DNA of 38,344 nt, from positions 1 to 38,344 of the forward strand of contig JAGWWP010000019.1 of NCBI GenBank assembly GCA_018970325.1, written 5' to 3'. Source of the DNA: Cyanobacteria bacterium REEB446. Lineage in GTDB: Bacteria > Cyanobacteriota > Vampirovibrionia > LMEP-6097. The position numbers were made by a program, and so were the translations under genes. Within the stretch, counting starts at the first letter, position 1; each line of letters begins with the position of its first letter. The notes beneath the pieces were generated by a model. That model was not told the DNA's origin and made no database searches. It saw only the letters and a program-made list of their open reading frames with translations. This document shows positions 1 through 38,344 of the stretch, piece after piece.

Positions 1-71
1 TGATCCTCTCGCAAAGACTCTATCACTACTTTCGCTTTGAACTCTGAACTATATGGCTTGCCTCGGGGCAT
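1..71 (-). CDS. IS3-family transposase OrfA, 5' fragment (cut by window edge)
   Basis: Only the first 23 codons are inside the window, reading MPRGKPYSSEFKAKVVIESL and then RED. This is the usual start of an IS3-type OrfA, a helix-turn-helix protein that binds the element ends, with the common 'Y..EFK..VV' pattern. The ATG follows a purine-rich GAGAGGAGAGAG stretch that can serve as a ribosome binding site. The rest of the insertion sequence, including the DDE domain, lies outside. The family call rests on a short segment, but the motif is distinctive. Confidence 0.75.
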   Translation of the reverse strand, partial: MPRGKPYSSEFKAKVVIESLRED

Positions 72-142
72 GGTACTCTCTCCTCTCTTACCTTACCCTT
101 CTCTTTTATCACTTTCTTGGCCCTATTTCTTCAGACCACTAT
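1..142 (-). mobile_element. End of an IS3-type insertion sequence
   Basis: Upstream of the transposase start, on its strand, the sequence TAGTGGTCTGAAGAAATAGG looks like the terminal inverted repeat seen at IS3-family ends. It places the element boundary near position 142. The partner end and target duplication are outside the window, so the boundary is inferred. Positions 143-267, between the element and the aminopeptidase stop, hold no gene that I can see. Confidence 0.5.
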
Positions 143-267
143 ACTCTCCAGAAGAGCCTGCCCTTTTCTTTTTCTAATCTAACATTTATTTATTAGATCT
201 GTTTTAAAGATACAAAGGGGTCATTTTTCCCCAAGTTTACTTAAGTGAAATTAATAGGGGAAGTTTT

Positions 268-1809
268 TTAAATGTTTAAAATATAAGCTAGTAGTGTTCT
301 TACAGGAATTCCTGAAGCCCCCTTAGGAGACCAGTCTTGAGCATCCTCAAACCAACAAGGTCCAGCTATATCTATATGTAGCCATGGAATCTGCTCTTCT
401 GAACGAGGTTTTTTACCGATAAATTCTTTAATAAACAGACCACCGTTCTGAGCACCAGCTTGACCACCAGAACCAGCATTAATAAGATCTGCGATAGTAG
501 ATTTTAATTTCTCTTTATACTCATCATAAAGAGGTAACTGCCACATACGCTCACCTTGTTCTTCAGCAGAGGCTTTTACTCTGTCAAGCAAAGCTTGATC
601 ATTAGTCATTAAGCCTGCACAGACATTCCCGAGTGCCGTAATGCAAGCACCAGTAAGCGTTGCGATATCTATAATCTCGTCTGGATTTTTAGTCGATACA
701 TAAGCGACGGCGTCAGCGAGGGTTAATCTGCCTTCGGCATCAGTGTTATTAACTTCGATAGTTTTACCATTCATTGCAGTGATCACATCACCTGGTCTAT
801 AAGCTTTGCCGCTAGGCATATTTTCAGTAGCTGCAATAATGCCAGTAACCTGCACGCCAGCCGGTTGAAGCTGAGAGATAGCGGTCATTATAGCTATAGT
901 CGCTGCTGCACCAGACATATCTTCTTTCATCATCTCCATAGCTTTACCCGGTTTAAGACTTAGACCACCACTGTCGAAAGTCACTCCCTTACCTACTACC
1001 GCGATATGTTTTTTAATTTTCCCTTTAGGAACATAGCTTATCTCTATAAATTTAGGTGGCTCATCTGAACCAAGAGAGACAGCTAGGTATGAACCCATTT
1101 TAAGCTTCTCGCAGTCAGCTTTTTCTAAGATTTTAACTGTTAAGTTCTCGGCTTTAATCTTTTTAGCCTCTTTCGCTAAATAGCTAGGAGTTACTACGCA
1201 AGCGGGCTCCCAAACTAGGTCTCTAGCTTTATTCGTCGCATTTGCGATTATTTCTGCTTTGGAAATAATTTCTTTTTCTTTAGCTGAAGCTGTTTCAGAA
1301 AGAATAAGTACTTCTTCTAATTCTTTTTTATCTTTTTTAGGCTCAGTTTTATACTTCGTAAATTCATAATCAACAAGTATAGCTGTCTCCACAAGTAGAG
1401 ATAAATCTTTAACTGCCTTTATAGCAAAGCTCTTTAATTTTTCTGCTTTAACTTTACGCACTAATGAAGCGATAGCTTTACGCTCATTTTTTTTATTAAA
1501 ATCTTTTTCCTCACCAAGTCCTACTAAAATGATTTTTTTAGTATTCTGCATGTCAAGATTAAATCTTTCTGCTGAATTGAGTTTTATAACTAAAGTCTCA
1601 GCTGCTTTAAATTCAAATTCTTCTTCTCTGATTGAATCTGCAAGATAACCATTTAATCTTTTATCGATACAGGTAAAAAGACTTGAAAGGCTAGGTTTTT
1701 TCTTATCCTGTTGAAACTCAGTAATTATAAGAGACTCTGCTGTAAAAGCAGATTTTTTTAAACTACCTAAAGACTTTTCTAAGTCTAACTTCTTAAGCGT
1801 AAATTTCAT
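268..1809 (-). CDS. pepA: Cytosol (leucyl) aminopeptidase, M17 family
   Basis: This is a cytoplasmic two-metal exopeptidase that removes N-terminal amino acids and helps peptide turnover. The 513-residue length matches PepA. The C-terminal catalytic domain has the metal-binding VGKGVTFDSGG segment near residue 275 and the family signature NTDAEGRLTLADA near residue 355. The N-terminal third (residues 1-190) is lysine-rich and divergent, as is normal for the family. The ATG is preceded by TATAAT with a 9-nt gap and no Shine-Dalgarno sequence, so the mRNA may be nearly leaderless. It is the last minus-strand gene before the insertion sequence. Confidence 0.95.
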   Translation of the reverse strand: MKFTLKKLDLEKSLGSLKKSAFTAESLIITEFQQDKKKPSLSSLFTCIDKRLNGYLADSIREEEFEFKAAETLVIKLNSAERFNLDMQNTKKIILVGLGEEKDFNKKNERKAIASLVRKVKAEKLKSFAIKAVKDLSLLVETAILVDYEFTKYKTEPKKDKKELEEVLILSETASAKEKEIISKAEIIANATNKARDLVWEPACVVTPSYLAKEAKKIKAENLTVKILEKADCEKLKMGSYLAVSLGSDEPPKFIEISYVPKGKIKKHIAVVGKGVTFDSGGLSLKPGKAMEMMKEDMSGAAATIAIMTAISQLQPAGVQVTGIIAATENMPSGKAYRPGDVITAMNGKTIEVNNTDAEGRLTLADAVAYVSTKNPDEIIDIATLTGACITALGNVCAGLMTNDQALLDRVKASAEEQGERMWQLPLYDEYKEKLKSTIADLINAGSGGQAGAQNGGLFIKEFIGKKPRSEEQIPWLHIDIAGPCWFEDAQDWSPKGASGIPVRTLLAYILNI

Positions 1810-1818
1810 ATATCTCGT

Positions 1819-1824
1819 ATTATA
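1819..1824 (-). promoter_or_regulatory. Predicted -10 box of pepA
   Basis: The minus strand reads TATAAT exactly, 9 nt before the pepA ATG. No Shine-Dalgarno sequence fits in between. The transcript would start at or within a few nucleotides of the start codon. Confidence 0.5.
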
Positions 1825-1852
1825 AACTGCTTTTCAGCATTTTTCATTTATG

Positions 1853-2605
1853 CTAGAAGCTTTTTAACAATAGAAATAGAAAATTTTTTAAATTACTGAG
1901 AAAACGCCCAAGCCTTTTGGGTTCTTGAAGAATTCGAAAGAGCCATTCTAATTTTAATTTAATAAAAAGCTTTGGTGCTCTGCTTAGCTTCCCTGCAAAT
2001 ATATCAAAGCTGCCACCTACGCCGATCATCACGGTATTTTTAAAGAGATGTCTGTATTTAGCAATTAAGAACTCTTGTGCTGGAGAGCCTAATGCCACTA
2101 AAAATAATTCGGGATTGAAATTAACTATTCTCTCAATGACACTTTCCTCTTGATTTTTTTCATAAAAACCATGTTCAAAGAGAAATTCTTTACTGGAATT
2201 TAAAGCTTCACTATTGCTAGAGATAGATACAGAGCTATATTTTAAGGTTAATAAATTTCTTAAAGAATCACTTACAGTTTTTTCTGCACCCAGAAAAGCG
2301 ATGCGTGAATAACTATTGATCAGCTTTTCTGCTAAATCTATTCCAGCTATTTTTTTAATTTTCTGTTTTGCAAGAATTCTTGCAAGTAAACAAATACTCT
2401 CACCGTCTGGAATTAAGAATTCAGCATTAGTAAGAATTCTTTTAAATTCTGGCATTTTCTCTGCAAGATGCAGATGTTCCATGTTGAGGGTAATGATGTG
2501 AATATTGGAATCATGCTGAATAGCCTCTTCTAAGGTCGTTCTGAAATCAGCATCTACACTGTAAAAATCACTGACAAGATAATCTAATATTTTTACTTTA
2601 GGCAT
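1853..2605 (-). CDS. WecG/TagA/CpsF-family glycosyltransferase
   Basis: The family transfers N-acetylmannosamine-type sugars to lipid-linked GlcNAc in teichoic acid, ECA or capsule synthesis at the inner face of the membrane. Family hallmarks are visible: TLNMEHLHLA near residues 39-48, then LIPDGESICLLARIL, a GIDLAEKL segment, and LVALGSPAQEFLIAKY near residues 169-185 followed by GVGGSFDIFAGKLSRAP. The C-terminus is hydrophobic and basic (WLFRILQEPKRLGRF), which fits membrane association. The 250-residue length is typical. The sugar and acceptor cannot be told from sequence. Repeat copy R1 fills the 57-bp gap to the upstream metalloprotease gene. Confidence 0.88.
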   Translation of the reverse strand: MPKVKILDYLVSDFYSVDADFRTTLEEAIQHDSNIHIITLNMEHLHLAEKMPEFKRILTNAEFLIPDGESICLLARILAKQKIKKIAGIDLAEKLINSYSRIAFLGAEKTVSDSLRNLLTLKYSSVSISSNSEALNSSKEFLFEHGFYEKNQEESVIERIVNFNPELFLVALGSPAQEFLIAKYRHLFKNTVMIGVGGSFDIFAGKLSRAPKLFIKLKLEWLFRILQEPKRLGRFLSNLKNFLFLLLKSF

Positions 2606-2608
2606 TCA

Positions 2609-2660
2609 GGGACTGCTCTTAATCTTCAATTTCTGCGTTTTCATCGTCCTCATGACACTC
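2609..2660 (-). repeat. Dispersed repeat copy R1
   Basis: On the minus strand this reads GAGGACGATGAAAACGCAGA followed by AATTGAAG, ending with AGAGCAGTCCC. The same end sequence terminates copy R5. It fills almost the whole gap between two minus-strand genes. The opposite inverted-repeat arm is missing, so it is a half element. Confidence 0.8.
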
Positions 2661-2662
2661 TT

Positions 2663-4213
2663 CTAAAAGACTCTGAGAATTTTATTCGCCACAATGTCGC
2701 CAGAGACTATGTCTTCTGCTTGAATTGGAATGCTGAATGTACCAGATAGCTCGTTTCCTAATATTCGTACAAATTTATTTAATGAGCTATATTTTACTTT
2801 AATAATTTTAGTAGTTTCATTAGATCTTATTCTTACAGGGTTTTCAGAGAAACTAATTAGGTTACCATAATCTGTAGAAAGATTGATGTAACGTGAACCT
2901 GAGCCGATTTTATCGATTCTTAGATTTATAAACTGTGCTTTACCTTCGGTAAGAAATATAACTTGATTAATAGCCTTACCACTTAACTCAAAATTAGCAG
3001 GTTCATTCTTTCCTAGATTGATTTGTATATTATTAATGTTTTCACCAGCTACGATATCTATTTTAAAAGCTTGGGCTAGAGCAGAATCTAAATCTAGATT
3101 CTGTAAAACATCCTCACTGCCATTGTAGAAAGATTTAGGAATAGAGCTTGGATTGTCTGGTGGATTATGCAAGCCGACTGATGAACCAGAGGTAAAACCT
3201 GCTGCAATAGGCTCTACTTTTATTACATAAGAACCTGGGCTTAGGTAAGGAAGCACAAAATTACCCTGTCCTAATCCATCTACGTCGCTTGCTGATGTAA
3301 CTACTTGCTGAAGAGGATTGCTGATATTGTAGGCAATTACATTTGCTCCTAGTACAGCTTGACTGCCATTAATTAAGCTACCAGTAATAGTTCCAGAATT
3401 ATTAATTATCTGATTTCTAGGATAAGCGATATTGATTGAAGATATATCATCTTTCTGGAGATTCAATGTGGGATTAGCACTGATAGGGAACATGATGGGG
3501 AATGTATTTAGATCTAAATCTGGAGAACTTTCCCCATTTGCAAATTTTTCATACTCGTCTATTTGTCCACCTTGACTGTGATCTAAGCCGACCATATGTG
3601 CAAATTCATGTAATATGGTGGATTTAAACTCATTGAGCAGTGTATTTAGATCTGGAACATCTGGGCGATTACTAAGTTTATAAAGATAGCCATTAATCAG
3701 GGACTGTGATTCAACGATGCCAGTAATTTGATTATTTTGGACACTGAAAAATCTAGCTGATGCTAAGCCAAGAATATCATTCTCTGAGCCTGCCCCCAGT
3801 ACATCAATCAGTATTTTCCCTGAATCATCGAAGATGATAGGACTGTAGCCAAGGGGGGCATCTGAAAAAAGTATAGAATTATAATTAGTTTCATCTACGT
3901 CGGAGGATATTAATCCATCACCATCTAAGCTGAAATCTAAGCTAGAAACGTTTTCCCACGTACTCAGAATTTGATTTACACTATTCTGTAAAGTAGCGTT
4001 ATTGAGATCTCCTAAAACACCTCTATCTATGCGGTATTTCACCGTCGCACTGCCATTGTTAATTTTATAAGTAGGGAAAAATAATTTATTTGATGAACAG
4101 TTCTCTGGAACCAAATTTTGATCCAAACAGACACCCAGTAAACCAGCAGCTTTAACGGGATTAACCGTGAAAAGACTGATACTAAGGAAGCTTAAAATGA
4201 TTAAAAGGTGCAT
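2663..4213 (-). CDS. Secreted matrixin-like zinc metalloprotease
   Basis: A signal peptide covers about residues 1-23 (MHLLIILSFLSISLFTVNPV), so the protein is exported. The catalytic motif HEFAHMVGLDH, near residues 201-211, is the HExxHxxGxxH zinc site of metzincins, and the downstream FPIMFP may supply the Met-turn. The C-terminal half (about residues 260-516) is probably beta-rich. It includes a segment like a carboxypeptidase-regulatory or CNA-B fold (SGTITGSLINGSQAVLGANV) and may bind a surface or substrate. The substrate is unknown. No Shine-Dalgarno sequence is seen, and a 24-bp perfect palindrome lies 7 bp upstream of the start. Confidence 0.8.
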   Translation of the reverse strand: MHLLIILSFLSISLFTVNPVKAAGLLGVCLDQNLVPENCSSNKLFFPTYKINNGSATVKYRIDRGVLGDLNNATLQNSVNQILSTWENVSSLDFSLDGDGLISSDVDETNYNSILFSDAPLGYSPIIFDDSGKILIDVLGAGSENDILGLASARFFSVQNNQITGIVESQSLINGYLYKLSNRPDVPDLNTLLNEFKSTILHEFAHMVGLDHSQGGQIDEYEKFANGESSPDLDLNTFPIMFPISANPTLNLQKDDISSINIAYPRNQIINNSGTITGSLINGSQAVLGANVIAYNISNPLQQVVTSASDVDGLGQGNFVLPYLSPGSYVIKVEPIAAGFTSGSSVGLHNPPDNPSSIPKSFYNGSEDVLQNLDLDSALAQAFKIDIVAGENINNIQINLGKNEPANFELSGKAINQVIFLTEGKAQFINLRIDKIGSGSRYINLSTDYGNLISFSENPVRIRSNETTKIIKVKYSSLNKFVRILGNELSGTFSIPIQAEDIVSGDIVANKILRVF

Positions 4214-4220
4214 GAGTGTT

Positions 4221-4244
4221 TTAAGAAGCTTATAAGCTTCTTAA
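4221..4244. promoter_or_regulatory. Perfect 24-bp palindrome upstream of the metalloprotease gene
   Basis: The sequence is an uninterrupted inverted repeat whose half-site is TTAAGAAGCTTA. It sits 7 bp before the metalloprotease start codon. It could be a dimeric repressor operator or a leader hairpin that hides the start. It lacks a T-run on the gene's strand, so it is a poor terminator. Confidence 0.45.
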
Positions 4245-4351
4245 TTCTAAATGATTTCCTTCCGTATTTGATGTAGGGTGGTCATTATAAAATTATTATT
4301 TATCTTTAGCAGATGCATTATTTTTACTTTGCAAAAATCCTTAAAAAATAT

Positions 4352-4370
4352 TATAATTATTAATTCGAGG
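4352..4370 (+). promoter_or_regulatory. rplS promoter -10 and ribosome binding site
   Basis: TATAAT at 4352-4357 has a weak -35 (TTTGCA, 4329-4334) 17 bp upstream. GAGG at 4367-4370 is 5 nt before the ATG. This is one of the few genes here with a conventional leader and Shine-Dalgarno sequence, so it contrasts with the leaderless-looking genes. Confidence 0.6.
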
Positions 4371-4375
4371 AAATT

Positions 4376-4762
4376 ATGAACCAGCTTATTAAAGATATAG
4401 AATCTAAGCACCTTAAAGCGGAGCCACCAGTAATTAGAGTAGGGGATACTGTTAAGGTAGAGACGATTATTCAGGAAGCGAGTGGTAAAGAGCGTTCTCA
4501 GCATTTTGAAGGTCTAATCATCGCAAGAGCTGGTACTGGAGTTAATGAAACTTTCAGAGTAAGAAGAATATTCCAGGGTGTCGGTATAGAAAGAACTTTT
4601 TTGGTTCACTCACCGAAAATCAGAGCAGTTAAAGTTATCAGAAGTGGTAGAACTAGAAGAGCGAAGCTTTATTTCCTTAGATCTAGAATCGGTACTAAAG
4701 CGACTAGACTTCGTAATCTTCAAATACAAACTACTCAAGAAAAATCTAATTCTGCTGATTAG
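4376..4762 (+). CDS. rplS: 50S ribosomal protein L19
   Basis: L19 sits at the 30S-50S interface of the ribosome. The 128 residues contain the family core: RVGDTVKVETIIQEASGKER (residues 22-41), FEGLIIARAGTGVNETFRVR, and the basic SPKIRAVKVIRSGRTRRAKL stretch followed by YFLRSRIGTKATRLR. A short tail rich in Q, T and S follows. It has a clear promoter and Shine-Dalgarno sequence and may be co-transcribed with the cyclophilin 34 bp downstream. In many bacteria rplS lies next to trmD and rimM, but these are absent here. Confidence 0.97.
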   Translation: MNQLIKDIESKHLKAEPPVIRVGDTVKVETIIQEASGKERSQHFEGLIIARAGTGVNETFRVRRIFQGVGIERTFLVHSPKIRAVKVIRSGRTRRAKLYFLRSRIGTKATRLRNLQIQTTQEKSNSAD

Positions 4763-4796
4763 TTTTCCGTATTGAATATATAAGATTATAATTTGA

Positions 4797-5516
4797 ATGA
4801 AAAAACAGGCTGATACTAAAAAAACACCTACACGTTTATTGGTATTTTTAGTATCTTTGCTTGTTTTTGTATCTGTAGGATTTTTTTTAAAAGGCCTGCC
4901 GATTTTTTCTGAGCTAGCTCAAACAAAACAAGCCGAAACAATAAAAGGAAATAAAAAAATGGAATCACAGGAATTAGAAGTTAAAAAAGAAGAAAAAAGT
5001 ATTGATGCTAAAGACACAGCAGTCTTAAAGACAGATAAAGGTGATATTAAAATTAAACTGTTTCTTAAAGAGGCTCCTATCACGGCTGGAAATTTCAAGG
5101 ATCTTGTGAATAGAGGTTTTTATAATGGTGTAGTATTTCATAGAATAATTCCAGGTTTCGTTGTTCAGGGTGGTTGCCCACTTGGTACTGGTACTGGAAA
5201 TTTCGTAGATCCAGAGACTAATAAAACTCGCTATGTGCCGATGGAGCACACTAAATTTAAGCATGACAAGGCTGGGAGAGTAGCTATGGCTAGAACTTCT
5301 AATCCAGATAGTGCTAGCAGTCAGTTCTTTATTGATTTAGCTCCTTTGCCTAGCTTGAATCCAGGTGGTGTAGATCCTTATGGTTATGCGATATTTGGTG
5401 AAGTTATCGAAGGAATGGATGTAGTTAATAAAATAGTTAAAGAGAATGTTCCGTCTTTCCCTGGTGATGATGGTGCGAGTAATCCAGTCAAAATCACTTC
5501 TGCTGAGATGATCTAA
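4797..5516 (+). CDS. Membrane-anchored cyclophilin-type peptidyl-prolyl isomerase
   Basis: The enzyme catalyses cis-trans isomerisation of proline peptide bonds. An uncleaved signal anchor spans about residues 13-32 (TRLLVFLVSLLVFVSVGFFL) and a charged K/E-rich linker runs to about residue 75. A cyclophilin domain follows, with FHRIIPGFVVQGG near residue 114 holding the catalytic Arg, and ASSQFFIDLAPLPSLN further on. It should act on the outer face of the membrane on exported proteins. The 239-residue length fits one domain plus anchor. No Shine-Dalgarno sequence precedes the ATG, and a TATAAT lies only 4 nt upstream, too close to be a normal leaderless promoter. Confidence 0.92.
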   Translation: MKKQADTKKTPTRLLVFLVSLLVFVSVGFFLKGLPIFSELAQTKQAETIKGNKKMESQELEVKKEEKSIDAKDTAVLKTDKGDIKIKLFLKEAPITAGNFKDLVNRGFYNGVVFHRIIPGFVVQGGCPLGTGTGNFVDPETNKTRYVPMEHTKFKHDKAGRVAMARTSNPDSASSQFFIDLAPLPSLNPGGVDPYGYAIFGEVIEGMDVVNKIVKENVPSFPGDDGASNPVKITSAEMI

Positions 5517-5522
5517 TGACAC

Positions 5523-5557
5523 TATTGCTGAACTTCAATTTCTGCGTTTTCGTCATC
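5523..5557 (-). repeat. Dispersed repeat copy R2
   Basis: The minus strand reads GATGACGAAAACGCAGAAAT and then TGAAGTTCAGCAAT. It lies between the cyclophilin stop and the ribE -10 box. Only the core half of the element is present, with no matching inverted arm. Confidence 0.75.
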
Positions 5558-5563
5558 TATAAT
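5558..5563 (+). promoter_or_regulatory. Predicted -10 box of ribE
   Basis: TATAAT starts directly after repeat copy R2 and lies 8 nt before the ribE ATG. There is no Shine-Dalgarno sequence in that gap, so leaderless initiation is predicted. Confidence 0.5.
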
Positions 5564-5571
5564 AAAGACTT

Positions 5572-6213
5572 ATGTTTACGGGATTAATAGAAGAAACAGG
5601 TTTAGTCAGCTTTTTAGAATATTCTAATACTAATTTGAAAATCAATATCAAAGCCGCTTTGATATTGGAAGATATAAAACTTGGTGATAGTATCGCCGTG
5701 AATGGTATCTGCCTTACTGTGACAGAGTTCGATGCCGATTCTTTTTCTGTCACTGCGGTAAAAGAAACTTTAGAAGTTACTGCTTTAAAATATTTGAAAA
5801 ATGACGATCTTGTAAATTTAGAACGCTGTCTCAGAGCTCATGACAGATTAGGCGGTCATATAGTACAGGGGCACGTAGACACCGTCGCTGAATGCATTAA
5901 GGTGCTAGATCAGTCTGGGAGCTATGATCTTTACTTTAGTATAGAACCGAATTTCTCGAAATATATTATCAATAAAGGTTCCATTTGTATTTCGGGCATT
6001 AGTCTTACTGTCGTGAAGGTAGGCTCTATGAAAGAACTTCAGGACATTAATGAAAATGTTTTGAAAGATTTAGATTATTTTTATGTAACTATAATTCCTG
6101 CAACTTGGGATAAAACAAACTTATCTCAAATTCAGGAGGGTGCAAAAGTAAATATCGAAGTAGATGTACTTGCCAAATACTTAGAAAGATTTATGGCTGC
6201 CGCAAAGCCATAA
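5572..6213 (+). CDS. ribE: Riboflavin synthase, alpha subunit
   Basis: It joins two molecules of 6,7-dimethyl-8-ribityllumazine to give riboflavin and a pyrimidine product, the last step of vitamin B2 synthesis. The start MFTGLIEETG is diagnostic. The protein shows two lumazine-binding barrels: GDSIAVNGICLTV in the first, and GHIVQGHVDTVAEC near residues 94-107 leading into the second. GSICISGISLTVV repeats the pattern. At 213 residues it is normal length. The other rib genes are not nearby. The start is supported by homology and by the TATAAT 8 nt upstream. Confidence 0.96.
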   Translation: MFTGLIEETGLVSFLEYSNTNLKINIKAALILEDIKLGDSIAVNGICLTVTEFDADSFSVTAVKETLEVTALKYLKNDDLVNLERCLRAHDRLGGHIVQGHVDTVAECIKVLDQSGSYDLYFSIEPNFSKYIINKGSICISGISLTVVKVGSMKELQDINENVLKDLDYFYVTIIPATWDKTNLSQIQEGAKVNIEVDVLAKYLERFMAAAKP

Positions 6214-6263
6214 GCCCCGCAAACGTGCAGAAGTTTTACTGGTGATCGATCTATAAAAAAGAG

Positions 6264-6350
6264 TGGTGGGCAGAGCTGGATTCGAACCAGCGTAAGCGTA
6301 ACGCTAACAGATTTACAGTCTGTCTCCTTTAGCCACTCGGACATCTGCCC
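6264..6350 (-). tRNA. tRNA-Tyr (anticodon GUA), CCA encoded
   Basis: The minus strand folds as a class II tRNA. The acceptor stem pairs GGGCAGA with TCTGCCC, followed by discriminator A and an encoded CCA (6264-6266). The anticodon arm ACAGA-CTGTAAA-TCTGT gives GUA. The variable arm is long (TTAGCGTTACGCTTACGC), as in bacterial tRNA-Tyr, and the T arm has GGTTCGAATCC. A GATAAT a few bases upstream may be its -10 box. The flank between the tRNA and fliG (6351-6479) shows no gene. Confidence 0.96.
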
Positions 6351-6479
6351 GCAAAAAATTATCACAGAAAATAAATACTTACTAGCTGTGCTAATTTTCA
6401 GAACTTTAATAATAGCTTATTTTTAAGCCTTGTGGTTTAAGAAATTATGGAGGTGTAGCAGTTTATGCTAAATCAAAAA

Positions 6480-7514
6480 TCACATAATCATAGCTTCTTC
6501 TTCACCTTCAGATCTAATCATGATTTGACCAGCTTCCTCAAGAGCTTTAATAATTTCAACTATCTGAGTTTGTGCTGCTGAAACGTCTTTCGCCATAACA
6601 GGTCCCATCATCTCAAGTTCATCTTTCAATAATGTAGCTGCTTTCTCTGACATGTTTTTAAAGAATAGATCTCGAATATCATCATCGGCACCTTTAAGGG
6701 CAAGAGGTAATCCTTTCATATCTATTTCTTTCATTAATGCCTGCATAGCTTTGTCGTCGAGTTTTATAATGTCCTCAAATACAAACATCAAGTTTCTGAT
6801 ATTTACTGCTAAGTTTTGGTCGATAATTTCTAAATCTTCGAGTATCTTCTTCTCAATATTTCTATCAAGCCTATTTAAGATTTCTGCAATAGCATCAACA
6901 CCACCAACATTCTGACTAGAAGAAGCTTGGTTCATAACGGCAGCAAACCTTCTTTCTAAAGTCTTTTCAACAACACTTAAGATCTCTGGATTGGTTTTAT
7001 CCATTTTCGCTAGTCTCAGTGAGCAATCAGACCTAATGTCTTCTGGTAAAAAAGCTAGAACTTTAGAGGCTTTTTCTACAGGTAAATACGAAAGAACCAG
7101 AGAAATTACCTGAGAGTGCTCACCTTGTATAACTGCAACTATCTGCTCTGCATCAACCAGTCGCAAGAATTCAAATGGTAGGCGATGGATGGTGTTCGTC
7201 ATTTTATCAAGTATGTTAGAAGCCACTTCACGACCGTAAGCTTGAATAAGAATATTCTCAGCTTTCTGAATACTACCGCTCATCTTACCTACCTGTAAGT
7301 TTAAGATATCGTATATTTCATCTAGTAGATTGTATTGATCTTCTTCGCCGAGTACCCCTACCATAGATATTTCTTTTGCTAGTGACACCACTAGTGTTGA
7401 ATCGTCTATGTGCTTGATAATTTTTGCAGCAGCACCTTCATCTAGGAGTAGCAGTAGTGCTGCTACTTTCATCCTATTCGTCCATGCTTTAATTTTATTA
7501 GCCTTGTAAGCCAT
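6480..7514 (-). CDS. fliG: Flagellar motor switch protein FliG
   Basis: FliG forms the rotor ring on the MS ring and interacts with the stator to generate torque and switching. The 344 residues cover the three domains: N-terminal (about 1-110), middle with GEHSQVISLVLSYLP near residue 130 (the EHPQ motif with Ser for Pro), and C-terminal. The C-terminal domain has LMFVFEDIIKLDD near residue 242 (MFVF motif) and the charged torque helix (KGADDDIRDLFFKNMSEKA). It stands alone, not in a fli operon. The start has no Shine-Dalgarno sequence. Confidence 0.96.
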   Translation of the reverse strand: MAYKANKIKAWTNRMKVAALLLLLDEGAAAKIIKHIDDSTLVVSLAKEISMVGVLGEEDQYNLLDEIYDILNLQVGKMSGSIQKAENILIQAYGREVASNILDKMTNTIHRLPFEFLRLVDAEQIVAVIQGEHSQVISLVLSYLPVEKASKVLAFLPEDIRSDCSLRLAKMDKTNPEILSVVEKTLERRFAAVMNQASSSQNVGGVDAIAEILNRLDRNIEKKILEDLEIIDQNLAVNIRNLMFVFEDIIKLDDKAMQALMKEIDMKGLPLALKGADDDIRDLFFKNMSEKAATLLKDELEMMGPVMAKDVSAAQTQIVEIIKALEEAGQIMIRSEGEEEAMIM

Positions 7515-7647
7515 AATCGGTAACTAGGGGTATTAAGCCCAGAATCCATAGTTTATATAACTAAAACTAAGTTTCTTTGGCTAATCTAATAGGAGTATCT
7601 CTCACCCTGTTATGATTGGAAGCAGTACTGAGGTTTAGATTATTTAT

Positions 7648-8784
7648 ATGAAGTTATTAGTTAACATAGTTTTTCTTTTTACGTTTTTCTCTTCGATACT
7701 AATGGGAGTATCAGCCGAATCATCGACAGAAGCTTCTGCTAAGCAGATTACTGTTCCGCAGTTTCAGATAGTAAAAGTTTTAGAAGTTTCTGCTCTAGAA
7801 AGTGTTTCTGGTAGTTTAGATCAATTAATTAGTGCTAAAGAGCAGCAAGTCAAAGTGAGAGTACTTAGTGATGGACCACAAAAAAATACAGAATTATTTA
7901 TCAATAATATAGTTCCAGACAATCTAGCTTTTGGCATAGTAGCTAAAAAAGACAAAGAATATATAATCTCTTTAGCAGATGATAATAATGAGGTTGCAAT
8001 TATAGATTATCATCGTAAGCCTTATGTAATAGGTCTTTTTATCTTATTTGTAGTTTTAATTATTGGTTTTTCTGGTTTTAAAGGTTTTAAAGCGATCCTT
8101 TCTCTTTTTGTAACAGCTCTTTCGATAATATATATTTTAATACCAGCTATTAAAGAGGGTTTTGATCCTATACTAGTAGGCATTTTTATTTCGGCAATAG
8201 CCACTGCTGTAACTGTAATTTCTATCGCAGGCTTCACGAAGAAAGCTTTTGCTGCGACTATCGGCAGTATTGGGGCAGTAGCTATCGCTGGTCTTACATC
8301 CTTTTTCGTTATTAAAGGGGCTCCCTTAAGTGGTCTTGCGAGCAATGAAGCACAGATCCTTTTAGCAAATAGCATGTATGGGGGTGCTAACAGTATGATG
8401 AATTTTCAAGGAATACTTTCAGCTGGGGTAATCATCGCAAGCTTAGGTGCAGCCATGGACGTAGCTGTATCTATTGCAAGTGCTACTCAGGAATTATATT
8501 TGACTGATATTAATCAGAGTTTTAATAATCTTTTCAAGCATGCGATGAATGTGGGCAAGGATATTATGGGTACTATGACGGATACGCTGATCCTTGCTTA
8601 TACTGGGGCTTCTCTGCCGTTATTTTTACTTTTAGAAAGCTATGAACCGAAAGCCTTACTGCTAAACATGGAAATCATCGTCACGGAGCTCACTTCAGCT
8701 TTGGCTGGTAGTATTGGGATTATATTTGCTATTCCTCTAACTGCTATTATCTCGGTCTTTATGTATAAGGGGTTTAAGCGTTAA
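7648..8784 (+). CDS. YibE/F family membrane protein
   Basis: A signal peptide (residues 1-23) and an extracytoplasmic region of about 100 residues are followed by roughly seven membrane spans from residue 126 (YVIGLFILFVVLIIGFSGFK). Typical family segments include GGANSMMNFQGILSAGVIIA, LGAAMDVAVSIASATQEL and GKDIMGTMTDTLILAYTGAS, which carry conserved polar residues within helices. The family has no firmly established function. The 378-residue length is normal. The ATG has TAGATT 6 nt upstream and no Shine-Dalgarno sequence. It is transcribed divergently from fliG across 133 bp. Confidence 0.88.
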   Translation: MKLLVNIVFLFTFFSSILMGVSAESSTEASAKQITVPQFQIVKVLEVSALESVSGSLDQLISAKEQQVKVRVLSDGPQKNTELFINNIVPDNLAFGIVAKKDKEYIISLADDNNEVAIIDYHRKPYVIGLFILFVVLIIGFSGFKGFKAILSLFVTALSIIYILIPAIKEGFDPILVGIFISAIATAVTVISIAGFTKKAFAATIGSIGAVAIAGLTSFFVIKGAPLSGLASNEAQILLANSMYGGANSMMNFQGILSAGVIIASLGAAMDVAVSIASATQELYLTDINQSFNNLFKHAMNVGKDIMGTMTDTLILAYTGASLPLFLLLESYEPKALLLNMEIIVTELTSALAGSIGIIFAIPLTAIISVFMYKGFKR

Positions 8785-8834
8785 GGCTAAGCCATTTTTT
8801 AGGTAAGGACTAAGAAATTAGCTAAAATGTAATT

Positions 8835-9479
8835 ATGGATCAGAGTTTAGATCTTTCAGAAGAAGTAAAATCTTTTTATTTGGTGAGACATGGTGAGCTT
8901 AAGAACTCTAATAAAGGACGCGCGCCAGATACGAATGATAAAGGTTTAAACAGTGAAGGCGTTTTAGAGGCTGAATTGCTTTCTAGTTTTTTTCATGATT
9001 TAGGAATTAGTTCTATTTTCTCTAGTCCTAATAATAGCGCGGTAGAGACTACTGACATCATTGCTAAAAACATAGGAGAACCAAGCTTCTTTAAACATAG
9101 TGGGCTTACAGATAAACGTGAAGGCGAGTGGGCTGGTAAAACCTATTGGCAGATTAGGGAAGAAGATGCAAAGTCTTGGGAGAAATGGAGTAAAGATCCT
9201 ATTAATTTCTGCCCACCAGGTGGAGAGAGTGTTAGAGATTTCGTTTCACGTGTAGGGCGTGCACTTAAAGATATCCGCACTAATTATGAAATTGGTGAAA
9301 AAATTATTCTTAGTACTCATGCAGGGGTAGTAAGGGCCATGCTAATACTTGCTTTAGATATACCTGTTGATAATTTTTTTCGCATAGATGTTCCACTGAG
9401 CTCAATTAGTAGAATAGATTGGTCTAATAGCTATGCCGTTGTGAAGTTTTTTTCACTCAGTGTTACTTCTAAGTCTTAA
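8835..9479 (+). CDS. Histidine phosphatase family protein
   Basis: The fold transfers phosphate through a catalytic His in the RHG motif. Here YLVRHGELKNS near residue 16 supplies it. Further features are LNSEGVLEAELL, SSPNNSAVETTDIIA, the acid-containing DKREGEWAGKTYWQ near residue 98, CPPGGESVRDFVSRV, and the second His in LSTHAGVVRAML near residue 163. This layout fits the CobC / phosphoglycerate mutase-like group. The substrate (a sugar phosphate, alpha-ribazole phosphate or other) cannot be assigned. TAAAAT lies 6 nt before the ATG and no Shine-Dalgarno sequence is present. Confidence 0.88.
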   Translation: MDQSLDLSEEVKSFYLVRHGELKNSNKGRAPDTNDKGLNSEGVLEAELLSSFFHDLGISSIFSSPNNSAVETTDIIAKNIGEPSFFKHSGLTDKREGEWAGKTYWQIREEDAKSWEKWSKDPINFCPPGGESVRDFVSRVGRALKDIRTNYEIGEKIILSTHAGVVRAMLILALDIPVDNFFRIDVPLSSISRIDWSNSYAVVKFFSLSVTSKS

Positions 9480-9483
9480 GGTG

Positions 9484-9552
9484 CGTGGAGCCGAACGAAC
9501 AAGTTCAAGGCTGAGGACGACGAAAACGCAGAAATTGGAGTTCAGCTCCACG
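9484..9552 (+). repeat. Dispersed repeat copy R3, with terminal inverted repeats
   Basis: The element starts CGTGGAGCCGAAC and ends GTTCAGCTCCACG, a 13-bp inverted repeat with one mismatch. The core GACGAAAACGCAGAAATTGG lies inside. It shares the stretch AACAAGTTCAAGGCTGAGGA with R5 apart from one base. It is placed between the phosphatase gene and the crcB leader and could fold as one long hairpin. Confidence 0.8.
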
Positions 9553-9596
9553 TCCTTAACTAGAATTTAATTTCAGTTTGTTAATAGAATAATAGT

Positions 9597-9710
9597 TCAT
9601 CAAGTTGGGGAGTGGTTTAATTACCCTCAGTCACCTAGTAGCTTTCCCTTGAGCTACAGTTATCCTTCTTCCAACAACCTATTTTAAGGAGGCTACTAGG
9701 GACTTGATGA
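9597..9710 (+). ncRNA. Structured element upstream of crcB (leader RNA or small RNA candidate)
   Basis: Two perfect 9-bp helices enclose the region: TCATCAAGT (9597-9605) with ACTTGATGA (9702-9710), and CCTAGTAGC (9634-9642) with GCTACTAGG (9692-9700). An alternative hairpin GTAGCT/AGCTAC (9638-9643 with 9652-9657) would compete with the inner helix. GTTGG at 9604 could also pair with CCAAC at 9671. Such mutually exclusive pairings are typical of switches, but the sequence does not match the known fluoride riboswitch. AAGGAGG at 9686-9692 is partly inside the helix. Confidence 0.45.
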
Positions 9711-9720
9711 TTATTTAAGT

Positions 9721-9726
9721 TATAAT
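9721..9726 (+). promoter_or_regulatory. Predicted -10 box of crcB
   Basis: TATAAT lies 6 nt before the GTG start of crcB. If used, the transcript would start at the GTG and would not include the structured element at 9597-9710. Confidence 0.45.
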
Positions 9727-9732
9727 TTTTTA

Positions 9733-10107
9733 GTGAATACGATATTTTCTATTTCAATAGGAGCTGTTCTGGGTGCAGTACTCAGGCACTTTATGATGAC
9801 TGGGATAAGCCGCATCTGGGTGCAGAGCTATCCTTTAGCCACCTTAATTGTAAATGTTTTAGGTTCTTTTATTTTGGGGCTTTTAGTGGAGCTTTTTGCT
9901 TTAAAACTTTCTGTTAGTCAAGATTTAAAAGCTATGTTAACGGTGGGATTTCTCAGTTCATTTACGACATTATCAACAGTAGCATTGGAGTTTGCTTTAC
10001 TCAGCAGCAGAGGACAATTAAGCACAGCATTTCTGTATGTCACTCTAACTATGTTACTTTCGGTGGGAGCAGTGTTTTTGGGATTTTATTTAATTAGAAA
10101 TTTTTAA
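9733..10107 (+). CDS. crcB: Fluoride ion channel CrcB (Fluc)
   Basis: Fluc proteins are small dual-topology channels that expel fluoride. The 124 residues have four membrane spans with family motifs: GAVLGAVLRHFMM (Arg of the first helix), YPLATLIVNVLGSFILG (pore Asn) and GFLSSFTTLSTVALE (phenylalanine box and Thr/Ser track). Only one copy is present, so it probably acts as a homodimer. The GTG start is fixed by homology and by TATAAT 6 nt upstream. The 3' end overlaps the convergent gene by 18 bp. Confidence 0.95.
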   Translation: MNTIFSISIGAVLGAVLRHFMMTGISRIWVQSYPLATLIVNVLGSFILGLLVELFALKLSVSQDLKAMLTVGFLSSFTTLSTVALEFALLSSRGQLSTAFLYVTLTMLLSVGAVFLGFYLIRNF

Positions 10108-11205
10108 TCGATTATCTTTTAAATTTAAAATACTAAATTTATTAGCACGAGTTTTAGGTGCTAAGGCTAGAACATAGTTTAGTTCATCGTTAGAAATATC
10201 TATTTCTTGAAAACTCTTGGGTAACTTGAGTAAATTAAAAAGTTCCTCGAAATTTATTATCCTTTCAGGGGATTGATTTATTTTTTTTAAAACTTCAAGC
10301 TGCTGTGGATAAACGAAGTAACTCGCTATTGCCACTTGAATTCCGTGAGCAGCTTTAACACCGTGACCATAAATGGCATCTATGGCATGGGAGATCATAT
10401 GTTCACTACCAGAACAGGGGCTTGAATTATTTGCATAATACATTGCCATGCCTGATAATACTAGGGATCTAATAAACTGTCTTAAAAATTTTGTGCTGTA
10501 AAGAAGCTCTAGATTAGGTTTCATCGATTCTGCCACAGATCCATCATTTGATCGCGAGGCATAAATTAAATCTATTAATTCTATGGAACCCTGATATGCA
10601 AGATTAATCGCTTCTTGGCACTGCTCGCGAACTCCAATTTCTGCGTTTTCGTCTTTAAAGGCTTGGCTGATATAGCAATCATTAATGGCTGTGAAGTTTG
10701 CGATTAAATCTCCAATACCTGCTTGAATACTGATTAAGGGTGCTTTTTCTAGGGTATTTAAAGAAATCATCAGATGCTCTGGCATTTTGCTACCAAGGCT
10801 GAAGCCTGCTATTACTGATATAGGTGAAAAAATTCCATCATGTGCAGCATTACTAGGTATGGAGATAAAAGTCCGACCAGTTCTAAAAGATAGATATTTA
10901 GCGAAATCTAAGATTTTCCCTCCACCTATGCCGATTATCGGAGATTGAGATTTAAGGTATTCTTGAGCTAAATCATTTCTAATAGACTCTTTATTAATTT
11001 CAGGAGCGATAATAAGCTCTGAATCAATTAATATAGATTTGCACTGCTTAAATATCTCTTCACCAAGCTCTCTGTAGCTATTTGCACCACAGATAAATAA
11101 AGGGTCTTGGTATTGATAATTCTTGAGGATTTGAATTAATTTGCTAGATAGATCTATAGTTTTATCGAAAAAAATTACAGACTCTGGGATGTCATATTTA
11201 CGCAT
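10090..11205 (-). CDS. Glycerol-1-phosphate dehydrogenase-like (AraM/EgsA type) enzyme
   Basis: The family reduces dihydroxyacetone phosphate to sn-glycerol-1-phosphate with NAD(P)H and a bound metal. Visible motifs are IGIGGGKILDFAKYLS near residues 95-110, PSNAAHDGIFSPISV near residues 126-140 (metal Asp), and the two His-containing motifs SEHMISHAIDAIYGHG and AAHGIQVAIAS. The 371-residue length suits the family. Residues about 185-196 (DENAEIGVREQC) are encoded by repeat copy R4 and look inserted. It overlaps the upstream nucleotidyltransferase gene by 31 bp, so the two are probably coupled. The exact substrate is inferred. Confidence 0.82.
   Translation of the reverse strand: MRKYDIPESVIFFDKTIDLSSKLIQILKNYQYQDPLFICGANSYRELGEEIFKQCKSILIDSELIIAPEINKESIRNDLAQEYLKSQSPIIGIGGGKILDFAKYLSFRTGRTFISIPSNAAHDGIFSPISVIAGFSLGSKMPEHLMISLNTLEKAPLISIQAGIGDLIANFTAINDCYISQAFKDENAEIGVREQCQEAINLAYQGSIELIDLIYASRSNDGSVAESMKPNLELLYSTKFLRQFIRSLVLSGMAMYYANNSSPCSGSEHMISHAIDAIYGHGVKAAHGIQVAIASYFVYPQQLEVLKKINQSPERIINFEELFNLLKLPKSFQEIDISNDELNYVLALAPKTRANKFSILNLKDNRLKISN
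10617..10653 (-). repeat. Dispersed repeat copy R4, inside a coding sequence
   Basis: The minus strand reads GACGAAAACGCAGAAATTGG followed by AGTTCGCGAGCAGTGCC. It lies in frame within the glycerol-1-phosphate dehydrogenase gene and encodes DENAEIGVREQC. It matches copy R6 in a different gene in both sequence and reading frame. Confidence 0.85.
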
Positions 11206-11927
11206 TCTAGTTTCTGGGCTCTTTTTAAATCTTCTAATGTATCTACTTCAGTCCAAGCATAAGCTTGAGTGGATTCGAGGCTAAGATTGATGTTTTCTAA
11301 AATTTGGTCAAGAGCGTATTCATAGTGTCTCTTCACATCATTATTTGAAATCAGTTCAGAGAGCTTCTCTGCATAAGTAGCTCTGTCTTTGCTGCATATA
11401 TGCATAATGCCGATATATTCACCGTGCGAGCTTTCGTTGTCTAGGCTTTTGCTGATTCTTTTAATTCTTTTATTTTCACTGATGACTTTCATATCTTCGT
11501 CTATGAGAGGCTTTGAGTCATCTACGATCAAGAAGCTTTTTTCATTTCTTAGTCTCTTTATGGCTATTTCTAGGATTCTTGTATCAAAAACTATATCTGA
11601 GTTAAAGACTAAAGTATCATCACCAAGAAGTTCTTGAATTAAATGAACAGAGTATATATTATCTTTATTTTCAAAATCATCATTTAATAAAAATTTCAAC
11701 TTTAGTTCTTTTAATTGAGGAATTATGTTTTCTGCAAAGGCTTGAGTCTTTTCTGCGGCATATCCTATAACTAAAGTCGCTTCAGTAAAGCCTTTTTGAT
11801 CAAGAATTTTTAGCATTCGAGACAGGATAGAATCTTCATCATTGATTTTCAGGCAGGTTTTAGGTAATTCTTTGGTTAGTTCTTTTAGTCTAGATGATTT
11901 ACCAGCAGACAGTATAATAGCTTTCAC
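11175..11927 (-). CDS. Sugar/polyol-phosphate nucleotidyltransferase (NTP_transferase-like)
   Basis: The enzyme family couples NTP to a phosphorylated sugar or alcohol. From the chosen start the protein begins VKAIILSAGKSSRLKELTKE, the classic nucleotide-binding motif, and has LVFNSDIVFD near residue 110 for metal binding, and WTEVDTLEDLKRAQKL at the C-terminus. The open frame extends upstream to 11966. GTG at 11927 is preferred because family members start at this motif and TATAAT sits 7 nt before it. The overlap with the dehydrogenase suggests that it activates that enzyme's product, perhaps as a CDP-polyol, but this is inference. Confidence 0.82.
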   Translation of the reverse strand: MKAIILSAGKSSRLKELTKELPKTCLKINDEDSILSRMLKILDQKGFTEATLVIGYAAEKTQAFAENIIPQLKELKLKFLLNDDFENKDNIYSVHLIQELLGDDTLVFNSDIVFDTRILEIAIKRLRNEKSFLIVDDSKPLIDEDMKVISENKRIKRISKSLDNESSHGEYIGIMHICSKDRATYAEKLSELISNNDVKRHYEYALDQILENINLSLESTQAYAWTEVDTLEDLKRAQKLECVNMTSQSL

Positions 11928-11934
11928 GCTGATG

Positions 11935-11940
11935 ATTATA
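11935..11940 (-). promoter_or_regulatory. Predicted -10 box of the nucleotidyltransferase gene
   Basis: The minus strand reads TTGCTATAAT, which is an extended -10 (TGn then TATAAT). The hexamer is 7 nt from the GTG at 11927. This argues for that start codon and for a leaderless mRNA. Confidence 0.55.
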
Positions 11941-12020
11941 GCAATTTTGGGGGATGCCTTAATCACAGCTCTATTTGTGGTATAAATAGAGAGTATTTAT
12001 TGCCTGAAATACTTTCCACG

Positions 12021-12737
12021 ATGTCAGATAGCAAGATAGATATAAAATCTCTAGAAATAACTTCAGAAACCACGACAAGAGGGGCTGATATTGCTAAGTT
12101 TATGCCTTTAGTGGAAATGATCGCAAGGAAGGAATTCGGCTCTAAGCGATATCAAAATATTTTTTCTTTTGATGAATTGGTAAACACAGGTTTAATAGCC
12201 GTTCATAATCTCATAGAACAGGCTAAGACTAAAGTAGATACTAAATATAATTCTAGCTATATCGCACAGTCAGTGAAATGGGCTATCACTGATGAATTAA
12301 GAAAACGTCAATCTTGGTATGGAGTAAAAAGAACCGCTCCATCAGTGGAAGAGGCAGGTGCAAGTAAGCGAGAGAAAGAGTTTGACGAAACTGAAACGAT
12401 TGAGATTAAGACCTTAGATGATGCTCGTAAAGCGGTTTTTGAAGTTATTATGTCTGTTGAAAGTATGGAGGAGGATTTAGGTTTCTCTCCAGCTTCTGAT
12501 TCTCAAGATCACTTAGACAGGTTAGAACTTTTAGCTATTAAGCAGAGCTTAATGAAATCTATATCTAAGTTACCAGATAATCTGAAGCAAGTTGTTAACA
12601 TGAGATTTTACGAAAACTATTCAGGAAATGAAGTCGCAGAGAAATTAGGGGTGACCCCTTCTCGTGTGTCTCATATGATTAAAGAGGCTGTAAAGAAGCT
12701 AAAAGTTTCCATGATAGCTGAAGGTTATAACGACTAG
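12021..12737 (+). CDS. fliA: Sigma-70 family sigma factor, FliA/sigma-28-like
   Basis: Region 2 is visible as MPLVEMIARKEFGSKRYQNI, FSFDELVNTGLIAVHNLIEQ and SYIAQSVKWAITDELRKRQS. Region 4 is a helix-turn-helix: LPDNLKQVVNMRFYENYSGN followed by EVAEKLGVTPSRVSHMIKEA. Region 1.1 is absent and the length suits the flagellar/sporulation sigma-28 group, which would fit fliG nearby. An upstream TTG at 12000 is possible in the same frame. I prefer the ATG at 12021, which has AATACT 7 nt upstream; neither start has a Shine-Dalgarno sequence. The flagellar role is inferred. Confidence 0.75.
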   Translation: MSDSKIDIKSLEITSETTTRGADIAKFMPLVEMIARKEFGSKRYQNIFSFDELVNTGLIAVHNLIEQAKTKVDTKYNSSYIAQSVKWAITDELRKRQSWYGVKRTAPSVEEAGASKREKEFDETETIEIKTLDDARKAVFEVIMSVESMEEDLGFSPASDSQDHLDRLELLAIKQSLMKSISKLPDNLKQVVNMRFYENYSGNEVAEKLGVTPSRVSHMIKEAVKKLKVSMIAEGYND

Positions 12738-13684
12738 TTCCAGATGGTCATTAAATAAGGAATAAGAAATAAGGCTAGGATATTACTGATCATTACGGCA
12801 ATAGATATCTTGTCAGTATTGAGCTTTAAGCTAGAAGCGATTACGATTGCATTAGCTGGAATAGGTGTCAGAGATAAAAGCATTAAAACCTTATAGGTAA
12901 AGCTGTTAAAGATCTGAAATGTATGCTGATCAATAATGATAAAACAGTAGGTTAGTAGAGGAAAGAGTATGAATTTAGAAAAAAGACTGAGTAGCAAAAA
13001 GATACTTGTGTCTTTGTCTAGCTTAATCTTCTTTATCTGAGCTAATCCTAGCCCTACTATTAACATGCCTAAGATACTGTAGGCGCCAGTGAAATTATCT
13101 GTGATTTTGAAAATGCCTTTAGCAAAGGCGTTTAAATTATTTAGATCGATGTAATCTTTTAGCCAGAATGCAAGAGCGACAGCGTAAAGATTAGGTACTA
13201 GTAGTGTTTTTTTTAGGCTTTGATTGAAGCTATGTTTTCCATTCGCTGTGATAAAGAACCCAGCAGAGTTCTGGAAAATAATTATTCCTAGCATTCCCAT
13301 TATTAAGGTTCCTAGAGCTTGTTCACCAAAAATAGCTAAGCCAACGGGTAACCCAAAGTAGCCCATATTGCCAGAACTGGCACAGAGGGCTAAAAGGTTT
13401 TTATTGAAATTTTTCCACAGTAAGGAGCCTACTCCTAGAGCAAGTAAGGCAAGTATGCAGCAAATTAAAAATACGACTAAAGCAATATTTAAGCTAGATA
13501 GAGGAATTCTGTCTTTGATAATGCCATTGAAAAACACTATCGGTGCAACTACATATATGATCATTAAAGATATGCTTTTTCTCTCTATCTCTAGAAAACG
13601 ACCAGCGATATAACCAAGTAATATAACTAGATATAGAGGTAGTATTTTTAAAAGTATGTTTTGGAAGGGAGCTAATTCAAGCAT
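12734..13684 (-). CDS. AEC (auxin efflux carrier) family transporter
   Basis: This is an integral membrane permease with about ten hydrophobic helices over 316 residues. Family-like segments are PLYLVILLGYIAGRFLEIER at the N-terminus, CASSGNMGYFGLPVGLAIFG near residue 101, and LSLTPIPANAIVIASSLKLN near residue 270 (the family's half-repeat with a broken helix). Bacterial members export or import organic acids such as malate, but the substrate here is unknown. Its 3' end overlaps the sigma-factor gene by 4 bp, tail to tail. Confidence 0.88.
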   Translation of the reverse strand: MLELAPFQNILLKILPLYLVILLGYIAGRFLEIERKSISLMIIYVVAPIVFFNGIIKDRIPLSSLNIALVVFLICCILALLALGVGSLLWKNFNKNLLALCASSGNMGYFGLPVGLAIFGEQALGTLIMGMLGIIIFQNSAGFFITANGKHSFNQSLKKTLLVPNLYAVALAFWLKDYIDLNNLNAFAKGIFKITDNFTGAYSILGMLIVGLGLAQIKKIKLDKDTSIFLLLSLFSKFILFPLLTYCFIIIDQHTFQIFNSFTYKVLMLLSLTPIPANAIVIASSLKLNTDKISIAVMISNILALFLIPYLMTIWN

Positions 13685-13742
13685 TTTTCATGGAATCTTT
13701 TAATAAGTTTCTTGTAACGAGTACTCTCCTATTGTATTATTT

Positions 13743-14747
13743 ATGCTTGTGATTAGACCTAAAAAAATCATTCTTGCAAATCCACGAGGCTTTTGTGCAG
13801 GGGTTGATAGAGCTATTGAGATTGTAGATATTGCTTTAAAGCTTTATCCCGCCCCAATTTACGTAAGACATGAGATTGTTCATAATCATCATGTCGTAAA
13901 TGATTTTAAGAATAGGGGAGTCATTTTCATTGAGGAATTAGATGAAGTACCAGATTCAGCTAAGTTAATTTTTTCAGCTCATGGTACTGATCCAGCTGTT
14001 ATAGAAAAAGCTAAAGCTAGAGGTATTAGTTTTATTGATGCGGTTTGTCCACTTGTGACTAAGGTTCATAAAGAAATTTTAAAAGCAGTATCCTTAAACA
14101 AGAAAATAATTTATGTAGGACATCGTGGTCATCAAGAAGTGGTGGGGGCTATGGGCTATGCTAAGGAAGATATTTTTCTAGTAGAGGATTTACTTGATAT
14201 AGAAGAACTTAAATCTTTCATTAAAAAAGATGAAGAGCTGATCTTAGCAACACAAACAACTTTATCTTTAGATGATACGAAGGCACTGGTGGATGCTCTT
14301 CAATCATATTTTACTAAGATTGAATTCCCGAAAGCTGATGATATTTGTTATGCTACTCAAAACAGGCAAGACGCTGTCAAGGAGCTTATTCACAACTGTG
14401 ACCATTTACTAGTTATAGGCAGTAAAAATTCGTCGAATACTCTTAGATTAGTTGAGCTTGCTCAAAAGCACTCAATACCAGCTAATTTAGTTCCAGATCC
14501 AGAAGAATTTGATTTAGCAGCTATGATTCCTGATTTAGAAAATAAGGTTATCGGGATAAGTTCAGGTGCTTCTGCACCAGAGAGGCTTATTGATATTTTA
14601 ATATCTAAATTATTGGGAGACCCACTGTACCAAAATTCCAGAGACTTTAGTGATAGCGATTATGCTAAGAATTCGCTTGTCGAAGTTTTAAGTGTAATAG
14701 AGGAGAAGACCTATTTTAAGCTGCCAGCTGATTTGCAGCTTAGCTAG
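13743..14747 (+). CDS. ispH: 4-hydroxy-3-methylbut-2-enyl diphosphate reductase (IspH/LytB)
   Basis: The Fe-S enzyme makes IPP and DMAPP in the last MEP-pathway step. All three cluster cysteines are present: NPRGFCAGVDRA (about Cys18), DAVCPLVTKVH (about Cys102) and DDICYATQNRQ (about Cys201). VRHEIVHNHHVV carries the substrate-binding His, and GISSGASAPERL is the C-terminal motif. The 334-residue length is a little longer than E. coli because of a C-terminal tail. The ABC permease gene starts 12 bp downstream, which suggests one transcript. Confidence 0.97.
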   Translation: MLVIRPKKIILANPRGFCAGVDRAIEIVDIALKLYPAPIYVRHEIVHNHHVVNDFKNRGVIFIEELDEVPDSAKLIFSAHGTDPAVIEKAKARGISFIDAVCPLVTKVHKEILKAVSLNKKIIYVGHRGHQEVVGAMGYAKEDIFLVEDLLDIEELKSFIKKDEELILATQTTLSLDDTKALVDALQSYFTKIEFPKADDICYATQNRQDAVKELIHNCDHLLVIGSKNSSNTLRLVELAQKHSIPANLVPDPEEFDLAAMIPDLENKVIGISSGASAPERLIDILISKLLGDPLYQNSRDFSDSDYAKNSLVEVLSVIEEKTYFKLPADLQLS

Positions 14748-14759
14748 AGAATAAGAATA

Positions 14760-15554
14760 ATGCCTTTTTTTTCCATAACTTTTCTGTTAATTATTTCAAG
14801 CCTTGCTTTGCTTTATGCAAAATTCCCACAGATTTTCCCTTGTAATCCTTTCTTGATAGATAGTTCTCAGATACTTGCTTCACCAAGTTCGATACATCTT
14901 GCTGGTACAGATGCTCTTGGTAGAGATTTATTTACGAGATTAATTTTAGGCGCTCAAACTAGCCTGATGATAGCTTTCTTGACGGCCATCATTGCTCTGT
15001 TTATCGGTGTTTTTATCGCAGTAGTTGCGGCTTATATTGGTGGTTGGGTGGATTCTTTAATTCTCAGGTTTATTGATTTAATTTATTCATTACCAGATTT
15101 ATTGATATTAAGTATTATTGGATTATGTTTTTCTCGTTCTAGTACTGCGATTGTAATTGGTCTTGCCTGTATTAATTGGATGGAGATAGCCAGAATTACT
15201 CGGGCTGAATTGCTTAAATTAAAAAAAGAAGAATTTATTCTTGCAAGTAAATTAATAGGCTTAAGCCACCAGCAGATTATTATTAAGCATTTGTTGCCTA
15301 ATGTTTCATCCTTAATTCTTGTATCACTAGGGTTTACTTTGCCGCGTGCGATACTATCTGAAAGTACACTTAGCTTCATTGGCCTAGGCTTATCGCCACC
15401 AAACACTAGCTGGGGCACTTTAGCTGGTGATGCTTTCCAGTATTTAAGAACAGATCCTCACCTGCTTTTCTTCCCAGCTATTTTAATATTCTTAACAAGT
15501 TTTTCTTTTAATAGAATTTCAGAAGCTTTCTCTAAAAAAATTTCAGGGGCTTAA
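14760..15554 (+). CDS. ABC transporter permease, DppC/OppC type
   Basis: This is the membrane subunit of a peptide or nickel-type importer. It has an N-terminal helix, the extracytoplasmic segment HLAGTDALGRDLFTRLILGA that is typical of DppC, and about five further membrane spans. The EAA-type coupling loop is ASKLIGLSHQQIIIKHLLPN, followed by ESTLSFIGLGLSPPNTSWGT. At 264 residues it is slightly short. No ATPase, partner permease or binding protein lies next to it, so it may work with subunits encoded elsewhere. Its stop abuts the stop of the convergent gene with no spacer. Confidence 0.87.
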   Translation: MPFFSITFLLIISSLALLYAKFPQIFPCNPFLIDSSQILASPSSIHLAGTDALGRDLFTRLILGAQTSLMIAFLTAIIALFIGVFIAVVAAYIGGWVDSLILRFIDLIYSLPDLLILSIIGLCFSRSSTAIVIGLACINWMEIARITRAELLKLKKEEFILASKLIGLSHQQIIIKHLLPNVSSLILVSLGFTLPRAILSESTLSFIGLGLSPPNTSWGTLAGDAFQYLRTDPHLLFFPAILIFLTSFSFNRISEAFSKKISGA

Positions 15555-16106
15555 TCAACTCCAATTTAGAAGAACATTGTAAAGGTTTTTAATTAAGTCT
15601 TTTGTATAAGTTCCTTGATAAACATTACCCGTGAAGAGACCATTAATTTGTTTAATAATATCTTTTTCGGTTTGATCAATCTTATCAAAATTATTCATAA
15701 TGTTGGGAAATTTACTGGTCATTATGTGCCTCAATTTCTCTGGTGGAGCATCTGCTATATTAAGACGACTTTTAAGAAAAGTCAGACGCATTCTTGTTAA
15801 AAATTCATCAATCTCTTTACCCATAGGGCTCTTCTTATTTTCCTCATTAAGTTCGATGTTCATCGATAAATATACATCTTCGCGAATCTTTTCATACTGA
15901 GTTCTGCTATCAAGACTGTTCTCCAAGCCATTCGGTAATTTACCAATTAGTCCAGACTTATGTAATGTTTGAGACAGAAAGGTAAGATTCCTTGCGTGCT
16001 CTTTAAGTTGAGAGCTTATATCCTTAAATCCGTTGGCTAAGACCAGTTCTATTTCATCTAGTCTTGAGTGGATTTTCTCAAGAGTTGCGATTGATTCTGA
16101 ATTCAT
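15555..16106 (-). CDS. Hypothetical protein with N-terminal coiled coil
   Basis: I do not recognise the family. The 183-residue protein is soluble and charged with no signal peptide. Residues about 1-50 have a heptad-like pattern (IATLEKIHSRLDEIELVLAN). The middle is helical and rich in Met, Arg and Lys (IDEFLTRMRLTFLKSRLNI), and residues 120-183 look globular. It is alone on its strand between an ABC permease and a pseudopilin gene. A TATTAT about 26 nt upstream of the ATG may be its -10 box. Confidence 0.7.
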   Translation of the reverse strand: MNSESIATLEKIHSRLDEIELVLANGFKDISSQLKEHARNLTFLSQTLHKSGLIGKLPNGLENSLDSRTQYEKIREDVYLSMNIELNEENKKSPMGKEIDEFLTRMRLTFLKSRLNIADAPPEKLRHIMTSKFPNIMNNFDKIDQTEKDIIKQINGLFTGNVYQGTYTKDLIKNLYNVLLNWS

Positions 16107-16271
16107 GTGTGCTATTCTGCCTTTTACCTATAATAGCCAAATACCCATACTCCTCAGTCTTATGTAGCCATTCAAATGAATGACTTATATATTATCTTCA
16201 TTATTCAAAGCAAGATAACATCCCGACGTGGATACAAAGCCCCCCAATAGTGTTATCATTTTAACTAGGTT

Positions 16272-16766
16272 ATGTTAAGAATTGATAAACGTTCTTATAG
16301 ATCTAATCAGGGTCTAACTTTAGTTGAATTAATGGTGGTAGTTATCATCATCGGTATCTTAGCTACCATAGCTATACCTAATTTAATGGAAGCTCAAGAT
16401 AAGGCAAAGAACGCTCAAATAATAGCTTCTGTTCAGGCTCTCGCTTCTAATATACAAATCTCTTCTGTTGATACAGGTGGAATCATTCCAGAGTCATCTT
16501 TTGATCTAGATGAATTAGGAACTACCAAAAAAATTATTAATCCCTTTACTAAAGAACCTGTTGAACTTATCGACGGGATAGTCGATCCAGAGCAGGATCC
16601 ACCAGGTACTCTAGGCTATGAGCCTAATGTTACATTAGCTAAGCCTTTTAGAGCTGGTCTGGATGAGGCACCAGAGTTAGAACCGATGATGGGGGCTTTC
16701 GTAGTGACAGGTATCGGTATCGTGAAAGGGAAACCTAGTATAGTAGTGGCTTTAGACAATGGTTAA
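16272..16766 (+). CDS. Type IV pilin-like / type II secretion pseudopilin
   Basis: A short basic leader of 14 residues ends in Gly and is followed by LTLVELMVVVIIIGILATIA, the N-methylated hydrophobic helix with Glu at position 5 of the mature form. This marks cleavage by prepilin peptidase. The rest (to residue 164) is a small globular domain that is Pro- and acid-rich and has no obvious Cys pair. It could be a GspG-like pseudopilin or a minor pilin, and the secretin at 27703 may belong to the same machine. It overlaps lysS by 8 bp, an unusual pairing. Confidence 0.88.
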   Translation: MLRIDKRSYRSNQGLTLVELMVVVIIIGILATIAIPNLMEAQDKAKNAQIIASVQALASNIQISSVDTGGIIPESSFDLDELGTTKKIINPFTKEPVELIDGIVDPEQDPPGTLGYEPNVTLAKPFRAGLDEAPELEPMMGAFVVTGIGIVKGKPSIVVALDNG

Positions 16767-18201
16767 GACAGAAGATAATATAGAGAGTTCTAATTTACGT
16801 GAACAAAGATTAGGTAAATTAGAAAAAATAGAACAAAGTGGCATAGATCCATATCCCTATGAATTTCAGAGATCTCATACCTCTGAGCAGTTACGTGAGA
16901 AGTTTTCAGCACTTCCAGATGGTGAAAAAAGTGATTTTATTGCGACTGTTTGTGGGCGTGTTCATAATCAAAGAAATGACTGGATGTTTATCGATCTTTA
17001 TGATGAAGATGGTAAGTTACAACTGTTTTCTGACGTCGATACCAGATCAGAAGAGTTAAAATCCTTATTTCATCTTTTGGATAAAGGTGATTATATAGGT
17101 GCTACTGGATTAATTCGTAGAACGCCTCGCGGTGAGCTTACCTTAGATGTTCAGTCAGTGACTGTTCTTGCTAAGAGTTTACAGCCATTACCAGAAATTA
17201 TTGAAGGTAAAAGACGTAGGCTTGGTATCGCAGATGTGGAAACTAGATATAGACAGAGATATATAGACCTTATCGTGAATCCTGAATCTAAAGAACGCCT
17301 GAGAAAGCGTGCTTTGATGATACATGAAATTAGGAATTTTCTAAATAATCAAGGTTTTATTGAGATAGAGACACCGATTCTTGGTACTGAAGCTGGCGGT
17401 GCAGCAGCGAAGCCATTCGTAACTCATCATAACGCTCTTGGCATGGATATGTATTTAAGAATAGCGACTGAGCTCCATCTGAAAAGACTGTCGGTGGGCG
17501 GCTTTGAGCGAGTCTACGAGATAGGTCGTATCTTTAGAAATGAAGGTATTAGTATTAAGCATAATCCAGAGTTTACTAGTATTGAGCTCTATCAGGCTTA
17601 TACAGATGTTTTCGGTATGATGGATTTAACTGAGAATCTTTTGAGGCATGTTTGTTTAAAAATAGTAGGGAAATTAGATTTCGAATATCAAGGTGAGCCT
17701 ATTAATTTTACAGAACCTTTTCAGAGAATATCGATGCAGGATGCTGTTGAGAAGGTTACAGGTAAGCGCCTTTCTGGCATTGCTTTAAATGATGCTTTTG
17801 AGGAGCATGTAGAAGCTACTTTAATTCAGCCTACTTTTATTTATGATTATCCTGTAGAAATTTCTCCTTTAGCTAAAAAACATCGTGATCCAGAATTACG
17901 TGATCAGGGCTTTGTGGAAAGATTTGAGCTGTTTATTTATGGTAGAGAAACCGCGAATGCTTTCTCAGAGCTTACTGACCCTCGTGATCAAAGAGAGAGA
18001 TTCCTTGAACAAGCTAAACAAAAAGAAGCTGGTAATGAAGAGGCACATGTCTTTGATGCAGATTTCATTACTGCTCTTGAGTATGGTTTACCGCCTACTG
18101 GTGGTATGGGTTTAGGCATAGATAGGCTGGCGATGTTTTTAACGGATGCTGCTTCTATAAGGGATGTAATCGCATTCCCGACTATGAAGCCGTTGCATTG
18201 A
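16759..18201 (+). CDS. lysS: Lysyl-tRNA synthetase, class II
   Basis: It attaches lysine to tRNA-Lys in the cytoplasm. The N-terminal OB-fold anticodon domain covers about residues 55-150 (VCGRVHNQRNDWMFIDLYDE). Motif 2 is FRNEGISIKHNPEFTSIELY near residue 255. Motif 3 is GGMGLGIDRLAMFLTDAASI near residue 450, followed by RDVIAFPTMKP. The 480-residue length is at the short end of the family. The start overlaps the pseudopilin stop, so translation is likely coupled. Confidence 0.97.
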   Translation: MVKTEDNIESSNLREQRLGKLEKIEQSGIDPYPYEFQRSHTSEQLREKFSALPDGEKSDFIATVCGRVHNQRNDWMFIDLYDEDGKLQLFSDVDTRSEELKSLFHLLDKGDYIGATGLIRRTPRGELTLDVQSVTVLAKSLQPLPEIIEGKRRRLGIADVETRYRQRYIDLIVNPESKERLRKRALMIHEIRNFLNNQGFIEIETPILGTEAGGAAAKPFVTHHNALGMDMYLRIATELHLKRLSVGGFERVYEIGRIFRNEGISIKHNPEFTSIELYQAYTDVFGMMDLTENLLRHVCLKIVGKLDFEYQGEPINFTEPFQRISMQDAVEKVTGKRLSGIALNDAFEEHVEATLIQPTFIYDYPVEISPLAKKHRDPELRDQGFVERFELFIYGRETANAFSELTDPRDQRERFLEQAKQKEAGNEEAHVFDADFITALEYGLPPTGGMGLGIDRLAMFLTDAASIRDVIAFPTMKPLH

Positions 18202-18240
18202 AAATCTAATCTTTTTCTCTAAAACTAGTGTTTTAAATTT

Positions 18241-19422
18241 ATGACTATAACTCAATTACCTAAATATTTTGGCAAGTTTGGGGGACAGTTCGTTCCAGAA
18301 ACTTTAATGCCAGCTTTAGAGGAATTCGAGGCAGCTTTTTTAAAGTATGCTGATGCTGATGAATTCAAGTCTGAGCTGAGCTTCTATTTAACTGATTATG
18401 TAGGTAGGGCTACCCCGCTGTATTTTGCGGCTAGATTAACTCAGTATTATGGCAAGGCAAAAATATATTTAAAACGTGAGGATCTAAATCATACTGGGGC
18501 ACATAAGATTAATAATGCTATCGCTCAAGCTCTCTTAGCTAAAAGGATTGGTAAGACTAAGGTTATAGCGGAAACAGGAGCGGGGCAGCATGGAGTGGCG
18601 ACAGCGACAGCTTGTGCTTTGCTTGGACTTGAATGTAAAGTCTTTATGGGAGCTGAGGATATAAAACGCCAAGCACCCAATGTAAAACGGATGAAATTAC
18701 TGGGTGCTGAAGTGATTCCTGTAACGGCTGGAACTGCGACCCTTAAGGATGCGACTTCTGAAGCGATTAGATACTGGGTCACGAATGTTTCAGACACGCA
18801 TTATATTATAGGGAGTGCAGTAGGCCCTCATCCGTACCCGACTATAGTTAGAAATTTTCAACGTATCATTGGTGATGAAGCGAAAGCACAGATATTAGAG
18901 AAAGAAAATCGCCTATCAGATTATGTTTTAGCTTGTGTGGGAGGCGGCTCCAATGCGATTGGGATTTTTTATCCTTTCGTCGAGGAAAAGCTTAAAGGCA
19001 AGAAAATTTCTCTAATCGGTGTAGAAGCTGCCGGGAAAGGTGTAGATACTTCTCTGCACTCCGCAACTATGGTTCAAGGTAAACCAGGTGTTTTACATGG
19101 TTCTTTAAGTTATTTATTGCAGGATGAATTTGGGCAGATTCAAGAAGCTCACAGTGTCTCTGCTGGATTAGATTACCCAGGGGTTGGGCCAGAGCATGCT
19201 TACTTTAAAGATGAAAATTTAGTGAATTATGTCGCGGTTACTGATGATGAAGCTTTAAAAGCTTTTCGCTTAGTCGCTAAATTAGAAGGTATTATTCCAG
19301 CTCTTGAAACAGCTCATGCCTTTGCTTATTTAGAAACATTGATGCCTAATACCTCTCCAGAAGAGATTCTTATATTAAATCTTTCGGGACGAGGGGATAA
19401 GGATTTAGCAGTTTTTGATTAA
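18241..19422 (+). CDS. trpB: Tryptophan synthase beta chain
   Basis: This PLP enzyme condenses indole and serine to tryptophan. The PLP lysine lies in [18 protein letters not shown] near residue 87. The phosphate-binding loop [15 protein letters not shown] is near residue 236, and the C-terminal [15 protein letters not shown] closes the active site. At 393 residues it is a canonical TrpB1. No trpA or other trp gene is adjacent. The alpha subunit must be elsewhere, or indole is scavenged. Confidence 0.97.
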
Positions 19423-19487
19423 CAGAGGTGGCTGTGCATTAAGCGATATTATTTCCCTTTCTTACTTGAATGTGGTAAAAAACTAGT

Positions 19488-20405
19488 ATGCAGCTTTTTT
19501 CTTTTCTATCTTTATTAATAGTTTTAAGTTTTTACAATAATGCCCTCGCTTTCGATATTAAGCAAGCTGCGCCAGTGCAAGCACCGATTGCTCAGGCACA
19601 GCCTAAAGCAGCAGCTGTGAATATAGATGCTCTACCACTATCTATGACTCTTAAAAAAACAGCTGTGCAGCAGGGACAGTATTTTGAAGTAGATATTACA
19701 GGTGCTGAGAAAAACCCTCTTGTGTGGTTTAATTCAGAGTCTTTTCTGGCTTTTAAAGTAGGGGATAAAGCTTATAAGGCTTTAGTTCCAGTTGAAAATT
19801 TAACTAAGCCAGGCAGTTACGTTATTCTTGCAAGAACCGGAGGCTGGGAAGAAAGAATTCCAGTCAAGGTTTTAGATAATCGTAAGCCTATACAGTATAT
19901 TTATTTAGATCCAGATAAAAGCTCTTTAGAAGCGACTAATAAAGAGATTAATGAGATCAGCAGTGCTTTTAGACTAAAGACTGAAGAAAAATATGCACAG
20001 GGTAAATTTTCATACCCTTCTACAGCAGTTAAATCAAGTCCATTTGGCGTGAAACGCTCTTACAATAAAGCACCTGTAGATAGCTATCATAAAGGCTTAG
20101 ATTTCGCTGGTAAAATGGGAAGCCCTGTCTTCGCTCCAGCTGACGGTAAAGTCGCTTTAACTGGTTTGGAGAAAGATGGCTTTCAAGTTCATGGTAATAC
20201 AATTCTTATAGACCACGGTCACGCACTGAGTTCTATCTATCTTCATTTAAGTAAGATAGACGTAAAGAAAGGTGACATGGTAACTAAGGGACAGAAGATT
20301 GGAGAGGTGGGGCATACTGGCATTTCGACAGGTCCACATTTGCACTGGGGGACTTATCTCTATGGAACTAGTGTTGATCCAGAGCTCTTTGTTAAAGGGG
20401 ACTGA
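19488..20405 (+). CDS. M23-family metallopeptidase (LytM-like), exported
   Basis: A signal peptide spans about residues 1-22. The peptidase domain (about 175-300) has the zinc ligands in SYHKGLDFAGKMGSPVFAPA (HxxxD) and GPHLHWGTYLYG (HxH), and the catalytic His in SSIYLHLSKID. The middle (about 55-130) resembles an Ig-like N-terminal domain seen in related peptidoglycan hydrolases. It should cut peptide crosslinks in peptidoglycan, or act as a regulator of such hydrolases. TAAAAA lies 6 nt before the ATG. A nested hairpin ends the gene. Confidence 0.92.
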   Translation: MQLFSFLSLLIVLSFYNNALAFDIKQAAPVQAPIAQAQPKAAAVNIDALPLSMTLKKTAVQQGQYFEVDITGAEKNPLVWFNSESFLAFKVGDKAYKALVPVENLTKPGSYVILARTGGWEERIPVKVLDNRKPIQYIYLDPDKSSLEATNKEINEISSAFRLKTEEKYAQGKFSYPSTAVKSSPFGVKRSYNKAPVDSYHKGLDFAGKMGSPVFAPADGKVALTGLEKDGFQVHGNTILIDHGHALSSIYLHLSKIDVKKGDMVTKGQKIGEVGHTGISTGPHLHWGTYLYGTSVDPELFVKGD

Positions 20406-20411
20406 AAAGTG

Positions 20412-20496
20412 GGAGGCTATTAAACCATGCTTCGCTACACCCCAAGCCCTATAGCTTGGGTCCCCAAGTTTCGCTCTTCATGGCTTAATAGCCTCC
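20412..20496 (+). terminator. Nested hairpin after the M23 peptidase gene
   Basis: An outer 18-bp inverted repeat with one mismatch (GGAGGCTATTAAACCATG with CATGGCTTAATAGCCTCC) encloses an inner hairpin CCCAAGC/GCTTGGG. A T4 tract follows. It can work as a terminator on the plus strand. Its size, about 85 bp, is unusual for an intrinsic terminator and more like a small palindromic element. Confidence 0.6.
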
Positions 20497-20498
20497 TT

Positions 20499-20780
20499 TT
20501 ATCCAAAACTCTCGGCGTATTTGTCTAGTAAAGAGCAGATCATTAATTGATAAGGTCTATCAAGCTTTTTGGCTTCATGCTTGAAAAAATCTACACTTTT
20601 TTTACTTAACGTTAGAGTTACTTTTACATTATCTTCTTTTAAAACTAAATCCTCTGGTCTTGGGAGGAAGTCCTTGATTACTTTTGCATTAATTATTTCG
20701 TTAGAATATTTAATTTTTTCTGTTTTCTTTTTCATAAATTTTTTTGCCTTATCTTTTAAATCATTCCATTCAAATTGCAT
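20499..20780 (-). CDS. Ribbon-helix-helix antitoxin (BrnA/CopG-like) with possible toxin remnant
   Basis: The C-terminal part, DNVKVTLTLSKKSVDFFKHE followed by AKKLDRPYQLMICSLLDKYA, is a ribbon-helix-helix DNA-binding fold as in CopG/BrnA antitoxins. The part before it, KVIKDFLPRPEDLVLKED, is common in this subgroup. Family members usually start at a Met followed by a Lys-rich run, which would be Met16 here (MKKKTEKIKYSNE). The first 15 residues, MQFEWNDLKDKAKKF, resemble the start of BrnT toxins (M.FEWD..K). No toxin gene is present. TATAAT lies 7 nt before the ATG at 20780. Confidence 0.72.
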   Translation of the reverse strand: MQFEWNDLKDKAKKFMKKKTEKIKYSNEIINAKVIKDFLPRPEDLVLKEDNVKVTLTLSKKSVDFFKHEAKKLDRPYQLMICSLLDKYAESFG

Positions 20781-20787
20781 TTAATAA

Positions 20788-20793
20788 ATTATA
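20788..20793 (-). promoter_or_regulatory. Predicted -10 box of the RHH antitoxin gene
   Basis: The minus strand reads TATAAT 7 nt before the ATG, with TTGTAT 18 bp further upstream as a possible -35. No Shine-Dalgarno sequence is present, so the mRNA would be leaderless. Confidence 0.5.
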
Positions 20794-20825
20794 TTGAATG
20801 CAAGATAAGCCATACAAATATATGG

Positions 20826-21176
20826 TTACTTTACCATTGGGTAAACGGTTTTTCCTGTTCTCTTGATCTCTCTAATAAAGTCTGGATCTATTAAATCTTC
20901 TGAATAGTAAGTTTGCGACGGAAAAGCCAAAAGCTGTAAGTAAGGTTCAAAAAGTTTGACTTGTTTTTTGATTCTTAAAGCATTTGAGCAAACCGATTTA
21001 CTAATTTCAAGGTCTGGAGAAATAACTGCTATATCAACATCGCTGAGCTCATTCTCTGTTCCTTTAGCGTAAGAGCCAAAAAGAATAATTTCATCAACAT
21101 TAAAACCCTCAGTCACAAAGGAGATGACTTTATCGATGAGTTCTTTTAACTCTAGTTCAGTTTTTTTTCTAACCAT
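20826..21176 (-). CDS. Minimal nucleotidyltransferase (MNT-type) protein
   Basis: Residues about 30-50 carry the polymerase-beta-like motif: LFGSYAKGTENELSDVDIAV, that is GSxAxG followed by SDxD. Such proteins usually modify or neutralise a partner HEPN toxin. The third acidic residue, expected in the later strand, is not obvious: the segment reads EPYLQLLAFPS. The C-terminus has the FIREIKRTGKTVY ending of the family. No HEPN gene is adjacent. A good Shine-Dalgarno sequence, AAGGAG, lies 9 nt before the ATG, unlike its neighbours. At 116 residues it is of normal size. Confidence 0.82.
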   Translation of the reverse strand: MVRKKTELELKELIDKVISFVTEGFNVDEIILFGSYAKGTENELSDVDIAVISPDLEISKSVCSNALRIKKQVKLFEPYLQLLAFPSQTYYSEDLIDPDFIREIKRTGKTVYPMVK

Positions 21177-21258
21177 GAAAATATTCTCCTTGTTTCTTTT
21201 AATATAAGAGCAGTTTTATCTTCAGAAATATCTAGCTATTTTAAGCCAATTCTCTGAT

Positions 21259-23143
21259 TTATTGTTCACTACTTAGCTCCAGTAAATGCTTTAACGCATC
21301 AAATAATATTTTAAATGAAGCAAAGTCTTCTGGTGGGAGGGTTTGAATTGTTTCAGTTGCGAATTTGGTTTTGCTTCCATCATTAATATAAAATATACTT
21401 TCATCATACGCTTCTCCCTTTAATTTATATTTTTCCAGAATCATGTCGTTAAAATAGTGTTCTATTACTAACTTTTTTTTAGCTTTTGCGCCTTCGCAAA
21501 CATAATTTTTTCTATGATCTGGGCATGGCAATAATAAGCCAAAAACATCTTTATCAGGGTATTTACAGTAGGAAAAATTAGAAATTTTAGTCAAATTAAA
21601 TTTATTCTTCTTAAGATTAACCATTTCGCGATTGCCCTCATAATCATTGTCAAATAGACCAATAATATGATTCTCATTAAATCTTAGAGAGTAGCTAAGT
21701 AATGAAGTAATATGATTAGCACCTCCTTCTCTTTTTTGATCACCATCATCGGTATTTACTTTATCTGGATAAATACCCGCATCATGAATCTCAAAAGGCA
21801 TCTCTTTATTTAGATAAAGCTTTTCCCAAGCAGTTTCTATAATTTTTTTATCCGTTTTACCTTCTGTAATAACTAGAGGTTTATTAGTTTTTCTAAAATT
21901 ATCAATATTAAAAGCAGCCTCTATAAACATTTCACCATCACATCTCTCAAATAAAGGGTTTTTATCTACTATGATTTTTCCTGTATCGTCTTTTTTTAAA
22001 ACGATAACCTTATCTGTTTTAAGGTTAGCTTCATGGATTATAAATGGAGAGTGGGTCGCCATAAAAATTTGTGATGTTTGCTTTTTATCAGCATTTGATA
22101 CCAAGCCTTTATAAAAATTCAAGATTTTTTTCTGCCAGCGAGGGTGCATGCTGATTTCAGGCTCATCTATTAAGCAAGCAATAGTAGGATTAGTTTTATT
22201 ATTTGGATCTTGATGCTTCGCAAATTCTCTTAAAAAGTAAACACCTTTAAAAATAATCTGCTTTTCACCTGAACTGAGATTTTCTAGGAAAATTTCAGCA
22301 TCTTTTAAGTGCTTTGATGTAAAAACTACGTCCCAAGATGAATAGTTCTGACGAATCTCTTTAAAGTCTTTATCTAAGTCCATTCTGTTAAAAACTTCCG
22401 TGAAGATATTTGGGGTTGGTTCGTTTTTTTTATGAAAAGTTTCTAAAGTTATATTTTTATCTGTTTCCTCTTTTATAGACTTCATAAGCTTTATGCCGTC
22501 TGCAACAGCAAGAGTGATGAATGGCTTGTGCATCAGAAGAGTTAGGATAAAGACTTTGCTTATTAGATGATGAAAGATTTTCAACAGCTTTAGTTTTAAT
22601 ATCAAAATCTGACTTTATTAGGAGCGTTTTAATATTCCAGAGAATAGACATTCTTTCAGTATCTTGGGCGTTTATTTCGTGCTTATCTTTTCCATTCTCA
22701 CTTAAGTCTTGTCCATTAAATAGGATTCGATCATCTTTTATACTTATGCTACAGCTTTCTAATGCCATTCTGCGATTCTGCTCAGCTTCTGATAGATTGG
22801 AGTCCATGCTAGCTCCTACTTGAGAGGATTCTAATAATGAAACGAGTTCGGGAGTCTCCCACAAGTCAGATAATTCTACTTCGATATTGTAGGAACAGAG
22901 CCTAATAGGAGATTTTCCTCTTAATACGTCATGGAATTTGCCTTTCCTATCAGTAGGACTCCAAGACTTGGGGTCTCCTAAAATCTCAAAAAAATCACTG
23001 ATAACCTTTAATACAGTTGTCTTGCCTGAGCCATTCTCCCCAGCAATGATAACATTGTCAGCAACCCTATCTCCGATAGTAAAATCCAGCTCTAAATCCC
23101 CAAGCATACGATGATCTTTTAACTTTAAAGACTTTATCCTCAC
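21259..23143 (-). pseudogene. Frameshifted AAA ATPase with C-terminal TOPRIM-like domain (OLD/PARIS-like)
   Basis: Two overlapping frames make one protein. The first (23143 down to 22457) has Walker A GENGSGKTTVLK. The second (from within 22605 down to 21259) has the ABC-type signature ENLSSGEKQIIF, Walker B CLIDEPEISMHPRW, ATHSPFI, and then VITEGKTDKKI and IIGLFDNDYEGN, which look like TOPRIM motifs. The span of 1885 bp is one base over a multiple of three. A shift near 22480-22605 would restore about 627 residues. OLD-type nucleases and fused PARIS ATPases have this layout and act in phage defence. GTG at 23143 is chosen because TAGAAT lies 8 nt upstream. Confidence 0.75.
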
Positions 23144-23151
23144 GCCTAAAA

Positions 23152-23157
23152 ATTCTA
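23152..23157 (-). promoter_or_regulatory. Predicted -10 box of the AAA-TOPRIM gene
   Basis: The minus strand reads TAGAAT 8 nt before GTG 23143. It supports that start over the longer frame, which would begin inside repeat copy R5. Confidence 0.4.
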
Positions 23158-23187
23158 TCACCCCCGAACGGACGCAGGGTAGTTTAT

Positions 23188-23308
23188 GGGACTGCTCGCA
23201 AACGTACAAGTTCAAGGCTGAGGAGGACGAATGACCGCAGTGTACTTAACGTACATGAGGATCATGAGGACGACGAAAACGCAGAAATTGAAGTTTGAGA
23301 GCAGTCCC
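23188..23308 (+). repeat. Dispersed repeat copy R5, longest member with terminal inverted repeats
   Basis: The 121-bp element begins GGGACTGCTCGCAAAC and ends GTTTGAGAGCAGTCCC, 16-bp inverted arms with one mismatch. Inside are AACGTACAAGTTCAAGGCTG, an extra internal stretch with GTACTTAACGTAC, and the core GACGAAAACGCAGAAATTGA. It has no coding capacity, so it is MITE-like or a folded RNA element. It lies between the AAA-ATPase gene and rodA. Confidence 0.85.
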
Positions 23309-23352
23309 AACGCAGTGTGGGGCGAGTGAGAGAAGCTACCTAAACCACCCTG

Positions 23353-24606
23353 CTAAACCCCTTTTTGGTTTTCCGAATAAACCTTAGCCACCAGCGACAT
23401 AAGGAAAGTATTCACCAGCAGTGAAGTTCCACCATAACTGAGGAAAGGCAGTGGTACACCAGTAATCGGCATCAGGCTTAGGTTCATACCAATATTAACG
23501 AAGATATGAAAAATAAACATCGAAAAAATGCCTATGCCTAATAGCGAATGGAATTTATTATCAGAATTTCTGGCTCTTATAATAATTTGAATACAGAGTA
23601 GAGCGTAAAGAAAAATTACACAACCAGTACCGATAAAACCAAGTTCCTCACCGACTAGTGAGAATATAAAGTCAGTATGCTGTTCCGGGACGAAACTACC
23701 TTGAGATAAATCTCCAGATCTAAGTCCAGTACCGATAAATCCGCCATTGCCAATAGCATAGAGACTTTGAATAATATGATAACCTGCACCAAGCGGGTCT
23801 GAGTAAGGGTCCAGGAATATAGTTAATCTCTTCTGTTGATAATCCTTTAATAGTCCCCAGATCGATGGTCTGTATAAAATCGCCAGAAATTCAACGAAGA
23901 GTAACATCATAGTTATTAAAGTCTTAGAGGGTGATGACCAGACTTTATAGTGAAAAATTATTAAGACGGTAAAAAATATCAGAAAAATTAAAGCTGGAAC
24001 TGTTATGACTAGATCGATATAGGTATTATGATAATCGATGATTTTATAGCCAAGTGATGAGCATATGGCGCATATAATTGGTGAGCAAATAGTTAAAAGC
24101 TGAATTAATTTAGCTCCAGCCCAAAAAAGCATACCAAAAGTTATAGCTATGTAAACGAGTGTGGTACCAAGATCTGGTTGAATTAATACTAATAGTGACG
24201 GTAAGGCAATATAAGCAAAGACTTTCACTATATCAAAATAAGTGCGAATCTCTTTCTGTGAAAGAATTTTTGCTAAGAAAATAATGAGACAAATTTTCGC
24301 AAGTTCGCTTGGCTGAACACTAATAGGGCCTATCATTAACCATCTCTGCGAGCCGAGTTGAGTAGTTCCAAAAAATTTAAGTATGATCAAAAGACCTATG
24401 TTAAGCCAATAGATTAAATTTGCACTGCGTTTATAAAACTCAAGGGAGCAAAAATTATAAGTAAAATAAACTACGATTAAACTAATCGGAATATAAATTA
24501 ACTGTTTTAAAAAAAACTTCCCTCCAGCAGAGCTAGAAAGGGCAGTTAAGCCAAATACAAGGATTAAGCTTACGTTTATAATTAACAGTCTATCGATGAG
24601 TCTCAA
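23353..24606 (-). CDS. rodA: RodA/FtsW/SpoVE family peptidoglycan polymerase
   Basis: SEDS proteins polymerise lipid II into glycan strands together with a class B PBP. The 417 residues have about ten membrane spans. Family motifs include GSQRWLMIGPISVQPSELAK near residue 85, LVLIQPDLGTTLVYIAITFG, the invariant extracellular GAGYHIIQSLYAIGNGGFIG, PEQHTDFIFSLVGEELGFIG, and MPITGVPLPFLSYGGTSL near residue 380. RodA and FtsW are hard to separate from sequence alone. The compact ends favour RodA. The frame starts with TTG at 24606 and no ATG lies close by. Confidence 0.93.
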   Translation of the reverse strand: MRLIDRLLIINVSLILVFGLTALSSSAGGKFFLKQLIYIPISLIVVYFTYNFCSLEFYKRSANLIYWLNIGLLIILKFFGTTQLGSQRWLMIGPISVQPSELAKICLIIFLAKILSQKEIRTYFDIVKVFAYIALPSLLVLIQPDLGTTLVYIAITFGMLFWAGAKLIQLLTICSPIICAICSSLGYKIIDYHNTYIDLVITVPALIFLIFFTVLIIFHYKVWSSPSKTLITMMLLFVEFLAILYRPSIWGLLKDYQQKRLTIFLDPYSDPLGAGYHIIQSLYAIGNGGFIGTGLRSGDLSQGSFVPEQHTDFIFSLVGEELGFIGTGCVIFLYALLCIQIIIRARNSDNKFHSLLGIGIFSMFIFHIFVNIGMNLSLMPITGVPLPFLSYGGTSLLVNTFLMSLVAKVYSENQKGV

Positions 24607-24650
24607 GGTCTAATTATTACAATCTAGCATTATTCAGATATAGTTCCATT

Positions 24651-25355
24651 ATGCTTCAAGTTAATTTAGAAAATTATAAAATGAACCTCGAATTTTGGGA
24701 GGCTGCATGGCAAAGAGTTAGTAAAGCTGTGTATACTCCGCCTAATCTTGAGTATATAAAAAATATAATTCCAGATTTAAAAAAATATCCAATAACAAAA
24801 ATTCTTGATTTAGCTTGCGGCTCTGGTTGGTTATCTTTTATGTTAGCGGAGGCTGGTTTTCAAGTGCGCGGTGTGGATACTTCAGAGGCGGCAATTAAGC
24901 TTGCGAAGAAGGGCAACGCAGTGAATGTAGACGAGGGCAACAAAAACGCTGAAATTGGAGTTCGGGAACAGTGCCTAGATGTGGAATTTTATTGTGCGGA
25001 CATACTGGATATGGATTTAACAGAGAAGGATTTTGATTGTGTAATCATGAATGCTTGTCTTGAGCATTTTGATTTAGCTAGTGCTACTCAATTGTTAGCT
25101 AATTTAAAAAAGCATTTAAAGCCTAAAGCATATATTTATGGTGTTTTTGATATGGTGGCGACTAGTAATAAGGGTGAGTTTATATGCTTCGATGATGGTA
25201 CACGTCAATATTTAGATCCTATGCGGAAGGGCATGTATCTCAGAAACTATTCAGATGAGGACTTAGCGAAGTTATTTACAGAAGCAGGTTTTAAGCAGCT
25301 CAGTTATACGACAGTGGATAATGGCAGTCGAGTAGTAGTTTTAGAGTATGTCTGA
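24651..25355 (+). CDS. Class I SAM-dependent methyltransferase with a repeat-encoded insert
   Basis: The Rossmann motif ILDLACGSGWLSFMLAEAGF lies near residue 51, followed by VRGVDTSEAAIKLAKK and the acidic DFDCVIMNACLEHF near residue 128. The methylated substrate is unknown. Between strand 2/helix B and strand 3, residues about 88-108 are encoded by repeat copy R6 and end in NAEIGVREQC. That is a surface loop in this fold, so the enzyme may tolerate it. TATAGT lies 6 nt before the ATG. The 3' end overlaps the convergent gene by 15 bp. Confidence 0.85.
   Translation: MLQVNLENYKMNLEFWEAAWQRVSKAVYTPPNLEYIKNIIPDLKKYPITKILDLACGSGWLSFMLAEAGFQVRGVDTSEAAIKLAKKGNAVNVDEGNKNAEIGVREQCLDVEFYCADILDMDLTEKDFDCVIMNACLEHFDLASATQLLANLKKHLKPKAYIYGVFDMVATSNKGEFICFDDGTRQYLDPMRKGMYLRNYSDEDLAKLFTEAGFKQLSYTTVDNGSRVVVLEYV
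24911..24976 (+). repeat. Dispersed repeat copy R6, inside a coding sequence
   Basis: The core reads AACGCTGAAATTGGAGTTCG and then GGAACAGTGCC, preceded by GGGCAACGCAGTGAATGTAG, which resembles the left part of R5. It is in frame in the methyltransferase gene and encodes the same peptide as R4 (NAEIGVREQC). Confidence 0.8.
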
Positions 25356-26714
25356 GGCTAGCCACGCGACGATAGTCCCCTTAAGCTCTTGCTCCGTGCT
25401 AGATAGTTCTTGACTTAGTTTTCTGTCACTAGCTTTAGCCATGGCTTGAACTGGTCTTAGATCATAGACATAACGATCATTGTCACGAGAACAGTTATGG
25501 GTATACTGGCTGAGGTAAAAATTACAGGTTTTAACTGCAACTGCATCATCACTAGAAAGCCCGAACCCTCTGCATAAAAGAGGTCTAGCATGATAGATAG
25601 AACACCTACCTTCGACAAGAAAGGGGCAGGAATATTTATAGTTAAAGGGATTTTCTAATCCCTTCTCTTTGTTTTCAGAGATAGTCGTATCTATAATGGG
25701 CATTACTTCACCAAAGAGTTTTTTATGTTCTTCCTGAATACCTTTGGCTTTTTCTATCACTCCAGCTATTGGATAATTATTTTCTTTAATCCAGTTAAGC
25801 AGGAATTTATATTCAGTAAGGCTCATATGTGGTGAGGTGTAGTTACAACAATCCTCACATTTATGATAACCACAAGTATCTTTATAAATGCCTGTATATT
25901 CAATTACCTTATCCTGTGCTGCATCACAGTCATTTAAAATTTCATTCCAATTTTCTAAAACCAGGTCAGATGGAAAAGTTCTTGCGTTCTTGACTGTGCG
26001 GATTTCTGGAGGCAGTGTGGTAACTATATCTGCGGGCATAGCTTTTCTATATTCGAGCAGGTATTGTTCTGCAAGAGCTTCATTCTTCTTCTTTCTGTAG
26101 AAGAAAGCGAGCAGCCTTATCTTTTCAGCGTTTTGTCTTTCTTCAATATTCTCTATGCCTTCGCAAAAATCTATAAATTTAAAATTGAGCAATTCCTGTT
26201 CAGTGAGATCAAAACTCTCTTCAATATTTTCTTTTAATATATATTCAGCATAGTAGAAAACTATGTCTGGGATTAACTCTTTTAGTGCAAATAGATTTAG
26301 AGATTCTAGTTTTCTTTGTATCTTTTCAGAAAAACGTATATTTTTAAGTAGGATGAGAATGCTTGTAATTACCTTGGCCATGCCCTGAGAGAGGCGTTTT
26401 TTAGTAAAATTACTAGCAGATTTAGAGAAGAAATGATTCTCTGTAAGTGGTTTATCTGATAGAAGTAATACGAAAGACTGTAAAGCTTTAATTTCTTTCT
26501 CTGCAAGTAGATCTGGTCTTTCTTGGATTTTTAATTCAAACTCTTCAAATTTTTCAAAAGCAAGTAATTGTAAAAAACGTCTGAACCCTGAAGAATACTG
26601 CTGCCTATATTTTTTATCTTCCTCAATACAGATCTGATAATAGTCTTTAAACTTACTCCTATCGAAACTTTGACATCCAGAACTTTCTGCTTTGATGAGA
26701 TCAAGTGACTCCAT
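25341..26714 (-). CDS. YkgJ-type zinc/iron-chelating domain protein
   Basis: The C-terminal part has a Cys-rich site: TCGYHKCEDCCNYTSPHMSL near residue 275 and YSCPFLVEGRCSIYHARPLL followed by CRGFG near residues 360-385, with a later Cys in KTCNFYLSQY. This matches PF03692 (the YkgJ CxCxxCC domain), proposed to bind Zn or Fe. The N-terminal 230 residues are helical and Glu/Lys-rich with no recognised domain, so the 457-residue protein is much longer than YkgJ alone. An AATAAT 7 nt upstream of the ATG suggests a leaderless start. Confidence 0.8.
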   Translation of the reverse strand: MESLDLIKAESSGCQSFDRSKFKDYYQICIEEDKKYRQQYSSGFRRFLQLLAFEKFEEFELKIQERPDLLAEKEIKALQSFVLLLSDKPLTENHFFSKSASNFTKKRLSQGMAKVITSILILLKNIRFSEKIQRKLESLNLFALKELIPDIVFYYAEYILKENIEESFDLTEQELLNFKFIDFCEGIENIEERQNAEKIRLLAFFYRKKKNEALAEQYLLEYRKAMPADIVTTLPPEIRTVKNARTFPSDLVLENWNEILNDCDAAQDKVIEYTGIYKDTCGYHKCEDCCNYTSPHMSLTEYKFLLNWIKENNYPIAGVIEKAKGIQEEHKKLFGEVMPIIDTTISENKEKGLENPFNYKYSCPFLVEGRCSIYHARPLLCRGFGLSSDDAVAVKTCNFYLSQYTHNCSRDNDRYVYDLRPVQAMAKASDRKLSQELSSTEQELKGTIVAWLASDIL

Positions 26715-26774
26715 ATAATATATTATTCCTCATAAGCTTGGCCATTGGGCCATTTACTTGTAATATAGAATCGT

Positions 26775-27701
26775 ATGCCTAATTACTGTACAGTCTGTGG
26801 TGTCAAGTTGACCGCAAAAAATAAAATCTCCTATAGACCTAGTTCTTGCCGTGATTGTGAGCTTGAAAGAAAGAGATTATATTCTTTAAAAAGAAAGATC
26901 CAAAATGAATTAGAAGAAAAAGCTTCTAAGGCTGCGAAGCCTGCTAGCAAAGCTTCTGTTAAAGGTGTGAAGCCAACATCTAAAGTAGTGAAACCTACTA
27001 GTAAAGCTACAAAAGAAGTGGTACTTAAGCCCAAATTAACTAAGGTAGAAGAATCTAAATCTACGAAAGCGAAAAAAACTCCAGAAACTAAAAATAAAAA
27101 AATACAGCAACCAGTAGTAATAGAGCCAAAAGCAAAGACGGTCAAATTAGAGAAAAAGCTTACTGCTAAGAAGAAACCGACTAATTCATCAACTAAGGTT
27201 GTAGCCATTACTAAAGCAGAATCTTTAACGGCTAAGAAAAAGATAGCGAAAGGTGTTAAAGATGAGGATATTGATGAAAGTGTGTTGATAGAGGATTCAG
27301 ACATTGAAATTGTTGAAACCCCAGTAGTTGTGAAAGCTAAATCCGGTTCAGCTCCTATCGTTATACCTAGTTACATAAAGGAAGCTGCGAAGATTAAAGT
27401 CAAGAAAAGACGTTTAGGTAAGCTGCCTTCAGTTAAGTCTAAAAATGTTTCTAGCTTAAATAGTGATTCTCAATCAGAAGATGTAAGCTCAGTTTTTGCT
27501 TTAGGTAAAAATTTAACCGAAGAAGATTTACTTAGAGCTCCTTCTAATACACCTTGGGAGAGTTCTAGTTTCAAAATAGTCGATGGTTCATTCGTGGAGC
27601 ATGGTGCTGAAGATCAAGATGAGGCTAAGGGACCTAGTCCTGAAGAGATTAAAAATATAATCGAGAAGATCCGTCTTGAACATAAAACGAGAAGGGGATA
27701 A
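26775..27701 (+). CDS. Zinc-finger protein with long Lys/Ala-rich tail, upstream of the secretin
   Basis: Residues 5-30 have two CxxC pairs (YCTVCGV and SSCRDCELER) that can bind one zinc. Residues about 45-170 are low-complexity and strongly basic, with SKAAKPASKASVKGVKPTSK as a typical run. The acidic part (about 165-190) and a short C-terminal domain (AKGPSPEEIKNIIEKIRLEH) complete the 308 residues. No signal peptide is seen. The basic stretch recalls histone H1-like proteins, but I do not assign a function. The secretin start lies 1 nt after its stop, so the two are probably translated together. Confidence 0.7.
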   Translation: MPNYCTVCGVKLTAKNKISYRPSSCRDCELERKRLYSLKRKIQNELEEKASKAAKPASKASVKGVKPTSKVVKPTSKATKEVVLKPKLTKVEESKSTKAKKTPETKNKKIQQPVVIEPKAKTVKLEKKLTAKKKPTNSSTKVVAITKAESLTAKKKIAKGVKDEDIDESVLIEDSDIEIVETPVVVKAKSGSAPIVIPSYIKEAAKIKVKKRRLGKLPSVKSKNVSSLNSDSQSEDVSSVFALGKNLTEEDLLRAPSNTPWESSSFKIVDGSFVEHGAEDQDEAKGPSPEEIKNIIEKIRLEHKTRRG

Positions 27702-27702
27702 G

Positions 27703-29262
27703 TTGAAGAGAGTAATTCACTTCTGTTTAATAATTGTTTTAATTACAGCTACCTTTATAGGAGTTAATGCTGCTGCCCTAGTGAGTTTCTCTGCTCGTAA
27801 TGTTCCAGTTAGGGATGCTTTCGCTACTTTAGCTCGCATATCTGGTAAAAGTATTACGGTTAGTGGTGAGATTCAAGACAGGCAGCTCATTTCTGTGGTG
27901 GAAATTAAAGAGCAACCTTTCAATGAAGCTTTTATGAGCCTAGTCAGAGCTGCTGGTGTGGATTATATAGTTAGAGGTGATAACAACTTTACGATTCTTC
28001 GGGCTAATAGTAGATCTGATGTTAAACTCTTTTCTAGTCTAGAATCTAGTGATATAGATTTAACTAAGCCTTTAGAGGAAAGGTTCGCAGACCTTACTTA
28101 TGATAATGAAGACGTCTCTAATATTTTAAAGGATGTCGCTAATCGTTATGGTGTAGATATTATCCTTACGGCACAGCCGACTGAGAGGGTTACAGTTAAA
28201 TTAAAGAAGGCTACTTTAAATGACGCTTTAACTCTAGTGCTTTCTGGCAGCCAGTTTAAATTTACGAAATCAGGTGATGCTTATGTGATTTATAACAGTG
28301 CTAATAAAAACTTTAGTCTTTATAATGACACGGCTTTCATACCTTTAAATTTTCTTGATGCGGCAGAGGTAATTAAATTATTACCAGATGAGCTTAAGAA
28401 GCTCGCTAAATCTAGTGAAAAGCAGAATGCTCTGGTGGCTGATGGTTCAGTGGAAGATATAAAAAAATTAAAAGCATTTATTTTTGCCGTAGATCAGCCT
28501 ATCCCGCAAGTAGAGCTGGATGTTAAGCTAGTAGAGCTTTCTGAAAGATTTGGGCGAAGTATAAACCCGTATCAGAGGACTTTTGGTTTAGGTAGAATCG
28601 GTAGGTTCGCTCCAGATTTATCTACTTCTGCTGCGGACGATGTTATTAGCAGTGGCTTTAATTTAAATTTAGGAGCAGATGAATTTCAGATATTTAATGC
28701 TAAACCCACTCTAAATCAGAATTCATCTAATGCTCAGATTAAAGTCAGCCAGAGGCTTCTCGTCACTAGTGGGAAAAGTGCACAGATTAATTTCGATCAA
28801 GATGTAAATGTATTATTGAATGCTGCTAGTGGTACTGGTGGTGGTACTAGTATTGCCGTTCAGACACAGCAGATTCAGAGAGTTACAGCTGGTAATTCTT
28901 TGAATATTACTCCAATAGTCGGTCATGGTGGTATTATTACGGTTCAAGTCGAAGTTGAAGTTTCAGCTAATGGTGACATCAACCCAACAACAGGTATTCC
29001 AGTGAGTACTACGAGGCGTAAGATTAAATCAGAGGTTCAGATACCTAATCATAGAACTATAGTTATTGGTGGAATATTTGATGATCAGAAAACACGTTCA
29101 GCTAATAATCAAGTACCCGTGCTGAGTAAGATTCCTGTTATTGGTCAACTTTTTGGTAATAGTTCTAAATCAAAAAATCAAACTGAATTAATGATATTAA
29201 TCACTCCTCATGTTAAGAATGCAGATAAAGAACAGATACAGCAGTATTTCCCAACTACATAA
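27703..29262 (+). CDS. Secretin (PilQ/GspD family outer-membrane channel)
   Basis: After a signal peptide (LKRVIHFCLIIVLITATFIG) come STN/N0-like repeats (FSARNVPVRDAFATLARISG and ANRYGVDIILTAQPTERVTV) and the secretin barrel. The barrel includes KIKSEVQIPNHRTIVIGGIF and the C-terminal VPVLSKIPVIGQLFGNSSKS. Secretins form the gate in type IV pili and type II secretion. At 519 residues it is shorter than PilQ. TTG at 27703 follows GAAGGGG and avoids a 26-nt overlap. ATG at 27676 is the alternative. Confidence 0.9.
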   Translation: MKRVIHFCLIIVLITATFIGVNAAALVSFSARNVPVRDAFATLARISGKSITVSGEIQDRQLISVVEIKEQPFNEAFMSLVRAAGVDYIVRGDNNFTILRANSRSDVKLFSSLESSDIDLTKPLEERFADLTYDNEDVSNILKDVANRYGVDIILTAQPTERVTVKLKKATLNDALTLVLSGSQFKFTKSGDAYVIYNSANKNFSLYNDTAFIPLNFLDAAEVIKLLPDELKKLAKSSEKQNALVADGSVEDIKKLKAFIFAVDQPIPQVELDVKLVELSERFGRSINPYQRTFGLGRIGRFAPDLSTSAADDVISSGFNLNLGADEFQIFNAKPTLNQNSSNAQIKVSQRLLVTSGKSAQINFDQDVNVLLNAASGTGGGTSIAVQTQQIQRVTAGNSLNITPIVGHGGIITVQVEVEVSANGDINPTTGIPVSTTRRKIKSEVQIPNHRTIVIGGIFDDQKTRSANNQVPVLSKIPVIGQLFGNSSKSKNQTELMILITPHVKNADKEQIQQYFPTT

Positions 29263-29272
29263 AGGTCTCAAG

Positions 29273-29761
29273 ATGAAAACTTTTCCTAGATTGTGTTTAA
29301 TAATGATTTTATGCTTTCTTTTGGCTCCTCAAGAACTTTTGGCTAAATCAATAACAGATAAAAAACGTTTTGAGTTTGTTATTAGAAATTCTTTAAAAAA
29401 TCCGCTGAAAATTGCTGATTTTAAAATTCAAGATAAGGGTATTAATAAACTTGGTCTTAAAGATGTATCGAATCAATTCTATGTAAAAGTTAAAAACCAG
29501 TCACAGAGCAATATTCTTGCATATAAATTAAAAGTAAAAGAATACACTCCGTTTCAGGACGATTCTGTAAAAGAAATTATAATAACTTCTACTAAAAAAA
29601 TTAAACCGCGTAAGACTGATAAAGCTTATCAGGAACGTATGATTAATTTTCATTTAGAGACTTTATATATTATTGCAGTAGAAGAAGTTTTGTTTGAGGA
29701 TGGAACCGTCTGGTCTGCTGATAACGGTATAATTAAACCTCAAGGAAATGCTGAAAAATAA
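29273..29761 (+). CDS. Predicted exported protein, function unknown
   Basis: A signal peptide (MKTFPRLCLIMILCFLLAPQ) is followed by about 135 residues that I do not recognise. The mature part is Lys-rich with alternating hydrophobic residues (NQFYVKVKNQSQSNILAYKL), consistent with a beta-sandwich. A longer frame starts at 29210 inside the secretin gene. ATG 29273 is chosen for the signal peptide and the AAAGG motif upstream. It lies 10 bp after the secretin and could be a pilotin-like or accessory protein, which is inference from position. Confidence 0.75.
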   Translation: MKTFPRLCLIMILCFLLAPQELLAKSITDKKRFEFVIRNSLKNPLKIADFKIQDKGINKLGLKDVSNQFYVKVKNQSQSNILAYKLKVKEYTPFQDDSVKEIIITSTKKIKPRKTDKAYQERMINFHLETLYIIAVEEVLFEDGTVWSADNGIIKPQGNAEK

Positions 29762-29781
29762 AAAACAGTTAAGTATTCACC

Positions 29782-29958
29782 ATGTCAGATGAGATTCTCG
29801 ATGCTGAGTCTAGTACATTAAATAAAAATCTAGGTCCTATTGATCATTTAAGGCATTTGCTTAAAATAGGCTGGGAAGCTAAAAGCCCATTGATACAGTC
29901 ATTTATTATAAAATATGGTTTAGAGAGAGAATTAAAGCAAATCTTGGATGACAGGTAA
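29782..29958 (+). CDS. Small conserved-looking protein (58 aa) overlapping the Xer-like gene
   Basis: An ATG at 29782 opens a 58-codon frame ending in TAA at 29956-29958, starting MSDEILDAESSTLNKNLGPI and continuing DHLRHLLKIGWEAKSPLIQS. The second half is amphipathic helical (YGLERELKQILDDR). It overlaps the next gene by 11 bp, which suggests translational coupling. There is no homology I can name, so the call rests on codon continuity and position. Confidence 0.5.
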   Translation: MSDEILDAESSTLNKNLGPIDHLRHLLKIGWEAKSPLIQSFIIKYGLERELKQILDDR

Positions 29959-30820
29959 TTCAGAAACTAATCTTGAGCTTTTAGAATTTTTTCTAGATTT
30001 TCTGAAAACTAAATCTAGAAAGTCTTTGGATGCCATATCTTCCATTAGGCGTGATTTAGAGAAGTTTATTGAATATCTATCTATAAATAAGCTAGAGCTA
30101 AATGCTGAATCTATTAGAGGTTATCTAGCTTATCTCCAAGAGAACTATAATTTAAGCACGTATAAAGTTAAGCTATCAAGTTTAAGGCAGTTTACTAAAT
30201 GGCTAAATTTAGAAGATAACCCTTTCGATGGAAATCTAACTTTAAAAGCCACTCCAAATGAGCCTGCTGAAGATTTTTATACAAAAGCAGAACTTTTAGA
30301 AAAATTATCTGAGATTAAAGATCCAATTGAATTACTTTTTTGTGAACTTTTGTTTGAATTATGCTTATCTCCAGCTGAGCTTTTGAAAATAAAAGTTTTA
30401 GATTTTAATTTTGCGACAGCCTCATTTAGATTGCGATTTGGAGCTGCTGCCGAAAATGCTGGACTTGGGCTGCGAGAGCCGCCTAAGCTTACCGAAATAA
30501 AGTTATCAGATGGTTTAGCGCTGAGATTAAAACAGTTTTTAAAAATGAAAGAAGGACTTAGTTTAGATGCAGTCATCTTTACTGGAATCCCTGAATTAGA
30601 TTCAGAAGTTAAAATAGCTAAGTTATTAAAGAAGCATGATATTCAGGCTAAGAAATTAAAACGCAGTCGCATAGTACATTTACTTGAAGACGGTTTAAGT
30701 ATTCAAGCTTTAGAAAATAATTTAGGTATTAAAGTTCCAGCGAACTACTTATCATTAGCTAAAGAGACTAAAGACTATAAACTATTGAAGGCTTTTAAAG
30801 AGTTTCATCCACGAGCTTGA
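29948..30820 (+). CDS. XerC/D-like tyrosine recombinase homologue with lost catalytic residues
   Basis: Residues about 1-95 fit the SAM-like core-binding domain (FIEYLSINKLELNAESIRGY) and 110-290 the catalytic fold. Active recombinases have an Arg in TGLRxSEL, but here the site reads FELCLSPAELLKIKV (Arg lost). The HxLRH box reads KKLKRSRIVHLL and LGH reads LGIK, so the His residues are gone. The Tyr remains in ANYLSL. The beta-hairpin that normally carries the catalytic Lys is replaced by AENAGLGLREPP, the degenerate repeat R8. The 290-residue length is otherwise normal for Xer. It is probably inactive as an enzyme. Confidence 0.75.
   Translation: MTGNSETNLELLEFFLDFLKTKSRKSLDAISSIRRDLEKFIEYLSINKLELNAESIRGYLAYLQENYNLSTYKVKLSSLRQFTKWLNLEDNPFDGNLTLKATPNEPAEDFYTKAELLEKLSEIKDPIELLFCELLFELCLSPAELLKIKVLDFNFATASFRLRFGAAAENAGLGLREPPKLTEIKLSDGLALRLKQFLKMKEGLSLDAVIFTGIPELDSEVKIAKLLKKHDIQAKKLKRSRIVHLLEDGLSIQALENNLGIKVPANYLSLAKETKDYKLLKAFKEFHPRA
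30449..30483 (+). repeat. Degenerate repeat copy R8 inside the Xer-like gene
   Basis: GCCGAAAATGCTGGACTTGG and the following CTGCGAGAGCC match R4 at 23 of 33 positions and sit in the same reading frame. They encode AENAGLGLREP, compared with DENAEIGVREQ. This is an old or diverged copy if the family assignment is right. Confidence 0.45.
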
Positions 30821-30822
30821 TA

Positions 30823-30860
30823 GCATCATTGCCGAACTCCAATTTCTGCATTTTCATCTC
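30823..30860 (-). repeat. Dispersed repeat copy R7
   Basis: The minus strand reads GAGATGAAAATGCAGAAATT and then GGAGTTCGGCAATGATGC, core half only. It sits at the convergent ends of the Xer-like gene and the small membrane protein gene and slightly overlaps the end of the latter. Confidence 0.75.
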
Positions 30861-31092
30861 AGCTACAGAGTTCTAAAGCTTTTTCCAAGGTTTTAATTTT
30901 AGCTTTAAGCTGATCATTTTCTGTTTTAAGAAGATCGTACTGGAGTTTAATGGTTTTACTATCTTTCTGATTAATAAATCCTTTAGGAGTAATGCCTTTA
31001 ATACCGAAATACTTGCCATAAAGCGTAATCAGTGCAAAAAAAATAGCACCAACCACAAAGCCTATAACTCCACTTATTAAGAGCTCTTCCAT
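30859..31092 (-). CDS. Small membrane protein with coiled-coil tail
   Basis: One hydrophobic segment at residues 5-25 (LISGVIGFVVGAIFFALITL) is followed by a basic linker and a heptad-rich C-terminal half (LQYDLLKTENDQLKAKIKTL). The 77-residue protein would sit in the inner membrane with a cytoplasmic coiled coil. There is no family that I recognise. Confidence 0.65.
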   Translation of the reverse strand: MEELLISGVIGFVVGAIFFALITLYGKYFGIKGITPKGFINQKDSKTIKLQYDLLKTENDQLKAKIKTLEKALELCS

Positions 31093-31113
31093 AATATTTA
31101 AGTCTATCAGGTT

Positions 31114-31518
31114 TTAAAGGAAGCTAATAACCCTTTCTACTTCAGAAGCGAGGCTGTGATGTACGGGGCAGTTAGTGGCGAATCGCTCTAGTTTCTCTCT
31201 CTGTTCGGCTGTGAGTGATTTTGGCATGGTGAACTCTAGGACTATTTTAGATACCATTCTTGGTTTACCTTCAGACATATGCTTTTCAGTTCTACAGCTT
31301 AAACCCTCTAAGCTAATACCGTCTCTCTCTGCGACTATCGCCATAGTCGTCATAATACAGCTAGCTAAGGCTGTAACTAAAAGGTCAGTGGGGGAAAATT
31401 TTAAACCCTTTCCCATGTTATCGAGTGGAGCATCTGTCTCTATCTCGGAACCAGAACCAGAGTGCATATTCTTAACTCTGAGATCACCAGTATAAGTGCT
31501 TTTTACTTCAGTCGGCAT
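31114..31518 (-). CDS. OsmC-family peroxiredoxin-like protein
   Basis: OsmC/Ohr proteins reduce organic peroxides with two cysteines. Both are present: SCIMTTMAIVAERDGI (about Cys53) and FATNCPVHHSLASEVERV (about Cys116). FSPTDLLVTALA precedes the first Cys, as in the family. The 134-residue length is typical. It is closer to the OsmC or YhfA subgroup than to Ohr, but this is not certain. TAAAAT lies 6 nt before the ATG with no Shine-Dalgarno sequence. Confidence 0.9.
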   Translation of the reverse strand: MPTEVKSTYTGDLRVKNMHSGSGSEIETDAPLDNMGKGLKFSPTDLLVTALASCIMTTMAIVAERDGISLEGLSCRTEKHMSEGKPRMVSKIVLEFTMPKSLTAEQREKLERFATNCPVHHSLASEVERVISFL

Positions 31519-31830
31519 ATTAGCATTTTACGCTAAGCTCTCTTAATCAGTCAATTAGCCCGTGCTTTATTAAGCTTCATTGAGAGATGATTCAATCTAG
31601 CTTGCAAGCTAGTAAAAAATGGGGAGGGCTGATTAATGGTGTTCTTGGCTGTGGAAGAAAAATATGAAAAAGATATAAATAGGCCTATCACATAAGTGCT
31701 ATAAAACAAAAAAAACTCAGTTTCCTGAATCTCATCTGAAATTTTAAATTTATTTGATAGAGATATTATGCCCAGTTTTGAGGTTTTTTAAACATGTTGG
31801 TAAATAAGTTTACAGATTATACTATTAGTA
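31519..31830. other. Intergenic region with a 16-bp palindrome
   Basis: No gene of convincing length is seen in these roughly 310 bp. A perfect 16-bp palindrome, CTAGCTTGCAAGCTAG, lies at 31597-31612. The right end holds the promoter of the lipoprotein gene (TATACT at 31818-31823). The rest is AT-rich with no clear structure. Confidence 0.5.
31818..31823 (+). promoter_or_regulatory. Predicted -10 box of the lipoprotein gene
   Basis: TATACT is 7 nt before the ATG at 31831, with TTGGTA 15 bp upstream as a weak -35. There is no Shine-Dalgarno sequence. Confidence 0.4.
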
Positions 31831-32224
31831 ATGATTTTTAGAAAAAGCATCTTAACATCGCTCTCTTTACTTATCTGCCTTATTAGCTTTGGCTGTTCAA
31901 ATAAAGAAAAGCTAGAATCTGTACTTGATTCCTATGTGGGTTATCCTATATCTTCTCTGAAAAAAACAAATGGGTGAACCAAAGAACATCCAAAAGCTTG
32001 ATGGTAGTCAAGCTTATGTCTACGGTTTCTCTAGAATGGTCTACGTTCCAGCAAGTACAGTTGCTAGAACGAACTCTGCTTGCCGTAGTTTGACGACCTT
32101 AAATACTTACGGCGGTTATTATCAAAACTATTATTGCGTATTAAAATTCTTTGCAAATGGCAGTAAAATTCGTTCTGCTACATATGAAGGTAATTCATGC
32201 TTAACCTATGCTAAGCACCGATAG
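31831..32224 (+). pseudogene. Lipoprotein gene, frameshifted in an A7 tract
   Basis: The first frame starts MIFRKSILTSLSLLICLISF and has a lipobox ending SFGC near residue 22, so it is exported and lipidated. It then reads DSYVGYPISSLKKTNG and stops. Removing one A from the seven-A tract at 31960-31966 joins it to a frame that reads QMGEPKNIQKLDGSQAYVYG and runs on to 32224. Together they resemble small lipoproteins with a 'VG.pi..l...G.P' segment. The lesion could be mutation, a sequencing error in a homopolymer, or slippage. Confidence 0.6.
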
Positions 32225-32248
32225 GTAAACCCTCAGTTCATTTTAGAT

Positions 32249-32578
32249 TTGCCTAATCTCTATAAAGTACTCTACGGTGTTGATTATAAAAAAACTAAGC
32301 AAGGAATAAAGATCACCAAGGTAAGAGATGGCAGTCACGCTCAAGATGTAGGTTTGCTTGCAGGTGATTTAGTAACCTTTATTAATAATAAAAATGTAAT
32401 CGGCTTACCAATTGAATTTGCAGATGATCTGTTTAATAAAAATAATCAGATTAATTTAAGAATAACTAGAGGAAACGAAGAAAAGCAGATTTCTATTAAA
32501 AAGACTAAATTTCCTAAAATCAGCCTGTATAAAAAATCTGTTAAAAAATTTCTAGGATACAGTCCTGAAGCGGTATAA
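32249..32578 (+). CDS. PDZ-domain protein fragment
   Basis: GIKITKVRDGSHAQDVGLLA followed by GDLVTFINNKNVIGLP is a PDZ core. It continues to INLRITRGNEEKQISIKKTK, the usual last strands. No signal peptide or Shine-Dalgarno sequence is seen, and the TTG start is weak. The frame is open back to the TAG that ends the lipoprotein (codons from 32225 in the same frame), so this may be the C-terminal part of that gene separated by an in-frame stop. At 109 residues it is a single domain. Confidence 0.6.
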   Translation: MPNLYKVLYGVDYKKTKQGIKITKVRDGSHAQDVGLLAGDLVTFINNKNVIGLPIEFADDLFNKNNQINLRITRGNEEKQISIKKTKFPKISLYKKSVKKFLGYSPEAV

Positions 32579-32704
32579 ACACTCGGTGGGTAATTTAACT
32601 GCCATTTTCACAAAAGTCTATAAGGCATTATTAAGTTAAGCACTGTTACCGACTTAGACCTAATGGTAAAGAACTTATGAGCATCTTAAAATTGTGGAAC
32701 AAGT

Positions 32705-34858
32705 TTATTGTGGGCTGTCGTTCCTGTGTTTTTTCTGATAAATTTGAATTAATTGATTGAAATCAACTTTACCAGAGCCTAAAAGGGGAATTCGTTCAAT
32801 CTGAATAACTTCTTTGGGGATAGATAATTCAGATAAGCCAGCTTGTTTCAATGATTCATTAAGATAGTTTTTGTTGAGATCTATTTTATCAGTGAATAGA
32901 ACTAATCTCTCCCCTTTTTTATCATCAGGGACGTTAATAACTACAAAATGAGAATCTTGGTAAATTGTCATAATTACTGCTTCAATGTAGCTCAGTGAAA
33001 TCATTTCACCAGCAATTTTCGCAAACCTTTTCACTCTACCTACAATATGTAAAAAACCATTTTCGTCAATAGAAACGATGTCACCAGTGTCATACCATTC
33101 GCCACACTTAACTAGAATATCTGGATTATCTTTTAGTAAATAGCCTTTCATTAAATTTGGACCTTGCACTAGTAACTTTTTACCTTCTGAAATACCAGGA
33201 ATATCTTCAAGTTTGTATTGGATACCAGGAAGTAATTTACCAACACTACCTACTTTATTGTTCAATGGAGTGTTTGCTGCAATCCCTGGCGCTGCTTCTG
33301 TTGCACCATATGCTTCTAAAATTCGGACTCCAAATTTATCCATCCATATTTTCCGAGTATCATCTTTAAGTTTTTCTGCGCCAGCAATGGCATACCTAAG
33401 TTTATAAAAATCATAGCTATGAGCTTGCAGAGCATAAGATTTAAGAAAGCTATCAGTGCCATAAAGTATCGTGACATCATTTTGATAAGCTAATTCTGGA
33501 ATGATCCTATAGTGCAGCGGTGAAGGATAGTAGAGAGTCTTAATACCGCAAAGTAAAGGTAGAATCATGCCGCCAGTAATGCCAAAAGAATGAAATAAAG
33601 GTAATGCGTTGAGTAATATATCCTGAGGATTATAGTCAAAACACGATTTAAGCTGATAACAATTTGCTATTAAGTTTTTGTGACTTAGCACAACACCTTT
33701 GGGTGAACTTTCTGAACCAGAAGTAAATAGGATCAATGCCGTATCATCAGCTTTTACCTTAGTGTAATTGGTGAATTTATCTGTGAAGAAAGTCGAGACT
33801 TTATCAAAAAGATTTATTTTATTAATCAAGTCTTCAATATAGATAAATTCAATTCCATTTTCTTGTAATTTAGCGAGAGTTTCATCAAGAGATGCTTGCT
33901 CAATGAATTTTCTAGAGCTGATGATGTATTTTAATTTTGATATCTCTAAGCATTCTTTTAGAGCTTGGAATCCCATGGAGAAGTTAAGCATGACTGGTGT
34001 CTTCTCTGCTTTGACTATAGACCAAAAACTTACTAAGCAAGCAAGCGAATTCGGGATCATCAGACCTATCTTATCTTCGTTACTTAGCTTGTGTTTTAGT
34101 TTAGAGCCAAGAATAATAGAAGAATTAATGAGTTTTTTAAAGCTCAGGGATTTCTTTTCGGCATCTATTGCGATGATTTTATTTATGCCATTTACATTAC
34201 CCGAATCAAGCAATGCTTGATAAAGATTAGTTTCTAGGTTAATGCTTTCAAAGCTAACTCTACTCATTGTTTCATAAAGCGAGTGACCTAAGATTTCTCG
34301 TTTTTCTCTACTTCTTGCTTGGGAATTAAGCTCTAGTTTAAAAGGCTTGTGAACATAAATATTTATTTTAGGAAAAAGAAAAAGTTTCATTACTCCTTTT
34401 AATACAGAGAAGAAACTTCTTTCTGGTCCAGAAAGTGTTACTGGAATAATAGTTGCATCACTTGCGCTTGCAATCAAAGCTGGACCATTATAGACTTTCA
34501 TTAATGAACCTGTCATTGTAAGCCTACCTTCGGGGAAGATGACCGAGTTGTTACCTGCTTTAATATGTTCAATCATTGACTTTGTTGACATAGGTTCAAG
34601 TGGATTTAGCTTGAAAACTGTTATGAGCTTTAAAAATGGTTTAACCCACCATAATTCAGCAACACCAGTGTTGACAGCAAAGCTTAAGTCTTTAGATATA
34701 AAACAAGCTATTAGAGCAGCATCTAAGTATGATTGATGATTTGAAATAATCAATTTTTTATTTGATTGACAATCTTGAAAATTCTCAAGACCGTGTACTT
34801 GAACTCTAAACAAGATTTTAAGTAATAATTTTGATAGTGTGAAAAAAAATGATCTCAT
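32705..34858 (-). CDS. aas: Bifunctional acyltransferase / acyl-ACP (acyl-CoA) synthetase, Aas-like
   Basis: The N-terminal domain (about residues 1-200) is a PlsC-type lysophospholipid acyltransferase with ISNHQSYLDAALI (Hx4D) and VIFPEGRLTMTG. The C-terminal part (about 215-717) is an AMP-forming ligase with ALILFTSGSESSPKGVVLSH near residue 378, EAYGATEAAPG and YDTGDIVSIDENGF. At 717 residues it matches E. coli Aas, which reacylates lysophosphatidylethanolamine using ACP and fatty acid. It is the last gene of a six-gene operon, 15 bp after the SDR-like gene, and may provide acyl chains to the new lipid. Confidence 0.88.
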   Translation of the reverse strand: MRSFFFTLSKLLLKILFRVQVHGLENFQDCQSNKKLIISNHQSYLDAALIACFISKDLSFAVNTGVAELWWVKPFLKLITVFKLNPLEPMSTKSMIEHIKAGNNSVIFPEGRLTMTGSLMKVYNGPALIASASDATIIPVTLSGPERSFFSVLKGVMKLFLFPKINIYVHKPFKLELNSQARSREKREILGHSLYETMSRVSFESINLETNLYQALLDSGNVNGINKIIAIDAEKKSLSFKKLINSSIILGSKLKHKLSNEDKIGLMIPNSLACLVSFWSIVKAEKTPVMLNFSMGFQALKECLEISKLKYIISSRKFIEQASLDETLAKLQENGIEFIYIEDLINKINLFDKVSTFFTDKFTNYTKVKADDTALILFTSGSESSPKGVVLSHKNLIANCYQLKSCFDYNPQDILLNALPLFHSFGITGGMILPLLCGIKTLYYPSPLHYRIIPELAYQNDVTILYGTDSFLKSYALQAHSYDFYKLRYAIAGAEKLKDDTRKIWMDKFGVRILEAYGATEAAPGIAANTPLNNKVGSVGKLLPGIQYKLEDIPGISEGKKLLVQGPNLMKGYLLKDNPDILVKCGEWYDTGDIVSIDENGFLHIVGRVKRFAKIAGEMISLSYIEAVIMTIYQDSHFVVINVPDDKKGERLVLFTDKIDLNKNYLNESLKQAGLSELSIPKEVIQIERIPLLGSGKVDFNQLIQIYQKKHRNDSPQ

Positions 34859-34873
34859 TTAAAAATTCTTTGA

Positions 34874-35554
34874 TTATGTTAACAGTGTATTGATAGCAGC
34901 TAGAATTGGTTTTCTTCCAGCAGATTTCTTTGATTTTAAGGTAGCTTCAACTAGTTCGTCTGCATTTTTAGGCACTTTAACTTTAACTTTCTTTTGCAGT
35001 GCTTCAGCCAGGTTAGCTTGAAGTTTTGAAGGTGCTCGATTAGGAAATATCATAGTCAAAGAAAGGTCTAATTCTTTGTTAGCTTTAAGTTCTCTATACT
35101 TCGCTTCAGACCAAGTCCAAAGTGCAGCTTGAGTAGCACTAAAATTCCCGAGATTTGCTAATCCCACTCTACCATTTTGTCCAAGTAAAACTCCAAGTCT
35201 CCCTTTTTTTTGTTTGTGCATTTTTTCTAAAATTAATTGCATGAGTTTTATGGAAGATAGAACATTTACTTTGAACATTTTTTCAAGATCTTCATCAAAG
35301 ATTGATGCAGAGTGAAAATAGACTTCTATCTCTGTTAATTTTTCTATGATTTGCCAATCAGGATTTAATAAATCAAAATTGACATGCTCGAAATTCATTC
35401 TTTGAGCTTCCGCCCATTCTATAAGTTCGTGTGGAGGGTTTCTAGATAAGGCGATTACTTTATATCCCTTACGCATTAAACTTAAACAAAGCTTCTTGCC
35501 CCAAAGACCACTTCCACCGCAAACTAGAGCTGTTCCACTATTCGAAACTTGCAT
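34874..35554 (-). CDS. SDR-like NAD(P)-binding protein lacking the catalytic motif
   Basis: The N-terminal GTALVCGGSGLWGKKLCLSL is the dinucleotide-binding motif of short-chain dehydrogenases. The expected YxxxK is not found: the equivalent region reads LANLGNFSATQAALWTWSEA, with Phe for Tyr and Gln for Lys. It may bind cofactor without reducing or use another residue. The 226-residue length suits an SDR. Its ATG directly abuts the stop of the methyltransferase gene, so coupling is strong. Substrate unknown. Confidence 0.75.
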   Translation of the reverse strand: MQVSNSGTALVCGGSGLWGKKLCLSLMRKGYKVIALSRNPPHELIEWAEAQRMNFEHVNFDLLNPDWQIIEKLTEIEVYFHSASIFDEDLEKMFKVNVLSSIKLMQLILEKMHKQKKGRLGVLLGQNGRVGLANLGNFSATQAALWTWSEAKYRELKANKELDLSLTMIFPNRAPSKLQANLAEALQKKVKVKVPKNADELVEATLKSKKSAGRKPILAAINTLLT

Positions 35555-36310
35555 TTATTTTTTCACCATTGTTCCAACTGCGAAGAATTCATTTCTTTCT
35601 AATTTTACTAATTCCCAGCCATATTCTTTAGCCCATTCTGTTAGTATTTCTGCTTTGCGTGGAACCAGCTCCCAGTCACCTTTATGTAAATCAATCATGG
35701 TTTTTTTAATCATCTCTAAGTCTGGATGATGTTCCTGAATGGTAAAAACCCATTTTGAGCCTTTTTTTGTAATCTCAGAACCATTTTTAAGTATGGTTTT
35801 AATTTCTTCATCTTTAACCAAGATATCAAAAAAACCAGAACTTACCAATATATCAGCTTCTTGAACAGCATAGCTATCTTTGTTAAATGCATTATGTTCA
35901 ACAAATTTAATATCATGACGACCAGCCTCACTTACTTTGCCATTACCTCTTTGTACTGCTTCTGGCTCAAAATCACCTGCAGTTATATTTGCTTTATCTC
36001 TATCAATAAAAAATAAATATGAACCCATTCCAGCAGCTAAGTCATACAGTTGCGGTTTTTCAAAACTAGCAACAGCTTCTTGAATTTGTTTAATCAAAAA
36101 TTCTCTTCTAGATCGAACGCCATCCCAAACTTCATTTGAAATATACAGTTTATCTAAAAATCTACCAATTGGTCCAAAACCTCTTGGCTTATTTTCATAA
36201 ATATATTCAAGCATGATGCCAGAATCAAAACCTGTTCTCCAACCTATTTTTACGCCATCACTTAACCTGCCTATTGTCTTTAAGAAAATTTTCAATATAA
36301 AATATTTCAT
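35555..36310 (-). CDS. Methyltransferase, PF12147 (Methyltransf_20)-like
   Basis: A class I SAM fold is visible: RREFLIKQIQEAVASFEKPQ, then LYDLAAGMGSYLFFI near residue 97 and ITAGDFEPEAVQRG. VSSGFFDILVKDEEI, later in the domain, is unusual and recalls PF12147. That domain is often fused to hydrolases and sits in lipid gene clusters. The N-terminal 60 residues are basic with a hydrophobic start. AAGGATGG precedes the ATG as a good Shine-Dalgarno sequence. The gene follows the PLP enzyme by 4 bp. It may methylate an amine or phospholipid headgroup, which is inference. Confidence 0.75.
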   Translation of the reverse strand: MKYFILKIFLKTIGRLSDGVKIGWRTGFDSGIMLEYIYENKPRGFGPIGRFLDKLYISNEVWDGVRSRREFLIKQIQEAVASFEKPQLYDLAAGMGSYLFFIDRDKANITAGDFEPEAVQRGNGKVSEAGRHDIKFVEHNAFNKDSYAVQEADILVSSGFFDILVKDEEIKTILKNGSEITKKGSKWVFTIQEHHPDLEMIKKTMIDLHKGDWELVPRKAEILTEWAKEYGWELVKLERNEFFAVGTMVKK

Positions 36311-36314
36311 CTTG

Positions 36315-37373
36315 TTACCATCCTTTTGTTACCATTTTATTTCTTACTTTTGAAAGCCATTTGCAGATTCTCTCTATATCTGATCTGCTGTTGAAAATAT
36401 GAGGGGAGATTCTGACGTAATCACCTCTATGAGCTGTGATGATTTTTTCTTTGTAGCCATGTTCTGTAATTCTCTTGGCATCTTCGGCACCTGCTTTAAA
36501 GCTAACTATTCCAGACCAATTACTAGGGCAAGAAACAACAGGGAAATCCATTTCGAGTAAATGTTCATGTATCAAATCTCTTTTTTCTTTAAGATCTTTT
36601 GTTATAGCTTCTTGACCAAGCTTGAGAAAATAATCTATATTTGCATCAAATCTTGCCAGTGGTGCTGATGCTATCCAGCCAAATTCCCAACCTTGTGCTG
36701 TTTTTTTCATACCAGAAAAACTATCTTGAACATTATTAAGACCCAGCCAAGAGGGGAAATTTGTCTCTAAATTCTCAAGTACTCTTTCACTTAAAATCAT
36801 GACTGCAAGACCAAGACCAGATACCATCCATTTTTGAACACCTGCGCACCAGAAGTCTATTTCTGGTATCCAAGCTTTTTTAATTCCTGCTGATTGAATT
36901 GCATCAACACAGGTATATAACCCAGCTTTATTGGCTAATTTGACTTGCTCTTGCCATGGTCTTTCTATGCCAGTTTGATAATCAACAGTAGATGTCACAA
37001 GCATCTTTGCCGTTGAAAGCTTTTTATCTTCAAGGTCATGAATACTATCAAATTCCACACCAAAACGTTCAAGTTTTTTCCAGCAAAGAACATTTGCTGG
37101 ATAATCATTTTCATCAAAAAGGACTTTATCTCCACTTCTCCAGTCAAGCGCATTTGCTGCAATCGTTAAGCCAATAGTAGTTGATGGTACAAAAGCAATT
37201 TGCTCTGCTTTACAGCCAAAATATTGCGCTGTTTTTTCTCTAAGATGATTTACTTTTTTGAGCCAATCGAGAAGAAAAATATTACCCATGACTTCAAAAG
37301 TGCCTAGGCTAGCTAAGTATGCTCTTTTACTTATTGGTGCGAGTCCCGCATAGTTAGCATAAAGTGGAAACAA
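36315..37373 (-). CDS. PLP-dependent class V aminotransferase-fold enzyme
   Basis: The fold is that of cysteine desulfurases and isopenicillin-epimerase-like enzymes. The N-terminus reads FPLYANYAGLAPISKRAYLA, with TTIGLTIAANALDW near residue 67 and the PLP lysine in DFWCAGVQKWMVSGLGLAVM near residue 180. No catalytic Cys motif of IscS type is evident, so it may be an aminotransferase or lyase. The frame starts with TTG at 37373, 1 bp after the stop of the phosphotransferase gene, so the start depends on coupling. The substrate is unknown. In this operon it could make an amino-alcohol headgroup. Confidence 0.75.
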   Translation of the reverse strand: MFPLYANYAGLAPISKRAYLASLGTFEVMGNIFLLDWLKKVNHLREKTAQYFGCKAEQIAFVPSTTIGLTIAANALDWRSGDKVLFDENDYPANVLCWKKLERFGVEFDSIHDLEDKKLSTAKMLVTSTVDYQTGIERPWQEQVKLANKAGLYTCVDAIQSAGIKKAWIPEIDFWCAGVQKWMVSGLGLAVMILSERVLENLETNFPSWLGLNNVQDSFSGMKKTAQGWEFGWIASAPLARFDANIDYFLKLGQEAITKDLKEKRDLIHEHLLEMDFPVVSCPSNWSGIVSFKAGAEDAKRITEHGYKEKIITAHRGDYVRISPHIFNSRSDIERICKWLSKVRNKMVTKGW

Positions 37374-37374
37374 G

Positions 37375-37971
37375 TTATTTTAATTCTTTTATCTCTTTGA
37401 TTGATCTATAGACTCTAAGTGAAATTGTAACTGCGCAGCCAGCACAAATAATAGGCACCATGGTAAGCCAAACTTGATTACCTTGATAAATTGCAAATAT
37501 AGAACTTATACCTATAATCGCAAGCCTGTCAGTTTGCCCGCATGGACCAACGGCTTGAGTCTTTCCACCAGCGACAAGACCAAGTAAGCCGAGCATCTGT
37601 ACCCAAGATGTCAGAGTAACAATCGTTATAGTCCAGATCCAACCAACGTGAGGTTGAAATGCTATCACAATTAAAATATCTGTAATTTCTCCAGGTAATT
37701 TATTTAAGTAAGCTCCAAGTCTTGAAGTTTTATGAAAGCCTTCTGCAATCAAACCATCAAGAGTATTTAATGTCATTCGCAAAGCTATTGCAAGAAAAGT
37801 AGCTAGCCACATTGATTTAAAAATAAAGTATGCTGCAGCTATACCAGGAATAATTGCAAGTAATGAAATCAAGTTTGGTGATAGCTTAGAAATGCCAGGA
37901 ATCTTTACTAATATATCTCTTAAAAAATATTTAGCTTGATATAAACCGATGTCAATTTTTTCATTCTTCAT
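37375..37971 (-). CDS. CDP-alcohol phosphotransferase-like membrane protein with non-canonical motif
   Basis: The family transfers a phospho-alcohol from CMP to an acceptor alcohol using D(x2)DG(x2)AR(x8)G(x3)D(x3)D. Here the region from about residue 68 reads NTLDGLIAEGFHKTSRLGAY followed by LNKLPGEITD. The second Asp stays, but the first and third are Asn, Arg is Glu, and the last Asp is shifted. I recall related proteins that also have NxxDG and LNE in place of the standard Asp residues, so it may be a real subgroup. There are about five or six membrane helices over 198 residues. It overlaps the upstream acyltransferase gene by 3 bp (ATGA). Confidence 0.75.
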   Translation of the reverse strand: MKNEKIDIGLYQAKYFLRDILVKIPGISKLSPNLISLLAIIPGIAAAYFIFKSMWLATFLAIALRMTLNTLDGLIAEGFHKTSRLGAYLNKLPGEITDILIVIAFQPHVGWIWTITIVTLTSWVQMLGLLGLVAGGKTQAVGPCGQTDRLAIIGISSIFAIYQGNQVWLTMVPIICAGCAVTISLRVYRSIKEIKELK

Positions 37972-38301
37972 AATAATTCTTTCTTTAATTTACTAAGCAG
38001 ATCCTCAATATTATTACCAATGTAAGGTTCATAGAATTTGAACTTAAGTTTCTTGAAAGGTCTCCAGTACTTATTTTCAGCAGGCCAAGCTTCTTTTGTG
38101 CCATTTATTTTCACACCAAGTATAGACCAGTCATTTTTTAGTAATATCTTTAAAAGTCCCGTTTGAAAATCATCTGAAGATCTACTACCACTTGGATAAA
38201 AAAGAAAGGCTCTTCTCCAATTTGAGTGGATAGCGTAAATACGACATGATAAGATTTTTAAATGAATGAGATTTTGTGGGCTTTCAATTTCAATGGTTTA
38301 T
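37968..38301 (-). CDS. PlsC-like acyltransferase, 3' part (interrupted near the window end)
   Basis: On the minus strand the frame ends in TGA (37968-37970), overlapping the ATG of the next gene. It encodes FLFYPSGSRSSDDFQTGLLK, VKINGTKEAWPAENKYWRPF and KFKFYEPYIGN, which fit the second half of a 1-acylglycerol-phosphate acyltransferase. The N-terminal HX4D part is missing. A TAA lies in frame near 38302-38304, so the frame does not continue to the window edge. Either the gene is broken or the last 40 bp are misassembled. Confidence 0.6.
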
Positions 38302-38344
38302 TCAAGTCTGCTTGCGTAGCGGAGGTTGATGAAGAAAGTAAGAC

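Follow-up and report, generated by a model that had tools for sequence, protein, structure and literature searches.

A dispersed, probably MITE-like repeat with paired ends and a conserved fold in Cyanobacteria bacterium REEB446 and related genomes

The 38,344-nt stretch of DNA analyzed here (the window) carries a short sequence that recurs on both strands, between ORFs and within them, which raises the question of whether these copies represent a mobile element and, if so, of what kind. An earlier note, made from the letters alone, described a dispersed repeat with a constant core, at least seven copies of varying size and no visible moving protein, and likened it in behavior to the Rickettsia palindromic elements (RPE).

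Copies in the window and in the genome

The core has seven matches in the window at up to three mismatches and none in 100 shuffles (Table 1), and the repeat described earlier is thus confirmed together with its occurrence on both strands, in intergenic regions and within ORFs. The copy starts given in the earlier note are correct within a few bases, except for R6, which had been put 28 bp upstream of its core. The copy listed there as diverged, R8, has too many mismatches for a safe threshold; an arm-like string, GAGCAGTC, is kept in the aligned stretch of the related genome G001, making a strongly decayed copy plausible. Copy size does vary: R5 is the sole intact copy (117.5 bits with structure model R2), R3 has lost an internal part, and the other five core copies consist of the core and the right arm, approximately 37 bp.

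Table 1. Copies of the repeat in the window
Copy	Positions	Strand	Core match	Form and context
R1	2609..2645	-	2627-2645	shortened to core and right arm; flanked by two ORFs on the minus strand, end just upstream of next start codon
R2	5516..5563	-	5536-5554	shortened
R3	9481..9555	+	9519-9537	internal-deletion form, both arms kept
R4	10617..10653	-	10635-10653	shortened
R5	23188..23308	+	23272-23290	full 121-bp unit
R6	24939..24975	+	24939-24957	shortened
R7	30822..30858	-	30840-30858	shortened; just past stop of ORF 29948-30820
R8	30449..30467	+		weak, 5 mismatches to core; inside ORF 29948-30820

Several copies were compared with the corresponding sites in the related genomes G001 and G002. 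In G002, a copy of equal length occupies the place of R1. R2 is a 48-bp insertion, and the orthologous site lacks it in both genomes. R5 is occupied at the same place in G002 and missing in G001, where the site also has an unrelated 76-bp difference; its own flanks show no clear target duplication. R3 is flanked by TTAAG and TTAAC. Two copies lie in frame within genes: R4, read as DENAEIGVREQC, in an iron-type alcohol dehydrogenase-like ORF (10090-11205, minus strand), and R6 in a methyltransferase ORF (24651-25355, plus strand), the segment being missing from the orthologue in G006. For the protein that hosts R6, the AlphaFold model gives a mean pLDDT of 66.5 and values under 50 at residues 77-98 and 100-116; the comparison comprised four sequences, too small a set to establish the insert as a loop.

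The core is not confined to the window. A search of the whole genome, proposed in the earlier note, yielded 211 dispersed matches at up to three mismatches (6 for the reversed pattern) and 126 at up to one mismatch (0 for the reversed pattern). Shortened copies form the majority of those examined. Of 75 full copies, 38 were called intergenic, as were 40 of the 105 shortened ones.

Insertion, frame and orientation

The intact unit of 121 bp has paired ends of about 16 bp and, with a 5-bp target duplication, amounts to 126 bp, or 42 codons. Among 61 full copies, end positions 1-16 are mostly paired, position 12 being mismatched in 22. The 5-bp duplication in these copies has a per-position match of 0.63 versus 0.352 in shuffled data (z 11) and is perfect in 19, while the other lengths tried (3, 4, and 6-9) gave z from -1.5 to 2.6. 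In G004, which belongs to another genus, the duplication is perfect in five of eight copies (z 5.0) once the boundaries of a first set had been adjusted by eye; with that first set it was not seen in G006, in G003, G005, G007 and G008, or in family f8. At the left edge of shortened copies no significant duplication was detected (perfect in 4 versus 5.0 expected, four-of-five in 56 versus 44.5).

An ORF of the HPPK/GNAT type in G001 contains an in-frame 126-bp insertion that G002 lacks, and a full copy carried by G002 is absent at window position 20495, where the flanks are altered (134 bp difference). Insertions were also found inside ORFs of the tRNA-synthetase E/Q, M17 aminopeptidase and phosphorylase types. 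Judged by sequence comparison, the unit inserts with a 5-bp target duplication, and insertion is shown by the orthologous empty sites. The earlier note had looked to empty sites in relatives for evidence of mobility and had named two outcomes that would speak against it, a core missing from the rest of the genome and copies owed to shared ancestry of the flanking genes. Neither occurred: the core is abundant across the genome, and empty sites with conserved flanks were found, so that common flanks do not account for the copies. The 121/126-bp unit, its duplication, the frame lock and the conserved fold go beyond what that note described.

Inside genes the element is strongly constrained. The full copies are stop-free in plus frame 0 in 54 of 61 cases and in minus frame 0 in 41, and never in the other four frames; 87 of 88 clearly genic copies use plus frame 0. 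With the element removed in silico, an ORF spans the site in 24 cases, of which 23 are plus, in phase 0 and open; the remaining 37 of the 61 full copies have no spanning ORF. Full copies are oriented 36:1 within ORFs and 8:13 between co-directional genes, and interspecies length differences are multiples of three in 47/47 genic and 20/42 other cases. Many copies are common to the three species by descent, so that p-values overstate independence. Orientation is thus of both kinds between genes, and inside genes almost exclusively plus, frame 0 and open. Translation of the genic copies is strongly indicated.

The shortened copies follow the same rule. Their core and arm are stop-free in 86-95 of 105 cases in five of the six frames and in 44 in the sixth, but among those that are clearly genic 56 of 57 lie in a single frame. 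Independent insertion of shortened copies was therefore rejected; that they keep to one frame suggests that they have decayed from full copies.

Fold and distribution

The earlier note had also proposed to fold a consensus. Besides the paired ends, the copies have a conserved interior fold. A plain alignment showed double changes in 21 of 33 pairs, with covariation of 0.383 versus at most 0.117 in slid controls; in a model-fitted alignment double changes rose to 30 of 33 pairs and covariation to 0.686, the slid controls reaching no more than 0.120. In alignment A1, one row (L072) is shifted by one base. The plus strand folds better in 58/58 comparisons, and a G-U pair is retained in 54 of 55 distinct rows. 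The excess of G.U over A.C in the arms (54 versus 28, one column making 12 of the 28) is only suggestive as a strand signal. The G.A mismatches of the interior rod are clear in the genus and in G006, and partial in a wider alignment. What is new here are arms that are variable in sequence yet complementary, and an interior fold with strong covariation.

Conservation of the fold reaches far beyond that of the sequence. A search with the structure model found the element in all nine genomes of the order and, patchily and often in several copies, elsewhere in the Cyanobacteriota. Two phage contigs have it as well, some of their copies lying between ORFs. The host is a relative of Candidatus Caenarcaniphilales (Melainabacteria), and records of the same genus are labeled Candidatus Caenarcaniphilales or Melainabacteria. 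Sequence searches of plasmid and phage records gave no matches or just short, weak ones. Rfam 15 covariance models had no match to the element at E<=1 in the window or in 15 + 6 further loci, the matches listed being tRNA, rRNA and one tRNA-overlapping plastid family. One IMG/VR contig has a weak structure-model match (21 bits), and genome G075 has a single match with structure model R1, absent with structure model R2. GC skew over 20 sampled stretches of G015 gave no replichore signal; 12 of its 13 copies are listed on the minus strand.

Origin of the element

The repeat is probably a non-autonomous, MITE-like transposable element. It is a short unit with paired ends, a 5-bp duplication, empty sites and no internal transposase. 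A conserved terminal sequence is usual for MITEs and not part of every definition; here the arms vary widely and only their pairing is kept. Several points count against the MITE-like reading: the near-absence of the minus orientation from genes, though it is often open; the groups in which the first boundary set showed no duplication; the shortened copies with no significant duplication at their left edge; the partial retention of the G.A mismatches in the wider alignment; and the failure to find a mobilizing enzyme in the families searched. The 121-bp unit would insert by duplicating a 5-bp target, giving the 42-codon insert, and copies reduced to core and right arm would be decay products. 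Movement would depend on a transposase supplied in trans. Less certainly, this enzyme might read a folded strand and not a fixed sequence at the ends, since the arms differ widely from copy to copy and from genus to genus, whereas their pairing persists, as does the interior fold. Structure-guided transposition is thereby a testable claim, and the genus offers a natural experiment in which conserved enzymes tolerate and trim 42-residue inserts.

No mobilizing enzyme was identified among the families searched, in agreement with the earlier note. REP/REPIN elements are linked to Y1 (RAYT) transposases; the Y1 family (PF01797) had no match in the genome that carries the window, which is 93.2% complete, whereas 5 of 14 control genomes were positive. 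Reverse transcriptase (RVT_1) had no match in eight of nine genomes of the order, this one included and some incomplete, and four matches in G006. A longer autonomous relative may exist; copies of G000 with a non-canonical left motif were read across 230 bases.

A broader reading is tentative and, on balance, doubtful: the element could be the first branch seen of a superfamily of small mobile elements that is widespread and whose members are recognized as a folded single strand (RNA or ssDNA), having a G.A rod and free-sequence arms, a 5-bp duplication, phage-borne copies and, in one genus, in-frame read-through within conserved enzymes. It is weakened by the partial retention of the G.A mismatches.

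A SINE-like retro-element, in which a plus-strand RNA rod is copied by reverse transcriptase and then inserted, would fit the better-folding plus strand, the retained G-U pair, and the fact that most copies without the left motif have been cut back on the 5' side until only some 10 bp or less precede the core. It appears unlikely given the distribution of RVT_1, the absence of a significant duplication at the 5' edge of shortened copies, their frame lock, which points to decay from full ones, and the single duplication length, which is unlike target-primed insertion. We consider it decidedly unlikely that the repeat is a structured regulatory RNA (a terminator, processing or stability hairpin) that selection maintains site by site and that multiplied through ordinary duplication. 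Its fold is conserved across families, several full copies adjoin the 3' end of a neighboring ORF, and some phage copies are intergenic; against this stand the empty sites with 5-bp duplication, the insertions within enzyme ORFs, the patchy and often multicopy spread, and the lack of orientation preference between co-directional genes. Selection for a peptide (...DENAEIGVREQC...) that the DNA merely follows would account for the single genic frame and the shortage of open minus copies in ORFs. This is very improbable, as about half of the full copies and many shortened ones are intergenic, and distant genomes preserve the pairing, 47 of 53 copies there having no ORF that runs through the element and 60 bases on each side. 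Local duplication or common ancestry of flanking genes has next to no probability. A few copies do form tandem arrays, with a period of 126 bp, but the core matches are dispersed, and empty sites with conserved flanks were found, with unrelated copies elsewhere. The retro-element, peptide-selection and local-duplication readings, a REP/RAYT system and a known Rfam family were set aside.

The MITE-like element resembles RPE in behavior: dispersal, paired ends, empty sites, a 5-bp duplication and in-frame residence in genes agree with the likeness drawn in the earlier note. In the sections cited, RPE are described as stem-loops of 105-146 bp with terminal inverted repeats and many copies, located in frame within conserved genes and also between genes (PMC2229807, PMC10969869), and share with our element the size class, palindromic ends, high copy number and in-frame residence. 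The present host lies outside Rickettsiales, and variable but paired arms, a G.A-rich interior and a cross-family fold are not mentioned for RPE in those sections. Target duplication of RPE is marked "?" in a table of the 2007 review (PMC2229807); the present element has one of 5 bp, which is visible in three related species together with empty sites and frame lock.

Other families differ in further respects. ERIC/RU-1, YPAL/RU-2, RU-3 and Correia/NEMIS are, by the part of the review cited, small, non-autonomous, mostly bounded by terminal inverted repeats and a target duplication, and in some cases fused in frame (PMC2229807); compared with these descriptions, our element lacks TA ends and has a nearly single genic frame and orientation and a long, covarying interior fold. 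REP/REPIN sequences are described in the cited parts as palindromic and of high copy number (PMC3733652, PMC3116915); our element is longer, has the 5-bp duplication, and resides in a genome lacking a Y1 match. Finally, PARCELs, as portrayed in the cited part of PMC2996958, likewise consist of dyad-symmetric DNA within reading frames and have a patchy spread; they form tandem amphipathic repeats of 25 residues, whereas the units described here are mostly dispersed and, where tandem, have a period of 126 bp.

Core copies and anatomy of the element

The earlier note had described seven copies of a 19-bp core in the window as a dispersed family; all seven were recovered at up to three mismatches (none in 100 shuffles), and the whole genome (G000; 2.25 Mb in 97 contigs) gave 211 matches at this threshold, compared with 6 for the reversed pattern. 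When 60 genomes were searched at up to one mismatch, the core occurred 126 times in G000, 111 times in Candidatus Melainabacteria LMEP_6097 (G001) and 58 times in the 54% complete genome of Candidatus Caenarcaniphilales RE-15aug16-7 (G002), all of the same genus, and twice in Candidatus Caenarcanales DT_14 (G006); the remaining 56 genomes had no match at this level. In a wider scan, unrelated bacteria had single matches each among the matches listed.

The comparison covered 180 core copies (43 in G000, 83 in G001, and 54 in G002), each distinct within its own genome, from loci chosen by the core or by window similarity, and thus not an unbiased sample. The left motif is present in 75 copies and absent from 105, and 61 copies show the canonical spacing that defines a 121-bp unit. 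Its ends are paired over 16 positions, with a mismatch at position 12 in 22 of the 61, and the sequences of the end arms differ between copies (GGGACTGCTC.../GAGCAGTCCC, GGCACTGTTG.../CAACAGTGCC, GGGCGTGTAG.../CTACACGCCC, and others). Genome-wide counts of the left motif at up to three mismatches were 75, 74, 40, and 5 in G000, G001, G002, and G006, respectively, which suggests that remnants of the right side are more numerous than those of the left, although the patterns searched differ in length. In longer forms the apical loop is enlarged by 69-84 bases, always a multiple of three with the single exception of 77; these extra bases occur in 16 copies and, within the loci sampled, nowhere outside the element.

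Longer elements, and structural copies on two phage contigs from IMG/VR
Locus	Coordinates	Strand	Description
L002, L007, L013, L107, L192, L195, L203, L206			longer elements, enlarged apical loop
L288	1483-1605	minus	between ORFs
L288	2805-2921	minus	between ORFs
L288	7547-7670	minus	between ORFs
L289	7769-7889		inside ORF 7251-7916

The window contains other repeated stretches. A second small dispersed repeat (216-267) has several similar places in G001, some close to contig ends; 31703-31820 has similar places in G001 and G002 and a diverged one in G006; and the contig end (38208-38344) is nearly identical to stretches of G002 that also lie at contig ends or close to them, and may be an assembly-breaking repeat.

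Target duplication, empty sites and reading frame

Across the 61 units, the two 5-bp flanks agree at a rate of 0.63 per position, versus 0.352 after shuffling (z 11, 19 perfect), and other duplication lengths gave z of at most 2.6. In G004, a genome of another genus, a perfect 5-bp duplication was observed in five of eight copies (z 5.0), these being the 8 of 11 copies with GAGACC-type ends and with boundaries set after the automatic result had been seen; automatic boundaries gave a clear duplication in no group of distant copies.

Orthologous places were located for 99 of the 180 copies, and empty sites in relatives, a comparison that the earlier note had proposed, were found. An HPPK/GNAT ORF has a 126-bp in-frame insertion in G001 that is absent from G002, and the 48-bp window copy R2 (5516..5563, minus strand) is absent from both relatives. 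At window position 20495 a full copy of G002 is missing; the flanks there differ too, and G001 has another, shorter relative. Comparisons of full copies gave an exact 126-bp difference eight times. One of these is a clean insertion and another a tandem pair; in the remaining six, a shortened copy precedes a full one in one species and stands alone in the other. For these six we favour a gain or a loss between repeated cores.

Full copies are free of stops in plus frame 0 (54/61) and minus frame 0 (41/61), and in none of the other four frames (0/61). All 88 clearly genic copies lie in the plus orientation, 87 of them in frame 0. After the element and one duplication were computationally removed from the 61 full copies, a spanning ORF was obtained for 24 (23 plus, phase 0 and open; one interrupted) and for none of the other 37. 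According to a second gene call, copies within ORFs are 36 plus and 1 minus (full) or 64 plus and 1 minus (shortened), and those between co-directional genes are 8 plus and 13 minus or 14 plus and 8 minus, respectively. Therefore insertion has no consistent orientation, and selection seems to act on which copies survive in genes. The near-missing minus orientation in genes is not accounted for by the avoidance of stops alone; selection against the minus-orientation peptide is our guess. Where lengths differ, the difference is divisible by three in 47 of 47 genic and 20 of 42 other comparisons; a single event may be scored from both sides.

Host ORFs have matches to the Pfam families of tRNA synthetase E/Q, M17 aminopeptidase, phosphorylase, dihydroorotate dehydrogenase Fe-S subunit, and radical SAM proteins. 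The G006 orthologue of the ORF hosting window copy R6 (24939..24975, plus strand) lacks the segment. On the minus strand of locus L203, at offset 1086, the left half of an element appears to provide a GGAGG-type ribosome site and ATG to an ORF whose start resembles that of a dethiobiotin synthetase.

Predicted rod with partly conserved mismatches

Folding of the consensus, also proposed earlier, gave an RNAalifold energy of -41.8 kcal/mol for 58 distinct full copies, compared with -5.6 kcal/mol (sd 2.3) when the columns were shuffled 60 times; the minus strand gave -34.7 kcal/mol. Individually, the plus strand is more stable in 58 of 58. The predicted rod, which may form in RNA or in single-stranded DNA, has isolated Watson-Crick pairs at every third position with tandem G.A mismatches between them. 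In an alignment of 24 copies from two genera, the mismatches are retained in 20-24 copies at eight positions, and double changes are seen at 21 of 33 pairs. Double changes affect 30 of 33 pairs in 56 copies from ten genomes outside the genus, an alignment made to the model and hence fitted to the structure. In this alignment 54 of the 55 distinct rows retain a G-U pair, and the G.A mismatches, in columns picked by hand, are preserved only partly (52/56 and 31/56 at two places, 10/56 at a third). Random hairpin repair would remove mismatches, and we infer that it poorly explains a rod in which they are kept.

Spread beyond the genus

Structure model R1 detected 12-73 matches per genome in all nine genomes of the order (E<=0.01, 150 candidates scored per genome); across the class, at E<=1e-4, it matched 15 of 194 genomes. 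Model R2 matched 18 of 382 genomes of the class (9 in family f1, 4 in f8, 3 in f3, and 2 in f9), and 6 of 386 in a phylum sample. In the class to which genome G204 belongs it matched 4 of 18 genomes, one by a single weak match. The samples overlap. Contamination is possible in some matching genomes, since several are incomplete MAGs. Structural copies also occur on two IMG/VR contigs: three on a contig with capsid genes, and one on a contig with terminase, portal, and capsid genes.

The search for a mobilizing enzyme covered Y1 transposases and reverse transcriptases: no Y1 transposase match was found in G000, and reverse transcriptase matches were restricted to G006 among the nine genomes of the order. 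No Rfam 15 family matches at the element, and the titles and abstract openings of the open-licence PMC papers retrieved contained no description of it. On contigs C1-C3 of genome G015, the minus strand carries 12 of the 13 copies listed, a bias for which sampled GC skew gave no explanation. In genome G025, a copy (L248:541-659) lies inside an rRNA operon, in the interval separating 16S from 23S.

Follow-up and report, generated by a model that had tools for sequence, protein, structure and literature searches.

An operon related to ynbABC, with a putative role in phospholipid synthesis, in Cyanobacteria bacterium REEB446

The window analysed here, a stretch of 38,344 nucleotides from Cyanobacteria bacterium REEB446, carries most of an operon of eight genes, which a few cyanobacteria and non-photosynthetic relatives share. 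The full order is cds, Rieske oxygenase, plsC, CDP-alcohol phosphotransferase, PLP enzyme, PF12147 methyltransferase, SDR-fold protein and aas, and all eight genes are under purifying selection (dN/dS 0.05-0.16). On balance, the operon probably carries a modified version of the ynbABC-type phospholipid module, most likely making an amine-bearing, methylated glycerophospholipid. The first-pass annotation had described six genes of the window as an operon that may make an unusual phospholipid; a modified-phospholipid pathway is still the best reading of the set, but PlsC is broken, two genes had been missed and Aas is not conserved.

Extent of the operon and the insertion in plsC

The window contains five complete ORFs, all on the minus strand and each supported by Pfam (Table 1). 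The gaps between them, counted from aas towards the phosphotransferase gene, are 15, 0, 4 and 1 bp, as previously annotated, and the one-way gene run is real. The PlsC-like gene had been drawn up to position 38,301; however, plsC sequence ends at 38,207 and is followed by the end of an insertion sequence. The plsC stop lies at 37,968, where the gene overlaps the phosphotransferase gene by four bases (ATGA). The contig of the window (C29) ends at the insertion that splits plsC, and the 5' part of the operon was found on a second contig of the same genome (C48): the N-terminal half of plsC and the genes for the Rieske oxygenase and the CdsA-type enzyme. The six genes originally listed are only part of the operon. 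Two direct repeats, an intact and a decayed copy of a PDZ-domain gene, flank the operon.

Table 1. Features of the operon and its surroundings in the window and on contig C48
Feature	Position	Strand	Remarks
Decayed PDZ-domain gene copy	31802..32577	+	84% identity to intact copy C48:2564-3311
aas-type protein, PlsC-like acyltransferase + acyl-ACP/CoA ligase, 717 aa	32705..34858	-	PF01553, PF00501; last gene
SDR-fold protein, 226 aa	34874..35554	-	PF00106; aligned to 3T4X
PF12147 (Methyltransf_20) SAM methyltransferase	35555..36310	-	PF12147 E 3.7e-41
Class V PLP enzyme, 352 aa, TTG start	36315..37373	-	PF00266
YnbA-type CDP-alcohol phosphotransferase, 198 aa	37375..37971	-	PF01066; aligned to 4MND
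plsC 3' remnant, FYPSGSR block III onward	37968..38207	-	5' side cut by insertion sequence
8-bp target-site duplication TTTCTTTT	38200..38207		Second copy C48:137-144
ISL3-family insertion sequence end, terminal repeat GGCTCTTCTCC...	38208..38344		Other end C48:1-136
plsC N-terminal part	C48:137-567	-	
CdsA-type cytidylyltransferase	C48:1600-2514		PF01148 E 1.9e-59; same operon, beyond insertion sequence

The element that splits plsC is of the ISL3 type: it has GGCTCTT-type ends, its terminal repeats match, and the 8-bp target duplication is exact. The transposase model PF01610 matched a 33-residue C-terminal piece only, with 21.2 bits, slightly below its cut-off of 23. In the divided plsC, the block I motif HxxxxD is present as NHQSHLD on C48, and the EGTR of block III is replaced by SGSR (Glu to Ser) in the window remnant as well as in all seven relatives checked.

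Because plsC is split, the operon is probably impaired in the REEB446 genome, unless another acyltransferase stands in. A further step would be to regard it as a dying remnant, gained by transfer, now broken and devoid of present function in this genome. The insertion with its exact duplication is consistent with this, as are the presence in the genome of four identical ends of the element (that at C48:1-136 and three more contig ends), the decay of one flanking PDZ repeat and the finding that none of the eight other genomes in REEB446's family has a close homologue of the methyltransferase. Related genes are also decaying elsewhere: genome G621 holds decayed copies of the PlsC, phosphotransferase, methyltransferase, Rieske and SDR genes, all together. 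However, the five downstream genes are still open and keep their conserved residues, implying that any loss of the operon is recent, and the insertion may exist in only part of the population. As this explanation also says nothing of the role of the intact operon elsewhere, we consider it unlikely.

Conservation of the gene set and its relation to ynbABC

In Vampirovibrio chlorellavorus, the first seven genes (cds to SDR) form one operon. The same seven, plus an added hydrolase, form one operon in four genomes of a cyanobacterial genus from another class, the shared order being cytidylyltransferase, Rieske, PlsC, phosphotransferase, PLP enzyme, methyltransferase, (hydrolase), SDR. The search for conserved neighbourhoods that the first-pass annotation had suggested was thus positive, and the recurrence of this order indicates that the gene run is more than chance. 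The operons of these relatives all lack aas, and Aas was accordingly rejected as a member of the conserved set, in which it had earlier been placed; the window protein scored 937 bits with NF005291, below the cut-off of 1349. A peptide-pattern scan of contigs matched only Vampirovibrio, since the patterns had been derived from close relatives, and the wider relatives came from a separate genome search.

Two further cyanobacterial families have those members that were found dispersed over the genome, yet still co-occurring; in one such genome (G605), only PlsC with the phosphotransferase and the PLP enzyme with the methyltransferase remain paired. The methyltransferase and the phosphotransferase have an identical phyletic pattern, being present in the same four of 390 genomes, and the patterns of the Rieske and SDR proteins match it in the genomes tested. 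The five decayed genes of G621 likewise point to co-occurrence of the set.

The core of the operon (phosphotransferase, cytidylyltransferase, PlsC and methyltransferase) corresponds to the ynbA-ynbB-ynbC set of Escherichia coli K-12 (b1408-b1410) and is also common to plasmid loci of Pseudanabaena, Burkholderia, Moraxella and E. coli. The earlier statement that no pathway with this exact set was known misses that the core itself is a widespread module, although the literature searched assigns no product to the ynb genes or to this gene set. With E. coli ynbABCD (b1408-b1411) the window operon shares a YnbA-type phosphotransferase with Asn for the first and third motif aspartates (Asp1 and Asp3), a dedicated CdsA-type enzyme and a PF12147 methyltransferase (141.7 bits against a cut-off of 21), which is homologous to the C-terminal half of YnbC. 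The hydrolase of YnbC has its counterpart in the cyanobacterial version of the operon. The operons of the window and of Vampirovibrio lack this Hydrolase_4 partner; since the f4 and Pseudanabaena loci described below lack it too, it is not a strict requirement of the ynbABC type. In contrast to ynbABCD, the window type lacks YnbD, a PAP2/DSP phosphatase that did not complement lipid phosphatase mutants (PMC7413402). It possesses genes for PlsC, a Rieske oxygenase, a PLP enzyme and an SDR-fold protein, and its phosphotransferase is in addition without Asp4 and the motif Arg; the two types form separate clades for both methyltransferase and phosphotransferase (window-type methyltransferase clade, 100/100).

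Short ynb-type loci occur in Cyanobacteriota as well, for example on the Pseudanabaena plasmid ABRG53d and in the f4 genomes, which belong to the window's own class. They resemble the window in having phosphotransferase, cytidylyltransferase, PlsC and methyltransferase in one cluster, but are without Rieske, PLP and SDR genes and keep the PlsC EGTR and the phosphotransferase Asp4; in f4, a flavodoxin domain is fused to the phosphotransferase.

Active sites and predicted chemistry

The first-pass annotation had overlooked that the phosphotransferase and the SDR-fold protein are without canonical catalytic residues. Compared with class I CDP-alcohol phosphotransferases such as the phosphatidylinositol-phosphate synthases (PDB 4MND, Mycobacterium tuberculosis PgsA1), the window protein belongs to the same Pfam family and retains the DG, A and G residues and the motif spacing, but Asp1, Arg, Asp3 and Asp4 are replaced: its motif reads NxxDGxxAE...GxxxNxxxGExxD instead of the standard DxxDGxxAR...GxxxDxxxD. 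The changes are conserved. Asp1 is Asn (Ser in one genus) and Asp3 is Asn in 36 of 36 homologues, the window protein and YnbA included, and the window clade has Gly for Asp4 in addition. The protein is thus without the aspartate proposed as catalytic base in characterised enzymes and two further metal ligands (PMC6506517), and judging from these residues phosphatidyl transfer may not be its activity at all. For the phosphotransferase and the PLP enzyme, AlphaFold models built from two-sequence alignments were too poor (mean pLDDT 45 and 47, respectively) and were discarded.

The loss of Asp1 and Asp3 throughout the YnbA family, and of Asp4 in the window clade, would also suit a module for the synthesis or recycling of a lipid-linked intermediate, either CDP-DAG or a lipid carrier linked through pyrophosphate (compare the MPIase precursor), instead of bulk phospholipid, the altered phosphotransferase binding CDP-DAG or carrying out some other exchange. 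YnbB has CDP-DAG-forming activity and its overproduction raises MPIase, although it does not replace CdsA (PMC6362211), and copies of the module are few and patchily distributed. However, MPIase-type glycolipids require glycosyltransferases, of which the operon contains none, and such a route leaves the methyltransferase, Rieske and PLP enzymes without a role, making this alternative rather unlikely.

Among the remaining proteins, the cytidylyltransferase has an intact signature (SxxKRxxxxKDxxxxxPGHGGxxDRxD), and the Rieske oxygenase has both its cluster (CxH...CxxH) and its iron site (D..H..H). The PLP enzyme retains the PLP lysine (QKW), Asp and Gln (DAIQS) and the substrate-carboxylate Arg (VRISPH), residues found also in SufS/CsdB and PvdN, but it scored only about 30-56 bits with each, far below the cut-offs; the labels cysteine desulfurase and 2-aminoethylphosphonate aminotransferase were rejected for scores far below the curated cut-offs. 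In the SDR-fold protein, the catalytic YxxxK is FxxxQ in 10 of 10 homologues and the glycine motif is atypical (GGSGLWG), so that a normal dehydrogenase is unlikely on these residues.

The pairing of a Rieske oxygenase with an SDR-fold protein among lipid-related genes recalls SdmA and SdmB, the sterol C-4 demethylation pair, which is real in cyanobacteria (PMC10202945), and it is conceivable that the pair in the operon demethylates or oxidises a sterol- or hopanoid-like hydrocarbon lipid while the other genes only remodel membranes. The Rieske protein matched SdmA with 128 bits and the SDR protein matched SdmB weakly, with 28 bits, but the family cut-offs are 600 each, and the sterol-tailoring label was rejected. 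Given also that the SDR protein lacks the YxxxK residues, that the operon retained in Vampirovibrio genome G051 gave no Rieske match and that the core of cytidylyltransferase, phosphotransferase, PlsC and methyltransferase is left unexplained, this proposal is very improbable.

In the phospholipid pathway that we infer, reactions, their order and product alike, the PlsC-type and dedicated CdsA-type enzymes would supply a separate CDP-diacylglycerol pool, in keeping with the activity of YnbB (PMC6362211), and the YnbA-type membrane phosphotransferase would transfer the phosphatidyl group to a small alcohol. The headgroup would be prepared or tailored by the PLP enzyme, through amine chemistry on a carboxylate-bearing substrate, and by the O2-dependent Rieske enzyme, through hydroxylation or oxidative dealkylation, and would be methylated by the PF12147 enzyme. 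The SDR-fold protein may bind a substrate or cofactor but not act as an ordinary dehydrogenase, and the hydrolase (in cyanobacteria) or Aas (in the window) could serve lipid trimming and re-acylation. The identity of the headgroup does not follow from any gene in the set. More tentatively, the operon may make a new class of Cyanobacteriota phospholipid, whose headgroup would be attached by a phosphotransferase devoid of the usual catalytic aspartates; amine modification, oxidation and methylation of the headgroup would follow, through the PLP enzyme, the Rieske oxygenase, the SDR with its rebuilt active site and the PF12147 enzyme.

The YnbA-type subfamily, which keeps the fold motif but not the catalytic aspartates, allows a direct test of mechanism, and in the REEB446 genome the module is probably being lost through an insertion. 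The ynbABC genes are present in E. coli K-12 as well as in numerous other bacteria. The tightly co-inherited partners of the window clade narrow the chemistry to be expected, namely an amine, a methyl group and an O2-dependent step, and the clade points to organisms in which to seek the lipid.

Disruption of plsC and the extent of the operon

The first-pass annotation had described a six-gene operon for an unusual phospholipid at window positions 32705-38301. Five complete genes were found on the minus strand where it had placed them, with gaps of 15, 0, 4 and 1 bp as claimed, and their Pfam matches were AMP-binding plus Acyltransferase (Aas), adh_short (the SDR-fold protein, SDR), Methyltransf_20 (PF12147; the methyltransferase, MT), Aminotran_5 (the class V PLP enzyme, PLP) and CDP-OH_P_transf (the YnbA-type CDP-alcohol phosphotransferase, CDPOH). 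The sixth gene, taken to be PlsC-like, did not hold up: it is a frame without a start of its own, with a stop near 38302 and homology to PlsC only from 38207.

The window makes up contig C29 of a genome assembled in 97 contigs (2.25 Mb). Using PlsC of Vampirovibrio chlorellavorus as the query, the two halves of plsC were located on C29 and on a second contig, C48. At the break the two contigs share 8 bases, TTTCTTTT (C29:38200-38207; C48:137-144). Matching terminal repeats come next, GGCTCTTCTCC and GGTTCTTCTCC, and joining the flanks without the insert gave an open plsC frame, GYFLFYPSGSRSS, whose V. chlorellavorus counterpart is GWLLFYPSGSRHS. The C-terminus of an ISL3-type transposase is encoded at the end of C48 (PF01610, 21.2 bits, just below the cut-off), and the genome has four copies of the 126-bp IS end, all of them close to or at the end of a contig. 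Taken together, the shared bases, terminal repeats, restored frame, transposase end and repeated IS end demonstrate that an ISL3-family element interrupts plsC. The operon is broken in the REEB446 genome, where the element has been recently active and also breaks the assembly.

Features at the plsC break and around the operon
Feature	Location	Remark
plsC, N-terminal half	C48:136-561	
plsC, C-terminal half	C29:37971-38207	
ISL3-family IS end	C48:1-136	identical over aligned bases
ISL3-family IS end	C49:8-133	identical over aligned bases
ISL3-family IS end	C32:37391-37516	identical over aligned bases
ISL3-family IS end	C28:1-118	identical over aligned bases
Rieske oxygenase gene	C48:567-1622	same strand as CdsA-type gene; continues operon
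CdsA-type gene (CDS)	C48:1600-2514	same strand as Rieske gene; continues operon
PDZ-domain gene, decayed (frameshifted) copy	window 31802-32577	
PDZ-domain gene, intact copy	C48:2564-3311	

A PDZ-domain gene occurs on either side of the whole operon as a direct repeat (84% identity across 776 bp), further supporting the C29/C48 contig order. Such repeats may be the trace expected of an incoming molecule integrated through a single crossover; local duplication is another possible origin. About 2 kb from the operon, the protein encoded at window 29948-30820 has the N-terminal SAM-like domain of tyrosine recombinases; no match to the recombinase catalytic domain was found in it.

Conservation and co-inheritance in relatives

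In V. chlorellavorus (L010; G039 is the same genome or a twin), CDS-Rieske-PlsC-CDPOH-PLP-MT-SDR stand in the REEB446 order with 47-65% identity; the operon lacks Aas, and a fused acyl-CoA dehydrogenase/ligase lies about 430 bp beyond. Another Vampirovibrio, G051, gave no Rieske match and keeps the other operon genes; at this locus (L013 12145-13233 and 11322-12155) the Rieske gene appears to have been deleted from its place between CDS and PlsC, with an out-of-frame scrap left behind, giving a natural Rieske-less variant. The cyanobacterium G546, of another class of the phylum, has all the V. chlorellavorus operon genes in one operon (46-65% identity), with an alpha/beta hydrolase inserted between MT and SDR, an arrangement shared by three further genomes of its genus.

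Across 390 genomes from that class, MT of the window type (at least 57% identity to the window) was found only in G546, G590, G605 and G621, and window-type CDPOH (at least 60%) in exactly the same four. The chance of this is about 1 in 9.5e8 if the genes are independent; with kinship allowed for (three families), the association is weaker than that figure and still strong. Except for the missing Rieske match in G051, Rieske and SDR show this pattern wherever they were tested, and both are absent from the siblings G043, G059 and G479. The genes of G605 are scattered, only the pairs PlsC-CDPOH and PLP-MT remaining, indicating that the link between the genes is more than proximity. In G621 the window-type genes are split or stop-bearing, suggesting that joint loss of the whole set is under way. 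The broken copies in this one genome (L108, L155, L156) comprise MT, PlsC, CDPOH and Rieske.

Trees placed the window-type sequences in a single clade for MT (support 100/100), CDPOH (100/99) and, once an ordinary CdsA gene recovered from G605 is set aside, CDS (100/99). The window and Vampirovibrio never grouped to the exclusion of the cyanobacteria in the MT and CDS trees, with only moderate support in the MT tree, which hints at transfer between classes.

Altered active sites and relation to the ynb module

The structure of M. tuberculosis PgsA1 showed two metals held by four motif aspartates, the fourth being the presumed base (PMC6506517). In all 36 YnbA-type homologues the first aspartate is replaced by Asn (Ser in one genus) and the third by Asn, and the nine window-type members differ further, the motif Arg being replaced by Glu and the fourth position occupied by Gly-Glu. 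Window-type PlsC has SGSR in place of EGTR, and FxxxQ replaces YxxxK in all ten SDR homologues; the motifs of CDS, PLP and Rieske and the SAM-binding motif are all intact. Within the cyanobacterial genus, dN/dS was 0.05-0.16 for each operon gene, including those with altered sites, implying that the active-site changes are maintained features and not decay.

What was established for the operon is its gene content and order, its co-inheritance, the selection on its genes and the residue changes; every reaction assigned to it is a prediction. Judged from sequence, it would most likely form a second CDP-diacylglycerol branch building a headgroup-modified phospholipid; the altered phosphotransferase is the strongest objection to this reading. 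The gene run as first annotated is confirmed in part, and its annotated role in an unusual phospholipid is partly supported. V. chlorellavorus has been reported to have an oxidative metabolism (PMC4451040), which is consistent with the oxygen use that the Rieske step would imply.

In E. coli K-12, ynbA encodes a CDP-alcohol phosphotransferase, ynbB a CdsA-type protein and ynbC a hydrolase plus PF12147 methyltransferase, accompanied by ynbD. The ynb core, mostly with PlsC, was found in genomes of the window's own class (group f4) and other cyanobacteria, and also on plasmids of Pseudanabaena, Burkholderia, Moraxella and E. coli. Several f4 loci (L048:1898-2983, L050:8977-10065, L047, L052 and similar) encode a YnbA-type phosphotransferase with a fused C-terminal flavodoxin-like domain, and these genes stand in MT-CDS-PlsC clusters. 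On Pseudanabaena plasmid ABRG53d (L058, 4637-7792), a short ynb-type cluster adjoins a nif cluster. A literature search found no assigned product for the ynb core; YnbB overproduction raises the glycolipid MPIase, CdsA is not replaceable by YnbB (PMC6362211), and in the phosphatase mutants tested YnbD gave no complementation (PMC7413402). The window operon is a variant form of this known gene module.
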